DNA of 64,000 nucleotides from Comamonadaceae bacterium (lineage in GTDB: Bacteria > Pseudomonadota > Gammaproteobacteria > Burkholderiales > Burkholderiaceae_C). The DNA is taken from contig CANBWP010000005.1 of assembly GCA_947373185.1 (NCBI GenBank), forward strand, positions 1 through 64,000, read 5' to 3'. The notes under the pieces are model-generated. The model saw only the letters and a program-made list of their open reading frames with translations. It searched no databases and was not told the origin of the DNA. Shown here one piece after another: positions 1 through 64,000 of this stretch. Numbering within the stretch: the stretch's first letter is position 1; every line of letters starts with the position of its first letter. The position numbers and the translations under genes were made by a program.

Positions 1-155
1 AGCACGGCCTCAACCGGTCCTTTGATCACTTTCACAAACTTGCGCGCAAGTCCGGAATTGATGGCCCAAAACAGCAGCCCGTGCAACACCACCACAGCCG
101 TGATGCCGATCACGTGCTTGCGAGGTGTTCGCTGCCGGCTGGCGTAGTCAATCAT
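1..155 (-). CDS. tonB: TonB-like energy transducer, N-terminal part (runs off the window)
   Basis: Only the first 51 codons are present, reading from the ATG at 155 towards base 1. The peptide starts MIDYASRQRTPRKHVIGI, continues into one hydrophobic segment (about residues 15-34) and then a basic stretch followed by KGPVEAV. This short cytoplasmic start, single membrane anchor and Lys/Pro-bearing exit is typical of TonB proteins of Burkholderiales. TonB couples the inner-membrane proton motive force (ExbB/ExbD) to outer-membrane receptors. The call rests on the N-terminus only. Its position beside a steroid island suggests, without proof, TonB-dependent uptake of the substrate. A member of the palindrome family lies at 267-284, 112 bp upstream. 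Confidence 0.7.
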   Translation of the reverse strand, partial: MIDYASRQRTPRKHVIGITAVVVLHGLLFWAINSGLARKFVKVIKGPVEAV

Positions 156-266
156 TTAGCAATTGCTCCATTGTTTGAATGTACAAAATGTGTCCCATCA
201 TTTCGGATGAATGTAGGATTCAATTTGCAAGGACCCAATTTTGATGGATGGCTCATCTCAGTGTCA

Positions 267-284
267 TAGTCCGTTAAGACGAGT
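267..284. promoter_or_regulatory. Weak copy of the island's palindromic operator
   Basis: TAGTCCGTTAAGACGAGT resembles the island consensus TAGTCT-N4-GGACGATG, with AGTC and GACGA halves kept. It lies in the 135-bp gap between the end of the racemase gene and the tonB-like start, so it could only serve the tonB-like gene. The 112-bp distance and imperfect right half make this a low-confidence member. Confidence 0.3.
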
Positions 285-290
285 CAACAA

Positions 291-1499
291 TTAGATGGGG
301 GAGCGGTGGATACCCAACTCTGCCAAAACATCTTGCGTATGTTCGCCACACAAAGCACCAGGAGACGGATTGCGCACCATGCTTCTAGAGAATCGTGGCG
401 CAGGGGCTGGTTGTCTCTGACCATTGACATCGACAAACAAACCACGAGACTTGTTATGTGGGTGTTCAGCCGCTTCGGTCAAACTCAAGACGGGCGCAAA
501 ACATGCATCCGTGCCCTCTAGCAAGTTTTGCCATTCAGCACGCGTTTTTTGGCGAATGGTTTCCGCCATTCTTTGTTTCAGTTGAGCCCAGTTGCTCGCG
601 TCATATTGCATGCGTGGCTCAACTTCGTCTAGTTCCAATAATTTCAAAAGCTGCGCATAGAACTGTGGCTCGATAGCACCCAAAGTAATGTAATTGCCGT
701 CCGCACACTCAAACACTTCATAAAAAGGAGAGCTGTTTGAAAAGAAATTTCGGTCGGCTTTATCGGTCCAAGAACCATTGCTACGCATCTGATGCAACAG
801 GCCACTCATGGCCGTGACACCATCAATCATGGCCGCATCAACCACTTGCCCTCGGCCTGATTTCTGGGCTTCAAGCAGCGCACACACCAAACCAAATGCC
901 AAAAACATGGCACCCCCAGCCATGTCGCCCACGATGGTCGGAGGAATGACTGGCGCTTGCCCCTGACGCGCAGAGGTCGACAAAACGCCCGTCAAGGCTA
1001 CATAGTTGATGTCGTGTCCTGCCGCATGCGCCAAAGGACCCGTTTGCCCCCAACCGGTCACCCGGCCATAGACCAACTTAGGATTGCGGACTTCAACGTC
1101 CTCGGGTCCAAAGCCGAGGCGCTCCATGACACCAGGTCGGAATCCTTCTATGAGCGCATCAGCAGAATCAATCAAGGCCCAGACCACTTCGCGATCGGCA
1201 TCCAACTTCAAGTCCAATGCAATTGAACGTTTGCCCCGATTGCTTGCGGCTCTAGGACATTTTGCAGCGCGGGCGACATCGGAAGCACGATCGATCACAA
1301 TCACATCTGCCCCCATATCGGCCAGCATCATTCCGGTAAATGGACCAGGGCCAATCCCTGAAAATTCAATAATTTTCAGGCCCGCCAAAGGGCCAAGAGA
1401 AGCATTGGCAGATTGATGAGAAGATGAATTAGATGTCATAGTAAAAGGCCACAGAGAGTCCGGCAACATGATCAGGGCCGTATGTTCGCACTTTGCCAA
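291..1499 (-). CDS. Alpha-methylacyl-CoA racemase (CaiB/BaiF family)
   Basis: Interconverts 2R and 2S methyl-branched acyl-CoA esters. Sterol and bile-acid side-chain degradation needs it because acyl-CoA dehydrogenases accept only the S form. The N-terminal FSGIGPGPFTGMMLADMGAD block matches racemases (not formyl-CoA transferases). Counting from ATG 1439, His142 in GHDINY and Asp172 in GDMAGG fit the catalytic pair of the mycobacterial enzyme. The start is uncertain. TTG 1499 has GGAGGGGG 7 bases upstream and gives 402 residues. ATG 1439 gives the family-typical 382 residues but has no visible ribosome site. The gene is transcribed away from the SDR at 1578. Confidence 0.85.
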   Translation of the reverse strand: MAKCEHTALIMLPDSLWPFTMTSNSSSHQSANASLGPLAGLKIIEFSGIGPGPFTGMMLADMGADVIVIDRASDVARAAKCPRAASNRGKRSIALDLKLDADREVVWALIDSADALIEGFRPGVMERLGFGPEDVEVRNPKLVYGRVTGWGQTGPLAHAAGHDINYVALTGVLSTSARQGQAPVIPPTIVGDMAGGAMFLAFGLVCALLEAQKSGRGQVVDAAMIDGVTAMSGLLHQMRSNGSWTDKADRNFFSNSSPFYEVFECADGNYITLGAIEPQFYAQLLKLLELDEVEPRMQYDASNWAQLKQRMAETIRQKTRAEWQNLLEGTDACFAPVLSLTEAAEHPHNKSRGLFVDVNGQRQPAPAPRFSRSMVRNPSPGALCGEHTQDVLAELGIHRSPI

Positions 1500-1577
1500 A
1501 CATTTGCCCCCTCCATTCGTAGTATGCAGACAAACTGAGTTTGCGAAAAAATGGCCTGCAGAACTAGTTGAGGAATC

Positions 1578-2324
1578 ATGATGTTTAGACTTAACGGTAA
1601 AGTTGCATTGATCAGTGGCGCTGGTAGAGGCATGGGCTATGGCGTGGCACAGTGCTTGGCGCGCCAGGGTGCCACTGTGGTGATCAACGATTTTTTTGCT
1701 GATCGCGCTGAAGCCGCAGCTTTATCGCTCCAAAGTGAAGGACTGACAGCCGATTTCGCAGTGGCCGACATGACCCATCGGCAAGCAATTTTTGACATGA
1801 CTGCACAGTTGATTCAAAAACACGGCGGCATCGATATTTTTGTTCACAATGCAGGCATTCCTGCACAAGGCTGGGGTTACAGCAAGTTTTTGGAGTCCAC
1901 CCCAGAAGAATGGGACAGCTGGCTGCAACTCAATTTGCATGCACTGATGCATGCATGTCAGGCCATCCTGCCCCATATGATTGAAAAAAAATGGGGCCGC
2001 ATTGTGGCCATCAATTCAGATGCATCTCGCACTGCCACTGGCATGGGCTTGTGTGCCTATGGCGCGGCCAAGGCAGCCGCCATCGGTTTTATTCGCAACT
2101 TATCAGGTGAAATGGGCCGGTATGGCATTACCGCCAACGCACTGTCTTTGGGCACCATGAACAACTGGGAAGGCTCTGAACAAGTTGCTAGAAAAACTGC
2201 CTCGGTGGCACGTGCGGGCTCACCGAAAGACGTAGGCGCTGCCGTTCTGTATTTGTCATCCCTAGAAGCCGAGTGGGTGAATGGCCAAGTGTTGCCCGTC
2301 AATGGCGGAAGTTTGGTATCGTAA
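1578..2324 (+). CDS. SDR-family NAD(P)-dependent oxidoreductase
   Basis: Classical short-chain dehydrogenase of 248 residues. The nucleotide-binding glycine motif GAGRGMG is near residue 14, NAG is in the middle and the active-site YGAAK lies about residues 160-164, preceded by INSDAS carrying the catalytic Ser. The end (VNGQVLPVNGGS) is standard. Two adjacent ATGs (1578 and 1581) follow GAGGA, and the second has the better spacing. It heads a unit that continues, after a 4-bp gap, into a small HTH protein. A role on a hydroxyl of the steroid nucleus or side chain is inferred from context only. Confidence 0.85.
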   Translation: MMFRLNGKVALISGAGRGMGYGVAQCLARQGATVVINDFFADRAEAAALSLQSEGLTADFAVADMTHRQAIFDMTAQLIQKHGGIDIFVHNAGIPAQGWGYSKFLESTPEEWDSWLQLNLHALMHACQAILPHMIEKKWGRIVAINSDASRTATGMGLCAYGAAKAAAIGFIRNLSGEMGRYGITANALSLGTMNNWEGSEQVARKTASVARAGSPKDVGAAVLYLSSLEAEWVNGQVLPVNGGSLVS

Positions 2325-2328
2325 GATC

Positions 2329-2820
2329 ATGCTGAAACAGTCGTCTTCGGAGAAAGCCCTCTTGCTAGACAAGCACGCCTATCAAATTTCACATCTGATA
2401 GCGGGTTTCACTGTGCCCTTGATGCGCAAGCTTTACCATCAGTTTGATGGCGACATGGTGCAGATGATCATCTTTGGTGAAATTTCCCTGCACAACGTTT
2501 CTCAATTTTTTCGCAAAGGCGGCGCGGATGTTCCAGAAAAGTTGTTGGACGACATGGCACTGCGCAACAAGCTCATGAACTCTTGCAATGTGCTGTCCAT
2601 CAGTGAGGCCACAGGCATCCCCCGCGAAACCGTCAGGCGAAAAGTCGAGCAACTGCTGCAAAAGGGTTTGCTTTACAGAGACAAAAACAACCGGTTGGTG
2701 GTTCGCTCGGGCGTGAGCACGGGCTTTGCAAAACGCAATGCCGAAACCACCCAGCAAATTTTGGAATTGGCCGCCAAACTTCAAGCGCTTCTTAGAACAG
2801 AAGACGACAATCAAGACTGA
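2329..2820 (+). CDS. Small winged-helix/HTH protein, possible local regulator
   Basis: 163 residues from ATG 2329, four bases after the SDR stop. An in-frame start at 2281 inside the SDR gene would add 16 unlikely residues. Residues 88-126 (SISEATGIPRETVRRKVEQL followed by QKGLLYRDKNNRLVVR) read as a helix-turn-helix plus wing of the MarR/GntR/IclR general type. The first 85 residues are helical with no motif I recognise. It lacks a clear ligand domain. It may control the beta-oxidation genes downstream, or its own unit. I cannot assign a named family. Confidence 0.65.
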   Translation: MLKQSSSEKALLLDKHAYQISHLIAGFTVPLMRKLYHQFDGDMVQMIIFGEISLHNVSQFFRKGGADVPEKLLDDMALRNKLMNSCNVLSISEATGIPRETVRRKVEQLLQKGLLYRDKNNRLVVRSGVSTGFAKRNAETTQQILELAAKLQALLRTEDDNQD

Positions 2821-2839
2821 CCTTGAGAGTACCCAAAAT

Positions 2840-2862
2840 GGGTTTTCGACCTCTGAAAACCC
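2840..2862 (+). terminator. Stem-loop between the HTH gene and the thiolase
   Basis: GGGTTTTC and GAAAACCC form a perfect 8-bp stem with a 7-base loop, starting 20 bases after the HTH stop. No T-run follows, so it may be an attenuator or mRNA-processing hairpin and not a strong terminator. The 5' arm overlaps a second dyad, ACCCA-AAA-TGGGT (2831-2843), which recalls the palindrome at 13282-13302. Confidence 0.4.
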
Positions 2863-2964
2863 TGACCATTGCGCAAGACTATGGGGAAGGCAGTGAAGCC
2901 ATACATGCAGCTTCGCTGTTCATCAATTTACAGGGCCTTGTGCCCTCCAACCTGAAAGACGCAG

Positions 2965-4170
2965 ATGGAAACCTTGATTTATGACCACGTCAGAACCCCC
3001 CGAGGCAAGGGCAAACCTGATGGCAGCCTTCATGAGGTGACACCTGTTTGGCTGGCAAGTCGACCTTTAGCGGCACTCAAGGCGCGCCATCAACTCGATA
3101 CTGCGGCCATTGACGATGTGATCATGGGCTGCGTCATGCCGGTGGGCGAGCAAGGAGGCAACATTGCAAGGATGGCAGTGCTGCAAGCCGACTTTGACCA
3201 AAAAGTACCTGCGCTTCAAATTAATCGCTATTGCGGTTCAGGCTTAGAAGCCGTTGCCTTTGCAGCCAGCAAAGTCATGGCCGGCCAAGCAGACCTCACC
3301 ATTGGCGGTGGCGTCGAAATGATGTCCCGAGTGCCGATGGGTGCAGACGGCGGCGCATGGGCGCAAGACCCTCAAGTTGCCGCCAAAACATACTTTGTGA
3401 TGCAGGGTATTTCTGCCGACTTGTTGAGCTCTTTAAGAGGCCATAGTCGCAATGATGTCGATGCCTATTCAGCCGAAAGCCATCGCCGTGCGCACCGCGC
3501 TTGGTCTGAAGGCCGCTTTGACGGCGCCATCGTTCCCGTGCAAGATTTTTTAGGTCTGACTTTGTTGTCGCGAGACGAGACCATTCGCCCCGACACCACC
3601 ACAGAATCTTTGTCCAAACTGAAGCCTGCCTTTACCGAGATGGGTGAAAAGTATGGCTACGACAGCGTGGCCATGCAGCGCTACCCCCAAGTCGAAAAAA
3701 TTCACCACATCCATCATGCCGGCAACAGTTCCGGCATTGTGGATGGTGCCGCTGCAGTGCTGGTGGGCAATTCGCAAATTGGCGCCAAGCTGGGCCTGAA
3801 ACCACGCGCCAGAATTCGATCCTTTGCGGCCATTGGCTCCGAGCCCACATTGATGTTGGACGGCCCCAGCTACGCAGCCCGCAAAGCCCTTGCACGCGCT
3901 GGCATGCAAGCCTCCGACATTGATTTGTGGGAGTTGAACGAAGCATTTGCAACCGTGGTATTGACCATGATGGAAGAGTTAAACATTCCGCACGATCGCA
4001 TGAATGTGAACGGTGGTGCCATTGCCATGGGACACCCTCTGGGTGCCACGGGCGCCATGATTTTGGGAACCGCGTTGGACGAACTGGAGAGAAGCGGCAA
4101 ACAAACCGCCTTGATCTCTTTGTGCGTGGCAGCTGGCATGGGCTCGGCCATGATCATCGAACGCGTTTGA
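2965..4170 (+). CDS. Acetyl-CoA C-acyltransferase (beta-ketothiolase)
   Basis: 401 residues, usual thiolase length. All three active-site motifs are present: the nucleophilic Cys in NRYCGSGLEAV (about residue 90), the His in GHPLGATGA and the second Cys in SLCVAAGMGSA near the C-terminus. It releases acetyl- or propionyl-CoA from a 3-oxoacyl-CoA. It is followed after 26 bp by a FadB/FadJ-like fusion, an acyl-CoA dehydrogenase and an enoyl-CoA hydratase. The four genes form a complete beta-oxidation set, most likely for the side chain or for HIP-derived acyl-CoAs. Substrate is not readable from sequence. Confidence 0.9.
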   Translation: METLIYDHVRTPRGKGKPDGSLHEVTPVWLASRPLAALKARHQLDTAAIDDVIMGCVMPVGEQGGNIARMAVLQADFDQKVPALQINRYCGSGLEAVAFAASKVMAGQADLTIGGGVEMMSRVPMGADGGAWAQDPQVAAKTYFVMQGISADLLSSLRGHSRNDVDAYSAESHRRAHRAWSEGRFDGAIVPVQDFLGLTLLSRDETIRPDTTTESLSKLKPAFTEMGEKYGYDSVAMQRYPQVEKIHHIHHAGNSSGIVDGAAAVLVGNSQIGAKLGLKPRARIRSFAAIGSEPTLMLDGPSYAARKALARAGMQASDIDLWELNEAFATVVLTMMEELNIPHDRMNVNGGAIAMGHPLGATGAMILGTALDELERSGKQTALISLCVAAGMGSAMIIERV

Positions 4171-4196
4171 ACAGCCATTAGAAAAGAAAGAACATC

Positions 4197-6380
4197 ATGC
4201 AAGACATCATTCGTTACGCAGTCGATGCAGATGGCATCGCCACATTGACCATTGACTATCCCGGCAAAACCATGAACGTGATCGATGGCGATTTCATGCA
4301 CAGCTTGTCATCGTGCATCGACCGAGTCGTGGCCGATGCCAACGTGAAAGGCGCCATTTTGACGTCAGCCAAAGATGCCTTTGTGGCAGGCGCTGACTTG
4401 ATTGCCATGGAAGCCAATTTGGACAGCATGAACAACGACAGCGTCGAAGTGCTGTTTGAAAAATGCGCATCGCTTTCCATGCTCGTCAGAAAAATGGAGA
4501 CTTGCGGCAAACCTTTTGCAGCGGCCATCAATGGCGTCGCCATGGGCGGTGGTTTTGAATTGTGTTTGGGTTGCCATTACCGCGTTGCGGCCAATTTACC
4601 TTCCGTGGTGTTGGGATTGCCTGAAGTTCAAGTGGGACTCTTGCCTGCCGCAGGTGGAACCCAACGCTTGCTGCGCATGCTGGGCATCTTGGGCGCCATG
4701 CCGTACCTCTTAGAAGGCAAACATGCCAGCGTGGCCAAAGCCAAAGAAATTGGTTTGATTCACGATGTGGTCGAACCCGAGGCCTTGTTGTCAGCGGCCA
4801 AAAAATGGCTGCTTGAAACGCCCAACGCCGTGCAGCCATGGGATGTCAAAGGCTTCAAGATTCCAGGCGGTGGCCCGCTCGATCCTCGGGTAGCGCCCAG
4901 CTTTGTGGTGGGCAACACCATGCTGCAAGCCAACACCTATCACAACTTACCAGCACCGCTGGCCATTCAAAGTTGCTTGTACGAAGGCGCACAACTGCCC
5001 ATCGACAAAGCCCTGCGCATTGAAAGCAAGTACATGGCCACCCTCACACGCGGCACGGTGTCGCGCGCCATGGTGCGAACCTTGTTTGTGAACAAGTCAA
5101 AGGCCGAAAAAGGCATGCACCGCCCGGCCAACATTGCACCGTTCAAAAGCAAAAAATTGGGCATGATTGGTGCCGGCATGATGGGCGGCGGCATTGCCCT
5201 GATTGCAGCCCAACGCGGCATTCAAGTGGTCTTGATCGACCGTGACCAAAGCGCCGCCGAAAAAGGCAAAGCCCACGCAGAAAAAGTGTTGAAACGATTG
5301 GTGGAAAAAGGCCGATCCACACCTGAAAAAGCAGAAGGCATTTTGTCGCTCATCACACCCACGACGGACTACACGCTGCTGAAAGATGCAGACATGGTGG
5401 TCGAGGCTGTATTTGAAGACCGCGCCATCAAGGCAGAAGTGACGAAGCGCTTGGATGAGGTGCTGCCCGCGCATTGCGTGGTGGCCAGTAACACTTCCGC
5501 ATTGCCCATCAGCTTGTTGGCCAAAGCCACCAGCCGACCCGATCGATTCATTGGTCTGCACTTCTTTTCGCCAGCCGACCGCATGCCCTTGGTCGAGGTC
5601 ATCCGAGGTACTCAAACCTCTGATGAAACATTGGCCAAAGCGCTCGATTTTGTGGCGCAGTTGAAGAAGACCCCCATTGTTGTCAATGACAGCCGCGGCT
5701 TCTTCACCAGCCGCTTCATTGGCGCTTTCATTGACGATGCCATTGGCATGGTGGCCGAAGGCATTGCGCCAGCACTCATCGAAAACTGCGCTCGTCACGT
5801 TGGCATGCCTGTAGGCCCACTGGCCATCACCGACGAATTGTCGATTGAGTTGTCTGTGCACGCAGGCGAAGCGCAAGCCAAAGAGTTTCCAGAAAGCTAC
5901 AAGCCCGGGCGTTCAGTGCCTATTTTGAAAAAGCTGTTTGACATGGGCCGATTGGGCAAGAAAGTCGGCAAAGGCTTCTACGTTTACGATACCTCAGGCA
6001 AACAAATCTGGAAAGGCATGGCCGATATTTATCCGCTGAAAACACAGCAGCCAGACGCACACGATTTGAAGCAAAGAATTTTGTATGTCCAAGCGGTTGA
6101 GGCGGCACGCGCCATGGAAGAAGGTGTGTTGTTGGCACCCGCAGATGGTGATGTGGGCGCCATTTTGGGCGTGGGCTTTCCAGCCTACACAGGCGGTCCT
6201 TTCTGTTTCATCGATGGCATCGGCTTGTCGGCCTTTGTGAAAGAAGCCGATCGCTTGGCCGATTTGTTTGGTGACCATTTGCGACCACCCACCCTTTTGC
6301 GTGACATGGCCGCTCAAGGTCAAACCTTTTATGGTCACACCGCACGCCCTGCGCCTTCCCGTCAAACTCAAGCCGCTTAA
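4197..6380 (+). CDS. Bifunctional enoyl-CoA hydratase / 3-hydroxyacyl-CoA dehydrogenase (FadB/FadJ type)
   Basis: 727 residues. An N-terminal crotonase domain (about 1-200, oxyanion-hole FVAGADL and NGVAMGGGFELCLG, catalytic Glu in LGLPEVQVGLLPAAGG) is joined to a 3-hydroxyacyl-CoA dehydrogenase domain. The latter has the Rossmann motif GMIGAGMMGGGI near residue 325, the catalytic His in GLHFFSP and a duplicated C-terminal helical part. It performs hydration and NAD-dependent oxidation in one chain. It sits between the thiolase and the double acyl-CoA dehydrogenase with very short gaps, and its stop (6378-6380) is 3 bases before the next ATG, so translation is probably coupled. Confidence 0.93.
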   Translation: MQDIIRYAVDADGIATLTIDYPGKTMNVIDGDFMHSLSSCIDRVVADANVKGAILTSAKDAFVAGADLIAMEANLDSMNNDSVEVLFEKCASLSMLVRKMETCGKPFAAAINGVAMGGGFELCLGCHYRVAANLPSVVLGLPEVQVGLLPAAGGTQRLLRMLGILGAMPYLLEGKHASVAKAKEIGLIHDVVEPEALLSAAKKWLLETPNAVQPWDVKGFKIPGGGPLDPRVAPSFVVGNTMLQANTYHNLPAPLAIQSCLYEGAQLPIDKALRIESKYMATLTRGTVSRAMVRTLFVNKSKAEKGMHRPANIAPFKSKKLGMIGAGMMGGGIALIAAQRGIQVVLIDRDQSAAEKGKAHAEKVLKRLVEKGRSTPEKAEGILSLITPTTDYTLLKDADMVVEAVFEDRAIKAEVTKRLDEVLPAHCVVASNTSALPISLLAKATSRPDRFIGLHFFSPADRMPLVEVIRGTQTSDETLAKALDFVAQLKKTPIVVNDSRGFFTSRFIGAFIDDAIGMVAEGIAPALIENCARHVGMPVGPLAITDELSIELSVHAGEAQAKEFPESYKPGRSVPILKKLFDMGRLGKKVGKGFYVYDTSGKQIWKGMADIYPLKTQQPDAHDLKQRILYVQAVEAARAMEEGVLLAPADGDVGAILGVGFPAYTGGPFCFIDGIGLSAFVKEADRLADLFGDHLRPPTLLRDMAAQGQTFYGHTARPAPSRQTQAA

Positions 6381-6383
6381 ACC

Positions 6384-8789
6384 ATGAACTTCGATTTTTC
6401 AGACGATCAAAATGTACTTCGCAACGAGGTTCGAAAGTTCCTCGTCAAAGAGTCTCCCGTCAGCGTTGCTCGCACAGTGATTGAGGAGGGAAAAACTCAT
6501 GCTGAATCTGTTTGGAAAGGTTTGGGTGAACTGGGTGTGACCACCTTGATGCTGCCAGAAAGCTGCGGGGGCATTGGCTTGGGTGCCATGGAACTGTGTG
6601 TTGTGGCGGAAGAAGTGGGTCGTCAATTGGGTGCCCTGCCCTTGACTTCTACTTTGTACTTGGCCACACAAACTGTGTTGCTGGGCGCCTCGGAAGCACA
6701 ACAACAAAAGTGGTTGCCCCGCATTGCGGCGGGTGCCAAAGCCACCTTGGCAGCGCCTTTGGATGAGCACTGCAATATTTCACAATTGCCGCAATTTGAG
6801 GGTCGTCAATTAACCGGTACGGCAGGGTTGGTGATGGACGGCGGATGCGCTGATTTTGCGGTGGTACTGGCGCAAGATGCGCAAGGACATGCCTGCTTGG
6901 TCTTGGTGGAGTTGGACTCGCACGTTATGCGAACGCACCTCAAAACCATTGACCCTGCCAAGCCCTTTGCGCAATTAACTTTCAAGACGGCAGCGGCTGA
7001 AGTTTTGGACGAGGTGCTTGCAGGCGACAAAACTTTGGCATTGCTCAACCGCGTTCGTCAACGCGCCGCCATCTTGGTGGCCTTTGAACAATTGGGCGGT
7101 GCCGATGCCGCCTTGGAAATGTCAGCCGCATACGCGCGTGAGCGCAAAGCATTTGGCCGCACGATTGGATCTTACCAAGGCATCAAGCACAAGTTGGCAG
7201 ACATCTACACGGCCAACCAGTTGGCCCGTGCGCATTGTTACTACGGTGCCTGGGCCCTGACGGCCGATGCCTTCCGTGAAGAGCCCGCACCTGAATTGGC
7301 CTTGGCTGCCGCTTGTGCTCGCGTGTCGGCCAGTGAGGCCTACAGCATGGCCGCACAAGAAAGCATTCAAGTGCATGGCGGCATGGGCTACACCTGGGAA
7401 TTGGATTGCCATTTGCATTACCGCAGAGCGCGCAGCTTGGCCGTCGTGTTGGGCAATGTGCATGCATGGCGCGAAGTCATGGCCCAGCAACTCGAACACA
7501 AAATGGACACACCCGCTGTAGCCCATCTGCGCGGCCCTGTTGCGGATGACGCCATGGACTTCGACGATTCCCCCGCCGAGGCCAGCTTTCGAGCCGAGTG
7601 CCGCGCATGGCTGGATGCCAATGCCACCCTCAAGGCCAGACCTGACGATTACTTTGCACCGCACCTGTCTGCTGCAGAGCGTATGCAAGCCGCGCGCGAT
7701 TGGCAAGCCAAAAAAGCTGCAGCAGGTTTTGGCGCCATCACTTGGCCTGTGGCCCTGGGTGGCCGGGGCGGCACGCCCATGCAAGAGCTCATTTGGCGTC
7801 AAGAAGAAGGCCGCTACAACGTGCCCACCAGCTTTTTCAATGTGAGTCTGGGCATGGTGATTCCCTCTGTCATGGCGCACGCCAGCGATGTGGTCAGAAC
7901 AGCTCACATTGCGCCAGCATTGAAGGGCCACCATCTGTGGTGCCAATTGCTGAGCGAACCTGGTGCGGGCTCCGACTTGGGCATGGTTCGAACACGCGCA
8001 GAGCGTTGCACCGATGGCCGTGAAGGTTGGATTTTGAACGGCCAAAAAGTTTGGACCTCATTGGCACAATTTGCAGAGTACGGTTTGGTGCTGACGCGCA
8101 CCGATCCCTCCGTACCAAAGTTTGAAGGCTTGTCGACTTTCTTCGTTGACATGAAGAGCCCTGGCATCACCATTCGGCCCATTCGCCAAGCTGGCGGCGA
8201 ATCTGAGTTCAATGAAGTGTTCCTAGAAAATGTGTTTGTGCCCGACAGTCAATTGGTGGGCAAGGTCGGGAACGGCTGGAAAGTGACGCTCACAGGCCTG
8301 ATGAGCGAACGTCTCTCCATCGGTGGCGTGATGCCCGCAGAACTCTGGCGTACCTTGGCAGAGCAAATGCGTGACGGGCAATTCATGGGCCACAGCGCCA
8401 TGCAAGACGGCCGCATGCGTGAGCGATTGGCCAACTTGTACTTGAATGCACAGGGTCTTTGGCTTTTGCAATGCCGCGCACTGACTGCGTTGAGCAAGGG
8501 CAAAGAGCCAGGTCCCGAGATGAGTGGCGCCAAAAATGTAGCAGCGCAAACCCTGCAAAACTTCAGTTACTTTGCCATCGATTTGATGGGCGAGCGCGGG
8601 GTCTTGGCGGCCAGCGAATTGGGCGAACGGTTTGCCTTGGTCGAGCGCCTGTGGTTTGGCTCAGCCGGTATGCGCATTGCAGGCGGCACCGATGAAATTG
8701 TGAAAAACAGCATTGGTGAGCGCGTCTTGGGTTTGGCACCCGAACCCCGAACCGACAAAGGTGTGGCGTTCAGCGAATTGTCACGCTAA
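6384..8789 (+). CDS. Double-length acyl-CoA dehydrogenase (two ACAD modules fused)
   Basis: 801 residues, about twice the family length. Residues 1-375 form one acyl-CoA dehydrogenase module that starts MNFDFSDDQNVLRNEV and ends with QVHGGMGYTWELDCH. Residues about 405-795 form a second, starting SFRAECRAWLDANA, with the flavin/substrate signature LLSEPGAGSDLGMV and the C-terminal AGGTDEIVKNSIGERVLGL. In actinobacterial steroid pathways such enzymes are alpha2beta2 tetramers of two different FadE subunits. Here both would be one polypeptide in the order beta-type then alpha-type, the same order as the separate pair at 50750/51859. Probable substrate is a steroid or side-chain acyl-CoA. Confidence 0.9.
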   Translation: MNFDFSDDQNVLRNEVRKFLVKESPVSVARTVIEEGKTHAESVWKGLGELGVTTLMLPESCGGIGLGAMELCVVAEEVGRQLGALPLTSTLYLATQTVLLGASEAQQQKWLPRIAAGAKATLAAPLDEHCNISQLPQFEGRQLTGTAGLVMDGGCADFAVVLAQDAQGHACLVLVELDSHVMRTHLKTIDPAKPFAQLTFKTAAAEVLDEVLAGDKTLALLNRVRQRAAILVAFEQLGGADAALEMSAAYARERKAFGRTIGSYQGIKHKLADIYTANQLARAHCYYGAWALTADAFREEPAPELALAAACARVSASEAYSMAAQESIQVHGGMGYTWELDCHLHYRRARSLAVVLGNVHAWREVMAQQLEHKMDTPAVAHLRGPVADDAMDFDDSPAEASFRAECRAWLDANATLKARPDDYFAPHLSAAERMQAARDWQAKKAAAGFGAITWPVALGGRGGTPMQELIWRQEEGRYNVPTSFFNVSLGMVIPSVMAHASDVVRTAHIAPALKGHHLWCQLLSEPGAGSDLGMVRTRAERCTDGREGWILNGQKVWTSLAQFAEYGLVLTRTDPSVPKFEGLSTFFVDMKSPGITIRPIRQAGGESEFNEVFLENVFVPDSQLVGKVGNGWKVTLTGLMSERLSIGGVMPAELWRTLAEQMRDGQFMGHSAMQDGRMRERLANLYLNAQGLWLLQCRALTALSKGKEPGPEMSGAKNVAAQTLQNFSYFAIDLMGERGVLAASELGERFALVERLWFGSAGMRIAGGTDEIVKNSIGERVLGLAPEPRTDKGVAFSELSR

Positions 8790-8819
8790 GCCTCATCTCC
8801 CTTCAGAAAGAACTGTGTC

Positions 8820-9626
8820 ATGGCAGACCTCATTTGCAAACATTTGGAAGAAGGCATTCTTGAAATTCGGATGAACCGTCCGAACCAATTGAATGCGCTC
8901 AATCCCAGCCTCCTCATTGCCTTGATGGAAGCCTTTCAAAATTTGCAAAACGATCGGCAAACGCGGGTGGTGATTTTCACTGGCGAAGGCAATGGTTTTT
9001 GCGCGGGCGCCGACATGCAAGAGTCAGTGTCACCGGGGGGCATTCCAGGCACACACGGCATGAACACGCTGGGATTTGTGTACAAATTTCAAGAGTATCT
9101 TTCGAACTTGATTCTGGCCATTCATGAATGCGACAAACCCATCATTGCGGCCATCCACGGTGCCGCTGTGGGGGGCGGCTTGGGACTGGCCTTGGCCAGC
9201 GACATTCGCATTGCGTCAGAGTCCGCGAAGTTTGGAGCGGTGGCCATCAAGACGGGTTTGTCTGCGGCCGATGTGGGCACCAGTTATTTCTTGCCACGTT
9301 TTGTTGGCGCCGGCATTGCCTCCGAGTTGATGTTGACGGGTCGAATTTTCAAAGCCCAAGAAGCTGCTGAGTTGCGTTTGGTTTCCAAAGTGGTGCCGGC
9401 AGAACTGTTGGCCAATGAAGCACTGAACACGGCCCGCGCCATCGCTAAAAATTCGGAATACGGCGTGTGGATGACCAAAAAAACACTGCGCAGCAATCTG
9501 GATGCAAGCAGCTTGCGACAAGCGCTAGAAATTGAAAACCGCACGCAAGTCTTGGGCACCTTCACCGGCGCCATGGAAGCGGCCAGAAAGGCCTTCAGCA
9601 AGGGGCAAGCGCCTCAGTGGAAACCG

Positions 9627-9632
<6 letters not shown>
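8820..9632 (+). CDS. Enoyl-CoA hydratase/isomerase family protein
   Basis: 270 residues, one crotonase domain. Oxyanion-hole segments are FCAGADMQ (about residue 62) and HGAAVGGGLGLALASD (about 113-128). The usual second Glu position reads GLSAADVGTSYFLP, with no acidic residue where many hydratases have GLxPE, so isomerase or another crotonase reaction is possible. Last gene of the unit that began at 2965, converging on the fadH-like gene. The remaining C-terminal part (KNSEYGVWMTKKTL) is family-typical. Confidence 0.88.
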
Positions 9633-11681
<2,049 letters not shown>

Positions 11682-11694
11682 TCAGAATGCCAAG

Positions 11695-13188
11695 TCAGGG
11701 TGCTTTGGCAGGTGGCTGGCGTGTCGCGTCATCGGGACGCAAGCTGCCACCAAATTGACGAGGCGGTGTTTCACGCAAGCTCATGATGTGCTCGGTCAAC
11801 AGGTCTTGAATTTGACCGCCGATCCAGGCCTTGCGCAAGGCCAGCTTGTTGGAGTCGTTGCCACCGCGCTGCTCGTACGGGTCCATGCGCAAGTTGAAGA
11901 ATGCGTAGCTTTGTTTGAGAGGGTCAAAGAAACCGTTGCGCTCTTTGAGCATGCCCTTCCAAGGACCAATGCGCACGCCCACCAACTCGCGTTCGTTGTA
12001 ATAAATGAAGCTGTTGCGTGCAGACGCTTGATTGCCACGCCAGTGCTCGATGTTATCAACGCCATCGATTCGCACGTTGTGGCTGTTCTTCAATTGTGAC
12101 GCCACATTGGGCACGCCTGCTGCTGAGGCCAAGGTGGTGAACAAATCGTAGTGAGATTGAATGCCATTGGACACTGAGCCCGCTTTGATTTGTGCAGGCC
12201 AACGGATCAGCATGGGCACTCGGTAGCCACCTTCCCAAGTGGAAGATTTCTCACCTTTGAAAGGTGTGGTGCCACCATCTGGCCAAGTAAAACTTTGAGG
12301 GCCATTGTCGGAGGTGAACATCACAATGGTGTTTTTGGTCAAGCCCAACTCGTCTAGTTTTTTAAGCAACAGGCCCACATGGTTGTCCAACTCAATCATG
12401 CCGCTGCCGTAAATGTCTTCCTCGGAGGAATAAGGCTGAGCCAAGTAACGCGACTCGGGCTTCAAGTGGGTCCAAACGTGCATGCGCGAGCTGTTGTGCC
12501 ATAAGAAAAATGGCGCTTTGGCTTTGGCAGAGGCCTCGATGAATTTCAATGAACGATCGGTCACATCATCGTCAATGGTTTCCATCCGCTTGACGGTCAA
12601 GGGGCCTTTGTCTTGCGGCGGCTTGCCGGCATAGGCCTCAATGATGCCGCGGGGTTTGTACTTGGTCAGGGCTTTGGTGGGGTAGTCGCGCTGCTCTGGT
12701 TCTTCCTCGGCATTGAGGTGATACAGATTGCCGTAGAACTCGTCGAAGCCATGGTTGTGCGGCAGGTGATCGTCGCGGTCACCCAAATGGCTCTTGCCAT
12801 AGTGGGCAGTTCGGTAACCTTGAGATTTCAAGATTTCCGCCAAGGTGGGATCGCGTTTGTCGATGCCAATGTTAGAACCCGGCAAGCCGACCGTGGTCAA
12901 CCCTGTGCGAATGGGCATTTGGCCGGTGATGAAAGCAGCCCTGCCAGATGTGCAGGAAGGCTCGGCATAGTGATCTGTAAACAGCATGCCTTCTTTGGCC
13001 AATCGGTCAATGTTGGGCGTGGGCACCATGAGGCCATGGGTGTAAATACCGACGTTGGCTGGGCCGATGTCGTCGGCCATGATCATGACAATGTTGGGAC
13101 GGTTGGCAGGCTGCGCCACAGCCATCAAACTCGACAGCAAAACGATGGCGCTCAAGCAACGGTGAAATTGATTCAGACGGATTCTCAT
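11695..13188 (-). CDS. Exported sulfatase (arylsulfatase family)
   Basis: Start ATG 13188, with GGAGA upstream, gives 497 residues. An upstream extension in frame is poor and would bury the signal peptide. Residues 1-25 (basic start, hydrophobic CLSAIVLLSSLMAVA) are a Sec signal, so the enzyme acts in the periplasm or outside. Metal-binding IMADDIG follows directly. The formylglycine motif is Cys79 in PSCTSGRAAFITG, the CTxGR variant in place of C-x-P-x-R. MFTSDNGP supplies further metal ligands. Its presence suggests hydrolysis of sulfated steroids or bile salts before uptake, which is inference. A formylglycine-generating enzyme is not in the window. Confidence 0.88.
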   Translation of the reverse strand: MRIRLNQFHRCLSAIVLLSSLMAVAQPANRPNIVMIMADDIGPANVGIYTHGLMVPTPNIDRLAKEGMLFTDHYAEPSCTSGRAAFITGQMPIRTGLTTVGLPGSNIGIDKRDPTLAEILKSQGYRTAHYGKSHLGDRDDHLPHNHGFDEFYGNLYHLNAEEEPEQRDYPTKALTKYKPRGIIEAYAGKPPQDKGPLTVKRMETIDDDVTDRSLKFIEASAKAKAPFFLWHNSSRMHVWTHLKPESRYLAQPYSSEEDIYGSGMIELDNHVGLLLKKLDELGLTKNTIVMFTSDNGPQSFTWPDGGTTPFKGEKSSTWEGGYRVPMLIRWPAQIKAGSVSNGIQSHYDLFTTLASAAGVPNVASQLKNSHNVRIDGVDNIEHWRGNQASARNSFIYYNERELVGVRIGPWKGMLKERNGFFDPLKQSYAFFNLRMDPYEQRGGNDSNKLALRKAWIGGQIQDLLTEHIMSLRETPPRQFGGSLRPDDATRQPPAKAP

Positions 13189-13201
13189 GAGCTTGTCTCC
13201 A

Positions 13202-13219
13202 GTTGTCTTTTTAGACTTT
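13202..13219 (-). promoter_or_regulatory. Weak copy of the palindromic operator before the sulfatase gene
   Basis: On the minus strand AGTCT-AAAA-AGAC aligns with the copy at 30128 (TAGTCTAAAAAGACGATG). It ends only 14 bases before the sulfatase start, close to the ribosome site, so it may act differently from the activator-positioned copies, or be fortuitous. Confidence 0.35.
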
Positions 13220-13281
13220 TTAATTGCAGTTTGCACAATGCAGGGATGAGTTTCGGTTGAAAGTGAATAATACGCACGAGT

Positions 13282-13302
13282 AATTACCCAAATTGGGTAA
13301 TT
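13282..13302. promoter_or_regulatory. 21-base palindrome in the sulfatase / aldehyde dehydrogenase divergent gap
   Basis: Arms AATTACCCAA and TTGGGTAATT pair perfectly around a single central A. It sits in the middle of the 221-bp divergent gap, 94 bp before the sulfatase start and 108 bp before the aldehyde dehydrogenase start. The size and symmetry are those of a homodimeric repressor operator. It is unrelated to the GGACGATG family found elsewhere in the window. Confidence 0.55.
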
Positions 13303-13409
13303 TAAACAGGCAGGGTTGACCTGAGGGCCGCAGAATGAATCATTGGCAGAGAGAACGCAACCCATTCAAAGAAGAGCCCCGTGGGGTCCCTTCCGGAGGA
13401 GACATTTAG

Positions 13410-14855
13410 ATGAATCAAAGAGCCTTGCAAGCAGCCCCCTCTTCAGAGGACATTGCGCAACACCTTCAGAAACAGCGAACGGACTGGTTGGCCGAGGGGC
13501 CTGTCAGCGCAGCCGTCCGCAAAGACAGGCTCAGGCGCTGCGTCGAATTGTTGAAAAAAAACAGCGACGCCATTTGCAATGTCATCAGCGATGACTTTGG
13601 CGGTCGGCACCCTGTCAGCACCATGATGATGGACATCCAAGCGCCCATCGAGGCCTTGAAATACGCCATTCAACATGTAGACGAATGGATGAAGCCGCAG
13701 CGTCGCGCAGGACTCTTTCCCTTTAATCTGTTTGGCGCACGCGCCGAATTACGCTTTCAGCCCAAGGGCGTGGTGGGCATCGCGGGTACTTGGAACGGGC
13801 CCTTGTTCATGATTTTTGCACCCTTGGCTGGTGTTTTTGCAGCAGGCAACCGCGTCATGGCCAAGCCTTCTGATTTGTCGCCGCAAACCTCTGAATGGTT
13901 GGCCAATGCCGTGCCGGAATTTTTCGACCCGCTCGAATTTTCAGTGGTCACAGGGGGCGTCGAAGTGGCCCGATCTTTCACCCAACAAGCCTTTGATCAT
14001 TTGGTCTTCACAGGCAGCACGGGTGTGGCCAAACAAGTCATGCGCGATGCCGCTCAAAATTTGGTGCCACTGACCCTGGAGTTGGGCGGCAAGTCACCCA
14101 CGATTGTGGGCCGCTCAGCCGACATGGATTTGGTGGTTGAAAAAATTGCCATGGCCCGTGTGCAAAACGGCGGCCAAATTTGCGTGATGCCCGACACGGT
14201 TTACCTACCCCACGAAAAAGTCGAAGAATTTACAAGCCGCTTTCGCAAAGTATGGACCGAGCTGTTCCCTGCCACCACAGGCAATGCAGACATCACGGCA
14301 GTGGCCAATGCGCGTCACTTGGCGCGCATTCAAGCCAAAATTGAAGAGGCCCGTGCTGCAGGCGCGCGCGTGGAGGTTTTGGGCGAGGTCAACCCCCAAG
14401 CCAATGACAGAAGGTGGCCCTTGCACTTGGTGATCGACGCGCCCAAAGACTCGCTCATTGCACGAGAAGAAATATTTGGTCCTGCCATGTCTTTGGTCAG
14501 CTACGTTGACATTCAAGATGTGATTGATCAGATCAATGCGCAAGACAGACCCTTGGCTTTGTACTACTTTGGTCGCGACGAAGAAGAGCAAGAACATGTC
14601 TTGGGCAACACGCTGTCGGGTGGTGTTTGTGTGAACGACGTCATGCTGCATGTGGGCCTGACCGATGTGCCATTTGGCGGCGTTGGGGCTTCCGGTATGG
14701 GGGTTTACAACGGGCCTGAGGGCTTTGCAGAATTCAGTCATTTGCGCGGCGTCTATCACGCGGGTTGGTGGGACCCCAGACGCAAATTGGGCTTGCTGCC
14801 GCCCTACACCCAGAAATTGAAAAAGATGATGCAGTCTTCGATTGACCGCGCTTGA
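13410..14855 (+). CDS. NAD(P)-dependent aldehyde dehydrogenase (coniferyl-aldehyde-dehydrogenase-like)
   Basis: 481 residues, aldehyde dehydrogenase fold. The nucleotide region has GVVGIAGTWNGP and FTGSTGVAKQV. The general-base Glu is in LELGGKSP and the nucleophilic Cys in GGQICVMPD. It is short for the superfamily and resembles the CalB/fatty-aldehyde group. A clear paralogue is at 30215 (shared GPVS-RKDRL start, LELGGKSP, and C-terminal LLPPY). It could oxidise a side-chain aldehyde to the carboxylic acid. GGAGGA lies about 11 bases before the ATG (13396-13401). First gene of a run that continues with a GMC oxidoreductase, a natural alcohol-then-aldehyde pair. Confidence 0.9.
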   Translation: MNQRALQAAPSSEDIAQHLQKQRTDWLAEGPVSAAVRKDRLRRCVELLKKNSDAICNVISDDFGGRHPVSTMMMDIQAPIEALKYAIQHVDEWMKPQRRAGLFPFNLFGARAELRFQPKGVVGIAGTWNGPLFMIFAPLAGVFAAGNRVMAKPSDLSPQTSEWLANAVPEFFDPLEFSVVTGGVEVARSFTQQAFDHLVFTGSTGVAKQVMRDAAQNLVPLTLELGGKSPTIVGRSADMDLVVEKIAMARVQNGGQICVMPDTVYLPHEKVEEFTSRFRKVWTELFPATTGNADITAVANARHLARIQAKIEEARAAGARVEVLGEVNPQANDRRWPLHLVIDAPKDSLIAREEIFGPAMSLVSYVDIQDVIDQINAQDRPLALYYFGRDEEEQEHVLGNTLSGGVCVNDVMLHVGLTDVPFGGVGASGMGVYNGPEGFAEFSHLRGVYHAGWWDPRRKLGLLPPYTQKLKKMMQSSIDRA

Positions 14856-14897
14856 TGGCGCAGCACCATCACTTTGCAAACAGAACAAAATTTCAAC

Positions 14898-16553
14898 ATG
14901 ACAGACACACAATCCTTTGACTACATCGTGGTGGGCTCCGGCTCTGCGGGCGGACAGTTGGCTGCTCGTTTGACGGAAAGTGGTGAGCACCGCGTCTTGC
15001 TGCTGGAAGGCGGCGCTAGCCACAAGCGAGATTTAATGGTCAGCATGCCGGCGGGCTGGGGTGCCATGACTTACAGCAAGAAGCACTCTTGGTGTCACAT
15101 GACCGAACCCGAAAAATGGGCTGGCGGCAGACGCCTCATGATGCCCAGGGGCAAGGTCTTAGGTGGCTCCTCTTCCATCAACGGCATGATCTACATCCGC
15201 GGTCACCGTCAAGACTATGCAGACTGGCAAGCCGCCGGCGCTGAGGGCTGGAATTGGAATCACCTGCTGCCCTACTTTGTGCGCACTGAAAATCAAACAC
15301 GCATTGACAACAAATACCATGGCCGCGGTGGCCCTGTTCATGCAGAAGATCTGCCATCGGTCCACCCGTTGACCTATCGCATGATTGAAGCCGCACAACA
15401 AGCCGGACTAGAACATGTTGATGATTTCAATGACGGCACAGCCCGAGGGGTTGGCACCTACCAAGTCAATGTACACAAAGGCAAACGATCTTCGATTGCC
15501 GTCAACGCGCTTGAACCCGCCATGAAGCGTCCAAATTTGAGCATCGTGACGCAAGCCATGGTGCTGAAAATCACCACGGAGGGCACACGTGCCACGGGGG
15601 TGCAATACCGAATTGGCGATGGCCCCGTGCAAACGATGTTGGCGCACAAAGAAGTTCTGTTGTCTGCGGGCGCCATTCATTCACCGCAACTCATGATGCT
15701 CTCAGGCATGGGGCCTGCTGAACACTTGCGTGAACAAGGCATTCCAGTGGTCGCTGATTTGCCAGGGGTTGGCAGTAATTTGCAAGATCACTGTTGCGTA
15801 CCGATGTCTTGGAAATTGCGTCCAGGTGTCAAGAGCATGAACAGTCGGTTTCAAGGCATGGGCTTGGTGGGGTCTGTCTTGCAATATTTGGTCACGCAAA
15901 AAGGCCCCATGACCAGCCCACCCGCCGAGTTTGGGGGCTACCTCAAAACCGATTCCAGTTTTGTGTACAACGACATCCAAGTCTTTGGTCTTCCGGTGAC
16001 GGGCAACCCTGAGGCACAAAAAGACAAGAACAGTCCGCCGACGCCAGACAGTTTTGAGGGCATGACTTTGGCGCCCTACCAAGTACGTCCATTTTCGCGC
16101 GGCTCCATTCGTTTGAGGCTGCCCGACATCCACGAGCATCCCAGCATCCAAATGAATTATTTGGACGACGAACGTGACCGCCGTGCCTTGCTGTGGGCCC
16201 TGCGCTTTTTGCGCAACATGGCCACCATGCCGGCGCTCAGTAACTTCGTAGATTCAGAAGTTCGTCCAGGACCTGACGTGCAAACCGATGAAGAGTGGCT
16301 GCAATGGTTGGCACCCCATGTGACGACGGGCTATCACCCCGTTGGCACTTGCAAAATGGGCCGCGCAGACGACCCCATGGCCGTCGTCACACCCGACCTC
16401 AAAGTGAGAGGCATTCAAGGCTTGCGCATCATTGATGCATCGGTCATGCCCAACATCATTTGCGGCAACACGCACGCCACCTCGGTGGTCATCGGCGACA
16501 AAGGCGCAGATTTGGTGCTGGGTCAAACTTTGTTGGCACCCATCGACGATTGA
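14898..16553 (+). CDS. GMC-family FAD-dependent alcohol oxidoreductase (choline dehydrogenase type)
   Basis: 551 residues from ATG 14898. An in-frame TTG at 14874 would add eight residues. The FAD dinucleotide motif is DYIVVGSGSAGGQLAARL at the start. The GMC signature 1 (PRGKVLGGSSSINGMIYIRG) and signature 2 (GAIHSPQLMMLSGMGP) are intact. The C-terminus has GYHPVGTCKMG and NTHATSVVIGDKGAD, carrying the active-site His and Asn. Probably converts a primary alcohol, perhaps on a steroid side chain, to an aldehyde for the dehydrogenase 42 bp upstream. No signal peptide, so cytoplasmic. Confidence 0.88.
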   Translation: MTDTQSFDYIVVGSGSAGGQLAARLTESGEHRVLLLEGGASHKRDLMVSMPAGWGAMTYSKKHSWCHMTEPEKWAGGRRLMMPRGKVLGGSSSINGMIYIRGHRQDYADWQAAGAEGWNWNHLLPYFVRTENQTRIDNKYHGRGGPVHAEDLPSVHPLTYRMIEAAQQAGLEHVDDFNDGTARGVGTYQVNVHKGKRSSIAVNALEPAMKRPNLSIVTQAMVLKITTEGTRATGVQYRIGDGPVQTMLAHKEVLLSAGAIHSPQLMMLSGMGPAEHLREQGIPVVADLPGVGSNLQDHCCVPMSWKLRPGVKSMNSRFQGMGLVGSVLQYLVTQKGPMTSPPAEFGGYLKTDSSFVYNDIQVFGLPVTGNPEAQKDKNSPPTPDSFEGMTLAPYQVRPFSRGSIRLRLPDIHEHPSIQMNYLDDERDRRALLWALRFLRNMATMPALSNFVDSEVRPGPDVQTDEEWLQWLAPHVTTGYHPVGTCKMGRADDPMAVVTPDLKVRGIQGLRIIDASVMPNIICGNTHATSVVIGDKGADLVLGQTLLAPIDD

Positions 16554-16601
16554 CGCCACAATGGCGCCATTCAAATCGAGACACAAGAAAGCGGATGGAA
16601 G

Positions 16602-17648
16602 ATGATCGACTTGCAAGCACTGCCAGAAAAACTCAATCGCTGGCTTGCGCAACAACAGGCAGGTCGCTACAAAATTCGATCGCTGCAAAGCTCGAACGGT
16701 GGCTACTCCAACATCACGTTGGTCGGCGAATTAGAACCTGGCGCGTCAGCTGAAACACTCGGCATCGTGGTTCGCATTCAACCTGAAGGGGCTGCCGTCT
16801 TTCCAGATTGTGATGTGCGGGCTCAGTATCAAACGATGCACCTTTTGAAAGAAGCTGGCCTGCCAGTGCCAGGCTTGTTAGGCTTAGAAATGGACCCCGC
16901 GGTGGTGGGTGCGCCCTTCTTCATCATGACGCGCATCGAGGGCCAAGTGCCCAATGAGAATCCGCTGTACCACCTGGAAGGTTGGTTTCATGATCTGCCG
17001 CCAGACACATGCAAGCAGAGCTGGTTTGCGGGCATTGAAGGACTGGCGCAATTGGCAAAACTCGATTGGCGCGCAGCAGGCTTCGATTTTCTATTGCCCA
17101 AGCCAGGTCAGACGGCCTTGCAACAGCAAATTCAGTACTACCAAGACATGTTGCAGTGGAGTGAACAACTCTCTGGCAAACGCTATCCACTGTTGGCACA
17201 ATGCCTAAAGTGGCTGCTGGCCAACCAACCCAACTCCCACACACTCAGCCTGAGTTGGGGCGACGCCAAGTTGGGCAATTGTGTTTTTCAAAATGGCCAG
17301 TTGACCGGCATGCTCGATTGGGAACGACCGGCCTTGTCCAACCCTGTCGACGATCTTTCTTGGTGGCTCATGTTGGACCAATCACTTTGCACCGGTTATG
17401 GTGTGCCGCGTCTGGCACATTTACCCAGCCGCGAAGAAACCGTGGCGCATTGGGAACAAGTCAGTGGTTTCAGCGCCAAAGACTTGCCCTACTACGACGT
17501 GTTGTCAGCCTGGCGCTTTGCCATCATCATGACGCGCATTGGCCGCATCTTTACAGAGCGCGGCTGGGTGCCGCCAGAAGCCGAGATGGACCTGCGCAAT
17601 GGTGGCAGTCGCTTGGTGGAACTGTTAGACGAGCGCCTGCATTTTTAA
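16602..17648 (+). CDS. Phosphotransferase-family protein (APH/choline kinase-like, ACAD10-like)
   Basis: 348 residues with an aminoglycoside-phosphotransferase-like fold. The catalytic loop reads SWGDAKLGNCVF, with the usual HGD replaced by WGD, followed by GMLDWERPALSNPVDDLSWW carrying the metal-binding Asp. The N-terminus has SSNGGYSNITLV as the nucleotide loop. Such proteins often stand next to acyl-CoA dehydrogenases and may phosphorylate hydroxyacyl substrates before dehydration. It is 10 bp upstream of a CrtC-like gene and the two look like a unit. Substrate unknown. Confidence 0.75.
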   Translation: MIDLQALPEKLNRWLAQQQAGRYKIRSLQSSNGGYSNITLVGELEPGASAETLGIVVRIQPEGAAVFPDCDVRAQYQTMHLLKEAGLPVPGLLGLEMDPAVVGAPFFIMTRIEGQVPNENPLYHLEGWFHDLPPDTCKQSWFAGIEGLAQLAKLDWRAAGFDFLLPKPGQTALQQQIQYYQDMLQWSEQLSGKRYPLLAQCLKWLLANQPNSHTLSLSWGDAKLGNCVFQNGQLTGMLDWERPALSNPVDDLSWWLMLDQSLCTGYGVPRLAHLPSREETVAHWEQVSGFSAKDLPYYDVLSAWRFAIIMTRIGRIFTERGWVPPEAEMDLRNGGSRLVELLDERLHF

Positions 17649-17658
17649 GGACAAGTTC

Positions 17659-18825
17659 ATGAGCAACACCATTGGCCCCTTGGTTCATGCCGATGAATAC
17701 TTTCACCATCAAGTGGTGGAAACACATGCCAGTGTTCAACAAAGTGATTTGAACTGGACCGAAAAAGTGTGTGGCATGGTGGCCAAACGCGATGGCAGTT
17801 TGTCGATGGGTTTTGGCTTTGGCAAGTACGTCAATCGCAATGTGGTGGACGCCTACGGCGGCGTATCGCAAGGCGTTCAGCAGTGGACGGTTCGCGCCAG
17901 TCGCGCACTGGACACAGACCCCAACAGCATCGATGTCGGCCCCCTCACCTACGAAGTGATTCAGCCTTTGCAACAAATCAAGGTTTGCTTAAAGGCCAAT
18001 GATCATCAGCCGATTGCGTTTGAGTTGGTGTTAGAGGGTCTGCTGCCCTGCGTGACCGAAGACCGCGAAGATCGCAGAACGCTCACCGGCTATCGTCACA
18101 GTGCCAATCAAATTCGCTATCACCAAATTGGCGTAGCACGTGGTTGGATTGAGGTGGCAGGTCAGCGTCATGAAGTCACACCCCATGAATGGGTCATGAC
18201 GCGCGACCACTCTTGGGGACTTCGGCCAGGCGTGGGTTTGCCTGTTGGCGGTTTACAGCCCGACCCCGTTGACGCAGCTGCCCCAGAGATCTTGGCCATC
18301 TGGTCACCTTTGTTGTTTCAAAAGCCCGATCAAACGCACTACGGCTTGCATGTTTACTATTTGTTGTATGCCGGCGAAGGGTGGCGACACGAAAAACTGC
18401 AAGGTGGTTTTGAATTTGCAGACGCTCGCCGTGAAGGCTTCAAGGCCATCTCACCGCAATTGCAATTTGACCCACGCAACTTTCGATTGAAGGGTGGCGA
18501 ACTTCAGGTCACCACGGCGCAAGGAGAAACGCGCACCTTGAAAGTGAAAGTTCTAGGTGATACCGGTTTTCATTTAGGGGCCGGTCTGTACCACGGCCTT
18601 GACGGGCACTATCACGGCGAATGGCGCGGCAAACTTTTTGTAGAAGGTGAGCATTGCGCCAATTGCGCAACGCCAGAAGCCGTTGCACGCTTGAACCAAT
18701 TCAGAGATGCCTTGATTGAAGTGTTTGATCCTGTGACCGGTGCCACAGGCTGGGGCAATTGCCAAACTTGGATTCAAGCCAACTGGCCTGAGTTCGGCCT
18801 CTCGCAAACATCGCCCTCTACTTGA
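17659..18825 (+). CDS. Uncharacterised protein, possible CrtC/AttH/Svf1-like lipocalin-type fold
   Basis: 388 residues, no signal peptide, no membrane segments, rich in Trp, His, Gly and beta-type sequence (for example HEWVMTRDHSWGLRPGVGLP and HYGLHVYYLLYAGEGW). The R/D-x-SWG pattern and overall length recall the two-barrel hydroxyneurosporene-synthase-like proteins that bind hydrophobic polycyclic or isoprenoid ligands. I cannot name the family with certainty. It is wedged between the phosphotransferase and an MFS gene, with a short overlap if translation of the latter begins at 18822. A steroid-binding or hydrating role is only a guess. Confidence 0.6.
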   Translation: MSNTIGPLVHADEYFHHQVVETHASVQQSDLNWTEKVCGMVAKRDGSLSMGFGFGKYVNRNVVDAYGGVSQGVQQWTVRASRALDTDPNSIDVGPLTYEVIQPLQQIKVCLKANDHQPIAFELVLEGLLPCVTEDREDRRTLTGYRHSANQIRYHQIGVARGWIEVAGQRHEVTPHEWVMTRDHSWGLRPGVGLPVGGLQPDPVDAAAPEILAIWSPLLFQKPDQTHYGLHVYYLLYAGEGWRHEKLQGGFEFADARREGFKAISPQLQFDPRNFRLKGGELQVTTAQGETRTLKVKVLGDTGFHLGAGLYHGLDGHYHGEWRGKLFVEGEHCANCATPEAVARLNQFRDALIEVFDPVTGATGWGNCQTWIQANWPEFGLSQTSPST

Positions 18826-18839
18826 TCGAAGGAAATTTT

Positions 18840-20147
18840 TTGAAAACATCTGCCTACGGATTTCGAAGCCATTACACATTGGTGGTGCTGCTGTTTGTGT
18901 ACACCATGAGCTTCATTGATCGTCAGATCATGGGCATTTTGATTCAGCCCATCAAAAACGAGTTTCAAGTTTCCGACACCGCCATGGGCTTGCTCAGTGG
19001 TCTCACATTTGCTTTGTTTTACAGCGTTTTGGCCATTCCTTTCGGACGCTATGCCGACCGCGCCAACCGACGTAATTTTGTTGCTTACTGCTGTGCTGCC
19101 TGGAGTGCCATGACAGCCTTGTGCGGCGTGGCCACAGGCTACTGGAGTTTGGCCTTGGCGCGTGTGGGTGTTGCAGTGGGTGAAGCGGGTGGCACGGCAC
19201 CCTCACTGTCGATGATTGCAGACCACTACCCGCCTGAGCGCCGCGGTCGAGCCATGGGTGTTTATTGGCTGGGGCCGCAATTGGGCATTTTGTTTGGACT
19301 GACACTGGGCGGCTGGATCGCACAAAATCACGGTTGGCGTGCAGCCTTCATTTGGATGGCCCTACCCGGCATCTTGGCGGCGCTTTTGTTGCGCTATACC
19401 GCAGTTGAACCCGCGCGTGGCATGTGGGATGGCGAAGCCGCCAAACCCCCCAGCGACAACGAAGCTTTGAGTGACATTGTGAAAAGCCTGTGGCATTCCA
19501 AAGTCTTCATGCGGATTGCGCTGGCGGGTTTGTTGATGGGCTTCACAGGCTATGGCATTGGCATTTGGACACCTTCATTTTTGGTTCGCTCACACGGCAT
19601 GACACTGCAGGGCGCTGGCGCGGTCATGGGCTTGCTGGGTGGCACAGCGGCGGCGTTGGGCGCTGTTCTGAGTGGTTGGTTGTGCGACACGCTGGCCAAA
19701 CGCGACGCGCGCTGGCGAATTGGTGTGCCACTTTTAGGGTGTTTGCTTTCCCTGCCCACAGGTCTTGGTTTTTACCTGTGGCCCGCTGGCGAAGCTTGGC
19801 AATTGGGCAACTTTGTAATCCCCCATGCTGTGGGCATTTATTTGCTGTTCGGTGTCACTGCCGTGTGGTGGACTGCACCGGTCTACGCCGTGCTGTCCGA
19901 AATCATCCCACCGCATCGACGGGCCACAGCACTGTCCATTTTCAGCTTGGGATTGACCATGGTCGGCGGCGGACTTGGCCCTTTATTGGTCGGTGTTTTG
20001 AGTGACCAATTGACCCTGCAATTCGGGCCAGAGGCGCTCAGAATGGCATTGGCCATCACCACGGGCACCTGCTTCACTTTGGGCATTTTGACCTTTGCTT
20101 GGGCCATGAAGGCCTATCACTCAGCCCCCTTGGAACAGCCGGCCTAA
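18840..20147 (+). CDS. MFS transporter (first of three in tandem)
   Basis: 435 residues from TTG 18840, which has AAGGA at the right distance. An upstream in-frame TTG at 18822 overlaps the preceding gene. Twelve hydrophobic segments can be followed. The signature loop between segments 2 and 3 is GRYADRANRRN. DRQIMGILIQPIKNEF and GEAGGTAPSLSMIADHYPP are typical of the anion/hexuronate-like MFS group found in aromatic and steroid clusters. Very similar along its whole length to the next gene, pointing to a tandem duplication. Likely substrate is a steroid acid, in or out. Confidence 0.85.
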   Translation: MKTSAYGFRSHYTLVVLLFVYTMSFIDRQIMGILIQPIKNEFQVSDTAMGLLSGLTFALFYSVLAIPFGRYADRANRRNFVAYCCAAWSAMTALCGVATGYWSLALARVGVAVGEAGGTAPSLSMIADHYPPERRGRAMGVYWLGPQLGILFGLTLGGWIAQNHGWRAAFIWMALPGILAALLLRYTAVEPARGMWDGEAAKPPSDNEALSDIVKSLWHSKVFMRIALAGLLMGFTGYGIGIWTPSFLVRSHGMTLQGAGAVMGLLGGTAAALGAVLSGWLCDTLAKRDARWRIGVPLLGCLLSLPTGLGFYLWPAGEAWQLGNFVIPHAVGIYLLFGVTAVWWTAPVYAVLSEIIPPHRRATALSIFSLGLTMVGGGLGPLLVGVLSDQLTLQFGPEALRMALAITTGTCFTLGILTFAWAMKAYHSAPLEQPA

Positions 20148-20162
20148 TGCCCATCTAAAGCC

Positions 20163-20182
20163 CATCGTCTGAGCGGACGATG
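20163..20182 (+). promoter_or_regulatory. Palindromic operator (strong copy)
   Basis: CATCGTCT-GAGC-GGACGATG is a 20-bp dyad with one mismatched pair. It lies 54 bp before the ATG at 20236, and CAATGA about 21 bp downstream is a possible -10 element. Its presence inside the MFS series suggests that the second and third transporters have their own promoter. Confidence 0.65.
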
Positions 20183-20235
20183 CAGGGAGGTCCTGCAACT
20201 GCACAATGACTGCTTCTCTTTCTAGGATTTGCAGC

Positions 20236-21597
20236 ATGTCTCAAACCCAGTCCGTCCCTCCCGCTCAGGGTGCGCATGGCGCTCAAGCCGCTCATGGCTG
20301 GCGCAGTCATTACACACTCGGACTGCTTTTGTTTGTGTACACCATGAGCTTCATTGATCGTCAGATCATGAGCATCCTCATGGAGCCCATCAAACAAGAA
20401 TTTCAAGTGTCAGACACGGCCATGGGCGTATTGAGCGGCTTGGCTTTTGCCTTGTTCTACAGTGCTTTGGCGGTCCCGTTTGGTCGCATTGCCGATCGCA
20501 CCAATCGACGCAACTTTGTGGCTTATTGCTGCGCCGCATGGAGTGCCATGACGGCTGTTTGCGGTTTGGCCGTCGGATTTTGGAGCCTGGCCTTTGCGCG
20601 CATGGGCGTTGCAGTAGGTGAAGCGGGTGGCGGTCCGCCCTCCATTTCCATGATTGCCGATCACTACCCCCCGCAGCAGCGGGGTCGGGCCATGAGTGTG
20701 TATTTGTTAGGCCCCCAATTGGGCATCTTGCTGGGCCTCACAACAGGCGGTTGGATTGCGCAGCACTACGGTTGGCGCGCGGCCTTTTTGTGGATGGCCA
20801 TGCCAGGCTTGGTGGCCGCCCTGTTGTTGCGTTTGTCTGGCGTTGAGCCCACACGCGGCCAGTGGCAGTCGAGTGACAATGCTTACGTTCAAGCGCCCGC
20901 AGAGCCTCTTGCCACACTGGTCCGTGATTTATGGGCATCGCCCGCATTCACGCGCATCACCCTAGCGTCCATTTTGATGGGCTTCACAGGCTACGGCATT
21001 GGCATTTGGACACCCGCATTTTTGGTACGCTCGCATGGCATGAGTCTGCAAGGCGCAGGCATTGTGATGGGGCTGCTCGGTGGTCTTGCAGCCGCTTTGG
21101 GGTCTTTGTTCAGCGGCTGGCTGTGCGACAAATTGTCGAAACGCGATATTCGTTGGCGCTTAGGCGTTCCCATGTTGGGCTGTTTTTTAGCACTCCCAGT
21201 GGGCCTTGCTTTTTTCATGTTGCCAACAGGTGGGGCTTGGCAATTGGGCAGCCTGAGCGTTCCCCATGCCATTGGTTTTTATGTCCTGTTTGGTTTCACC
21301 GCGGTGTGGTGGGCGGCCCCTGTGTATGCCTCACTGGCTGGCTTGATTGCACCGCACCGCAGAGCTTCAGGCTTGGCCTTGTTTAACTTGGGTTTGATTT
21401 TGTGCGGTGCGGGTTTAGGCCCCCTCATCATTGGCTCTCTAAGCGACCAGCTCATTCCTTGGTTTGGCAATGAAGCATTGCGCTGGTCATTGGCCACCAG
21501 CACTGGCATTTGTTTTCTGGGAGGCGCTTTGCTTTTTGCAACCGCCATGAAACCCTACGCCATTGAACAACCTTTGGCTGAAATTCGCGACCGTTGA
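20236..21597 (+). CDS. MFS transporter (second of three in tandem)
   Basis: 453 residues from ATG 20236, which has AGGA eight bases upstream. A start at 20206 is unlikely because it has no ribosome site. Twelve membrane segments, with the loop motif GRIADRTNRRN and GEAGGGPPSISMIADHYPP. The whole N-terminal half matches the preceding transporter almost word for word (SHYT-LLLFVYTMSFIDRQIM), but it carries a Gln/Ala/His-rich N-terminal extension. The retained operator in front of it suggests separate control of the duplicate. Confidence 0.87.
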   Translation: MSQTQSVPPAQGAHGAQAAHGWRSHYTLGLLLFVYTMSFIDRQIMSILMEPIKQEFQVSDTAMGVLSGLAFALFYSALAVPFGRIADRTNRRNFVAYCCAAWSAMTAVCGLAVGFWSLAFARMGVAVGEAGGGPPSISMIADHYPPQQRGRAMSVYLLGPQLGILLGLTTGGWIAQHYGWRAAFLWMAMPGLVAALLLRLSGVEPTRGQWQSSDNAYVQAPAEPLATLVRDLWASPAFTRITLASILMGFTGYGIGIWTPAFLVRSHGMSLQGAGIVMGLLGGLAAALGSLFSGWLCDKLSKRDIRWRLGVPMLGCFLALPVGLAFFMLPTGGAWQLGSLSVPHAIGFYVLFGFTAVWWAAPVYASLAGLIAPHRRASGLALFNLGLILCGAGLGPLIIGSLSDQLIPWFGNEALRWSLATSTGICFLGGALLFATAMKPYAIEQPLAEIRDR

Positions 21598-22905
21598 ATG
21601 AATTCTGAACAAGCTCCCATTCATTCCTCCAGTAGCACGTCCAACTACACGTTGTTCATTCTCACACTGTTGGCGGCTTTGGCGTTCATGGACAGGCAAA
21701 TTTTGTCTGTGGTGATTCAACCTGTCAAAACAGAATTCAACTTGAGCGATTTGCAAATTGGTTTGGTTACGGGGCTTGGCTTTGCACTGACCTTTGGCCT
21801 GCTGGGAGTACCCATGGGCAAATTGGCCGACAGACGCAATCGCAGAAGCCTGATTGCCTATGCCAGAGGTGTTGGTGGCTTGCTGGCTTTATTGGGCAGC
21901 CTGTCCATTGGTTTTCTGTCCCTCATGTTCACACGTTCCGGCGGCGCCATCAGCGATGCAGGCGGCACGCCAGCGTCCATGTCCATGCTGGCCGATTTGT
22001 TCCCGGCAGAAAACCGGTCACGCGCCATGAGCGTGCTCAGTGCTGGTGCCAGTTTGGGTGCCTTGATGGCCTTGGTGTTGGGCTCTTGGTTGGCGCAGCA
22101 TTTTGGCTGGCGCATTACTGTGGCGCTGATCGGTGGCGTCACCTTGCTAATGTCATTGCTGCTTCGCTATTCAGTGCCAGAGCCTGTGCGAATTCACACC
22201 ACAGTACCCGCTCAGACGCACCCAGAAGTGCAACAACGGGGTGCCGTCGCCGCCATTTGGGCTGAACCCTTTACCCGTTGGTCCATTTTGGGGGCGGCAT
22301 TTGCGTTGTTAGCGGGCTACTCTTTTGGCACCTGGAATTTTGCAATGATGATTCGTCACCATGATCTGAGCTTGCAGCAAGCGGGTTGGATTTCAGGCTC
22401 GTCTGCCTGCATGTCTTTGTTGGGTGGTTTGGCATCAGGTGCGTTAACTGACAAATTGGCCTTGCGAAATATTCGATGGCAATTGGGCGTCCCCGTGATG
22501 GGATTGGGCTTGGCGTATGTGTGCGGTGTCTCCTACCTCCTGATGCCTTCGGGCGCCCTCACGCAAGCGGTTCTGTCGGTCATGGTTTTTTCATTCTTTT
22601 TGCCGTGGTGGGCTGCGCCAACTTATGCCGCCATCAGTTTGGTCGTGCCCAGTCAACGCCGCGCCACGGCCAATGCCATGATGCTCATGGCAGGCGCCGT
22701 GGTGGGCAATGGCCTTGGCGCCATCTTGACGGGTTGGTTCAGCGACCTCTTGGCTGCACAATTTGGCGCCGACAGCTTGCGCTTGGCCCTTCTGGGCATG
22801 GTCTGCATGCTGATACCGGCCATGGCTTCTTTTTGGTTGGCCATGAAAGCTTATCCAGCTGCTTTTCATCGCATTTCAAAAAACATCACATCAAGCCATG
22901 ACTAA
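21598..22905 (+). CDS. MFS transporter (third of three in tandem)
   Basis: 435 residues. The ATG follows the preceding stop directly (TGAATG), so translation is almost certainly coupled. Twelve hydrophobic segments. FMDRQILSVVIQPVKTEF and GKLADRRNRRS place it in the same MFS group, but it is clearly more diverged than the first two, with SDAGGTPASMSMLADLFP in place of the GEAGG motif. A different substrate or direction is plausible. Confidence 0.87.
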   Translation: MNSEQAPIHSSSSTSNYTLFILTLLAALAFMDRQILSVVIQPVKTEFNLSDLQIGLVTGLGFALTFGLLGVPMGKLADRRNRRSLIAYARGVGGLLALLGSLSIGFLSLMFTRSGGAISDAGGTPASMSMLADLFPAENRSRAMSVLSAGASLGALMALVLGSWLAQHFGWRITVALIGGVTLLMSLLLRYSVPEPVRIHTTVPAQTHPEVQQRGAVAAIWAEPFTRWSILGAAFALLAGYSFGTWNFAMMIRHHDLSLQQAGWISGSSACMSLLGGLASGALTDKLALRNIRWQLGVPVMGLGLAYVCGVSYLLMPSGALTQAVLSVMVFSFFLPWWAAPTYAAISLVVPSQRRATANAMMLMAGAVVGNGLGAILTGWFSDLLAAQFGADSLRLALLGMVCMLIPAMASFWLAMKAYPAAFHRISKNITSSHD

Positions 22906-23602
22906 TTTCACTTCGTCCGAAAAAGCGTCATGGAAAATGATTTACTTGGCCAAGCGCAACCCGCAATTGGCCCCACACGAATTTGAACAAGCTTGGCGAG
23001 AGCATTCCGCCCTTGGGCGTCAATGTCGCAATGTTCAAGACAAAGTCTTGGGGGTGACGCAATGCACCAGTCTTCTTTCAATGGGCACACCCAAGCACTT
23101 AAATGGCATCTACGCTCAAGCCGATGGTGTGAACTTGCTGCAAATTCGCGACTTGCAAGTGGCCTCTGACATTTGGAATGATCCTGAAACACAGGCCATC
23201 ATGAAGCCCGATGAACTGCGTGTGTTTGACCGTTATGTGCGCGACTTTACCTTGGTAGCCCAAGAGGATGTGGTGGTCAATGCACCCGCAGGAAAAGCCG
23301 TGTTGATTGGATTCCTGACCGCTGTCGACCAACAATCAGAAGCCGCATTGCGACAAGCGATGCTGACTTCTTCAAATTGGAACGCAGGCCAGCGCTTGGT
23401 CTTGAACCGAGTTCAAACCGAACGCCCTGCGGGCTACAACTACGATGCCATTGTCGAGTGGTGGTTTGAGGACACGCCTCAACTGCTTGAACGATTGGGA
23501 GACATCGATGTGTCAGCGCAACTGCAAACCAAGATTGGGCCTTGGTGCGATTTGAAGACCTCAGTTGTCATGGCCACGCAAGTGACGCACCGACGTCCCT
23601 GA
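22898..23602 (+). CDS. EthD-like dimeric alpha-beta-barrel protein
   Basis: 234 residues, overlapping the end of the third transporter by 8 bp. The sequence looks like two ferredoxin-like repeats. WKMIYLAKRNPQLAPHEFEQAWREHS matches the start of EthD-domain proteins, and a second half from about residue 125 (GKAVLIGFLTAVDQQSEAAL) may repeat it. EthD-type proteins accompany oxidative degradation genes, but their chemistry is mostly unknown. Last gene before a convergent unit. Function beyond the fold is not assignable. Confidence 0.65.
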   Translation: MTNFTSSEKASWKMIYLAKRNPQLAPHEFEQAWREHSALGRQCRNVQDKVLGVTQCTSLLSMGTPKHLNGIYAQADGVNLLQIRDLQVASDIWNDPETQAIMKPDELRVFDRYVRDFTLVAQEDVVVNAPAGKAVLIGFLTAVDQQSEAALRQAMLTSSNWNAGQRLVLNRVQTERPAGYNYDAIVEWWFEDTPQLLERLGDIDVSAQLQTKIGPWCDLKTSVVMATQVTHRRP

Positions 23603-23622
23603 TATCTGGTTTGAGCGCAATA

Positions 23623-23637
23623 CCTGAGAAGCTCAGG
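23623..23637. terminator. Short inverted repeat between convergent genes
   Basis: CCTGAG-AAG-CTCAGG lies between the EthD-like stop and the stop of the opposing MFS gene, overlapping the latter. It could act in both directions, but the stem is only 6 bp and no T-run follows. Confidence 0.35.
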
Positions 23638-24946
23638 CTTGGGCGCGCTTCAAATCGTCTTGAATGCTGGCGGCACAGCGGGCAAACAAAAACACGGCAG
23701 GTATGTTCATCATCAAGACACACACCATGGCCCAACGCACCGATTCAGCACCATAGGCTGCGGCGAATTGATCACTCAGAATACCGGCCAATGCAGGACC
23801 CACACCCACCCCAATCAAATTGAGCAAGACCACCAAAGTGGACATGGACGTGCCGCGCATGCGAACTTTGACCAAGCTTTGCGTCAAGGCATAGGTGGGG
23901 CCATTCAAGCCCGCCACCATGGATGCAAACAAGGCCAAAGAAACCGCGGCACCCAACACGGTGGGCAGCAATGAAACGGCTGTACCACTGATGGCAATCA
24001 CCGCGGCTGCGATGGCCATCATGCGCGGTTGATTGCGCATGTCTTTGGCACCCTGGCGATCGGCCACCCAGCCGAACACGATGGTGCCGATGGCGCCAAA
24101 ACCACCCATGCAGAGGCCAGTGAGCATGCCGACATTCTCAAGGCTGAGGCCATGCACTCGAACCAGCAAAGACCCAATCCAAGACATCATGGCTGATGAA
24201 GAAGCTGTGACCAATACCGAGGCGGCCATCAAATACACCAACGATTTTTGACTGCGCATGAAACCCATGGTTTCGCTCAGTGGCGGTGCCGCCTCTTTAG
24301 ATTCGCTCAGACCATCACTGGCACCGCGTTGTGGCTCTTTGACCAACAATAAAAGCAAAAGGGTCAGCAACGCACCAGGGATCGCCGCCACATAAAAGGC
24401 CGTTCTCCATCCCAACTGCCCTGCCACGATGGCGCCCACAATGAAGCCAGAGGCCATGCCCAAAGGAACACCCACAAAAAAGATGGCCACGGCACTGGCC
24501 CTTTTTTGTGTGGGATACAAATCGGAAATGATGGACACCGAGCAAGGCTGACCACCAGCATCAGCAGCGCCAATGCCCACGCGTGTGAGCACCAAAGCCG
24601 TGAAGCTGCTGGCCGAGCCTGCCAGCGCCACCAAACCACTCCAAATGGCCAACAAGGCGGCCAACAAATTACGCCGATTGCCGCGGTCGGCCATCCACCC
24701 AAAGGGAATGCCCGCCAAGGCAAATGCAGCGGCATAACTGAAGCCAGACAAGAAACCCAGTTGCGCGTCTGTCAAACTGAATTCCTGTTTCAGGGGTTCC
24801 AGAATGACCACCATGAGTGCGCGGTCAAAAAACTGCACCATGGCAATCAGCGTCAGCAGAATCAAGACCAGTCGAGCGCTCCACGAAGATGTAGCGGCGC
24901 CATGTTGCGCATCGACTGTAGTTGAAGCAGGGTTTTGAAGGTTCAT
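23633..24946 (-). CDS. MFS transporter
   Basis: 437 residues with about twelve membrane segments. The segment 2-3 loop is GWMADRGNRRN and the motif GAADAGGQPCSVSIISDLYP corresponds to the GEAGG region of the other transporters. It is downstream of the Rieske oxygenase on the same strand with a 39-bp gap, so both are probably expressed from the promoter region at 26084-26283. Likely moves a steroid substrate or a degradation intermediate. Direction and substrate cannot be read. Confidence 0.86.
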   Translation of the reverse strand: MNLQNPASTTVDAQHGAATSSWSARLVLILLTLIAMVQFFDRALMVVILEPLKQEFSLTDAQLGFLSGFSYAAAFALAGIPFGWMADRGNRRNLLAALLAIWSGLVALAGSASSFTALVLTRVGIGAADAGGQPCSVSIISDLYPTQKRASAVAIFFVGVPLGMASGFIVGAIVAGQLGWRTAFYVAAIPGALLTLLLLLLVKEPQRGASDGLSESKEAAPPLSETMGFMRSQKSLVYLMAASVLVTASSSAMMSWIGSLLVRVHGLSLENVGMLTGLCMGGFGAIGTIVFGWVADRQGAKDMRNQPRMMAIAAAVIAISGTAVSLLPTVLGAAVSLALFASMVAGLNGPTYALTQSLVKVRMRGTSMSTLVVLLNLIGVGVGPALAGILSDQFAAAYGAESVRWAMVCVLMMNIPAVFLFARCAASIQDDLKRAQA

Positions 24947-24985
24947 TCGAGAGGCCTCAAACTGGCATTAAAAGATTGAAAAACT

Positions 24986-26083
24986 TCAACTTGTTTGCGT
25001 ATAGGCAACTGCACCCTTAGGCACATACATGCCATCGCATTGATCGATGTACTCTTGCTTGGTCGCGCGCGGGTTGTAAAACTGCTTGTACCAAACGCGA
25101 ACCTTCATGAAGGGTCCGTCACTGGGGATGAACAGTCCGTTCAAGCATGGGCCTTTGTTGGTCCAGACTTCAAAGTCTTGGGCGAATGCCAAGCGACTGG
25201 ATTCTTGGTATTGACGGGCTGCGACCAAATCGGCCGTGGTGACCTCTGCATTGCCGTAAGGCGATTTGACAATCAGTGAATGCCAAACTTTGATGCTGCC
25301 ATCGTCGATGGGGGTATGCATGATGAGCAAAATGGTCTCAAACATGCCGGTCAGGTAAGAGATCAAAACACCCGGGCCGTGGTACGTGGTGTCTGTGTGC
25401 AACACGGCACCTGAACCGTCTGCAGAGGTCAGTGTGCGGTGACCGCCACATTGACGCTGCGTCACGGTGTGTCCTTTGAATTCAACTTCAAAACGATCAA
25501 CAGTCGAGCCGTGAATAGGGCCCAAGTGACCATAGTCAGCAATGTTGTCAATGACTTCTTGGGGGTGTTGGTTCAATTGACCCAAATGGTCCCAATGCCC
25601 TCTGACCCAAGATGTGTCGTCCCACTGGGGCAAGCTGGGGTGTTCCCACTCGGGCTCGCCGCCTTCGGGATCGTGCCAAACCCAAATGGCGCCCAAACTT
25701 TCCACCACCGTCCAACTCTTGACGCACGCAGCGGCAGGAATAGGACCCGAATGGTAGGGAATGTCATCGCATTTGCCATCGGGGCCAAAGCGCCAAGCAT
25801 GGTAGGGACAACGGATGCCATCGCCATCGACATTGCTGCCGCCGCCATCGAGCACCACGTAGGACGTGTTGTTGGGCGCCGCCAAATGCGTTTTCATGTG
25901 CGGGCAATAGGCGTCTAGCAACACCACTTTGCCTGTAGCCCTCCCTCGGTAGAGGGCAAAGTCTTTGCCAAAAAAGCGAACCGCCAAAGGCTTGTGCGTG
26001 TTCAACTCTTCAGCATCTGCAATCATGAACCAACCCCTTGGAAAGGTGAATTCACCCAGGCGGTAGTCTTTGGATGTGGCCAT
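24986..26083 (-). CDS. kshA: Rieske non-heme iron oxygenase, KshA-like (3-ketosteroid 9-alpha-hydroxylase)
   Basis: 365 residues from ATG 26083 (GGAG five bases upstream). The Rieske cluster ligands are C60-P-H62 and C92-P-Y-H95. The mononuclear iron site is VIDNIADYGHLGPIH (Asp183, His186, His191), and an Asp in FAQDFEVW can be the third ligand. KshA opens ring B by 9-alpha-hydroxylation of androstenedione or androstadienedione. The spacing between the two Rieske half-motifs is about ten residues longer than in Rhodococcus KshA as I recall it, because of a Gly/Asp-rich insertion (VVLDGGGSNVDGDG). No KshB-type reductase is in the window. A related steroid hydroxylase is possible. Confidence 0.75.
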   Translation of the reverse strand: MATSKDYRLGEFTFPRGWFMIADAEELNTHKPLAVRFFGKDFALYRGRATGKVVLLDAYCPHMKTHLAAPNNTSYVVLDGGGSNVDGDGIRCPYHAWRFGPDGKCDDIPYHSGPIPAAACVKSWTVVESLGAIWVWHDPEGGEPEWEHPSLPQWDDTSWVRGHWDHLGQLNQHPQEVIDNIADYGHLGPIHGSTVDRFEVEFKGHTVTQRQCGGHRTLTSADGSGAVLHTDTTYHGPGVLISYLTGMFETILLIMHTPIDDGSIKVWHSLIVKSPYGNAEVTTADLVAARQYQESSRLAFAQDFEVWTNKGPCLNGLFIPSDGPFMKVRVWYKQFYNPRATKQEYIDQCDGMYVPKGAVAYTQTS

Positions 26084-26148
26084 CTTGTCTCCCAACAGTC
26101 GCGTACTTTAGAAAGCAGCCATCTTGGCGGATGGTTGCTGGATTGGCA

Positions 26149-26166
26149 TACCTTATTTGGACGATT
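26149..26166 (+). promoter_or_regulatory. Palindromic operator copy, kshA / acyl-CoA synthetase gap (site 1)
   Basis: TACCTTATTTGGACGATT keeps the GGACGAT half and a degenerate left half. It is 66 bp upstream of the kshA start and 118 bp from the acyl-CoA synthetase start, 56 bp from site 2. Confidence 0.45.
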
Positions 26167-26204
26167 TTGAAAGAAAACCAAATTTTTCTGGCAAGGGTTT
26201 GCCT

Positions 26205-26222
26205 TAACTCGTTTGGACGATG
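26205..26222 (+). promoter_or_regulatory. Palindromic operator copy, kshA / acyl-CoA synthetase gap (site 2)
   Basis: TAACTCGTTTGGACGATG followed by ATTG, as at 63178. The site is 62 bp before the acyl-CoA synthetase ATG, the usual distance in this window. With site 1 it makes the only gap with two clear copies. Confidence 0.6.
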
Positions 26223-26283
26223 ATTGAATTGCACGAATCCAAGACGATTCCAGCCCTGAAGAACCTAATCGACTAGAGCCCGT

Positions 26284-27897
26284 ATGAAAAGAACCTTTAA
26301 CTTGGCCGACCTGTTTGAATTGGTCGCCGCCGCTGTGCCAGATCGAATCGCTTTCATTTGTGGTGAAAAGCGTCTGAGCTTCCGCGAACTCAATCAAAGA
26401 GCGAACCAAATTGCAAATGCTTTGAAGAATCGAGGCATTCAACGCGGCGACAACGTGGGCATCGAGTTGTTCAACTCCTCAGAGTACTTAGAAGCATTTC
26501 TGGCCTGCTGCAAAATTGGCGCAGCACCTGCCAATGTGAACTATCGGTATGTTGCCGACGAGTTGCATCACCTGCTTGATTCACTCCAACTCAAAGCCCA
26601 CTTTTACGATGTCAGCGTGGGTCAAGAGGTTCAAAAAGTAGCCTCAAAACTAAGTCATTTGAAGCTTTGCATTCAAACGGGCGACTCGCAAATCGGTGTG
26701 ACTGGTGCAGTGCACTATGACGATCTTTTGTCAACGGGCGATGCGCAGCACAGCGATGACGGCCGCAATGACAACGACCTGTATTTGCTGTGCACTGGCG
26801 GTACCACCGGGCTTCCCAAAGGTGTGGTCTGGCCACACAAATCTTTGTTCATGAGTGCGCTGGGTGGCGGCGGCATTTACTTCCAACGTCCGCCCATCGA
26901 AAAACCCGAAGACATTGGACCACTGGTCGCCAGCGCGCCACCCATGAGCTTCTTTGCCATTGCACCCATGATGCATGGTGCCGCCATGTGGGGAACCTTG
27001 ATCAGCTTGCTGGCAGGCCACGCTGTGGTGGTCAATGACCAACACCTCTTTGACCCTGAACACATTTTGGACATCACCGCGCGCGATCAAGTGAACATCA
27101 TCTCGATGGTGGGTGACGCCATGGCCTTGCCTTTGGTCAAAGCCCTTGAAGCGCACCCCGGCAGATGGGATTTAAGTCATTTGCGAGTGGTTGGCAACGG
27201 TGGTGCGCTGGTGTCTGCGCATGTGCAAGAGCGCTTGAAAGCGGCCATCCCGCACATTGCACTGTCCAACGGCATGGGCTCTTCCGAGACCGGCTTGATG
27301 GGCAGTGGTGACAAGCCCAGCAAAGGCGAAGGCTTCATGGTTTTGAAGGCCCGTCCCGACCTGGCGGTGATCAGTGAAAGCCTTCAAATTTTGACCACGC
27401 CAGGTGACACGGGTGTCTTGGCGCGCAGTGGCTACACGCCCGTGGCCTATTTTGGCGATGCCAAAAAGAGTGCCGAAGTTTTTGTCACCATTGAGAATCG
27501 ACTTTGGGTGTTGAGTGGCGATCACGCGCGCATTGATGAAGATGGCAACATCGTGATTTTGGGCCGTGGTTCGCAGTGCATTAACACGGGCGGCGAAAAA
27601 GTTTTCCCAGAAGAAGTGGAAGAAGCAGCTCGTCGTTATGCCGCGGTGGCCGATGTCTTGGTGGTCGGTTTAGCCGATGACCGTTGGGGACAAAAAGTGG
27701 TGGCCGTGGTGGAAGTTGCCAAAGACCAAAGCTTTGATCGCCAAGAATTTGATCGCATTTGCAGAGAGAAGTTGTCGGGCTACAAAGTGCCTAAAGCCGT
27801 GTTCATCGCATCACAGGTCAAACGCAGCCCTGCAGGCAAAGCAGACTACCGCTGGGCTGCCGGCTATGCCGCGCAAACTGCGCCTCTTGAAGGCTAA
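26284..27897 (+). CDS. Acyl-CoA synthetase (AMP-forming, FadD19-like)
   Basis: 537 residues of the ANL adenylating superfamily. The P-loop-like motif LLCTGGTTGLPKGVVWPHKS is near residue 180, the ATP/adenylate motif is SNGMGSSETGLMG, and LSGDHARIDEDGNIVILGR carries the hinge Asp. The C-terminal Lys is in RSPAGKADYRWA. It activates a carboxylic acid to its CoA ester. Within actinobacterial steroid genes the overall look is closest to FadD17/FadD19, which act on sterol side-chain acids, so a bile-acid or sterol C24/C26 acid is the likely substrate. Monocistronic, divergent from kshA. Confidence 0.88.
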   Translation: MKRTFNLADLFELVAAAVPDRIAFICGEKRLSFRELNQRANQIANALKNRGIQRGDNVGIELFNSSEYLEAFLACCKIGAAPANVNYRYVADELHHLLDSLQLKAHFYDVSVGQEVQKVASKLSHLKLCIQTGDSQIGVTGAVHYDDLLSTGDAQHSDDGRNDNDLYLLCTGGTTGLPKGVVWPHKSLFMSALGGGGIYFQRPPIEKPEDIGPLVASAPPMSFFAIAPMMHGAAMWGTLISLLAGHAVVVNDQHLFDPEHILDITARDQVNIISMVGDAMALPLVKALEAHPGRWDLSHLRVVGNGGALVSAHVQERLKAAIPHIALSNGMGSSETGLMGSGDKPSKGEGFMVLKARPDLAVISESLQILTTPGDTGVLARSGYTPVAYFGDAKKSAEVFVTIENRLWVLSGDHARIDEDGNIVILGRGSQCINTGGEKVFPEEVEEAARRYAAVADVLVVGLADDRWGQKVVAVVEVAKDQSFDRQEFDRICREKLSGYKVPKAVFIASQVKRSPAGKADYRWAAGYAAQTAPLEG

Positions 27898-27929
27898 ACC
27901 CTTTTGAACTTCAATTGAACCCAGCCTGA

Positions 27930-28769
27930 TCAATCCGCCAATTGATGCGTTTTGATCAAGCCCTGAAGATCAATGAGCTGCGGTTTGCGCGTCAGCTCTG
28001 CCGCGCTTGCATGGCTCGCCAACCACAACAAACTGGCCGCAATGGCCTCAGGCGTTGTGGCGCCATAGCGTTGTGACAATTCAGCATCCAAACCCAGCGT
28101 GGCTTGGGCCGCCTCGGTGTTCACAAATCCAGGATTGACACTGAAAGCCACAACACCTGCATGGCCCCACTCGCGGTTGATGCAGCCCGCCAGTCGCCCC
28201 AAGCCCGCTTTGGAAGCGCCATACGCAAATCCCCAACCCCCTTGATTGGCAGCCATGGGCGGATCGTATTGCCCAGCGCCCGAGCCCATATTGATGATCT
28301 TGCCACCCCCCTGCGAGATCATGTGCGGCAACACTTTCTTGGCCATGTGAAAAGGCGCGACCACATTGCCCAACAAACTTCGCTGAAGCGCGTCATCGTT
28401 CAAATCCAACAACATGGCATTGACTTCGCGATCTTGGTACACGGCGTTGTTGATGAGCACATCGATTCGGCCAAAGTGTTTCAAGGCGGCTTCAATGGCC
28501 AAGTCCATCGAATGGGCGACCATCAAGTCCATGCTTTGCATGAAGACTTCAGCACCCGTTGCTTGGATGGCCTTGGCAGTCTCTGACAAGCTACCCTGCA
28601 AGAGCTGACCATCTGCATACCGCAACTGATGACTTTGTTCTTGCGCCGCTTGCAAAGTTCTGGCCGCAATGACCACGCGCCATCCGGCTTTGGCAAAAGC
28701 AATGGCCGTGGCCGCACCAATGCCGCGACTGGCGCCTGTGACAAATACGACGGGACTTGATGCAGTCAA
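27930..28769 (-). CDS. SDR-family oxidoreductase, translationally coupled to an MFS gene
   Basis: 279 residues if read from TTG 28769, where TTGA overlaps the stop of the transporter gene and AAGGA sits 6 bases upstream. An ATG at 28796 would add nine residues and a 31-bp overlap. The coenzyme motif is FVTGASRGIGAATAI, and the active site has NMGSGAGQYDP with the Tyr-Lys pair in AYGASKAGLG. It has a longer middle region than a minimal SDR, with the insertion QLRYADGQLLQGSL. Role in the pathway unknown. Coupling to a transporter suggests that its substrate is what the transporter carries. Confidence 0.85.
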   Translation of the reverse strand: MTASSPVVFVTGASRGIGAATAIAFAKAGWRVVIAARTLQAAQEQSHQLRYADGQLLQGSLSETAKAIQATGAEVFMQSMDLMVAHSMDLAIEAALKHFGRIDVLINNAVYQDREVNAMLLDLNDDALQRSLLGNVVAPFHMAKKVLPHMISQGGGKIINMGSGAGQYDPPMAANQGGWGFAYGASKAGLGRLAGCINREWGHAGVVAFSVNPGFVNTEAAQATLGLDAELSQRYGATTPEAIAASLLWLASHASAAELTRKPQLIDLQGLIKTHQLAD

Positions 28770-30112
28770 TTGCTTTCCTTGTACATGCGATGCCATTGAT
28801 CACGATAGGCCTGCAAAGACAGGGCCAACAAAATGGCGGTGGGAATCAACAGCAACATGACACATACCAAGGACCAGCGCAGTGCTTGCGCACCCAAACT
28901 GGGGGTGAGTAAATCGCTGATAAACCCTGTGAGCAAAGGTCCCATGCCAATGCCAAACAAGGTGATGAAAAAATTCAGCATCGCCGCAGCAACACCGCGC
29001 TCAGATGAGTGCGCCATGTGACTGATGGCGCTGTAAGACAAGGAGGGCCACCAGCTTGCAAAAAAACCAAAGGCAATGGCAAAGACCATGGCGTGAGGGA
29101 TTTTCAAAACACCCACAGCCCAGAAACCTTCCGCGGGCCATAACAAAAATGCCATGACGCACGGCACCGAAATCAGAACCCCCAGCATGGGCAAGCCCAC
29201 TTGCCAACGCACATCGCGTTGCACCAAACGATCACACAACCAGCCACTGAACAAGCCACCCACCAGCGCACCCAAGCCACTGGCAAATCCAAACATCAAA
29301 CCTGCATGCGCCAAACTCAAGGCGTGCGTTCTCACCAAAAAACTGGGCGTCCATACACCATAGGCATACCCTGCAAGTCCGGCAACGCCACACGCAAATG
29401 CCACCAGTCTGAACGACTTGATTTTCATCAAGCGCATCACCTGCTGCCAAAGAGGCTCTGAAGGCTGAGTGGATGCGGGCACTTCAGGGGCAGGGTCAAA
29501 GCCACCGCGCACAGGCTCTCTGATCAGCCACCACACCAGCAAACCCAAGACCATGCCCGGCACACCAAAAAACAAGAAAGTGCTGCGCCAACCATATTGC
29601 TGCGCAATCCAGCCGCCCAAAGACAAACCAATCACCACGGCCAAATTGGGCCCCGTCATGAACAAACTGATGACCGTTGAGCGTTGCTTGGGCGGGTACA
29701 AATCAGAGACCAAGGAGATGGAAGGCGCCATGCCACCCGCCTCGCCAATGGCCACCGACATGCGCGACAACAGCAATTGCCAAAACTGTCCAGCAAAGCC
29801 GCACGCTACCGTGGCCAAACTCCAAAGCGAGCAACAAACGGCCACAATCATGCGGCGGTTGTATTTGTCTGCCAACTTGCCTACGGGCACACCCAAGGCT
29901 GCATAAAAGAGTCCAAACGCCAAACCACTGAGCAAACCCATTTGGGTGTCTGTGGCACCAAACTCTCTTTTGATGGGCTCCATCAAAATGGCAATGACCT
30001 GCCGATCAATGACAGAAAAAATGTAGACCAATGCCAAGAGCGCTAAGCTCAAATGCGTTCGCCAGGTCACTGCGGGTGGGGTTGATGGGTTCATGGCCGC
30101 ATGTTCACGCAT
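28766..30112 (-). CDS. MFS transporter
   Basis: 448 residues, or 442 from the ATG at 30094. Twelve hydrophobic segments, VIDRQVIAILMEPIKREF, GKLADKYNRRM and GEAGGMAPSISLVSDLYPP place it in the same group as the transporters at 18840 and 20236, but it is not a recent copy. First gene of a two-gene minus-strand unit with the SDR. An operator copy lies 16-33 bp upstream of the first ATG. If that copy sits at an activator position, the start at 30094 fits better. Confidence 0.87.
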   Translation of the reverse strand: MREHAAMNPSTPPAVTWRTHLSLALLALVYIFSVIDRQVIAILMEPIKREFGATDTQMGLLSGLAFGLFYAALGVPVGKLADKYNRRMIVAVCCSLWSLATVACGFAGQFWQLLLSRMSVAIGEAGGMAPSISLVSDLYPPKQRSTVISLFMTGPNLAVVIGLSLGGWIAQQYGWRSTFLFFGVPGMVLGLLVWWLIREPVRGGFDPAPEVPASTQPSEPLWQQVMRLMKIKSFRLVAFACGVAGLAGYAYGVWTPSFLVRTHALSLAHAGLMFGFASGLGALVGGLFSGWLCDRLVQRDVRWQVGLPMLGVLISVPCVMAFLLWPAEGFWAVGVLKIPHAMVFAIAFGFFASWWPSLSYSAISHMAHSSERGVAAAMLNFFITLFGIGMGPLLTGFISDLLTPSLGAQALRWSLVCVMLLLIPTAILLALSLQAYRDQWHRMYKESN

Positions 30113-30127
30113 TCACCGAACAAGCGC

Positions 30128-30145
30128 CATCGTCTTTTTAGACTA
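30128..30145 (-). promoter_or_regulatory. Palindromic operator copy between the MFS and aldehyde dehydrogenase genes
   Basis: On the minus strand TAGTCT-AAAA-AGACGATG. It is 70 bp before the aldehyde dehydrogenase start (+) and 16 bp before the first possible start of the MFS gene (-). Both halves are present, and the AGACGATG right half is also seen at 53047. Confidence 0.55.
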
Positions 30146-30214
30146 AGCGGCACATGGCATAGCTTGATAGCATGACATTTTGGCCATGCAGGCCAGCGCC
30201 CTTTAGGAGATTCC

Positions 30215-31648
30215 ATGGCTGCTTCAACCTCTGACGAACAAGCCATTCAAGCCTTGCCTAAGTTATTGGCCGCGCAACAAGCTGCCTTTAGAGCGGAGGG
30301 CCCCGTGAGTGTGGCCACTCGAAAAGACCGCTTGCAACGCGTGATTGACATGCTGGTGAAACACTGCGACCCCTTTTGCGCCGCCATGGAGGCTGACTTT
30401 GGCGGCCGGTCACCCGTCTTCTCCATGATGAACGATGTAGCAGGTTCTTTAGGTTCGTTGAAACACGCCAGAGACCATCTCGAAACATGGGCGCAAGATC
30501 AATCTCGTCCCAGCGTGGCACCCTTCGACAACTTTGGCGCCACTGCATGGGTCAAGTACCAACCCAAAGGTGTGGTGGGCATCATTGGCACGTGGAACGC
30601 CCCTCTTTTCACCTTGCTGTCGCCATTGTCCAGCGTGTTTGCAGCGGGCAATCGCGCGGTCTTAAAGCCATCCGAGATTGCCCCTCGCACCGCAGCACTG
30701 CTGCAAGAAACAGTGGCAGAATTTTTCAAACCTGAAGAATTGACCGTGGTGCTGGGCGGTCCTGCGGTGGCCGCAGAATTTTCCAAACAAGCTTGGAACC
30801 ACTTGGTCTTCACGGGGGCCACCAGTGTCGGCAAACTCATCATGAAAGCAGCCTCAGACAATCTGGTGCCTGTCACTTTAGAGTTGGGTGGCAAGTCGCC
30901 CGTCATCATTGGCACGGGCGCCGACATTGCCAATGCTGCTGAAAGAATTGCGGTGGGCAAAAGCGCCAACTCAGGCCAGTTGTGTGTGTCGCCCGACGTA
31001 GTCTGGGTTCACGACTCGCAGGCAGAGGCATTGCTCTCGGCCATTCAATCTGTTTACTCAGGCCTGTTTCCAAGCACCGCCAACAACCCCGATGTCACGC
31101 CCATCGTGAACGACAGGCACTTCCAACGCGTCGAGTCGTATGTGAAAGATGCCAGTGTCAAAGGAGCCCGCGTTGTGGTGGCCGGTGATGAAAACGCGGC
31201 AGACCGACGTTTGCCGCTTCGCATGGTGGTGAACCCCCACTCAGACAGCGAGATTTCCCAGTTCGAAATTTTTGGCCCTGCGTTGGTGGTTCGAACCTAC
31301 CAATCATTGCAACAAGCCGTCGCCGACATCAATGCAGGCGAGCGACCCCTTGCGCTTTATTATTTCGGTACCGACAGTGCAGAGCAAGCTTGGGTGTTAG
31401 ATCACACTTTGTCGGGCGGTGTTTCCATCAACGACGTGGTGATGCACCCCGCCTTGCACGATGCCCCATTTGGTGGCGTTGGCGCCTCTGGCATGGGTCA
31501 CTACCATGGCCATGAAGGCTTCTTAGAATTCAGCCATGCTCGCAGTGTGTACAGCGCTGGCGGTCACGACCCCCGACGCGAATGGGGCATGTTGCCGCCC
31601 TATTCCGAGCAATTTGCACAAATGATTCGCGGCGCCATCACGCCCTGA
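30215..31648 (+). CDS. Aldehyde dehydrogenase (paralogue of the gene at 13410)
   Basis: 477 residues. The nucleotide site has GVVGIIGTWNAP and FTGATSVGKLI, the Glu is in LELGGKSP and the Cys in SGQLCVSPD. The C-terminal part (HDAPFGGVGASGMGHYHGHEGF) matches the family. It shares layout, length and several blocks with the aldehyde dehydrogenase at 13410, so the two are duplicates that now sit under different promoters. Monocistronic, with an mRNA start region carrying an operator copy. Confidence 0.9.
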   Translation: MAASTSDEQAIQALPKLLAAQQAAFRAEGPVSVATRKDRLQRVIDMLVKHCDPFCAAMEADFGGRSPVFSMMNDVAGSLGSLKHARDHLETWAQDQSRPSVAPFDNFGATAWVKYQPKGVVGIIGTWNAPLFTLLSPLSSVFAAGNRAVLKPSEIAPRTAALLQETVAEFFKPEELTVVLGGPAVAAEFSKQAWNHLVFTGATSVGKLIMKAASDNLVPVTLELGGKSPVIIGTGADIANAAERIAVGKSANSGQLCVSPDVVWVHDSQAEALLSAIQSVYSGLFPSTANNPDVTPIVNDRHFQRVESYVKDASVKGARVVVAGDENAADRRLPLRMVVNPHSDSEISQFEIFGPALVVRTYQSLQQAVADINAGERPLALYYFGTDSAEQAWVLDHTLSGGVSINDVVMHPALHDAPFGGVGASGMGHYHGHEGFLEFSHARSVYSAGGHDPRREWGMLPPYSEQFAQMIRGAITP

Positions 31649-31664
31649 ACATCCTGTGCAGCGT

Positions 31665-32174
31665 TCAAGTGTTGGGTGCTTGGCCTTGCACTTTGGCCTG
31701 GGCGTCCTGCATTGCAGCAAACACCATCGTAGGCTGCAGAATCACTGTCAGCAGCAAGGCAAACAGGCCTTTGAACAGCGCGTAGTCAATGCCCAAAACA
31801 TCAGGGCTGCCCAACACGTGAAGCAGCAAGACACAAGCACAGCCTACCAGCGTCATGCCCATCAATCCGATGGCCATCGCGCCTGAGCTTGTGCCTGAGC
31901 GCATGAATGGCAAGAGCTTGGGCGTTGGCAAACCGTCCAATTGCGGCGCCTTCGCTTGACTGACTTGGCGGGCCAACAGAGGCTTCAAGATAAACCAAGA
32001 GATGGCGGGTAATAAAAAGCCTGTGGCGATCAAATCGGTGGCGTAACCCTCTTCACCCCACAAACTGAGCACGGGGGTATGGCGGTGCATGGCCCAAGCA
32101 ATGGCACCGTTGATCACGCCATTGATCAAGCCGGGCGTCAGTTGCTGCGTGACGAAAAATTGTGAAGGCGTCAT
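31665..32174 (-). CDS. Small integral membrane protein, unknown
   Basis: 169 residues with about four hydrophobic segments (near residues 14-30, 48-65, 97-120 and 132-152) and a polar loop rich in Lys/Gln/Pro around residues 70-90. No signal peptide cleavage site and no catalytic motif. I do not recognise a family. It is transcribed alone, converges on the second aldehyde dehydrogenase, and faces the SDR at 32322 across a gap holding an operator half-site 65 bp before its start. That suggests it belongs to the steroid regulon, perhaps in transport or membrane tolerance. Confidence 0.6.
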   Translation of the reverse strand: MTPSQFFVTQQLTPGLINGVINGAIAWAMHRHTPVLSLWGEEGYATDLIATGFLLPAISWFILKPLLARQVSQAKAPQLDGLPTPKLLPFMRSGTSSGAMAIGLMGMTLVGCACVLLLHVLGSPDVLGIDYALFKGLFALLLTVILQPTMVFAAMQDAQAKVQGQAPNT

Positions 32175-32238
32175 GGGTGATCCATCCAGTAGGTTGACAT
32201 CTTAGGGCATCAGCATAAATTGGCCACGCGGCCTGGAA

Positions 32239-32256
32239 CATCGTCCGTTTGCATCA
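32239..32256 (-). promoter_or_regulatory. Palindromic operator, one good half
   Basis: CATCGTCC-GTTT-GCATCA on the plus strand gives a perfect GGACGATG half when read towards the membrane-protein gene, 65 bp before its start. The other half is degraded. It is 66 bp before the SDR on the plus strand. Confidence 0.45.
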
Positions 32257-32321
32257 TTACAAAGTGGTCAAAGCCCTTGAGTATCTGGCTTCGATGATTC
32301 ACTGACAAGGCGCCCCTGACC

Positions 32322-33092
32322 ATGACCCAACTCTCCAATCTCTTTTCATTGAACGGCCATGTGGCCATCGTGACCGGCGCAGGCAAAGGCATCGGACGAG
32401 CCTGCGCTCTGATGCTAGCGCAGGCCGGCGCCGATGTGGCGCTGACAGCCAGAACCGAAGTCGACTTGGAAAAAGTGGCAGCGGAGATCAGGGCACTTGG
32501 CCGTCGCGCGCTTGTGGTGCCGGGCGACATCGCCCAAGAAGCCACCATGGACAGCTTGGTCGCCCAAACACTGCAAGAGTTTGGCAAGATCACCCTTCTG
32601 ATTAACAACGCGGGCGGTGCTGGCCCCAACAGCCCTCTCAAAATGGGCGGCGCAGATTTCAGTGCGGTGTTGGCATGGAATGTCACTCCTGCCTATTTGA
32701 TGATTCAGAAAACTGCCAAAGCCATGCGTGAAGCCGGTGGTGGCGCAGTGGTCAACATCTCATCGGTGGCTGCGCGCTATGCACAAAAACACTTCAGTGC
32801 TTATGGCGCCGCCAAAGCTGCACTCAATCAAATGACACGCAACTTGGCGCAAGATTTTGGCCCCGCCATTCGCATCAATGCCATTGAGCCTGGCACCATC
32901 ATGACGGAAGCGTTGGCCCCCTTTCTCACACCTGAGCGCAATGAACGAATGTTGGCCAGCACACCCATGGGCCGCTTGGGACAACCCGAGGACATCGCAG
33001 CTGCTGCGCTCTTTTTGGTCTCGCCTGCATCCACTTGGATCACAGGAAAAATACTGGGTGTGGATGGCGGTGTTGAGGCGCCAAATTTCTAA
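32322..33092 (+). CDS. SDR-family oxidoreductase
   Basis: 256 residues. GAGKGIGRACALML binds the coenzyme, NNAGG follows, and NISSVAARYAQKHFSAYGAAKAALNQ contains Ser and the Tyr-x3-Lys pair. Arg/Thr after the first strand (TARTEVDL) favours NADP(H) but does not prove it. Monocistronic and convergent with the large flavoenzyme. In this setting a hydroxysteroid dehydrogenase or 3-hydroxyacyl-CoA dehydrogenase role is likely, but position specificity cannot be read. Confidence 0.87.
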   Translation: MTQLSNLFSLNGHVAIVTGAGKGIGRACALMLAQAGADVALTARTEVDLEKVAAEIRALGRRALVVPGDIAQEATMDSLVAQTLQEFGKITLLINNAGGAGPNSPLKMGGADFSAVLAWNVTPAYLMIQKTAKAMREAGGGAVVNISSVAARYAQKHFSAYGAAKAALNQMTRNLAQDFGPAIRINAIEPGTIMTEALAPFLTPERNERMLASTPMGRLGQPEDIAAAALFLVSPASTWITGKILGVDGGVEAPNF

Positions 33093-33099
33093 ACGGTGA

Positions 33100-35220
33100 T
33101 CAAACGGTGCGCCCTGCCCGATGACCTTCGTGCATGGCGCCTTCAATGTAGTTCACGCCCGCGCAGTCGCCAATGCGATGCAAAGGCACACCGCAATCGG
33201 CCAACTCTATGGCCACTGTATCGTCGGCTTCCGCGCCGATGGCCAACACCACAGAGTTGGCAGGCGTTTGTTGTGTGACGCCTTCTGCATCTTGCCAAAC
33301 CACATGGTTGGCTGTGATCTCTTGAACTTGCGCTTTCAAATGCAAAGTGCCATGCGACTTCACGACATCGAGCACGCGCCAGCGACGCACAATCGACAAC
33401 TCCCGACCCGCTTTGTCTGAAGGCTCTAACACCGTGACGTCGCGGCCTCGCGCCAATAAAAATTCAGCCAACTCAAGACCCACCAAGCCGCCGCCCACAA
33501 TGACGACTTTTTTGCCCAAGGGCATCCAGAGTTTGGACAAGCTTTGTAAAGCTTCTGCACTGTCGGTCACTTTCAACATGCCACCCGCTTTGAACATGGC
33601 ACGCTCTGCCAAATTCAATTTGGCTTTGGCCACTTCATCGGCACGGTCACCGGTCATGAGGCGACGAAGTTCATCGCCACTCCATACATGCTGTTGTTCA
33701 GCACCCGCAATGGCAGGCGCTTGGCGCTTGGCGCCTGTGGCCACCACGATGACAGCGGGCTTCAAAGCGGCCACGGATGTTTTGGAAACTTGCGCTGACA
33801 ACTTAACTTCAATGGGCAAGTTTTTCACTTGTTCCACCAAGTAATCCAGGAGCTTGCCGTTTTCTGGATAAGCCAATCCTGCAAAGAACAAGGTGCCACC
33901 TAAGCGGTCGCTACGCTCCAGCAAAGTCACCTTGTGGCCACGGATGGCCGCCACACGTGCTGCTTCCATGCCGGCAGGACCACCGCCCACAATGACCACA
34001 TGCTTAGGCATGACCGCAGGCGTGATGGGGTGTTCAAATTCGTGACCTGTTTGCGCGTTCACAGCACACTTCACGCGTCGGTTGACAAAAATTTCGCTGA
34101 CGCAGGCGTAGCAATAAATGCAAGGCCGAATGTCTTGCGGCCGGTTCTGAATCAACTTGATGGGAATCTCGGGATCGGCCAACATCTTGCGCGCCATGGC
34201 CACGAAATCCATTTCACCTTGGGCAATGGCTTTGGCAGCCACTTCGGGTTCAATGCGTCCCGCGGTGATCACTGGAATGTTCAAAACACCTTTGATGGCT
34301 GCCGCATTGGACATGTAGGCGCCAGGCTTTTGGGGAATGGGCGCTTCGGTAAACACCACGCCGCTGGTCAAGGTGGCATAGGCTGAAACACTGATGGCAT
34401 CTGCGCCAGCCGCTTCGCACATTTTGGCAGTGGCCATGGCATCGGCCAAGGTGATGCCGCCGGGTGTGTGGAGCTCTTCGCCATCCAAACGAATCCACAC
34501 GGGAAAATCAGCGCCCACACGTGCTTTCACAGCGCGCAAAGTTTCCAACAACAGGCGCGCGCGATTTTCTAAAGGGCCGCCATATTCGTCTTCACGTTGA
34601 TTGGAATAGGCTGACAAGAAACCCGCCAAAATGTACGTGTGAGCCCCATGCAATTCCACCGCATCAAAACCAGCTTGCTTGGCCCGCAAGGCAGCGGCTG
34701 CGAAGTACTCGATCATTTGCGCAATGTCAGCGTGGTCCATGACACGAATTCGAACAGGGTGAGGTCCGATGCCAATGAAATTTTTGAGCTCGTCTTGGGT
34801 GATGGCCGACATCATGTCGTTTTTCACCATCTTGGGCATGGAAGGCACCCACAGCTCACGGCCCTGTGCGCGGTCTAGCGCTGCTGTCTTACCGCCGTGC
34901 TGCAATTGCATGGCAATCTTGGCGCCGTGTCGATGCACTCTGGCCGCCACTTGCGACAAACCTGGAATGAAGTCGTCACGTGACACACCCACTTGGTAAG
35001 GCTCACCTGTCCCGTGCGGAAAAGCCACCGAACAAACGCCCATGGTGAGCAGGCCTGCGCCGCCTTTGGCCCGCTCTTCGTAGTAAGCTTGAATTCGCTC
35101 GCCGCAAGTGCCGTCTGTTTCGGCAAAATTAGAGCCCATGGGCGACATGAAAATTCTGTTGCGAATTTCCAATTGACCAATGCGGCCAGGTTGAAGCAGC
35201 GGTTGAAAAGGATTGCTCAT
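33100..35220 (-). CDS. NADH:flavin oxidoreductase with 4Fe-4S and FAD domains (2-enoate reductase / BaiCD-like)
   Basis: 706 residues from ATG 35220 (GGAG upstream). A further 28 in-frame residues before it are unlikely. An old-yellow-enzyme barrel (about 1-360) with [20 protein letters not shown] is followed by the iron-sulfur cysteines [12 protein letters not shown] and KCAVN and a pyridine-nucleotide-disulfide part ([35 protein letters not shown]). Enzymes of this build reduce enoates and, in gut bacteria (BaiCD/BaiH), the delta-4 double bond of 3-oxo bile acids. A delta-4 or delta-1 steroid reduction here is therefore conceivable. Monocistronic, divergent from hsdA. Confidence 0.85.
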
Positions 35221-35277
35221 GGGGCTCCAAAATGAGAAGTTTTCAGGTTCCCATTTTGCAACCTGCTTCAAAATTGA

Positions 35278-35297
35278 CATCGTCCATTCGGACGCTG
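35278..35297 (-). promoter_or_regulatory. Palindromic operator (strong copy), flavoenzyme / hsdA gap
   Basis: CATCGTCC-ATTC-GGACGCTG. Read on the minus strand the perfect GGACGATG half faces the flavoenzyme gene, 58 bp from its ATG. It is 92 bp from hsdA. Six of the eight right-half bases complete the dyad. Confidence 0.6.
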
Positions 35298-35310
35298 ACG
35301 CCAAACATCA

Positions 35311-35361
35311 AATGTCAGACATTAAGCTTAAGCATTCACAAGCTCAATTCCAACTTGGAAT
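35311..35361. promoter_or_regulatory. Three short perfect palindromes upstream of hsdA
   Basis: AATGTC-A-GACATT (35311-35323), TTAAGCTTAA (35322-35331) and ATTCCAA-C-TTGGAAT (35347-35361) lie in series in the last 80 bases before hsdA, between the general operator and the ribosome site AGGAG. Known hsdA regulation in C. testosteroni uses palindromic operators and repressors, so these may be hsdA-specific control sites. Confidence 0.45.
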
Positions 35362-35388
35362 GGGTCTTTTATTTTTTAGGAGCAAAGC

Positions 35389-36162
35389 ATGACCACCACG
35401 TTGATCACCGGATCGGCCTCAGGCATTGGTGCGGCCACCCGAGACGCCCTGTTGGCCGCTGGTCACACCGTCATTGGGGTCGACCTGAAGAACGCCGACA
35501 TCTTGGGCGACTTGTCCAACGCAGCAGGCCGTCAAGCTGTCATTCAATCGGTGCTAGAGCGATGCGGTCACCAACTCGACAACCTGGTGTTGTGTGCTGG
35601 CTTGGGCGCACAAACACAACCTGCCTCCTTGGTCACTTCGGTCAACTACTTTGGCGCTGTTGAATTACTCGACGCCTTCCTGCCCGCCTTGCAAAAAGGC
35701 AGCCATCCTTCCGCCGTGGTCATCTCTTCTGTGGCTTCGGCCATGTTGCCTTGGGACAAAAACCCCATGGCCGCTGCTTTCACCGCCATGGACGAACAGG
35801 CTGTGAGTCAGATTGTTTTGGGCGCTGGCGACAAAGGCGGCAACTTGGCTTATGCCGGCTCGAAGAATGCGCTGACTGTGGCAGTTCGTCAGCGCGCTGT
35901 CGCTTGGGGCCGCGCCGGCGTTCGCCTCAACACGGTGGCCCCTGGCGCCACAGAGACGCCATTGCTGCAAGCAGGCCTGCAAGACGCCCGCTACAGTGAA
36001 TCCATTAAAAACTTCTTGGGCCCCATTGCCCGTCGCGCAGAGCCCAGTGAAGTGGCCAGCGTCGTGGCGTTTTTGCTGAGCTCTGCTGCCAGCTTTGTTC
36101 ATGGCGCGCAACTCTACGTGGATGGTGGCATTGACGCCGCCAGCCGGCCCTCTCAGTTTTAA
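35389..36162 (+). CDS. hsdA: 3-alpha-hydroxysteroid dehydrogenase / carbonyl reductase
   Basis: 257 residues, the length of the C. testosteroni enzyme, and the catalytic residues fall at the same numbers: Ser114, Tyr155, Lys159. Glycine motif GSASGIG at 8-14. The blocks LVLCAGLG, SVNYFGA, GGNLAYAGSKNALTVAVR, APGATETPLLQAGLQD and YVDGGIDAASRPSQF are diagnostic. It oxidises 3-alpha-hydroxysteroids to 3-ketones with NAD and can reduce ketones. This is the usual entry step for bile acids and androsterone. It has its own ribosome site (AGGAG, 7 bases), and the next gene has a separate operator-bearing promoter. Confidence 0.93.
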   Translation: MTTTLITGSASGIGAATRDALLAAGHTVIGVDLKNADILGDLSNAAGRQAVIQSVLERCGHQLDNLVLCAGLGAQTQPASLVTSVNYFGAVELLDAFLPALQKGSHPSAVVISSVASAMLPWDKNPMAAAFTAMDEQAVSQIVLGAGDKGGNLAYAGSKNALTVAVRQRAVAWGRAGVRLNTVAPGATETPLLQAGLQDARYSESIKNFLGPIARRAEPSEVASVVAFLLSSAASFVHGAQLYVDGGIDAASRPSQF

Positions 36163-36218
36163 CTGCGTGCTGATGGGGTTCTGACGCAGCGCCATTTTGG
36201 CGGGCCCTGCTCGCCGAT

Positions 36219-36236
36219 TAGTCTCATTGGACGATG
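36219..36236 (+). promoter_or_regulatory. Palindromic operator (consensus copy)
   Basis: TAGTCT-CATT-GGACGATG followed by GTTG, 51 bp before the SDR start at 36287. TATGCT 20 bp downstream is a good -10 candidate, which puts the dyad centre near -42. Confidence 0.65.
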
Positions 36237-36286
36237 GTTGAAATTCTCCGCTTGCCTATGCTTAGGTCATCAACAAGGAGCTGAGG

Positions 36287-37021
36287 ATGAGACTCAATCA
36301 AAAAGTAGCGCTGGTCACAGGTGCAGGTCAAGGCATGGGACGTGCCATCGCACAACGTTTTGCCGCAGAAGGCGCCATTGTGGTGGCCTTGGACATCAAT
36401 TTGGCAGCCGCCGAAGAGACCCTCAAAAATCACCCCGGTCAAAGCATCGCCCGCAGTTTGAATGTGGCCGACAGCGCCGCTGTGGCCGCTTTGGTCGATG
36501 AGGTGGTGGCCAAGTTTGGCCGTGTGGATGTGCTGGTGAACAACGCGGGCATTGGCTCGGTCGATGCCTTTGCCGACATTCCCGATGAAACTTGGGCACG
36601 CGTGCTCAATGTCAACTTGAACGGCGCTTTTTATTGCGCCCGTCAAACTGTTCGCGCCATGCAAAAAACGAGCACCCGCGGCGCCATCATCAATGTGGCC
36701 AGCACGGCTGCCGCATCGGGCGATGGCCCAGCCCACTACTGCGCCTCCAAAGCAGCCCTCATGGGTTTGACCCGCAGCATGGCCAAAGAATTGGCGTCAC
36801 AAGGCATTCGCGTCAACACCTTGGTGCCCGGCCCTACCAACACCCCCATGATGCAAAGCATTCCCCAAGAATGGACCGATGCCATCATCAAAGGTGTGCC
36901 GATGGGCCGCATGGCAGAGCCTGAAGACATTGCCGCCGTGGCCCTGTTTTTGGCCAGCGATGACAGCGGATTTGTCACAGGCCAAAACGTGGCCGTGAAT
37001 GGTGGTAGCGCGTTTCTTTAA
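36287..37021 (+). CDS. SDR-family oxidoreductase (FabG-like)
   Basis: 244 residues, minimal SDR. GAGQGMGRAIAQRF, ALDIN (Asp after the second strand, favouring NAD), NNAG, the catalytic Ser in NVASTAAAS, and YCASKAALMG carry all landmarks. First of four closely spaced genes (SDR, SDR, SnoaL-like, OYE-type reductase; gaps of 11, 17 and 0 bp) under the operator at 36219. A hydroxysteroid or hydroxyacyl-CoA substrate is inferred. Confidence 0.88.
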   Translation: MRLNQKVALVTGAGQGMGRAIAQRFAAEGAIVVALDINLAAAEETLKNHPGQSIARSLNVADSAAVAALVDEVVAKFGRVDVLVNNAGIGSVDAFADIPDETWARVLNVNLNGAFYCARQTVRAMQKTSTRGAIINVASTAAASGDGPAHYCASKAALMGLTRSMAKELASQGIRVNTLVPGPTNTPMMQSIPQEWTDAIIKGVPMGRMAEPEDIAAVALFLASDDSGFVTGQNVAVNGGSAFL

Positions 37022-37032
37022 GGATTCAACAC

Positions 37033-37803
37033 ATGACACACGGAAGACTTCAAGACAAAGTGGCGTTCATTACGGGCGCAGGCACTGGCATTGGTGCGGC
37101 CACCGCCATTCGTTTTGCACAAGAAGGTGCCAAGGTGGTGATTTGCGGCAGACGCGCAGAGCCCTTGAACGAAGTGGTTCAACAAATTACACAAGCAGGC
37201 GGTAAAGCAGAAGCGGTTCAACTCGATGTCAGCAATGAAGCAGCGTTTTGTGCAGCTTTAGAAGCCGTGGTGAAGCGCCATGGCAAGCTGGACATTTTGG
37301 TCAACAACGCCATGGCCTACAGCTGGGGCGCTTTAGAATCTACCTCCACCGCCGATTGGCACAGCAATTTTTCCACCTCCGTTGATGGCACCTTTTGGGG
37401 CACCCGTGAAGCCATGAAGTGGATGAAGCCCCACGGCGGATCCATCATCAATTTGTCGTCCATCTGCGGTGTTTTAGGCACAGCTTGGATGGCCGGCTAT
37501 TCAGCGGCCAAAGCTGCCATCATCAACTTCTCGCGTGCAGCCGCTGCTGAAGGTGCCGCCAGTGGCATTCGTGTGAATGTGGTCATTCCAGCCGTGGTTG
37601 AAACACCCGCCACAGCTGGCATGTTGTCCGATGCTGCGTCCCGTCAAAATACGGAGAAGCTCATTCCCATGGGCCGCGTCGGCCAACCCGAAGAATTGGC
37701 CAACGCCATTTTGTTTTTGGCCAGCGACGAAGCCAGCTACATCACCGGTGCTGCATTGCCCGTGGATGGGGGTCGGTCGGCTGTGTTGGTCACTGCGCTT
37801 TAA
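37033..37803 (+). CDS. SDR-family oxidoreductase
   Basis: 256 residues. GAGTGIGAATAIRF binds the coenzyme; CGRRAEPL after the second strand favours NADP(H). NNAMAYSWG replaces the usual NNAG. The active site is NLSSICGVLGTAWMAGYSAAKAAI. Second gene of the four-gene unit. A distinct coenzyme preference from the preceding SDR would allow an oxidation/reduction pair that inverts a hydroxyl (epimerisation), an attractive but unproven idea for bile-acid hydroxyls. Confidence 0.87.
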   Translation: MTHGRLQDKVAFITGAGTGIGAATAIRFAQEGAKVVICGRRAEPLNEVVQQITQAGGKAEAVQLDVSNEAAFCAALEAVVKRHGKLDILVNNAMAYSWGALESTSTADWHSNFSTSVDGTFWGTREAMKWMKPHGGSIINLSSICGVLGTAWMAGYSAAKAAIINFSRAAAAEGAASGIRVNVVIPAVVETPATAGMLSDAASRQNTEKLIPMGRVGQPEELANAILFLASDEASYITGAALPVDGGRSAVLVTAL

Positions 37804-37820
37804 GTTTTAGAAAGTCCCTT

Positions 37821-38453
37821 ATGTCTTGGCCCGCCACCTTAGAAGAACGCATTGACCGACTTGAATCCATTGACGCCATCCGTCAGTTGGCTGGTAAATA
37901 TTCTTTGTCATTGGACATGCGCGACATGGACGCTCACGTCAATTTGTTCGCCCCCGACATTCGGGTGGGCAAAGACAAAGTGGGCCGTGCGCACTTCAAA
38001 GCGTGGCAAGACCAAACCCTGCGCGATCAGTTCACAGGCACGTCTCACCACGTGGGCCAACACCTGATTGAGTTTGACGATGCCAACCATGCCACGGGCT
38101 TGGTGTATTCCAAAAACGAACACGAGTGCGGCGCAGAGTGGGTCATCATGCAAATGCTGTACTGGGACGATTACGAGCGCATTGACCAACAATGGTATTT
38201 CCGCCGTCGCCTGCCTTGCTACTGGTATGCCACTGACCTGAACAAGCCGCCCATCGGCGACATGAAAATGCGCTGGCCAGGCCGTGAACCCTACAACGGC
38301 ACCTTCCACGATTTATTCCCCAGCTGGAACGAGTTCTGGGCCAAGCGCCCCGACAAAGACCAGTTGCCCGAAGTGGCAGCCCCCGCACCACTTGAACAGT
38401 TTCTGCGCAACATGCGCCGCGGCACACCCGCACCCAAAATGAGAGTGCGCTGA
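37821..38453 (+). CDS. SnoaL-like / NTF2-fold protein
   Basis: 210 residues. The first 130 look like a SnoaL-like cone (ERIDRLESIDAIRQLAGKYSLSLDMRDMDAHVNLFAPDI), the usual start of this polyketide-cyclase/scytalone-dehydratase-like group. The C-terminal 75 residues, Pro/Trp-rich, are an extension. The fold is shared with ketosteroid delta-5-isomerase, so an isomerase or dehydratase acting on the steroid nucleus is reasonable. It sits between an SDR and an OYE-type reductase, with its stop directly abutting the next ATG (TGAATG). No catalytic residues can be assigned safely. Confidence 0.7.
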   Translation: MSWPATLEERIDRLESIDAIRQLAGKYSLSLDMRDMDAHVNLFAPDIRVGKDKVGRAHFKAWQDQTLRDQFTGTSHHVGQHLIEFDDANHATGLVYSKNEHECGAEWVIMQMLYWDDYERIDQQWYFRRRLPCYWYATDLNKPPIGDMKMRWPGREPYNGTFHDLFPSWNEFWAKRPDKDQLPEVAAPAPLEQFLRNMRRGTPAPKMRVR

Positions 38454-39518
38454 ATGTCCAAACTTTTCCAGCCCTTGGTCCTGGGCGATTTGCATCTCAA
38501 AAATCGAATCGTGATGGCCCCCATGACGCGCAACCGCGCGGATGCACAGGGTGTGCCCAATGCCTTGATGGCCGAGTACTACGGACAACGCGGCGATGCC
38601 GGCCTGATTGTGGCCGAGGGCACCTGGCCCAGCGCCAATGGCCAAGCGTATTGCAGACAACCGGGCATTGCCACCGACGAACACATCAAGGGTTGGCAAG
38701 AAGTGACCGCTGCAGTGCATGCCAAGGGCGGTCTGATCGTGCTGCAAATCATGCACGGTGGCCGCATTGGCAGCCATCACATCAAAGCCGCGGGCACGGA
38801 AACAGTGGCGCCCAGTGCCTTGCTGGCCGCAGGTGAGGTGGTGACAGACAACGCAGGCATGCAACCCTATGACATGCCGCGGGCCCTTGAAACGCATGAA
38901 GTCAAAGCCATCGTGCAAGAACATGCGCAAGCGGCACGCAATGCGCGCGCGGCAGGCTTTGATGGCGTCGAGTTGCACTGCACCAGTGGCTATTTGCCCA
39001 TGCAATTCTTATGCTCTGGCACGAATTTAAGAACGGACGAATACGGCGGTACCGCAGCCAATCGCGCACGTTTTGCCATTGAATGTTTACGCGAAATGGG
39101 CCAGGCCATTGGCGCTGGCCGCGTGGGTTTGCGCGTCAATCCGGGCAATACCTATAACGACACCAGCGATGAGAATTCCGCACAAACACACATCGAACTG
39201 ATGCAGCAAGCTGCCAAGTTGCAATTGGCTTATTTGCATGTCATGCGCGCCCCGCTGCCTGAAATTGATGGGTTCGCCATGGCGCAAACCCATTTTGGTG
39301 ATCGCCTCATTTTAAATGACGGCTTCACCCCCGAAAACTCCGAAGAAGCCTTGCACCATTTTGAACATGCCGCCCTTTCCTACGCGCGACATTTCATTGG
39401 CAATCCCGATTTGGTTCATCGGCTTCATAACGGCCACCCCTTGAACCGTTTTGACCGCAAAACGCTCTACACACCGGGTGCAGCTGGCTACACCAGTTAC
39501 GAGCCGCACCTCGCCTGA
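38454..39518 (+). CDS. Old yellow enzyme family alkene reductase
   Basis: 354 residues, a single FMN TIM barrel without iron-sulfur or FAD domains. KNRIVMAPMTRNRAD and the region GFDGVELHCTSGYLPMQFLCSGTNLRTDEYGG are typical of NemA/OYE ene-reductases, but the substrate-binding His-x-x-Asn/His of classical enzymes reads HCTSGYL here. It reduces an activated C=C bond with NAD(P)H. Last gene of the 36287-39518 unit. Enone bonds of 3-oxo-delta-4 or delta-1,4 steroids are the obvious candidate substrates. Confidence 0.85.
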   Translation: MSKLFQPLVLGDLHLKNRIVMAPMTRNRADAQGVPNALMAEYYGQRGDAGLIVAEGTWPSANGQAYCRQPGIATDEHIKGWQEVTAAVHAKGGLIVLQIMHGGRIGSHHIKAAGTETVAPSALLAAGEVVTDNAGMQPYDMPRALETHEVKAIVQEHAQAARNARAAGFDGVELHCTSGYLPMQFLCSGTNLRTDEYGGTAANRARFAIECLREMGQAIGAGRVGLRVNPGNTYNDTSDENSAQTHIELMQQAAKLQLAYLHVMRAPLPEIDGFAMAQTHFGDRLILNDGFTPENSEEALHHFEHAALSYARHFIGNPDLVHRLHNGHPLNRFDRKTLYTPGAAGYTSYEPHLA

Positions 39519-39567
39519 GTTTTCGCTCTTGAGAACAGGCCTGATCTTGCTCAAGCGGCGAAATGTT

Positions 39568-39585
39568 TAGTCTCAACGGACGATG
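39568..39585 (+). promoter_or_regulatory. Palindromic operator (consensus copy) before the main ring-cleavage run
   Basis: TAGTCT-CAAC-GGACGATG, 70 bp before the extradiol dioxygenase ATG. AAATCT 22 bp downstream may be the -10. It probably drives the 13-gene run to 53022, because no other copy was seen within that run. Confidence 0.65.
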
Positions 39586-39654
39586 CTTCAGCCCCCCTGT
39601 TTCAACAAAATCTCAGCATGTGTCGCTAATTGTTGAAAGCTGGGTGAACCAATC

Positions 39655-40569
39655 ATGATGAAAATTGCTGGACTGGCCTATGTGGTAGCCGAAACCACCG
39701 ACTTGAACCGCTGGAAAACCTATGCACAAGAGGTTTTGGGCATGATGACTGCGCCAGCTCCCGACGGCGGCCTGTATGTGCGCATGGACGACCGTCAATT
39801 TCGCTTTGCCATTCAGTTGGGTGCCAGCGACGCCTACTTGGTATCAGGCTGGGAAGTCAGCCAGCAATCAGACTTTGAGGACGCATTGAAGGTTCTTCAA
39901 AAAGCCAAAGTCGATTTTCAAATGGGCGATGCCAAGCTGTGCCAACTGCGTTGCGCACAACAAGTGGCACAGTTCAAAGACCCCTCTGGCAATCGCCATG
40001 AACTAATTTGGGGCTTTAAGTCAGATTTTGTGCAATTCGCATCGCCCGTGGGTGTATCCGGTTTTGTGACGGGCCATATTGGTATGGGCCATACCGTTTT
40101 GCCTGCTCCTGCCTTTGAAGAAACAGTCAAGTTCTGCACCGATGTCATGGGCTTTGATTTGTCCGATCTGTTTAACTTCCAACCCGCTGGCCCTGATGGA
40201 CCCAGCCTGCCCATTCACTTTTTCCATTGCAACAACGGTCGTCACCACAGCTTGGCTTTGGCCGGCTTTCCCGTACCCAGTGGCTGCGTCCATGTCATGG
40301 TGGAAGTCGAAAGTGTTCCCGAAGTGGGACGTGCACTCGATCGCATGTTGGCCCACAAGGTGCAACAAACGGCCACTTTGGGTCAACACACCAATGACAA
40401 AATGATTTCCTTTTACATGCGCAGCCCCTCCAATTTTGACATTGAGTACGGCTTTGGCGGCGCAGTGGTTGATTGGCAAGAACACATTGCGCATGAGTTC
40501 ACACGTGTCAGTCTGTGGGGTCACGACTTCAGTGTTTCTCAAGCCGTATTGGCAGACAAGAAAGAATAA
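39655..40569 (+). CDS. hsaC: Extradiol dioxygenase cleaving the steroid A-ring catechol (HsaC/TesB)
   Basis: 304 residues, two-domain type I extradiol dioxygenase (vicinal oxygen chelate fold). Iron ligands His146 (GHIGMGH), His213 (GCVHVMVEV) and Glu264 (FDIEYGFGG) and the catalytic His198 (GRHHSLAL) are all in place. It meta-cleaves 3,4-dihydroxy-9,10-secoandrosta-trienedione to the dienoate split by HsaD. A double ATG opens the gene and the ribosome site is weak. The aromatic ring could in principle be a biphenyl-type catechol, but the ipd neighbours make the steroid substrate much more likely. Confidence 0.88.
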   Translation: MMKIAGLAYVVAETTDLNRWKTYAQEVLGMMTAPAPDGGLYVRMDDRQFRFAIQLGASDAYLVSGWEVSQQSDFEDALKVLQKAKVDFQMGDAKLCQLRCAQQVAQFKDPSGNRHELIWGFKSDFVQFASPVGVSGFVTGHIGMGHTVLPAPAFEETVKFCTDVMGFDLSDLFNFQPAGPDGPSLPIHFFHCNNGRHHSLALAGFPVPSGCVHVMVEVESVPEVGRALDRMLAHKVQQTATLGQHTNDKMISFYMRSPSNFDIEYGFGGAVVDWQEHIAHEFTRVSLWGHDFSVSQAVLADKKE

Positions 40570-40575
40570 TTTTCA

Positions 40576-41454
40576 ATGGCAAACAAGCAAACGAGTGCTG
40601 CCCAAGTGGTGGCGCAAATCAAAGATGGCATGACCATCGGCATTGGTGGTTGGGGACCGCGTCGCAAACCCATGGCTTTGGTGCGAGAGCTGTTGCGCAG
40701 TCCCGTCAAAGACCTGACCGTGGTGTCCTACGGCGGCGCCGATGTCGGCATGTTGTGCGCGGCAGGCAAAGTTAAAAAACTCATCTTCGCTTTTGTCTCA
40801 TTGGACTTCATTCCACTTGAGCCCTATTTTCGTCAAGCCCGCCAAAGCGGTGCCATTGAAGTCATGGAAATTGACGAAGGCATGATGTTGCTGGGTTTGA
40901 AAGCAGCCGCCATGCGCGTCCCCTTTATTCCAACACGCGTGGGTTTGGGTACAGATGTGCTCACGCGCAATCCGCAGCTCAAACTGATCGACTCGCCCTA
41001 TGACAACAAACAATGGGTGGCCATGCCGGCCTTGCCCTTGGACGTTTCACTGATTCACGTTGACCGCGCCGATGCTCGCGGTGTCTGCCAAATTAAAGGG
41101 CCCGACGTTTACATGGACGAGTTTTATGCGCGCGCAGCTAAGCAATGTTTTGTCAGTTGCGATGAGCTGGTCGACAGCAGCTATTTTGAAAATCCAGACG
41201 AAGCGCGTTATGTGTTGTGGGAGCGTACCCAAACCACTGGCGTGGTGCATCAACCGGCCGGTGCGCATCCCACCTCTTGTGCACCTTTGTACGGCTTTGA
41301 TGTGAAACACTTCAAAGCCTATGTGGCCAGCGCCAAAGAACCTGGCGGCTGGGACCAATACGCCGCGCAATATGTGCATTGCACAGAAGCGCAGTACCTT
41401 GAACAAGTGGGCGGCCTTGACGCTGTTCACAAGTTGCCCCTTCCCGTGTTTTAA
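40576..41454 (+). CDS. ipdA: IpdA-type CoA-transferase-like ring hydrolase, alpha subunit
   Basis: 292 residues, class I CoA-transferase fold. GMTIGIGGWGPRRKPMALVRELL and YGGADVGMLCAAGKVKKLIF are typical, and the acidic segment EVMEIDEGMMLLGLKAA lies where the catalytic Glu of mycobacterial IpdA is expected. IpdAB is known to hydrolyse the C-ring of COCHEA-CoA and not to transfer CoA. Partner of the next gene (11-bp gap). The order ipdA-ipdB-crotonase-ipdC-echA20 matches the HIP-degradation genes of actinobacteria, apart from the inserted crotonase and the position of echA20. Confidence 0.88.
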   Translation: MANKQTSAAQVVAQIKDGMTIGIGGWGPRRKPMALVRELLRSPVKDLTVVSYGGADVGMLCAAGKVKKLIFAFVSLDFIPLEPYFRQARQSGAIEVMEIDEGMMLLGLKAAAMRVPFIPTRVGLGTDVLTRNPQLKLIDSPYDNKQWVAMPALPLDVSLIHVDRADARGVCQIKGPDVYMDEFYARAAKQCFVSCDELVDSSYFENPDEARYVLWERTQTTGVVHQPAGAHPTSCAPLYGFDVKHFKAYVASAKEPGGWDQYAAQYVHCTEAQYLEQVGGLDAVHKLPLPVF

Positions 41455-41465
41455 GAAGGCACACC

Positions 41466-42230
41466 ATGAGCGAAATTTCTTTGGTGGACCGCATCATTTG
41501 TGCAGCCTCTGCCGCTTGGAAAGATGACGGCGAAGTGTTGGCCACAGGCATTGGCATCGTGCCGCGTTTGGCTGCATCGCTTTGCATGCTGACCCACAAC
41601 CGTGATTTGATGATGACGGACTCAGAGGCTTGGCTGATGCAAGAGCCTGTGCCTGTAGGGCCACGCGGCGACTACGTCATGAAGCGCGAAAGCTGGATCG
41701 GCTTTGCGCGAATTTTTGACAACGTATGGAGTGGCAAGCGCCATGCCATGGTCGGTCCTACGCAGATCGACAAGTTTGGACAAGCCAATATTTCCATGAT
41801 TGGCAGCGATTACCAAAAACCCAAATCCATGATGCTGGGGGTACGTGGTTTTCCTGGCAACTCCATGAACCATGCCAATTCATTTTTTGTGCCCAATCAC
41901 AGCACCAAAGTCTTTGTCAGCAACGAAGTCGACATGGTGGCTTCCGCCGGTTACAACCCTGCGCGCTTGGCCAAAGGCTGGGACTTGAGCGACATTGACA
42001 TTCGTTGGGTTTTGACCAACCTGGCCATCCTTGACTTTGGCGGGCCCGCACATCAAATGCAAGTGCGTTCATTGCACCCTGGCGTGACGCTTGCACAAGT
42101 GCAAGAAGCCACGGGTTTTGAATTGCATGTACCTGCGAATGTGGCCGTCACAGCCGATCCAAAGGCAGAACAGTTGGCCTTGTTGGCCAAATTGGATCCG
42201 CACAATCTTCGAGCCACTGCACTGGGATAA
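41466..42230 (+). CDS. ipdB: IpdB-type CoA-transferase-like ring hydrolase, beta subunit
   Basis: 254 residues. DRIICAASAAWKDDGEVLATGIGIVPRLAASL opens the fold, and TDSEAWLM replaces the classical SENG motif that carries the CoA-transfer Glu in true class I transferases. This is the hallmark of IpdB-like hydrolase subunits. The segment RGFPGNSMNHANSFFVPNHS is conserved in this group. Works with IpdA on the last carbon ring. The next gene starts 5 bp after its stop. Confidence 0.88.
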   Translation: MSEISLVDRIICAASAAWKDDGEVLATGIGIVPRLAASLCMLTHNRDLMMTDSEAWLMQEPVPVGPRGDYVMKRESWIGFARIFDNVWSGKRHAMVGPTQIDKFGQANISMIGSDYQKPKSMMLGVRGFPGNSMNHANSFFVPNHSTKVFVSNEVDMVASAGYNPARLAKGWDLSDIDIRWVLTNLAILDFGGPAHQMQVRSLHPGVTLAQVQEATGFELHVPANVAVTADPKAEQLALLAKLDPHNLRATALG

Positions 42231-42235
42231 ACACC

Positions 42236-43144
42236 ATGACGCACTCTGACCCCGGCGACCAATTCGTAAAACGTGAAGACAATGCTGTCTACGAAACGCA
42301 AGAACCCGTTTTGTATTCAGTGGCTGAAGGTGTGGCCACGCTCACCATGAATCGGCCCGATTTTCACAATGTCCAAAACTCGCAGATGACGTATGCGTTG
42401 GATGCAGGCTTTCGACGGGCCGTCGACGATGACAGCGTCAAGGTCATTGTGCTGCGAGGTGCTGGCAAACATTTCAGCGCGGGACACGACATTGGCTCGC
42501 CAGGTCGTGACATCAACAAGCCGTTTGAGCGCCAAACTTTGTGGTGGGATCACACCAACAAACCGGGCGCCGAACAATTGTTTGCGCGCGAGCAAGAGGT
42601 CTACTTGGGCATGTGCCGCCGTTGGCACGACATTCCCAAGCCCACCATTGCCATGGTGCAAGGCGCCTGCGTGGCGGGCGGCCTGATGCTGGCTTGGGTT
42701 TGCGACTTGATCATTGCCAGCGACGACGCATTCTTTCAAGATCCCGTGGTGCGCATGGGCATACCGGGTGTTGAATACTTTGCACATGCGCACGAGTTGA
42801 ACCCCCGCATTGCCAAAGAATTTTTGTTTGTGGGCGATCGCATGAAAGCCGACAGGGCTTACATGATGGGCATGGTCAACCGCGTGGTACCTCGCGAAGA
42901 ACTGGAAGCACAAACCTATGAAATTGCTGGCCGCATTGCCAAACAACCGCGCATGGGCTTGGCGCTGACCAAAACTGTCATCAACCGCGTGGAAGAGTTG
43001 CAAGGTCTGCGCACCACCATGGATGTGGCCTTTGGCTATCACCATTTTGCGCATGCACACAGCCAAGTACTGGGTGCTGGCCAACTGGGCGGGCACGACG
43101 CCAAGACCATGGCGCAAGCCAACAAAAAGGACGCCAAAGAATGA
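42236..43144 (+). CDS. Enoyl-CoA hydratase family protein inside the ipd genes
   Basis: 302 residues, crotonase domain from about residue 25 to 290 with long terminal tails. Oxyanion-hole segments are HFSAGHDIGSPG and QGACVAGGLMLAWVCD. The position after DPVVRMGIPGVEYF lacks the usual second acidic residue. The large WWDHTNKPGAEQLF insertion after the first oxyanion segment is unusual. It lies between ipdB and ipdC, with ATGA overlap into the latter, so it is part of the same process. In C. testosteroni TA441 a crotonase of this region (ScdN) acts late in HIP degradation. This may be its equivalent. Confidence 0.8.
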   Translation: MTHSDPGDQFVKREDNAVYETQEPVLYSVAEGVATLTMNRPDFHNVQNSQMTYALDAGFRRAVDDDSVKVIVLRGAGKHFSAGHDIGSPGRDINKPFERQTLWWDHTNKPGAEQLFAREQEVYLGMCRRWHDIPKPTIAMVQGACVAGGLMLAWVCDLIIASDDAFFQDPVVRMGIPGVEYFAHAHELNPRIAKEFLFVGDRMKADRAYMMGMVNRVVPREELEAQTYEIAGRIAKQPRMGLALTKTVINRVEELQGLRTTMDVAFGYHHFAHAHSQVLGAGQLGGHDAKTMAQANKKDAKE

Positions 43145-44226
43145 GTTCATCGCATGCATTGCGAACGCCCCTGTGTGATCTTTTAGGGTGCCCATATCCG
43201 GTGATCCAAACGGCCATGGGTTGGGTCGCGGGCTCATCATTGGTTGCAGCCACCACCAATGCCGGTGGCTTTGGTTTTTTGGCTGGCGCCACCATTCCTG
43301 CCGAAGAAGTTGAAACCGAAATTCTGCGTGTGAAAGACTTAACCGGTGACAAACCCTTTGGTTTGAACTTTCACATGTTTCAACCTAATGCCAATCAACT
43401 GTTGGATTTGGCCATTGAACACAAGATTCGCGCTATCAGTTATGGCCGTGGGCCAGACAAGAAAGTGATTGGCCGGCTGCGCGATGCAGGCATTGTTTGC
43501 ATGCCCACTGTAGGCGCCTTGAAGCATGCGCAAAAAGCCATTGAGATGGGTGCCAACGCCATCACCGTTCAAGGCGGCGAAGGCGGCGGACACACAGGTT
43601 CCGTGCCCTCGACGGTATTGATTCCCCAAGTGGTCGATGCGGTCAAAGTACCCGTGATTGCCGCAGGCGGTTTCTACGATGGCCGCGGCTTGTTGGCAGC
43701 ACTGTCCTACGGTGCGCAGGGCATCGCCATGGGCACACGTTTTCTCATGACCAGCGACTCCGGCATTCCGTCAGCCACCTTAGACCGTTATCTGCAAGCC
43801 AAAGACGCTGAAAAGATACAAATTTCTTATTTAGTCGATGGCATGCCGCAGCGCATGATCCCCAACGAATATTTGCAAATGTTGGAAAAGTCATCCCCCT
43901 TCAAACGTTTGCGCATTGCCGTGCAGTTGGCCTTGCAATGGAAAGCGCAAACCGGCATGACCACGCAACAAGCCTTGGCCATTTTGTGGAAGGGGTTCAG
44001 AGAAGACCCTGGCAGCACCGCCCAAAACGTCATGGCCGCCAATGCGCCCATGCTGTTGCAACGGTCCATGACCGACGGCAAACCTGAAGAAGGCGTGATG
44101 TCTTCAGGCCAAGTCGCGGCACTGATCAACCAGCTTGACTCTTGCGAAACAGTGATTCAAGGCATCATGCGCCAGGCCCAAGACAGGCATCTGGCCATCC
44201 AGCAATACAGTGGCCAAGCCGCTTAA
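43141..44226 (+). CDS. ipdC: IpdC-type FMN oxidoreductase (nitronate monooxygenase-like)
   Basis: 361 residues, TIM-barrel FMN protein. CPYPVIQTAMGWVAGSSL at the start, VQGGEGGGHTGSV (His at the flavin) and AAGGFYDGRGLLAALSYGAQGIAMGTRF are the class 2-dioxygenase/nitronate monooxygenase landmarks. In HIP degradation IpdC is a flavin-dependent oxidoreductase acting on the methylhexahydroindane CoA thioesters around ring-opening. Its start overlaps the crotonase stop (ATGA). Nitronate detoxification is an alternative, made unlikely by the neighbours. Confidence 0.85.
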   Translation: MSSSHALRTPLCDLLGCPYPVIQTAMGWVAGSSLVAATTNAGGFGFLAGATIPAEEVETEILRVKDLTGDKPFGLNFHMFQPNANQLLDLAIEHKIRAISYGRGPDKKVIGRLRDAGIVCMPTVGALKHAQKAIEMGANAITVQGGEGGGHTGSVPSTVLIPQVVDAVKVPVIAAGGFYDGRGLLAALSYGAQGIAMGTRFLMTSDSGIPSATLDRYLQAKDAEKIQISYLVDGMPQRMIPNEYLQMLEKSSPFKRLRIAVQLALQWKAQTGMTTQQALAILWKGFREDPGSTAQNVMAANAPMLLQRSMTDGKPEEGVMSSGQVAALINQLDSCETVIQGIMRQAQDRHLAIQQYSGQAA

Positions 44227-44238
44227 GGATCGACACAC

Positions 44239-44994
44239 ATGACATCCCAATTTTTCACAGAATTGCATGCCAATGGCGTTGCTGAAATTGTGCTCAACCG
44301 CCCCCCCGTCAATGCATTGAACGCGGCAGGCTGGTATGGCTTGGCAGCAGAAATTGAAGCCCAAGGCAAACGAGCTGAAGTTCGCGTCATTGTGATTCGC
44401 GCAGAGGGCCGTGGCTTTTGCGCCGGCGTTGACATCAAAGAATTGGCCAGCAACGACAAATTGATTGTCGACGTGAACGCGGGCAACTACGCCACCTTCA
44501 AAGCCGTCCACCTCAACAAAGTTCCCGTCATTGCAGCGGTGCATGGTTTTGTTTTGGGCGGTGGCATTGGCATTTGCGGCGCTGCCGACATTGTGATTGC
44601 CGCCGACGATGCCAGCTTTGGCTTGCCCGAAGTGGACCGGGGTGCCATGGGCGGCGCGGCGCACCTGCAGCGCATGTTTGGCGTGCAAAAAACACGCTAT
44701 CTGTTTTTCACAGGCGAGATGATTGGCGCCACTGAAGCTGCACGCTTGGGCGCCATTGAACGTGTGGTACCCCGCGCTGAATTGCGCGATACCGCATTGG
44801 CCATTGCCGGCAAAATTGCCGCCAAGAGCCCCGCCATGATTCGCATTGCCAAAGAAGCGCTGACGGGCATTGAAGATGGTAACCTCGAAGACAAATACCG
44901 CTGGGAACAAGGCTTCACTTTGCAAGCCTACATGAGCCCAGATTCCAATGAAACCCGTCAGGCATTTGTCGAGAAACGTGATGCCACGTTCTGA
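44239..44994 (+). CDS. echA20: EchA20-type crotonase (C/D ring opening)
   Basis: 251 residues, closely following the pattern of mycobacterial EchA20 (247 residues): RPPVNALNAAGW, VIRAEGRGFCAGVDIKE, VHGFVLGGGIGI, ASFGLPEVDRGAMGGAAHL and RWEQGFT-QAFVEK at the end. EchA20 hydrolyses the five-membered D ring of the HIP-derived CoA ester. The acidic pair in LPEVDRG is intact. Placed 12 bp after ipdC, with an acyl-CoA dehydrogenase pair behind it. Confidence 0.87.
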   Translation: MTSQFFTELHANGVAEIVLNRPPVNALNAAGWYGLAAEIEAQGKRAEVRVIVIRAEGRGFCAGVDIKELASNDKLIVDVNAGNYATFKAVHLNKVPVIAAVHGFVLGGGIGICGAADIVIAADDASFGLPEVDRGAMGGAAHLQRMFGVQKTRYLFFTGEMIGATEAARLGAIERVVPRAELRDTALAIAGKIAAKSPAMIRIAKEALTGIEDGNLEDKYRWEQGFTLQAYMSPDSNETRQAFVEKRDATF

Positions 44995-45011
44995 ATGCCA
45001 AGGAGGTGAAA

Positions 45012-46166
45012 ATGCAACTTGAATACACCCGCGAACAACATGCTTTCCGCGCCGAAGTGCGCGACTGGCTGCAAACCCACGTGCCCCGTGAGGCGTTTGC
45101 CAGTCACGACACCAAAGAAGGCTTTGAACAGCACCGTCATTGGGAAGCCACCTTGGCCGATGGCGGCTGGAGCAGCGTGACATGGCCCAAAGACTTGGGT
45201 GGCCGTGGTTGCGACCTGATTCAATGGCTTATCTTTGAAGAAGAATATGCAGCGGCCGATGCGCCCTTTCGCGTCAATCAAAACGGCATTCTTTTGCTGG
45301 GCCCCACTTTGATGGAATTTGGCACAGCTGCACAGAAGGCCAAGTTTTTGCCGCGCATGGCGCGCTGTGATGACATGTGGGCACAGGGCTGGAGCGAGCC
45401 CAATGCCGGATCTGACATGGCGGCCATCAGCAGCAAAGCCATTCGTGACGGTGATCATTATGTGTTGAATGGCCAAAAGACTTGGTCCACACGCGCCATT
45501 TTTGCCAATTGGTTGTTTGGCCTGTTCAGAAGCGATCCCACATCCTCAAGGCACCACGGCCTGAGTTATTTGCTGGTGCCATTGGATTCACCGGGACTGA
45601 CCATCCGTCCCATCCAAGCCCTGAATGGCAAACAAGCCTTTGCAGAAATTTTCTTCGATGACGTTCGAGTTTCCGCAGACAACTTGCTTGGCGAAGAGGG
45701 TCAAGGATGGAACGTGGCCATGGCCACAGCAGGCTTTGAGCGTGGCTTGTTGCTTCGCTCACCAGCGCGCTATCAACGCACGGCACAAAAACTGATGCAA
45801 CTTTATCGAAAGCATCAAGCCTCTGCCGATCGCGACCCTTCCATTCGCGAAGCGGTCATGCGTGCTTGGATGGGATCCGAAGCCTACAACTTGGCGTCGT
45901 ATCACACCGTGGGCAAGGTCCAGCAAGGCATGCGCGTTGGCGCAGAAGCCAGCACCAACAAAATCTTTTGGTCTGAACTCGATTTGGAAATGCACGAAAC
46001 CGCCATGCGAATTTTGGGACCGCGTGCTGAATTGTGTGACGACCCAGAATCGCATGAATGGCTGGAGGGCTTTCTGTTTGCGCAAGCTGGCTCGATCTAT
46101 GCCGGCAGCAATGAGATTCAGCGCAACATCATTGCTGAGCGCTTGCTTGGCTTGCCGAAAAATTAA
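45012..46166 (+). CDS. Acyl-CoA dehydrogenase, alpha-type subunit of the first pair
   Basis: 384 residues from ATG 45012, preceded by a perfect AAGGAGG at five bases. A GTG at 45006 inside that ribosome site is rejected. GWSEPNAGSDMAAI is the flavin/substrate segment, and the C-terminus AGSNEIQRNIIAERLLGLPK is standard. The next gene encodes the shorter, diverged subunit, so the two should form a FadE-type heterotetramer, probably IpdE1/IpdE2-like or FadE32-like on a HIP-derived CoA ester. Which of these cannot be settled by reading. Confidence 0.88.
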   Translation: MQLEYTREQHAFRAEVRDWLQTHVPREAFASHDTKEGFEQHRHWEATLADGGWSSVTWPKDLGGRGCDLIQWLIFEEEYAAADAPFRVNQNGILLLGPTLMEFGTAAQKAKFLPRMARCDDMWAQGWSEPNAGSDMAAISSKAIRDGDHYVLNGQKTWSTRAIFANWLFGLFRSDPTSSRHHGLSYLLVPLDSPGLTIRPIQALNGKQAFAEIFFDDVRVSADNLLGEEGQGWNVAMATAGFERGLLLRSPARYQRTAQKLMQLYRKHQASADRDPSIREAVMRAWMGSEAYNLASYHTVGKVQQGMRVGAEASTNKIFWSELDLEMHETAMRILGPRAELCDDPESHEWLEGFLFAQAGSIYAGSNEIQRNIIAERLLGLPKN

Positions 46167-46177
46167 GGAGGCTGATC

Positions 46178-47254
46178 ATGAACTTCACTTTCAATGAAGA
46201 CCAGAACGCCTTGCGCGATTCCATCAGCCGCTTTTTGATGGTCGAGGCTGCGCCTGAAAAGCTGCGCGCCATTTGGCAAACCGATGCAGGCCGGTCTACC
46301 GAACTTCGAAGCAAATTGGCCGAGCAAGGCATCACGGCCTTGTCCGTGCCTGAAGCATCGGGTGGATTGGGCCTGGGCGATGTGGACTGGTCCTTGATGA
46401 ACCAAGAGTTGGGCTATTTTGGTATTCCCGACTCTTTATCAGACACCGCCTACTTGGCCACGGGTTTGTTGTCTGCTTTGCCCGATCAGCACCCCTTGCG
46501 CGAAAAATGGTTGCCCCTGATTGCAGATGGCTCGGTGCGAATTGCTTTGGGTCACCCTGTGAACCCCTGGGTGGCCGATGCCCATTTGGCAGACCTGCTG
46601 CTGTTGGCGCATCCCACCCCAGGTGGCACAGAATGGCATGCACTGACACCCGACCAAGTCAATGCGGAGGCATGCCCCAGCATTGATGCTTCCAGACGCT
46701 TGGCCACTGTCACATGGCAGCCCACCGATGTAAGCCGCATTGCGGATGCATCGACGGGTCAAAAGTTGGCGGACGATTTGTTAGACCGCGGCGCTTTGGG
46801 TGTTTCAGCGCAACTTCTGGGTTTGGCACAACGCATGCTCGACTTAACCGTCGACTACGCTGCACAGCGCAAACAATTTGGCAAACCCATCGGTTCCTTC
46901 CAGGCCGTGAAACACCAACTGGCAGACATCGTGACCAAAATTGAATTTGCCAAACCCGTGCTGTATCGCGCGGCCAATGCATTGGCGCAATCAGAAGCCC
47001 AAAGGTCTGTGCGCGTGTCTCACGCCAAAATTGCCTGCGCCGATGCAGGCTGGTTTGCAGCGCGCAAAGCCATTCAGGTGCATGGTGCCATGGGCTACAC
47101 CTGGGAAGTCGATTTGCAAATGTTCATGAAGCGCGCCTGGGTCTTGGACGCAGCTTGGGGCGACCGTGCCTTCCACAAACAAAGGCTGGCCGATGCCCTC
47201 ATGCGCGACGACAGCCTCATGGGGCCCGGCGCCACTTTCAACACATCTCTTTAA
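46178..47254 (+). CDS. Acyl-CoA dehydrogenase, beta-type subunit of the first pair
   Basis: 358 residues, slightly short, with the weakly conserved middle typical of the second FadE subunit (no EPxAGSD motif; instead ALGHPVNPWVADAHLADLL). RKQFGKPIGSFQAVKHQLADI and VHGAMGYTWEVDLQMFMKRA are conserved C-terminal-domain landmarks. It starts 11 bp after the alpha-type gene with AAGGAGG upstream. It probably supplies one half of the flavin and substrate sites in an alpha2beta2 enzyme. Confidence 0.87.
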   Translation: MNFTFNEDQNALRDSISRFLMVEAAPEKLRAIWQTDAGRSTELRSKLAEQGITALSVPEASGGLGLGDVDWSLMNQELGYFGIPDSLSDTAYLATGLLSALPDQHPLREKWLPLIADGSVRIALGHPVNPWVADAHLADLLLLAHPTPGGTEWHALTPDQVNAEACPSIDASRRLATVTWQPTDVSRIADASTGQKLADDLLDRGALGVSAQLLGLAQRMLDLTVDYAAQRKQFGKPIGSFQAVKHQLADIVTKIEFAKPVLYRAANALAQSEAQRSVRVSHAKIACADAGWFAARKAIQVHGAMGYTWEVDLQMFMKRAWVLDAAWGDRAFHKQRLADALMRDDSLMGPGATFNTSL

Positions 47255-47266
47255 GACGGATTTCTC

Positions 47267-48418
47267 ATGGCAGAAGCTTTCATTGTTGACGCATTGCGTT
47301 CACCCACTGGCAAACGCAATGGGTCCTTGGCCCAAATTCATGGCGCCGATTTGGGCGCTCATGTCATCAAGGGCATCGTCGAACGCAATGCCATACCAGC
47401 AGCCGACTACGACGATGTCATTTTCGGTTGTGTCGATACCATTGGCGCCTTGGCCGGTGACATTGCCAGAACCTCATGGCTGGCCGCCGGCATGCCCTTG
47501 AATGTGCCTGGCACCACCATTGATCGTCAGTGTGGCTCATCTCAGCAAGCCGTTCATTTTGCCGCGCAAGCGGTCATGAGTGGCACGCAAGATGTGGTGT
47601 TGGCAGGCGGCGTTCAAACCATGAGTCGCATCCCGATTGGTTCTGCCATGTTGGCCGGTCAGCCCTTGGGCTTCACCACGCCCTTCGCTGAAAGCCAAGG
47701 TTGGCAAGCCCGTTTTGGCAATGCACCCGTCAATCAGTTTTATGCTGCGCAAAGAATTGCCGATCATTGGCACATCAGTCGTGAAGACATGGAAGCCTTT
47801 GCCAAAGAAAGTCATGACCGTGCTTTGCGCGCCATATCAGAAGGTCGCTTCCAACGTGAAATCTTGCCCTACGGTGACTTTGCCATGGACGAAACTGCAC
47901 GCGCCAGCACCTTGGAAAAATTGGCCACACTGCAACCCGTAGATCCCACCTATCCCAAAATCACCGCAGCCGTTTCAAGCTCAACGTGCGATGCCGCTGC
48001 AGCTGTTTTGGTGGTCTCTGAAGCCGCGCTGAAAAAATACAATTTAAAACCGCGTGCCCGCATTCACCACCTGAGTGTGTTGGCAGACGATCCCATTTGG
48101 CATTTGACGGCCCCCATCCCAGCCACAGCCCATGCTCTGAAAAAAGCAGGCATGAAAATCGAAGACATTGATTTGGTTGAAATCAATGAAGCCTTTGCGT
48201 CCGTGGCCATGGCGTGGCTCAAAGAAACCCAATTTCCGCACGAACGCACCAATGTCAATGGCGGTGCCATTGCCTTGGGTCACCCATTGGGTGCCTCTGG
48301 CGTCAAGCTCATGACAACCCTGTTGCACGAACTTGAAAGAACCCAAAAACGTTTTGGCCTGCAAACCATGTGTGAAGGCGGCGGTCAAGCCAACGTCACG
48401 ATCATTGAGAGACTTTGA
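47267..48418 (+). CDS. fadA6: FadA6-type thiolase of HIP degradation
   Basis: 383 residues with strong block-by-block agreement to mycobacterial FadA6: GCVDTIGALAGDIARTSWLAAG, DRQCGSSQQAVHFAAQAVMSGT, PRARIHHLSVLADDP, NEAFASVAMAWLKE, GGAIALGHPLGASG and the C-terminal MCEGGGQANVTIIERL. Nucleophile Cys near residue 89, His in GHPLGASG, second Cys in MCEGGG. It cleaves a 3-oxoacyl-CoA made after opening of the last ring. Located 12 bp after the acyl-CoA dehydrogenase pair. Confidence 0.9.
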   Translation: MAEAFIVDALRSPTGKRNGSLAQIHGADLGAHVIKGIVERNAIPAADYDDVIFGCVDTIGALAGDIARTSWLAAGMPLNVPGTTIDRQCGSSQQAVHFAAQAVMSGTQDVVLAGGVQTMSRIPIGSAMLAGQPLGFTTPFAESQGWQARFGNAPVNQFYAAQRIADHWHISREDMEAFAKESHDRALRAISEGRFQREILPYGDFAMDETARASTLEKLATLQPVDPTYPKITAAVSSSTCDAAAAVLVVSEAALKKYNLKPRARIHHLSVLADDPIWHLTAPIPATAHALKKAGMKIEDIDLVEINEAFASVAMAWLKETQFPHERTNVNGGAIALGHPLGASGVKLMTTLLHELERTQKRFGLQTMCEGGGQANVTIIERL

Positions 48419-48421
48419 GTT

Positions 48422-49300
48422 ATGCGCATTTGTGAACAACGAACCGTCATCATCACGGGCGCAGGTGGCGGTTTAGGCCGTGCCTATGCCTTGGCTTTTG
48501 GCCAAGCAGGTGCCAACGTCGTCGTCAATGACATTCGATTAGAGGCGGCGGAGCAAGTGGCCGCGGAAGTCAAGGCCGCTGGTGGCCAAGCCTTGGCCAA
48601 TCAAGGTGACATCACCAGCATGGCCGGCGCGCAAAGCATTGTGGACGCCGCAGTGGCAGCATTTGGCGAGGTCCATGTGTTGGTCAACAACGCCGGTATT
48701 TTGCGCGACCGCATGTTCATTAGCCTTAGTGAGGAAGACTGGGACTTGGTGATGAAAGTCCACCTGAAAGGTCACTTCTGTTTGGCCAATATTTTGGGAA
48801 GGCGTTGGCGCGATGCCGCAAAAGCCGGCCACAAAATTGAAGCGCGCATCATCAACACCAGTTCGGGTGCTGGCCTGCAAGGCTCCATTGGCCAGTCCAA
48901 TTATTCGGCGGCCAAAGGTGGCATTGCATCGCTCACTTTGGTCCAAGCGGCTGAAATGGCGCGCTATGGCATTACGGTCAATGGCTTGGCGCCAGCGGCG
49001 CGCACGTCCATGACCGAGAGCGCCATGCCCGATGTCGTCAAAGCACCTTCCGACGGTAGCTTTGACGCCTGGGCGCCCGCGAATGTGGCGCCTTTGGTGG
49101 TGTGGTTGGGCAGTCTGGAGTCTTCACATGTGACAGGTAAATTGTTTGAATCGCAAGGCGGCCGCATCTCCATGTGCGATGGCTGGCGAACAGATGCCAC
49201 ACTGGACAAAGGCGCACGCTGGCAAGCTGAAGAGTTGGGTGCCATCGTGAACCAATTGATTGCACAGGCCACGCCTGCTCAAAAAGTCTGGGGTACTTGA
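48422..49300 (+). CDS. SDR-family 3-hydroxyacyl-CoA dehydrogenase (MFE-2/Hsd4-like)
   Basis: 292 residues, starting 3 bases after the fadA6 stop. GAGGGLGRAYALAF, NDIR, NNAGILRDRMF and NTSSGAGLQGSIGQSNYSAAKGGIASLT, then NGLAPAARTSMTE, are the landmarks of the dehydrogenase unit of peroxisomal multifunctional enzyme 2 and the steroid-pathway SDRs Rv3548c/Rv3502c. It has a C-terminal extension of about 40 residues (GGRISMCDGWRTDATLDKGA). It should oxidise the 3R-hydroxyacyl-CoA that FadA6 then cleaves. Confidence 0.88.
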   Translation: MRICEQRTVIITGAGGGLGRAYALAFGQAGANVVVNDIRLEAAEQVAAEVKAAGGQALANQGDITSMAGAQSIVDAAVAAFGEVHVLVNNAGILRDRMFISLSEEDWDLVMKVHLKGHFCLANILGRRWRDAAKAGHKIEARIINTSSGAGLQGSIGQSNYSAAKGGIASLTLVQAAEMARYGITVNGLAPAARTSMTESAMPDVVKAPSDGSFDAWAPANVAPLVVWLGSLESSHVTGKLFESQGGRISMCDGWRTDATLDKGARWQAEELGAIVNQLIAQATPAQKVWGT

Positions 49301-49301
49301 A

Positions 49302-50753
49302 ATGACACACCTGCCCTTGCCAGAATTTGAGGGCTGGGATGCCACTGAGATGGCTGCACTGTTGCGGACGGGTCAAGTCACACCGCTGGAAGTGTTGGAG
49401 GCAGCTCAACACAGAGCCCTTGCGCGTGCCAACATCAATGCCATGGCCATGTTCCATGACGACATGGCCCACGACAAAGCGTTGCGACTTTCTCAATACG
49501 CGCAAACGCAAAGAGATTCCGAAACTGAAAAAGCAGCGCTGTGGGGTGTGCCCTTTGCGCTCAAAGATTTGGGCGTGGGTTTGAAAGGCACCATCACCAC
49601 GCATGGTTGCGCATTTTTCAAAGACACAGTGGCCGACTTTGATTCCACTTTGGTACAACGCTACTTGGCGGCAGGTCTGAACATCTTTGCCAAAACAACA
49701 TCGCCAGAATTTGGTCAAACGGCCACCACCGAGTCCAAACTTTTTGGCAACACACTGAATCCTTGGAACTTGAGCCTCAGTGCAGGCGGCTCCTCTGGTG
49801 GTGCAGCAGCAGCCGTGGCTGCAGGCATATTGCCCGTGGCCCATGCCAGCGATGGCGGCGGCTCCATTCGAATTCCTGCATCACACTGCGGCTTGTTCGG
49901 CCTCAAGCCCAGTCGAGGCCGCATTCCCATGGGCCCCAACTCACTGGAAGGCTGGATGGGATTGTCTTGTCAGCACGTCATCAGCCGCAGCGTTCGTGAC
50001 AGCGCTTTGCTGTTGCAATTGACGCAGGGTGATGAATCAGGCACACGCACCAGCCCTGGCCACGCCTACAAAGGCAACGCAATCAAAATGCGCCCCCTCA
50101 AAATTGCGTTGATGCTCAACAACCCCTTTGGTGCCCCTGTGCATCCCAACTGTTTGGCCGCCGCGCAAGCCACTGCTAAGCTTTGTGAATCTTTGGGACA
50201 CCACATCGACATCGCGCAACCCGTGTTGGCTGTTGGCGACATGTTTGGCGGCATGGGCGTTGCCACCGCCACGGGCATGTTGACCCAAGTGCAAGCGCGT
50301 GAAGCCGCTTTGGGCCGCAGTGCGCGCGAAGATGAATTTGAAGCATTGAATTGGCGCAGCCTGGAACTGGCCAAACAGTTCACCGCCTTGCAAGTTTTCA
50401 AAGCTCGCGCCGCCTTTGACCAAGCTGGCAGGGCCATTGATTTGTTCTTGGCTGACTACGACTGCATCTTGTCGCCCGTCACTGCGGCACCGCCGCCTGC
50501 CATCGGCGCCATGACCTTGAATCAGCCCTACGAAGATTTTGTCAAAGTGGCCATGATGGCCTCGCCCTTCACTGCGTTGTTCAACATGAGCGGCCATCCT
50601 GCCATGTCCGTTCCCTTGCATTGGAATGCCGACAACATCCCTGTGGGAACGCAGTTCGCAGGTCGCTATGGCGATGAGGACACTTTGTTGGCCTTGGCCT
50701 TCCAACTGGAACAAGCCGCACCTTGGAAAGACAAGCGACCCAAGGTCTCATGA
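49302..50753 (+). CDS. Amidase (amidase-signature family)
   Basis: 483 residues from ATG 49302. A start at 49260 would overlap the preceding gene. The Ser-cisSer-Lys triad is visible: Lys in PFALKDLGVG, cis-Ser and nucleophilic Ser in SAGGSSGGAAAAVAAGILPV and ASDGGGSIRIPAS. No signal peptide, so cytoplasmic. An amidase is not a known step of HIP degradation. Its stop overlaps the next acyl-CoA dehydrogenase start, so it is firmly inside the operon. It might hydrolyse conjugated bile-acid amides or a CoA-derived amide, both speculative. Confidence 0.87.
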   Translation: MTHLPLPEFEGWDATEMAALLRTGQVTPLEVLEAAQHRALARANINAMAMFHDDMAHDKALRLSQYAQTQRDSETEKAALWGVPFALKDLGVGLKGTITTHGCAFFKDTVADFDSTLVQRYLAAGLNIFAKTTSPEFGQTATTESKLFGNTLNPWNLSLSAGGSSGGAAAAVAAGILPVAHASDGGGSIRIPASHCGLFGLKPSRGRIPMGPNSLEGWMGLSCQHVISRSVRDSALLLQLTQGDESGTRTSPGHAYKGNAIKMRPLKIALMLNNPFGAPVHPNCLAAAQATAKLCESLGHHIDIAQPVLAVGDMFGGMGVATATGMLTQVQAREAALGRSAREDEFEALNWRSLELAKQFTALQVFKARAAFDQAGRAIDLFLADYDCILSPVTAAPPPAIGAMTLNQPYEDFVKVAMMASPFTALFNMSGHPAMSVPLHWNADNIPVGTQFAGRYGDEDTLLALAFQLEQAAPWKDKRPKVS

Positions 50754-51862
50754 TGGACTTGCGACTCACCCACGAACAGCAACAGATCGTTGAAAGTGCT
50801 GAGGCTTTTTTAGGTAAAGCCAGCACCATGGCCAAGGTCAGACTGCACACGCAATCGATGGCGCCCATGGACGACAATTTATGGTCCGCCATGGCAGATT
50901 TAGGTTGGTGCGGCGTGCACTTGCCTGAAGCGTTAGGTGGCTTGGAACTCGACTGGATGAGCTTGTGCTTGTTGCAAGAACAAATGGGTCGACACTTGGC
51001 GTGCGTGCCATTTTTTGACAGTGTGGTCTTATCAGCAAGCGCCTTGAAAATACGCGCAATACATCCCTTGGCAAAACACTGGCTTGAGAAAATTGCACAA
51101 ACCTCCTGCGTTGCCGCCATGTCACTCAATGGTGAACATGCGCAGGCCACGCCAAACGACAAAGGCTGGCAACTGACGGGCACATGGCGAGAAGTAGGGT
51201 CCGCACACATGGCGCAGTTGCTTCTGTTGCCTGCACAAACACCCACGGGCGAAACTGTGTTGTTCGCACTGACTCCTCAGTGCGAACATCTGAATATCAA
51301 ACCGCAAACCACCTTGGACCGAACGCGTTGCATGGCGCAAGTTCATGCCCTGGGTGTCGACGTTTCAGTTGACCAATGTCTAGCCCAAGGGCAAGACGCT
51401 GACGCGTTGCTTGCTGAAGTCAAATACTTGGGCGCCATTGGTTTGGCGGCAGAACAAGTCGGTGTGGCCCAAAGGTGCTTGGACATGGCCTTGGCTTATG
51501 TGCTGGAACGTCAACAATTTGGCCGCCCCATTGCCAGCTTTCAAGCCATCAAACACCGCTGCGCGCAGATGTTGGTGGAAGTCGAAAGTGCGCGCTCTGC
51601 CGTGTATGGCGCCGCCTGCATGGCCGACACGCAACCCGATCTTCAAATACTGATGGTGAACGCAGCGCAAGCGCGCATCACCGCCACCCAAGCCTCCCAA
51701 TTTTGTGCCCGAGAAAATTTGCAATTGCATGGCGGCGTTGGCTTTACCTGGGAATATGACCCGCACTTTTTCTTGCGACGTGCACAGGCTTCAAGCCAAC
51801 GTTTAGGTGCAGTTGCTGAGTGGCTTGAAGATGTTGCCGCCGTTTACGATGAACACTCATGA
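50750..51862 (+). CDS. Acyl-CoA dehydrogenase, beta-type subunit of the second pair
   Basis: About 370 residues from the double ATG at 50750/50753, overlapping the amidase stop. The N-terminal half is poorly conserved (AAMSLNGEHAQATPN in place of the flavin motif). The C-terminal part has RQQFGRPIASFQAIKHRCAQM and LHGGVGFTWEYDPHFFLRRA. Followed by an alpha-type gene with an ATGA overlap. The order beta-alpha is the reverse of the first pair and the same as in the fused gene at 6384. Confidence 0.87.
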   Translation: MMDLRLTHEQQQIVESAEAFLGKASTMAKVRLHTQSMAPMDDNLWSAMADLGWCGVHLPEALGGLELDWMSLCLLQEQMGRHLACVPFFDSVVLSASALKIRAIHPLAKHWLEKIAQTSCVAAMSLNGEHAQATPNDKGWQLTGTWREVGSAHMAQLLLLPAQTPTGETVLFALTPQCEHLNIKPQTTLDRTRCMAQVHALGVDVSVDQCLAQGQDADALLAEVKYLGAIGLAAEQVGVAQRCLDMALAYVLERQQFGRPIASFQAIKHRCAQMLVEVESARSAVYGAACMADTQPDLQILMVNAAQARITATQASQFCARENLQLHGGVGFTWEYDPHFFLRRAQASSQRLGAVAEWLEDVAAVYDEHS

Positions 51863-53022
51863 ACGCCACTGAATCCAAAGAAGACCGCCAATTTCGCGAC
51901 AGCATTCGCGAATGGATGGCCGAGCACTTGACGGGTGAGTTTGAACCCCTGCGCCACGCCAATGGTTTGGGCTCGCCTGGCTACACGGCCGATCTGGCCA
52001 AACGCTGGGAGCAAGAACTGGCCAAAGGCGCTTGGACGGGTTTGAGTTGGCCCAAAGCCTACGGGGGACGTGAGTTGTCTCTGGCGCAACAAATGATTTT
52101 TCACGAGGTCTATGTGCAGTGCGGTGGACCTGGCCGCTTGGGACACATTGGTGAGACCTTGCTGGCACCCACCCTGATGGCGTTTGGCACCGAAGCGCAA
52201 AAAAATCAATTTTTACCAGGTATTTTGAAGGGCACCACCTATTGGGCACAGGGCTACTCCGAGCCGGGTGCGGGTTCAGATTTGGCAGGTGTGCAAACAC
52301 TCGCCAAGCAAGACCCGACAACAGGTGAATGGGTGATCGATGGTCAAAAAGTTTGGACTTCTTGGGCCCACGAATCCGATTGGATTTTTGTTTTGGCGCG
52401 TTGCGAGGCCGGTTCCTCAAGGCACCATGGTTTGATCTTTTTGTTGGTGCCCTTGAAGCAAGCAGGCATCACCTTGCAACCCATTCGTCAAATCACGGGG
52501 GAAGCAGAATTCAATGAAGTGTTTTTGGATGGCGCTCGAACCGCTTCAAGTTGTGTGTTGGGTGAACCTGGTCAAGGTTGGGCCGTGGCCATGTACTTGC
52601 TTCACTGCGAACGCGGCGCCTCCACCTTGGGTCAACAGGCGCATTTTCAAAATGAGCTGAACACCCTGATTCAAGTGGCCCAACACAATGGCGCCATGCA
52701 ACAGCACGACATTCGCCAACGCATCGCCCGCGCCATTTTGGGCTTGCAGACCCTGCGCTACCACGCGCTGAGAACTTGCGGTGACAACGCACCGGCCAGG
52801 GCCAGCAGCATCAGCAAATACACTTGGTCCAACTGGCGGAGGTCCTTGGGTGAATTGGCCATGGATGTGCTGGGTGTTGAAGGCAACATCCAAAGCACCG
52901 ATGCCGATCAAACCGCCCTGCAACGTTTGTGGCTGGTCAGCCGGGCTGACACCATTTATGCGGGCAGCAACGAAATTCAACTCAATTTGATGGCGGAGCG
53001 CGCCCTGCAGATGCCGAAATAA
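51859..53022 (+). CDS. Acyl-CoA dehydrogenase, alpha-type subunit of the second pair
   Basis: 387 residues. GYSEPGAGSDLAGV and the Trp-rich KVWTSWAHESDW block contact flavin and substrate, and the C-terminus is AGSNEIQLNLMAERALQMPK. Start overlaps the beta-type stop (ATGA). Last gene of the run that begins at 39655, and the next gene has its own operator at 53047. Probably forms a heterotetramer with the 50750 product for another dehydrogenation of HIP-derived CoA esters. Confidence 0.88.
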   Translation: MNATESKEDRQFRDSIREWMAEHLTGEFEPLRHANGLGSPGYTADLAKRWEQELAKGAWTGLSWPKAYGGRELSLAQQMIFHEVYVQCGGPGRLGHIGETLLAPTLMAFGTEAQKNQFLPGILKGTTYWAQGYSEPGAGSDLAGVQTLAKQDPTTGEWVIDGQKVWTSWAHESDWIFVLARCEAGSSRHHGLIFLLVPLKQAGITLQPIRQITGEAEFNEVFLDGARTASSCVLGEPGQGWAVAMYLLHCERGASTLGQQAHFQNELNTLIQVAQHNGAMQQHDIRQRIARAILGLQTLRYHALRTCGDNAPARASSISKYTWSNWRRSLGELAMDVLGVEGNIQSTDADQTALQRLWLVSRADTIYAGSNEIQLNLMAERALQMPK

Positions 53023-53046
53023 GGCGGCCTCTTTGACGCCAAGCTT

Positions 53047-53066
53047 TATCGTCCAAGCAGACGATG
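53047..53066 (+). promoter_or_regulatory. Palindromic operator (near-perfect dyad) before ipdF
   Basis: TATCGTCC-AAGC-AGACGATG, 20 bp with only two imperfect pairs, 55 bp before the ipdF ATG. It separates the ipdF unit from the acyl-CoA dehydrogenase run despite a gap of only 99 bp. Confidence 0.65.
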
Positions 53067-53121
53067 CCCTTTGAAGCCGTTTTGCGCATCATGGGCGCTA
53101 TCCCATGACACTGGTTTTCCC

Positions 53122-53907
53122 ATGAAAAATCCTCCTGACTATGTTCCTGGCCACGGCCTGTTGCGCGGCAAATCTGTGTTGGTTACCGCGGCCGCTGGCG
53201 CCGGCATTGGCTTTGCAGTGGCCAAGCGGGCTGCTGAAGAAGGTTGCCGTGCGTTGTTTATCTCGGATGTGCATGAAAGGCGCCTGAACGAAGCCGTTCA
53301 AACCTTGCAAAAAGAGACGGGCCTGCAAGCCATTTACAGCCAACTCTGCGACGTCAGCCAAGAGTCTCAAGTTCAAGCCCTGATTGACCAAGCCAACCAA
53401 ACCATGGGCGGCATTGACGTTCTGGTCAACAACGCGGGCCTGGGCACCAGCAAAAAAATTGTCGACATGGCCGACGAAGAATGGGACAAGGTGATTGGCG
53501 TCACGCTCACCGGTACTTTCAGAGTCACACGTGCCGCCCTCAAGGTGATGCAGCCGCAAGGCAAAGGTGTCATTGTCAACAACGCCTCCGTTTTAGGATG
53601 GCGGGCCCAAACCGAGCAAGCCCATTACGCAGCAGCCAAGGCTGGCGTGATGGCCCTCACGCGATGTGCGGCGCTAGAAGCCGCTGAGTTTGGTGTGCGC
53701 ATCAATGCTGTGGCCCCGTCCATTGCCATTCACGCGTTCCTGAAAAAATCGGCCTCTGAAGAATTGCTCAATCAATTGTCAGAAAAAGAAGCGTTTGGCC
53801 GCGGTGCCGAGCCCTGGGAAGTGGCCAACGTCATGGTCTTTTTGGCCAGCGATTACTCGTCCTACATGACGGGTGAAGTGGTCTCTGTCAGCTCGCAAAG
53901 GGCTTGA
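53122..53907 (+). CDS. ipdF: IpdF-type SDR (5-hydroxy-HIP-CoA handling)
   Basis: 261 residues from ATG 53122, with no clear ribosome site. Seventeen further in-frame residues upstream look non-genuine. Block agreement with mycobacterial IpdF is extensive: PVPGHxLL-type start (YVPGHGLLRGK), VTAAAGAGIG, SDVHERRL, DEEWDKVIGVTLT, NNASVLGWRAQTEQAHYAAAKAGVMALTRCAALEA, INAVAPSIA, ASDYSSYMTGEVVSVS. The glycine motif TAAAGAGIG is an unusual variant that IpdF shares. It handles the 5-hydroxyl/keto group of the HIP side ring. First gene of a unit with a MaoC protein and a thiolase. Confidence 0.88.
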   Translation: MKNPPDYVPGHGLLRGKSVLVTAAAGAGIGFAVAKRAAEEGCRALFISDVHERRLNEAVQTLQKETGLQAIYSQLCDVSQESQVQALIDQANQTMGGIDVLVNNAGLGTSKKIVDMADEEWDKVIGVTLTGTFRVTRAALKVMQPQGKGVIVNNASVLGWRAQTEQAHYAAAKAGVMALTRCAALEAAEFGVRINAVAPSIAIHAFLKKSASEELLNQLSEKEAFGRGAEPWEVANVMVFLASDYSSYMTGEVVSVSSQRA

Positions 53908-53910
53908 GCC

Positions 53911-54390
53911 ATGACCTGCTCTTCTGCGCCAACTTTATGCCTTGATTCGGCAGCCTCCGCCATGGCGGCGGTGGGCCAGGACTTAGGGGTCACTGACTGG
54001 ATCACCATCACCCAAGAGCGCATCAACACCTTTGCCGAAGCCACGGGGGATCACCAATGGATTCACGTTGACCCTGAACGCGCGAAAGAAGGTCCCTTTG
54101 GCGCCTGCATTGCGCACGGTTTTCTCACATTGTCATTGGCCAATTTGTTTTTGCCGCAACTGGTGCAATACGAGCGTCTCAAAATGGGCGTGAACTATGG
54201 CTGCGACAAAGTTCGATTTCCCTCACCCGTGTTGGTCAATTCGCGCGTGCGCGGACGAGGTCAGGTGTTGTCCGCCGAAATGATCAACAACAACGGCGTC
54301 CAAGTGGTGGTCAGCATCAGCGTCGAAATTGAAGGCGCCAGCAAACCCGGTTGCGTGGTCAACACCATCAGCCGACTTTATTTTGAATGA
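53911..54390 (+). CDS. MaoC-like (R)-specific enoyl-CoA hydratase
   Basis: 159 residues, single hot-dog domain. The hydratase motif is [22 protein letters not shown] with catalytic Asp and His, followed by [10 protein letters not shown]. The first 25 residues are a non-conserved lead. Sequence around [14 protein letters not shown] is shared with the MaoC half of the fusion at 58162, so the two are paralogues and could also pair as subunits. Starts 3 bases after ipdF and precedes a thiolase, giving hydration and thiolysis steps in one unit. Confidence 0.87.
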
Positions 54391-54400
54391 GAAGAATGTC

Positions 54401-55609
54401 ATGAACACACAAGAAGCCGTCATTGTTTCAACTGCTCGCACCCCCATTGGTAAAGCCTATCGCGGTGCATTCAACGACACTGAAGCGCCAGTTTTAGGCG
54501 GTCATGTCATTCGCCATGCGCTGGAAAAAGCTGGCGTTGAGGGCCATGAGGTGGACGATGTCATTTTGGGCATCGCCGCGCAGCAAGGTAACCAAGGTTA
54601 CAACTTGGGACGCCTATGCTGTTACACCGCTGGGCTGCCCGACAGCGTGGGCGGCATGACCATTGACCGCATGTGTGCCTCGGGTTTGATGAGCATCGCC
54701 ACGGCCGCCAAAGGCATCATGACCGGCGAGATGAACATTGCGGTGGCAGGCGGCTTGGAATCTATTTCCTTGGTCCAAAACAAATACAAAAATGGCCACC
54801 GCGCGCAATCCAAGTCGGTGCTGGACGTGATGCCCACGGCCTACATTCAAATGATTGAAACGGCAGAAATCGTCAGCCAACGCTACGGCATTTCTCGCGA
54901 AGCACAAGATGCCTATTCATTGCAAAGCCAGCAACGCACGGCCAAAGCGCAACAGGCGGGCTTGTTTGCGCATGAAATCGTGCCCCTCACGACTCAAAAA
55001 CAATTGTTTGACAAAGAAGGCAATGTCACGGGCAGCGAAACTGTGACCTTGCAACTAGACGAAGGCAATCGTGCCGACACCTCCTTGGAAAGCTTGGCCA
55101 AACTCAAGCCCGTTTGGAAAAATGGCCAATGGGTGCCAGAAGGCGCTTTCATCACAGCGGGCAATGCGTCCCAGTTGTCCGATGGTGCATCCGCCTCCGT
55201 GCTGATGAGTGCCGCGGAAGCCAAGCGTCGCGGCCTGGCGCCTTTGGGCACATACCGCGGCGTGGCTGTGGCCGGTTGCCGCGCCGACGAAATGGGCATT
55301 GGCCCTGTTTACGCTATTCCCAAATTGTTGAAAAACCATGGCTTGAGCGTGGCCGACATTGGCTTGTGGGAAATCAACGAGGCCTTCGCTTGCCAAGTGA
55401 TTCACTGCCGCGACACCTTGGGCATTGATGACAACAAACTGAATGTGAACGGCGGCGCCATTTCTATTGGCCACCCCTTTGGCATGTCGGGCGCCAGATT
55501 GGTGGGCCATGCTTTGCTGGAAGGCAAGCGCCGGGGCGTACGTTATGTAGTTGTCAGCATGTGCATTGGCGGCGGCATGGGCGCAGCCGGTCTGTTTGAG
55601 GTCAATTAA
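54401..55609 (+). CDS. Acetyl-CoA C-acyltransferase (thiolase)
   Basis: 402 residues from ATG 54401, which has AGAAGA upstream. An in-frame start at 54329 inside the MaoC gene is rejected. The nucleophile is Cys in [15 protein letters not shown], with His in [12 protein letters not shown] and Cys in [12 protein letters not shown]. It contains the usual loop domain with an added [18 protein letters not shown] segment. Third gene of the ipdF unit. It is not close to FadA5 or FadA6 and is probably the thiolase for the propionate arm left on HIP or for another acyl-CoA. Confidence 0.9.
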
Positions 55610-55683
55610 GCACCCAATTTGCAAGGCCAAGGCGGGTCGTTATACTCGTTCCCAGCCTTCAAACAAACAGCCAAGCTGTCGCA

Positions 55684-56847
55684 ATGCCAGACAAAAAATC
55701 CATGAATCGCACCGGGATCTCCATGACTCAGGAGTTCCTGAGCCATATTTTGGGTGCCATTTACGATGCGGCGCTGGATGAGGCGGGCTGGGTCAGTTGC
55801 CTAGAGACCATTCGAATTGGGTTTGAAGGCAACTACGCTTCTCTGATTGTCAGAACCGAAACCACCGAAGACATTGGTTTGATCGTCTCTGCCGGCATCA
55901 ACCAGTCCAACCTTGACCCTGGCAATCCTTACATTGCCATGAGCCCTTTCACGGGCATGGTGCCTGATCAAATTGTGACCATCGCAGATGTCATCTCAGA
56001 GCGTGAATGGCGAAACTCAGATTACTACCAGAGTTACTGCAAACCCCAGGGCGTTTTCCATGTCTTGGCGGCAGACATCTCGACACGCAATGGTGGCGTG
56101 TACGGCCTTCGCATCACGCGGCCCGAAGACGCACCCGCTTTTACCAAGGCAGAAATTGATTTTTGCCAACTGCTGATTCCGCACATCAAACGTGCCTTGA
56201 ACTTGCACCTGTCGATCAACGACGATCGCAAAGTCAGCTCCTTGTACAGCCAAGCCATGGCGCAACTGATGGTGGGCGTGGTCATCTTGGACCAAGACCG
56301 AGAGGTGCTGGAATGCAACCCCGCTGCCACCGCCATTTTGGAATCTCAGGATGGCCTGCGCGTGGTGTCCAAGCAGCTTGAAGCGGCATACACCAACGAC
56401 AACAAAAAGTTACAAGCGCTCATTCAAGATGCCTTGGTCAAGAAAGTCGTCACCAAAGCTTCGCTGAACCAAGCCACATCCATCACGCGACCTTCTGGCC
56501 GTTTGGCGTGGGGCCTGATTGTTCAGCCCATCTCTTCTGACCAATGGACCGAAGGCAAGCAACGCCCCAGCGTGGCCATCTTCCTGCGTGACACCGAAGG
56601 GCGCGTCGACCCGCCAGTGCGTTTGGCCCAAGAGTTATTCCACTTGACGCCTGCTGAAACAGCCCTGGCCATTCAATTGGCCAATGGTTTGTCGCTCGAA
56701 GACGCCTCCGAAGTGCTGAACATTCGCCGCAACACCGCGCGCGCCCATTTGCGGTCCATCTTCTCCAAAACTGGCGTGCGCCGCCAAACTGAATTGGTTC
56801 GAATTTTCCTCAACAGCGTGGCCTGGTTGAGCGAAACCAACGATTGA
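55684..56847 (+). CDS. LuxR-type transcriptional regulator, TeiR-like candidate
   Basis: 387 residues, or 374 from ATG 55723. Other ATGs lie at 55702 and 55723, and the true start is unclear. The C-terminal 60 residues (FHLTPAETALAIQLANGLSLEDASEVLNIRRNTARAHLRSIFSKTGVRRQTELVR) are a LuxR/NarL HTH with the conserved TPAE and LxxIFxKTGVxRQ pattern. The N-terminal 300 residues look like GAF/PAS-type ligand domains, not a receiver or an acyl-homoserine-lactone domain. Steroid degradation in C. testosteroni is activated by the LuxR-family protein TeiR. This is the only large regulator in the window and is the best candidate to bind the repeated dyad. Confidence 0.82.
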   Translation: MPDKKSMNRTGISMTQEFLSHILGAIYDAALDEAGWVSCLETIRIGFEGNYASLIVRTETTEDIGLIVSAGINQSNLDPGNPYIAMSPFTGMVPDQIVTIADVISEREWRNSDYYQSYCKPQGVFHVLAADISTRNGGVYGLRITRPEDAPAFTKAEIDFCQLLIPHIKRALNLHLSINDDRKVSSLYSQAMAQLMVGVVILDQDREVLECNPAATAILESQDGLRVVSKQLEAAYTNDNKKLQALIQDALVKKVVTKASLNQATSITRPSGRLAWGLIVQPISSDQWTEGKQRPSVAIFLRDTEGRVDPPVRLAQELFHLTPAETALAIQLANGLSLEDASEVLNIRRNTARAHLRSIFSKTGVRRQTELVRIFLNSVAWLSETND

Positions 56848-56877
56848 AGCTGGCGCATTGCGCCCAAATTTCATTTT

Positions 56878-56895
56878 TAGTCTACTTGGACGATG
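56878..56895 (+). promoter_or_regulatory. Palindromic operator (consensus copy) before the Ltp2-like gene
   Basis: TAGTCT-ACTT-GGACGATG followed by GTTG, 56 bp before the ATG at 56951 and 31 bp after the regulator stop. CAATAG about 24 bp downstream may be the -10. Confidence 0.65.
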
Positions 56896-56950
56896 GTTGT
56901 GCCAGCCACTCTGCGCACAATAGCCCACAACGCTTTCGCCAAAGGACATC

Positions 56951-58165
56951 ATGGGACTCTCAGGAAAAGCTGCCGTTGTCGGCGCAGCACAATACAAACC
57001 AGAAAAGTACAGTACCGCGCCGCGCATGTTTCACCTGGAACAAGTGGCCGATTTGGCCACCCAGGCCTTGGAAGACGCAGGCTTGTCATTGGCCGACGTC
57101 GATGGCCTCATCACCTTGGGCCCACAGTTTCACGAAGCGGGCATGTTCATTCCCGCCATGGCCGGGGAATACTTGGGCACGCGTCTGAATTTTGCAGAAG
57201 TGGTTGACTTGGGTGGCGCCAGTTCTGTGGGCATGGTGTGGCGCGCGGCAGCGGCCATTGAACTGGGCATGTGCGATACCGTGGTGTGCGTCATTCCAGC
57301 GCGCATGGCGCCCACCGCACCCCATGACGACCACATTGCGGAAGTCATGAAAGCCTCACGCTTTGGCGGTCACAGCACACGCTTTGGCGCCCCCGAAGCT
57401 GAGATGGACTTGCCATACGGCCACATGGCCCAAAACACCGGCTACGCCATGATTGCGCAGCGCTACGCGTCCGTGCATGGTTATGACGCTGCGGCCTTGG
57501 CACGCATTGCTGTGGACCAACGCTTCAACGCTTGCCACAACCCACAAGCCATGTTTTACGGTCAGCCCATCACCGTGGACGACGTGCTGGCATCGCGCAT
57601 GGTGGCCGAGCCTTTGCGCATGCTCGAAATTGTGATGCCCGTTGCCGGAGGTGGCGCTGTGGTGGTCACGCGCGATGACAATCTAAAGCGTTGCAAACAT
57701 CGCGGTGTGCGCGTCATTGGTTGCGGCGAACATGTTCAATCCAAATCGCCCACTTATGCGGCCGACATGCTGGCCACCCCCATTGGTCCCGCTTCGCAAC
57801 GTGCATTTGCCATGGCCAATTTAAAACCGGCCGACATGCACATGGCGCAAATTTACGACTGCTACACCATCACCGTCATGCTAACGTTGGAAGATGCAGG
57901 TTTCTGCAAAAAAGGTGAAGGTCTGCAATTTTTGCGCGATCACAATTTCACCTTCCAAGGCGACTTCCCCATGAACACCCACGGTGGTCAACTCAGCTTT
58001 GGCCAGACTGGCAGCGCGGGCGGTATGACGCAAGTGATCGAGGCCATCCACCAAATTCAAGGCCGCGCCGATGCGCGCCAATTGAAACGCCACGACCTGG
58101 CCTATGTCTCTGGCACCGGCGGTGTTATGAGTGAGCAAGGCGCTTTGATTTTGCAGGGAGCATGA
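56951..58165 (+). CDS. SCP2/thiolase-family steroid side-chain aldolase (Ltp2-like)
   Basis: 404 residues of the lipid-transfer/thiolase group. It lacks the classical thiolase Cys context (LGGASSVGMVWRAAAAIELG where CxGxG would be) but retains NTHGGQLSFGQTGSAGG near the C-terminus and a Tyr-rich MAQIYDCYTITVM where Ltp2 has its catalytic Tyr. Ltp2 performs a retro-aldol cleavage of 17-hydroxy-C22 steroid CoA, releasing propionyl-CoA and androstenedione, and needs the DUF35 domain of its partner. The next gene supplies exactly a DUF35 domain. AAGGA precedes the start. Ordinary thiolase activity looks unlikely. Confidence 0.82.
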   Translation: MGLSGKAAVVGAAQYKPEKYSTAPRMFHLEQVADLATQALEDAGLSLADVDGLITLGPQFHEAGMFIPAMAGEYLGTRLNFAEVVDLGGASSVGMVWRAAAAIELGMCDTVVCVIPARMAPTAPHDDHIAEVMKASRFGGHSTRFGAPEAEMDLPYGHMAQNTGYAMIAQRYASVHGYDAAALARIAVDQRFNACHNPQAMFYGQPITVDDVLASRMVAEPLRMLEIVMPVAGGGAVVVTRDDNLKRCKHRGVRVIGCGEHVQSKSPTYAADMLATPIGPASQRAFAMANLKPADMHMAQIYDCYTITVMLTLEDAGFCKKGEGLQFLRDHNFTFQGDFPMNTHGGQLSFGQTGSAGGMTQVIEAIHQIQGRADARQLKRHDLAYVSGTGGVMSEQGALILQGA

Positions 58166-59112
58166 GCATGACTTGGAACAAACCCCTGCCCCACCCCACC
58201 ACCATTTCAGCGCCTTATTGGGAGGGCTTGAAAGCCCATGAAGTGCGCCTTCAACAATGCGACCACGGCCATTGGCTGTTTTTCCCTCGCACCCACTGCC
58301 CCACTTGCGGCTCACGCCAATTGGCATGGCATGCCGTCAGCGGTGAAGCCACGCTTTACAGCTTTACCGTCGCACGGGTTCCCACTTTGCCCGAGTTCAC
58401 CGACGAGATGCCCCAGTTGTTGGCTGTTGTTGAATTGAACGAAGGCGTCCACATCAACACCACCTTGGTGGGCGTTGACCCCGCACAACTTCGCATTGGC
58501 CAACGCGTGCGCCCCGTGTTTGACGAACGTCCTGGCAGCGTCACTTTGTTGCGTTACACACCCATTGAATCCGCTCAAGCCATGGTGATCAGTGGCGATG
58601 GACCTGCCATGATTGAACCGGCGGTTGCCGCCCCACCTGTTCAGTCCTTGCGGCAAATCAATTGCAAAGATTTGGACGCCATGCAGTCGCTGGTGTCAGA
58701 AGAATTCTCAGCTTGGTCTAATCAAGTCGAAGTGACGCAAGACTTGATCAACCAATTTGCAGCACTCTCGGGTGACGACTATTGGATTCACACCGACCCC
58801 GTTAAAGCGCGTGCGGAAAGTCCGTTTGGCACCACCATTGCGCACGGCGCCTTGGTGCAAGTGTTAATCAGTCGCATGAAATTGCCACTGGACCATGAAG
58901 TGGTGGGTTACAACAACATCGTGAACTACGGCTCGGACCGTTTGCGCTTTCCTTCACCGGTGCCATCGGGCTGCCGAATTCACACGCGTTATCGCGTCAA
59001 GTCGGTTCAAGCTGTCAAAAGTGGCACCCAAGTGACGATGGAAATCAATGTCCATGTGGTGGGCCAAGATCGGCCTTCTGTGATCAATGATTTGGTCATG
59101 TTGTACATGTAA
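58162..59112 (+). CDS. DUF35 (zinc ribbon plus OB fold) fused to a MaoC hydratase
   Basis: 316 residues, ATGA overlap with the Ltp2-like gene; a second ATG at 58168 has better ribosome-site spacing. Residues about 15-150 are a DUF35 protein: zinc ribbon Cys33, His35/His37, Cys46, Cys49 (HCPTCGS), then an OB fold (LYSFTVARVP, VVELNEGVHINTTLVGV). Residues about 180-316 are a hot-dog hydratase with SGDDYWIHTDP and TIAHG. Mycobacterial ChsH2 combines the same two domains in the opposite order (MaoC first). The protein would both hydrate the C22 enoyl-CoA and activate the aldolase. Confidence 0.85.
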   Translation: MSMTWNKPLPHPTTISAPYWEGLKAHEVRLQQCDHGHWLFFPRTHCPTCGSRQLAWHAVSGEATLYSFTVARVPTLPEFTDEMPQLLAVVELNEGVHINTTLVGVDPAQLRIGQRVRPVFDERPGSVTLLRYTPIESAQAMVISGDGPAMIEPAVAAPPVQSLRQINCKDLDAMQSLVSEEFSAWSNQVEVTQDLINQFAALSGDDYWIHTDPVKARAESPFGTTIAHGALVQVLISRMKLPLDHEVVGYNNIVNYGSDRLRFPSPVPSGCRIHTRYRVKSVQAVKSGTQVTMEINVHVVGQDRPSVINDLVMLYM

Positions 59113-59161
59113 TTTTTCAGCTGATTTTTTCAATTGATTCAACCCAAACAATTCATCGCCC

Positions 59162-60307
59162 ATGACCACTAGCCCCTCCAATCGAGTTTTGTTTGCCTTC
59201 ATCTTGTCCGCCAGTTTGGCATCGACCATTGGCGGACTGCCCTTCAATGTGTTGCCTGTCATGCTGGGCAGTTTGGCCGATTCATTCCAATTGGATGCCC
59301 AAACCACCGGCCTGATTGGCTCGATTTGTTTTGCCGGATATTTGGTGGGCACATTGGGTGCGCCCTTTTGGATGAACCGGGTCAACTGGCGCGTGCTGAC
59401 CCTAGTGAGCGCCGTTGGCACCGCAGGTTCATTTGCTTTGAGCTCACAAGTCAGCACCCTGGAATGGTTGTTTGTGGTGTGGGCTTTGATTGGATTTTTC
59501 GCCTCCACCATGACCTGCTTGGGCATGCGAATTTTGTCTGACTTGCCCGACAAAGTGCGCGCCTTCGGCACCCGTCAAGGCGTTGAACTGTCGGTCACAG
59601 CGGCCGTCTTGTTTGCATTGCCACCGCTCATCATTTCTCAGTTCAAATACCCTGGCGCGGCTTTGTCATTGGCCGCGGTTGTGGCCGTTTTAAGCCTCTC
59701 TGCTTTTTGGGTTCCAACGGGTTCGCAGGCTGCCGAAGGCGACAACCCCGAAGCCCCTGCGGTAGGTGCTTATTTGCCATCCGCAGCATGGCGTTCATTG
59801 GCTTTGTTTTTCATCTTCTTGGTGGGCAACATTGGCCTGTGGGCTTTCCTTGAACGCATTGGCAGTTCACTGCAAATTGCGCCCGCCGAAATGGGAACCG
59901 TTTTTGCCGTGCTCAAATTGTTAGGGGGCGTCGCAGCCTTTTTCACAGCCGCCGTGGGTGAGCGGGTCGGCCCAACTCGCGCTGCATGGTGGGTGGTCGC
60001 GGCCGTTAGCCTCGGCTTGGTTTTATTGCACACCGCCACGGCATTTTTAGGATTCGCATTGGGTGCTTGGATTTGGGAATTTGCATTCACCTGCGGTTGC
60101 GTGTTTCATGCGGCCAGCATTGCGCGCAGTGACCCAAGCGGACGTGCCGTGATGTTGGTTCCAGCCGTCTTTGCCTTGAGCTCCATGGCAGGCCCTGGTC
60201 TGGCGGGGCAAATTGCGGCGGGCGGCAATTACTTGGGCCTTTTGGGTTTTGCTTTTGCATCAACCTTATTGCCCGCTTTGGTGAACTTCATTCGCCGGCC
60301 CGCCTGA
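59162..60307 (+). CDS. MFS transporter (smaller, distinct type)
   Basis: 381 residues, short for the family, with 11-12 hydrophobic segments. It lacks the DRQI and GEAGG motifs of the other five transporters in this window. NVLPVMLGSLADSFQLDAQTTGLIGSICFAGYLVGT opens it. The gap to the DUF35-MaoC gene is 49 bp, so it may be co-transcribed. A hairpin follows 28 bp after its stop. It may export or import a C22-type intermediate. This cannot be determined from sequence. Confidence 0.83.
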   Translation: MTTSPSNRVLFAFILSASLASTIGGLPFNVLPVMLGSLADSFQLDAQTTGLIGSICFAGYLVGTLGAPFWMNRVNWRVLTLVSAVGTAGSFALSSQVSTLEWLFVVWALIGFFASTMTCLGMRILSDLPDKVRAFGTRQGVELSVTAAVLFALPPLIISQFKYPGAALSLAAVVAVLSLSAFWVPTGSQAAEGDNPEAPAVGAYLPSAAWRSLALFFIFLVGNIGLWAFLERIGSSLQIAPAEMGTVFAVLKLLGGVAAFFTAAVGERVGPTRAAWWVVAAVSLGLVLLHTATAFLGFALGAWIWEFAFTCGCVFHAASIARSDPSGRAVMLVPAVFALSSMAGPGLAGQIAAGGNYLGLLGFAFASTLLPALVNFIRRPA

Positions 60308-60335
60308 AGTCAGTCTCAAGCCACGCTGTTGGCCT

Positions 60336-60369
60336 GCTTGAAGGCACCCCTTCAGGGTGCACTTCAAGC
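60336..60369. terminator. Strong stem-loop between convergent genes
   Basis: GCTTGAAG-G-CACCC and GGGTG-CA-CTTCAAGC form a 13-bp stem with one bulge and a 5-base loop, placed between the MFS stop and the hsaE stop. There is no T-run on either side, but the position and strength fit a two-way terminator. Confidence 0.6.
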
Positions 60370-60386
60370 AAACTGAGGACATTCGC

Positions 60387-61178
60387 TTATTCAGCGAACC
60401 GAATGCTACAACCGCCCAAACCTTCAATGTGCATCGTGAAGTGATCACCTGCCACAGCGGTGACCAAGGGCGCTAATGAACCCGACAAAATCAGTTCGCC
60501 CGCCTTGAAGGGAATGCCAAATGCACCCAGGGTGTTGGCCAACCAAGCCACCGCTTCTGCAGGGTGCCCTTGCACGGCGCTGCCCAAACCTGATCCTGCT
60601 GGCGCATCGTTTTTCCACATTTGCATGGCGGCTGCGGCCAAGTCCAGTGCGTACGGATCGGTGTGCTGTTGACCCACCACAAACACACCACACGACGCGT
60701 TGTCCGCCACGGTGTCTTGGATTTTGATTTTCCAATCGTCGATGCGCGAGTCGACAATTTCAAAGCAAGGCGCGACCCACTCGGTGGCCGCCATGACTTG
60801 CTCGCGCGTGATGCCTGGACCTTTTAAATCGGCTTTCAACATGAAAGCAATTTCGCCTTCTGCTTTGGGTTGAATCAGACCTGTTTTTTTCATGGACACC
60901 GTTGCACCATCTTCACAATGCATGGCATCGGTTAAAAAACCAAAGTCGGGTTGAAACACCCCAAGCATGTCTTGTACAGGCTTGGAAGTCACACCAATTT
61001 TTTTGCCAATGACGCGCTCACCAGACGCCACACGGCGGTTTAGAAACTGCAAAGAAATGCCATAAGCATCTTCCACGGTGATGTCGGCAAATCGATTGGT
61101 GAAAGGCACCAAGGTGCGGCGCTCACGCAAGGCGGCAAACAAATCATCGCCCAATTGTTGAATCAATTCGGGGGTCAT
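60387..61178 (-). CDS. hsaE: 2-hydroxyhexa-2,4-dienoate hydratase (HsaE/TesE)
   Basis: 264 residues from ATG 61178, the usual length for the MhpD/HsaE family; a longer in-frame reading into the hydrolase gene is rejected. VIGKKIGVTSKPVQDMLGV, PKAEGEIAFMLKADL (metal-binding Glu residues) and CFEIVDSRIDDWKIKIQDTVADNAS carry the family landmarks. It hydrates the small dienoate released by HsaD to 4-hydroxy-2-oxohexanoate. The aldolase and aldehyde dehydrogenase that follow (TesG/TesF or HsaF/HsaG) are absent from the window. Its start is 4 bp from the hydrolase stop. Confidence 0.88.
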   Translation of the reverse strand: MTPELIQQLGDDLFAALRERRTLVPFTNRFADITVEDAYGISLQFLNRRVASGERVIGKKIGVTSKPVQDMLGVFQPDFGFLTDAMHCEDGATVSMKKTGLIQPKAEGEIAFMLKADLKGPGITREQVMAATEWVAPCFEIVDSRIDDWKIKIQDTVADNASCGVFVVGQQHTDPYALDLAAAAMQMWKNDAPAGSGLGSAVQGHPAEAVAWLANTLGAFGIPFKAGELILSGSLAPLVTAVAGDHFTMHIEGLGGCSIRFAE

Positions 61179-61182
61179 GGGC

Positions 61183-62022
61183 TTAGCCTTTCTGCAAAAA
61201 ATCAATGCAGTTGCGATTGAACATGTCGCGGTGTTCCACTTGCACCCAATGGCCACAACGGTTGACCAACACCATGCGCGCTTGCGGGCAATGGTCCAGC
61301 AATTTGGTGGCGCCACCGACGGGGTTGAAGTGATCGTTGACGCCCCAGAATCCGAACACGGGGCACTTCAATTCATGCAGACGGTCGGTCAAATTGGGCA
61401 CCTTCAAAACAGAGCGTGCTGCTTGCGTTTGCGTTGCTGCAATGGGCGCGCGTTCGTTGATGATCTCGTCTGTGAGCAAGCTGGGGTCAAACAACTGCAT
61501 GGTCATGACAGCACGCATGGCCTCTGCGCCAGTTTTACCCGATTGGTAAATTTGGAACATGTTGGCAATACCAGGCATGGCCAAATAAGTGTCCAAGTCT
61601 TCGACGCCACCGGGGGCCATCAAGATGAGTCGGCTGACTTCGTCGGGGTACGCCAAGGCGTAACCCAGGGCCACCGCGCCCCCCAATGAATTGCCCAAGA
61701 GCGTGATGTTTTTCAAGCCCAGCGCATCGACCAAGCCTTTGACGCCCGCCACAAAGAAATCCAAATCGTATTGCGGAATATCAGGTTTGCTGGAAAGACC
61801 GTAACCCAACAAATCGGGCACGATGGTGCGATAACCCGCTTTGGCAAACTCTGGGTAGTTGCCTTTGAAGTTGCTGTAGCCACTGGCTCCGCCGCCCGCG
61901 CCGTGCAGGAAGATCACCACCTCGTCTTGTCCTTGCTCATGGTAGTGAATGCGTTGGGCAGCACCTGCGACAGGTGCAATGTCAACGTAGTGGCCTTCAG
62001 GGATGGAAAATTGATTTGTCAT
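61183..62022 (-). CDS. hsaD: Meta-cleavage product hydrolase (HsaD/TesD)
   Basis: 279 residues, alpha/beta-hydrolase fold. Oxyanion segment LHGAGGGASGYSNF, nucleophile Ser112 in GNSLGGAV, Asp in WGVNDHFNP and His in CGHWVQVEH complete the triad expected for C-C bond hydrolases. It splits 4,9-DSHA into the C/D-ring propionate HIP (9,17-dioxo-DSHA product) and the dienoate passed to HsaE. Middle gene of a three-gene minus-strand unit, 50 bp after the flavin reductase gene. Confidence 0.9.
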   Translation of the reverse strand: MTNQFSIPEGHYVDIAPVAGAAQRIHYHEQGQDEVVIFLHGAGGGASGYSNFKGNYPEFAKAGYRTIVPDLLGYGLSSKPDIPQYDLDFFVAGVKGLVDALGLKNITLLGNSLGGAVALGYALAYPDEVSRLILMAPGGVEDLDTYLAMPGIANMFQIYQSGKTGAEAMRAVMTMQLFDPSLLTDEIINERAPIAATQTQAARSVLKVPNLTDRLHELKCPVFGFWGVNDHFNPVGGATKLLDHCPQARMVLVNRCGHWVQVEHRDMFNRNCIDFLQKG

Positions 62023-62048
62023 GGTGTGGTGGTTTCAATGTGTATTTG

Positions 62049-62064
62049 AATTCGAATTCGAATT
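62049..62064. repeat. 16-bp perfect palindrome made of GAATTC repeats
   Basis: AATTCGAATTCGAATT is its own reverse complement and lies in the 50-bp gap between the flavin-reductase and hydrolase genes. It may be a binding site, an mRNA hairpin, or chance in AT-rich spacer. Confidence 0.5.
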
Positions 62065-62072
62065 TGAACGAT

Positions 62073-63053
62073 TTACGCAGTGGCAGATTGCCACAACTTC
62101 GGCAGGCCAGGGTCGGTGGCAGATATCGCCTGCTTCAACAAGTTGCGCAAGGCAGCAGACTCGAGTTCGCCCATGCGAGACACCAAGTCGGCTTCAAACG
62201 ATTTGGCTGCAGCCAAGACATGCAAGATGGCATCGCTGCCCTTGGCACTGAGTCGAAGACCGGCGCCATTGCTGAGGACTTCCAACAAACCGCGCTTCAC
62301 CAAAGACTGGAGGGTGTTCGAACTGATGTCAACGCCCGTGTAAGCAATGTGCGCCACGATTTCTTCAGGTTTCAAAGGCTGCTTCACACTCAGCAGTGAC
62401 AAGATAAAAAAGTCTGTGTCTGAAAGCTGACGCTGCGCCAATGTACCGCGCAAGCCATGCACAAACTGAAAGTGTGCGCGGCCAAACAAGTAACCCAACA
62501 AGTTTTCAGAATACGAGGCGCCTTCGATGTTCGAGGTGGGCTCTGTGGCAACTGGACCGGCTTTTCTGGCAGCCAAGGCATAACCCCCGGTGACATACAA
62601 CAAAGGGGGGCGATTAGAACTGTCGTAATGGGTCACTTCGCCCACAAAAATGGTATGGTCGCCCCCTTCATATTGGAAGGCTGTACGGCATTGAAAGCGT
62701 GCGCTGCACCCTTGCAGCAAGGGTGCAGTGTTGCTGGAAACGTCTAAGTCCAAGCCCGCAAATTTGTCTTCACCTGCCTTGGCAAAGCGATTGGACAACT
62801 CTTCTTGTTCATTGGACAAAATGTGAACGTTCCAATGGGTGGTGCTGCTGAAAACTGGCAGACTGCGGGCCTTTTTGGCCAAACTCCACAGCACCATGGG
62901 GGGGTCTAACGATACAGAGTTAAAGCTATTAGCAGTAACCCCTACCAAGGTGCCGTCCTCGGCCTGTGCGGTCACGATGGTGACGCCCGTGGCAAACATG
63001 CCCAAGGCCTGTCTAAAGTCTTTCGGGTCAAATGGTTGTGCAGCTTTGTCCAT
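62073..63053 (-). CDS. hsaB: Flavin reductase with C-terminal MarR-like domain (HsaB-type reductase of the steroid monooxygenase)
   Basis: 326 residues from ATG 63053 (AGGA six bases upstream). Residues 1-165 are a flavin reductase (FATGVTIVTAQ, GVTANSFNSVSLDPPMVLW, GDHTIFVGEVTHYD). Residues about 185-320 read as a MarR-like winged helix (LSDTDFFILSLLSVKQPLKP, ISSNTLQSLVKRGLLEV). Mycobacterial HsaB has only the first domain. The same fusion is known from the C1 reductase of Acinetobacter p-hydroxyphenylacetate hydroxylase, where the second domain senses the substrate and releases autoinhibition. It would feed reduced flavin to HsaA, encoded divergently. Confidence 0.85.
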   Translation of the reverse strand: MDKAAQPFDPKDFRQALGMFATGVTIVTAQAEDGTLVGVTANSFNSVSLDPPMVLWSLAKKARSLPVFSSTTHWNVHILSNEQEELSNRFAKAGEDKFAGLDLDVSSNTAPLLQGCSARFQCRTAFQYEGGDHTIFVGEVTHYDSSNRPPLLYVTGGYALAARKAGPVATEPTSNIEGASYSENLLGYLFGRAHFQFVHGLRGTLAQRQLSDTDFFILSLLSVKQPLKPEEIVAHIAYTGVDISSNTLQSLVKRGLLEVLSNGAGLRLSAKGSDAILHVLAAAKSFEADLVSRMGELESAALRNLLKQAISATDPGLPKLWQSATA

Positions 63054-63121
63054 GTCTTTTCCTGATCTAAGCACTCAGCTTGAATCGAGCCGAGCGAAAT
63101 GAAATCCTTCACTCGGACTAG

Positions 63122-63139
63122 ATTCGTCCATTCACCCTC
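63122..63139 (-). promoter_or_regulatory. Weak operator-like half-site before hsaB
   Basis: ATTCGTCC on the plus strand gives GGACGAAT towards hsaB, about 69 bp from its start. The left half is poor. It may be the hsaB counterpart of the clear copy at 63178 in the same divergent gap. Confidence 0.3.
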
Positions 63140-63177
63140 AAATGCGGCGCCATACTGGCGCATGGGCTCCCATGTTT

Positions 63178-63195
63178 TAGTCTGATTGGACGATG
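63178..63195 (+). promoter_or_regulatory. Palindromic operator (consensus copy) before hsaA
   Basis: TAGTCT-GATT-GGACGATG followed by ATTG. TATCTG about 23 bp downstream fits a -10 element. The start codon is 100 bp downstream, the longest leader among the clear copies. Confidence 0.62.
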
Positions 63196-63294
63196 ATTGC
63201 AGCCCACTGGCGTGGGAATATCTGGATGTCTCGCGTTATTTTTTGCCATCTTGCATTCAACTATTTGCGCCCTCAAGGCGCACGGAGATTAAAC

Positions 63295-64000
63295 ATGGTT
63301 ACGGTCAAGGATGATTATTTGACGCCCGAAGCGCTGGCCCTCATTGAGCGCGCTCAAAACATGGCACCGCGCTTGGCTGAACGCGCGCGCGCTGCCGAAG
63401 ATGCTGGCTTGGTCCACCCAGAAACCATTGCCGAAATGCAAGAGGCTGGATTCTTCAAAGTTTTGCAGCCAAAGCGATGGGGCGGCTATGAAATGGACCC
63501 GCGCGTTTTCTATGCAATCCAAATGGAATTGGCCCAAGGCTGCATGGCCACCGCTTGGATTTATGGTGTGGTGGGCGTGCACAACTGGCAAATCCCCTTG
63601 TTCCCAGAACAAGCCCAACAAGATGTCTGGGGCAAAGATCCCATGACCTTGACAGCTTCAACCTACATGCCCGTAGGCAAAGCAGAGCCCGTCGAAGGCG
63701 GCTACAAGTTCAGCGGTCGCTGGAGCTGGAGCAGCGGCGTTGAGCACTGCGAATGGATTTTGCTCGGCGGCTTGCTGCCCAAAAAAGATGGCTCCGGTGA
63801 AATTGAACACTGCACCTTCTTGCTGCCCAAGTCCGATTTTGAGGTCGTCAAAAACTTTGACGTGCTGGGCCTGCGCGCCACTGGCAGCCACGACATTGTG
63901 GTGAAAGATGCGTTTGTGCCTGCCCATAGAACGCACAGAACCAACGACCACAGCGACGCCGGTTGCCCTGGCCGTGAAACCAACCCTGGCTGGTTGTACC
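63295..64000 (+). CDS. hsaA: Flavin-dependent monooxygenase, acyl-CoA dehydrogenase fold (HsaA-like), cut at the window end
   Basis: The first 235 codons are present, from ATG 63295 with GGAG seven bases upstream. The reading frame is open to the last base. LIERAQNMAPRLAERARAAEDAGLVHPETIAEMQEAGFFKVLQP, WGGYEMDPRVFYAIQMELAQGCMATAWIYGV and FSGRWSWSSGVEHCEWILLGGL, then LRATGSHDIVVKDAFVP, match the two-component group D monooxygenases HsaA/HpaB-like. HsaA hydroxylates 3-HSA at C4 using FMNH2/FADH2 from the reductase. Divergent from hsaB. The C-terminal third is outside the window. Confidence 0.87.
   Translation, partial: MVTVKDDYLTPEALALIERAQNMAPRLAERARAAEDAGLVHPETIAEMQEAGFFKVLQPKRWGGYEMDPRVFYAIQMELAQGCMATAWIYGVVGVHNWQIPLFPEQAQQDVWGKDPMTLTASTYMPVGKAEPVEGGYKFSGRWSWSSGVEHCEWILLGGLLPKKDGSGEIEHCTFLLPKSDFEVVKNFDVLGLRATGSHDIVVKDAFVPAHRTHRTNDHSDAGCPGRETNPGWLY

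Follow-up and report, generated by a model that had tools for sequence, protein, structure and literature searches.

The dyad at the promoters of the island

The window, by which we mean the whole stretch of DNA analysed (64,000 nucleotides of contig C5 of a Comamonadaceae bacterium), carries a tesR/teiR-like gene at 55684..56847 on the plus strand, whose product has a predicted GAF-like plus PAS-like sensor region and a GerE (LuxR-type) HTH. A dyad of about 20 bp, the length of a LuxR-type class II operator, recurs before the genes around it with the consensus CATCGTCY-N4-RGACGATG, and TAGTC is frequent as the outer half. Eight copies are firm in the 20-bp register. Those on the plus strand are CATCGTCTGAGCGGACGATG (20163..20182; -10 CACAAT at 20202-20207, 19 bp away) before an MFS transporter gene with a likely start at 20236; ATTAGTCTCATTGGACGATG (36217..36236; -10 TATGCT, 36257-36262) before an SDR gene at 36287; TTTAGTCTCAACGGACGATG (39566..39585; -10 CAAAAT, 39606-39611) before a tesB/hsaC-like dioxygenase operon at 39655; TATCGTCCAAGCAGACGATG (53047..53066; -10 CATCAT, 53087-53092) before an SDR (likely start 53122)-MaoC-thiolase-tesR unit; TTTAGTCTACTTGGACGATG (56876..56895; -10 CACAAT, 56916-56921) before a thiolase-like gene at 56951; and TTTAGTCTGATTGGACGATG (63176..63195; -10 GAATAT, 63216-63221) before a gene with its ATG at 63295. 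The last gene, which we take to be hsaA-like following the earlier note, matches Pfam Acyl-CoA_dh_N on the part examined.

The other firm copies, CATCGTCTTTTTAGACTAAG (30128..30147) and CATCGTCCATTCGGACGCTG (35278..35297), are assigned to both strands and lie between divergent genes. On one side of the first, -10 TAGCAT (30168-30173, 20 bp) leads to an aldehyde dehydrogenase gene at 30215, and on the other GAACAT (30101-30106, 21 bp) leads to an MFS gene (28766-30112, minus strand). The second has GACATT (35318-35323, 20 bp) towards an SDR gene at 35389 and CAAAAT (35253-35258, 19 bp) towards an FMN-oxidoreductase gene (33100-35304, minus strand; likely start 35220). A further copy, ACTCGTCTTAACGGACTATG (265..284, minus strand), is good and has CAAAAT at 238-243 (21 bp) towards a small ORF (3..155, minus strand) truncated by the contig end. 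Beyond the window, C5 carries dyads at C5:73337 (minus strand) and C5:86166.

Two copies are marginal. At 26203..26222 (plus strand; -10 GACGAT, 26243-26248; target an acyl-CoA synthetase gene at 26284), the proximal half GGACGATG is good and the distal half poor. At 32239..32258 (both strands; half-site CATCGTCC), -10 GAGTAT (32279-32284) leads to an SDR gene at 32322 and TATGCT (32212-32217) lies on the opposite side, the best-scoring orientation being minus, which points away from that gene. Their best combined dyad and -10 scores, 12.2 and 11.4, fall inside the range of the reversed-sequence control (maximum 12.9), so neither site is significant alone. Good dyads lie upstream of orthologues of the SDR gene at 32322 in two loci, and before its orthologue in C. 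testosteroni NFYY023 no dyad of at least 14 bits was found. The dyad at 26149 is poor (-3.2) with a good -10 towards kshA (combined score 2.4, rank 42), and combined scoring rejects 13202 (rank 178) as well as 63122 (rank 122). The 14 sites that the earlier note had listed are therefore the eight firm copies, a good one at 267, the marginal 26205 and 32239, a weak one at 26149 and two that are discarded.

The asymmetric form TAGTCT-N4-GGACGATG, which that note had read at many promoters, occurs exactly at 36219, 39568, 56878 and 63178; at up to three mismatches it has 13 matches in the window against 1.95 expected, a number reached in none of 100 shuffles. Its proposed fuller form, CATCGTCC-N4-GGACGATG, has no exact copy in the window and appears at up to three mismatches at 20163, 35278 and 53047 (0.26 expected). 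The dyad was not a family among the 20 of 26 direct-repeat families listed. Open-frame length across exact palindromes was uninformative in this GC-rich DNA.

Within the 2.79-Mb genome, all four exact palindromes lie on the 109-kb island contig C5 (3.9% of the genome), as do seven of the eight with at most one mismatch, which bears out in part the claim of a repeated dyad at the island promoters. At up to three mismatches there are 87 palindromes, 12 of them on C5 (3.4 being its share by length) and 75 elsewhere. A combined dyad and -10 score, with spacing penalties set by hand, reached at least 10 at 21 positions of C5 1-104000 versus 2 in the reversed sequence. We also scored 150 of 762 first-look candidates of the genome with R1, a promoter model whose training sites came from other genomes (98 of the 100 listed, L102:2701 and L171:7989 being removed by hand and 20 symmetric sites oriented partly by their own -10). 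The earlier note had named equally frequent matches at random genome sites as a refutation of the operator, and this was not what we observed: all six listed matches at E≤0.05 are inside the window, and 11 of the 13 listed at E≤0.25 are on C5.

Spacing between the dyad and the -10 element

When 94 asymmetric sites are aligned in the direction given by their unequal half-sites, a -10 element becomes visible 20 bp past the dyad (A 70%, A 57%, T 66%). Outside this box no column exceeds 0.22 bit up to 55 bp downstream, and the asymmetric sites have no -35 consensus. With the -10 at a fixed 20 bp, the dyad centre falls at -42.5, in agreement with the position near -42 suggested earlier, and this spacing points to LuxR-type class II geometry, in which the predicted centre near -42.5 takes the place of the -35 box. 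The spacing itself was measured as 19-21 bp rather than the 20-24 bp first proposed.

Since 82 of the sites served to train the -10 matrix, their -10 scores and the spacing table are in-sample; the out-of-sample tests are the sites of the present genome and of Pseudomonas. Dyad scores of the eight firm copies are likewise in-sample, these being the source of the first matrix, and their -10 boxes were scored by a matrix trained outside their own genome. On the better side, seven of the eight exceeded 2 bits at exactly 20 bp, with a background 95% quantile of 1.8. At 30128 and 35278 the half-site asymmetry points away from the better -10 side, and on the side to which it does point the box lies at 21 and 19 bp, respectively. 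In Pseudomonas, seven of ten mutually related loci with a weak dyad carry GAAGAT at exactly 20 bp.

With two starts moved (20206 to 20236 and 53071 to 53122), the dyad ends 51-70 bp before the start codon in 8 of 10 plus-strand genes that we considered; the geometry also serves to correct start codons. This range and the 100 bp before the gene at 63295 agree with the earlier figures, and the 92 bp before the gene at 35389 does not.

Co-occurrence with TesR and TesB

A matrix built from the eight window sites gave 106 matches, counted before redundancy filtering, in 80 public TesR loci (the best 80 of 367 found, near relatives included), as compared to 1.24 with permuted matrices (60 of 200 generated). 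The matches are spread over 57 of the 80 loci, and they exceed the permuted matrices in every identity band. The 23 loci lacking a dyad that scores at least 16 include some short contigs and all ten Pseudomonas loci, where an exact-arm palindrome search found only arms common to at most four of the ten. After a filter of 70% ungapped identity over 160 bp, in which near relatives remain, 127 of 146 sites counted as non-redundant, and 107 of these lie at most 450 bp upstream of a gene homologous to one in the window, a count that takes in own sites as well as weak homologues. Loci L100 and L101 are near-identical to the window, and both were excluded from training together with its own sites. 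Some of the genomes described below are the same as loci of this set (e.g. G115 is L122).

TesB (E≤1e-60) was found in 8 of 299 family genomes, the present one included, and all eight have TesR as well as a dyad and a -10 before tesB; none of the eight is TesR-negative. In G618 the TesR gene (37%) is on a different contig from tesB. Outside the family, two genomes have TesB and lack a TesR homologue (best 0.0015, or none), and in neither does a dyad precede tesB. In a scan of related genomes, as the earlier note had proposed, an exact palindrome is present in 5 of 10 TesR-positive genomes (own genome included; TesR-positive means no less than 40% identity along almost all of the protein) versus 7 of the 289 others. 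Near-identical dyads also occur in the TesR-less genome G242. Any TesR match at E≤1e-3 is found in 149 of the 299 genomes, mostly as a distant one. Counts of palindromes with at most one mismatch discriminated poorly, at least one being present in 203 of the 299, and we therefore relied on exact matches and the promoter model. Genome G084 has TesR, no palindrome with at most one mismatch, and asymmetric dyads only. R1 was also applied to 19 TesR-negative genomes hand-picked from the 289, with 150 candidates scored per genome. Among the matches listed, TesR-negative G242 (3.3e-4) and G234 (0.0011) outscore TesR-positive G115 (0.0016), although E-values of TesR-positive genomes are partly in-sample because those genomes supplied training sites.

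TesR as the probable activator

The GerE HTH lies at the C-terminus of TesR (PF00196, E=6.1e-5, 23.0 bits, just below the cut-off of 23.5); the PAS_8 score is likewise just below the Pfam cut-off. The HTH is near-invariant, and strongly conserved in 46 homologues, while overall identity is 38%. The protein is 64% identical to that of the C. testosteroni NFYY023 locus, where the SDR-MaoC-thiolase-tesR order is kept. Because TesR, TesB and the dyad co-occur and the DNA-binding region is near-invariant, we infer from the sequence comparisons that the dyad is very probably the operator of TesR/TeiR.

A steroid or steroid-derived metabolite would then switch on a TesR dimer through the GAF-like/PAS-like sensor region. 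The dimer would bind the consensus dyad or its asymmetric form TAGTCY-N4-RGACGATG, either with its centre at -42.5 from the predicted transcription start, and recruit sigma-70 RNA polymerase to the -10 element 20 (19-21) bp downstream in class II activation; recruitment is proposed because the proximal half occupies the usual place of the -35 box. Both the steroid pathway and the operon of tesR would be activated, the latter through the dyad at 53047, and since this dyad heads a unit ending in tesR, positive feedback by autoregulation is predicted. The symmetric dyads at 30128 and 35278 may serve two promoters each.

It is improbable that the dyad belongs instead to another GerE/LuxR-type activator (e.g. 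of the MalT/LAL type) encoded elsewhere, with TesR acting upstream or in parallel. G242, of the same genus and with no TesR homologue at E≤1e-3, has one exact palindrome, which comes with a good -10, and also three weaker dyads near the gene for a 919-aa MalT-TPR/GerE protein, and another GerE protein may thus use almost the same word. However, searches for the MalT-TPR/GerE protein at E≤1e-10 gave no match in the present genome, G004, G115, G151, G160 or G084, all of which bear dyads, and the dyads go with TesR and TesB. A wider reading, which we regard as doubtful, makes one rigid activator promoter (dyad at -42.5, no -35, -10 at 20 bp) the shared switch of beta- and gammaproteobacterial steroid catabolism; single symmetric dyads would fire divergent promoters, and the unrelated MalT-type regulator of the TesR-less relative would have adopted the same word, so that the dyad would be a code that can pass between regulators instead of belonging to a single protein family.

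Descriptions of TesR/TeiR, which has been in print since 2004, differ between a DNA-binding activator and a membrane kinase, and reviews cite work in which TeiR is a membrane-bound kinase with a polar location. A cascade in which such a kinase activates a different DNA-binding protein that binds the dyad is nevertheless quite unlikely here. TesR matches no Pfam kinase family at E≤1e-3 and contains no segment that is clearly transmembrane (the highest Kyte-Doolittle mean over 19 residues is 1.5, compared with 1.1-1.8 in seven sampled homologues and 2.8 in an MFS control). Its GerE HTH is near-invariant, and the predicted GAF-PAS-HTH model (pTM only 0.46) has fold matches that include phytochrome-type sensors and LuxR-type proteins. 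Searched against the PDB sequences, the TesR profile gave no hit at E≤0.01.

Still less probable is a repressor operator relieved by a steroid metabolite. A site over the -35 region would fit a repressor too, and the actinobacterial steroid regulators KstR and KstR2 are repressors according to the reviews. On the other hand, the dyads replace the -35 box and would leave unaided promoters weak, their spacing to the -10 is near-constant (a partly in-sample result), and the literature presents TesR/TeiR as a positive regulator. The probability of a dispersed repeat or of chance similarity is negligible: loose palindromes are frequent in this and the family genomes, but the window shuffles, reversed-sequence control, permuted matrices, orthologous position and attached -10 contradict it.

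TesR as the probable activator can be set beside known regulators, among which CrbR is a GerE member, KstR and KstR2 have palindromic operators, and the lux box has a consensus sequence that probably differs from the present dyad. C. testosteroni TesR/TeiR is encoded by a homologous gene, also at the end of a tesB-tesR cluster, and there too the dyad precedes several of the genes that carry it here, whereas its description as a kinase is not reflected in the sequence from the present genome. According to PMC7585371, the lux box of LuxR-type quorum sensing is similarly an imperfect dyad of about 20 bp located 42.5 bp before the start, with a LuxR-type HTH protein and positive feedback; the present sensor is GAF/PAS-like in the model, and its targets are catabolic. 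Streptomyces PAS-LuxR proteins of the PimM type (PMC9774167) combine PAS with a LuxR-type HTH and have a palindrome at the -35 of pathway promoters, but their 16-bp operator CTVGGGAWWTCCCBAG does not match the present consensus, and our model shows an additional GAF-like domain. The ACTU motif of the activator CrbR, at Pseudomonas acetate genes, is also an imperfect inverted repeat required by catabolic promoters, although its half-site order and sequence differ and CrbR is a two-component response regulator (PMC5715377). KstR and KstR2 likewise exert regulon-wide control of steroid catabolism, according to reviews, but are repressors of the TetR type; a scan of 48 window ORFs gave no TetR domain at cut-offs of 1e-3 to 1e-8, which could hide weak HTHs.

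In the literature searched, which did not include the key TeiR paper, we found no operator for TesR/TeiR, in line with the earlier note, which knew of no published motif of this sequence for steroid genes; relative to that literature, the operator and promoter geometry proposed here are new. A defined operator with fixed geometry makes the activator and membrane-kinase descriptions of TesR/TeiR directly testable, and it allows members of the regulon to be predicted by sequence in further TesR-bearing proteobacteria. The dyad, if it is the docking site of TesR, would show how bacteria turn on steroid breakdown, and the dyad promoters are candidate parts for steroid biosensors.

In another strain, C. 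testosteroni JLU460ET, 3 h of testosterone raised apparent counterparts of the dyad-headed genes, paired by name and order, by log2 4.4-8.3, and tesR by log2 4.88 (PMC10637631, Table 4). As a separate observation, kshA is strongly testosterone-induced in Comamonas, and the dyad at kshA of the present genome is a weak one.

Dyad sites in the window and its source genome

The steroid-gene promoters of the window are preceded by a mirror-image site, CATCGTCY-N4-RGACGATG, which, judged from sequence comparison, is a real, island-wide and widely conserved predicted class II operator, most probably that of the LuxR-type protein TesR (TeiR; 55684-56847). A repeated dyad at the island promoters had been proposed in the earlier note, and this was borne out by an excess of sites in the window and their concentration on its contig, C5 (109,396 bp of a 2.79-Mb genome), of which the window makes up bases 1-64000. 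The form TAGTCT-N4-GGACGATG occurs in four exact copies in the window; allowing up to three mismatches gives 13, where 1.95 would be expected. Genome-wide, C5 holds 4/4 exact copies and 7/8 copies with at most one mismatch (binomial 1e-9), the sole such match off C5 being C1:128294. Placed in a single register, the sites form the palindrome, whose outer half is often shrunk to TAGTC. With up to three mismatches the palindrome is frequent, with 87 occurrences in the genome and 12 on C5, against 3.4 by length.

Site scoring of the 14 coordinates listed earlier firmly upheld eight core dyads (20163, 30128, 35278, 36217, 39566, 53047, 56876 and 63176), as well as a good site on the other strand at 265-284. 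At 26203 and 32239 there is a half-site, the dyad at 26149 is weak, and neither 13202 nor 63122 was upheld. Two further dyads with good -10 boxes were found beyond the window: C5:73337 (L023:9337, minus strand), before an enoyl-CoA hydratase gene opposite SDR and ChsH2-like genes, with look-alikes in two other genomes (G115, 2786511; G127, L224:13089), and C5:86166 (L024:2166), before a TonB-dependent receptor gene. Behind dyad 265, at the contig end, lies a small ORF (3-155, minus strand) with, by eye, a TonB-like N-terminus and no Pfam match. Inside the steroid island, ORF 16602-17648 matched the Pfam family APH (phosphotransferase).

We scanned the genome with a 48-column promoter model built from 98 foreign sites; 150 of 762 candidates were scored, so that the scan, to which all of the following counts refer, was not exhaustive. 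It gave 16 matches at E<=10; all six at E<=0.05 lie in the window, and C5 holds 11 of the 13 at E<=0.25. The best matches elsewhere were C20:23935, then C15:8811, and dyads 265 and 86166 were not among the matches listed. Rather than recurring at an equal rate at random sites, the best matches concentrate in the window and C5.

Conservation and promoter geometry

We next scored 80 public TesR loci, the best among 367 from a TesR alignment, with a matrix that drew on the eight window sites only; near relatives are included, and hits are therefore not independent. At 16 bits or more, we obtained 106 matches in 57 of the 80 loci, as compared to a mean of 1.24 for column-permuted palindromic matrices; no dyad of this score was found in the other 23. 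The excess was present in all four identity bands, including the lowest (45-47%; 34 matches versus 0.30). The 80 loci, the source contig and fetched family stretches together gave 146 sites, or 127 after removal of near-identical ones, and 107 of these lie at most 450 bp upstream of the start of a window-gene homologue. Dyads precede the SDR gene ahead of tesR in 27 loci (the window being counted here and below), homologues of the aldehyde dehydrogenase at 30215 in 11, of the SDR at 35389 in eight, of the thiolase-like gene at 56951 in seven, and tesB, the tesB/hsaC-like dioxygenase gene whose operon starts at 39655, in six. In four of the 127, the dyad lies within a region of homology to a window protein: the homology is weak (32-37%) for two, and 35278 is among them because the window gene start was set too far upstream; the dyad at L117:10615, within tesR, is clearly intragenic. 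ORF starts at 53071, 20206 and 35304 clash with dyad promoters, and the true starts are likely 53122, 20236 and 35220.

For 94 of the 127 sites, orientation could be assigned from half-site asymmetry alone, with the flank ignored. Counting from the dyad, A predominates at position 22 (70%) and 25 (57%) and T at 26 (66%), corresponding to a -10 box at 21-26. The other flank columns, to 55 bp, carry at most 0.22 bit, and no -35 consensus was seen in these 94 sites. Because the -10 position is fixed, and with the start taken 7 bp past it, the dyad would be centred at -42.5, in agreement with the position near -42 proposed earlier; the lux box also sits at -42.5 (PMC7585371, excerpt). The -10-like hexamer that the earlier note had placed 20-24 bp downstream is present, at a spacing of 20 bp (19-21 in the core window dyads). 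When the eight core dyads were scored on their better side with a -10 matrix derived from 82 foreign sites, seven exceeded 2 bits at a spacing of exactly 20 bp (7e-7, both sides allowed), and in the remaining one, 20163, CACAAT stands at 19 bp. Dyads 30128 and 35278 lie between divergent genes and have -10-like boxes on both sides at 19-21 bp, the 20-bp box being opposite to the asymmetry and the asymmetry side having its box at 21 and 19 bp, respectively. The start predicted for the MFS gene at 28766-30112 (minus strand) falls on an internal ATG at 30094, so that the gene is possibly leaderless. None of ten Pseudomonas TesR loci carried a dyad above threshold; seven, mutually related, show GAAGAT exactly 20 bp from a weaker dyad, which is of type TCTAGTCCATCTGAACGATG in six of them and CCTAGTCCATGTAGAGGATG in the seventh.

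TesR as the candidate binder

Among 48 window ORFs, TesR was the only one with a DNA-binding domain in a Pfam scan, in which a weak HTH could have been missed under the stricter cut-offs used for some ORFs. The exact palindrome was found in five of the ten family genomes with TesR (at least 40% identity over nearly the whole length) and in 7/289 others (Fisher 9e-6). TesB (E<=1e-60) occurs in 8/299 family genomes, each of which has TesR as well as a dyad and -10 box before tesB. Outside the family, dyad and -10 box adjoin tesB in G618 (TesR 37%), and no dyad was found within ~1.5 kb of tesB in two genomes with TesB (42-43%) and no TesR (G313, G441).

The promoter model was also run over 28 further genomes. 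Best E values were 8.8e-6 to 1.6e-3, partly in-sample, in nine TesR-positive genomes; among 19 hand-picked TesR-negative genomes, one had no match, 16 had a best E of 0.007 or weaker, and G242 (3.3e-4) and G234 (0.0011) were exceptions. No window-protein homologue was found near the G234 match. G242 belongs to the same genus, and its dyads, one exact and three weaker (L209:9951, 15658 and 18737; L210:4317; G242:C1 ~805-819 kb), surround a beta-oxidation/CoA-transferase cluster that contains a gene for a 919-aa MalT-TPR/GerE (LuxR-type) protein (L209:12849-15608, minus strand). Given these sites, the dyad as a sequence is not exclusive to TesR. The MalT-type protein has no match in the source genome (E<=1e-10), and thus it is not the binder there. 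Conversely, G084 has TesR and lacks a near-perfect palindrome.

TesR, the probable binder in the window, has no clear transmembrane stretch and matched no kinase family in the Pfam scan. Its predicted model (pLDDT 74, pTM 0.46) runs from a GAF-like domain through a long helix and a PAS-like domain to an HTH, and its fold matches include phytochrome-type sensors and LuxR-type proteins; this weakly suggests a GAF-like/PAS-like sensor with an HTH. Excerpts of earlier papers describe TesR/TeiR as a positive regulator, called a kinase in some (PMC6678751, PMC6895838, PMC8399759, PMC8700777, PMC13101464). No operator for it was found in the literature searched, in line with the earlier note, which knew of no published motif of this sequence for steroid genes; these were partial texts that did not include the primary TeiR work, so an earlier description is possible. 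As far as searched, the dyad is new as a defined site and ordinary in kind.

Expression in Comamonas testosteroni and spread of TesR

In a 146-kb stretch of C. testosteroni NFYY023, 10 of 11 dyads of at least 14 bits lie outside window-gene homologues. Expression data came from another strain, JLU460ET, with genes paired by name and order. According to PMC10637631, 3 h of testosterone raised hsaC/tesB by 8.25 (log2), hsaA by 7.63, hdhA by 6.28, an MFS gene by 4.69 and the adjoining aldehyde dehydrogenase by 4.52, and the SDR, MaoC, thiolase and tesR genes by 5.35, 5.57, 5.07 and 4.88. These last four genes, unlike the gene located in front of them, did not respond to estradiol (PMC10637631). 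The unit starts at the dyad counterpart of 53047, and its separate behaviour would fit a promoter of its own. Testosterone also strongly induced kshA (7.26; same paper), despite only a weak dyad at its window counterpart. Two genes between the racemase gene and tesR were uninduced (same paper), and no dyad of 14 bits was found between these two neighbours in the NFYY023 stretch.

Window TesR shares 97%, 96% and 87% identity with homologues on three metagenome-assembled contigs, of which the last carries the label Limnohabitans; this probably places the source genome close to Limnohabitans. Homologues of at least 55% identity occur in 8/298 other family genomes searched, and a ninth genome has one at 40%. 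Three same-genus genomes gave no match to TesR (E<=1e-3) or TesB (E<=1e-60); therefore, the steroid island is accessory there. The claim passed on in an excerpt of PMC6895838 that tesR-like genes are restricted to C. testosteroni strains is contradicted by homologues in family genomes and public loci. Several Comamonas strains (L139, L142-L145, L147) have a second TesR homologue, 53-58% identical to that of the window, with a dyad ~230-330 bp before the matched region. Distant homologues, at most 42% identical among the matches listed, lie on plasmids or large replicons of Vibrio alfacsensis, Caballeronia, Cupriavidus, Burkholderia and Sphingobium (19 records).
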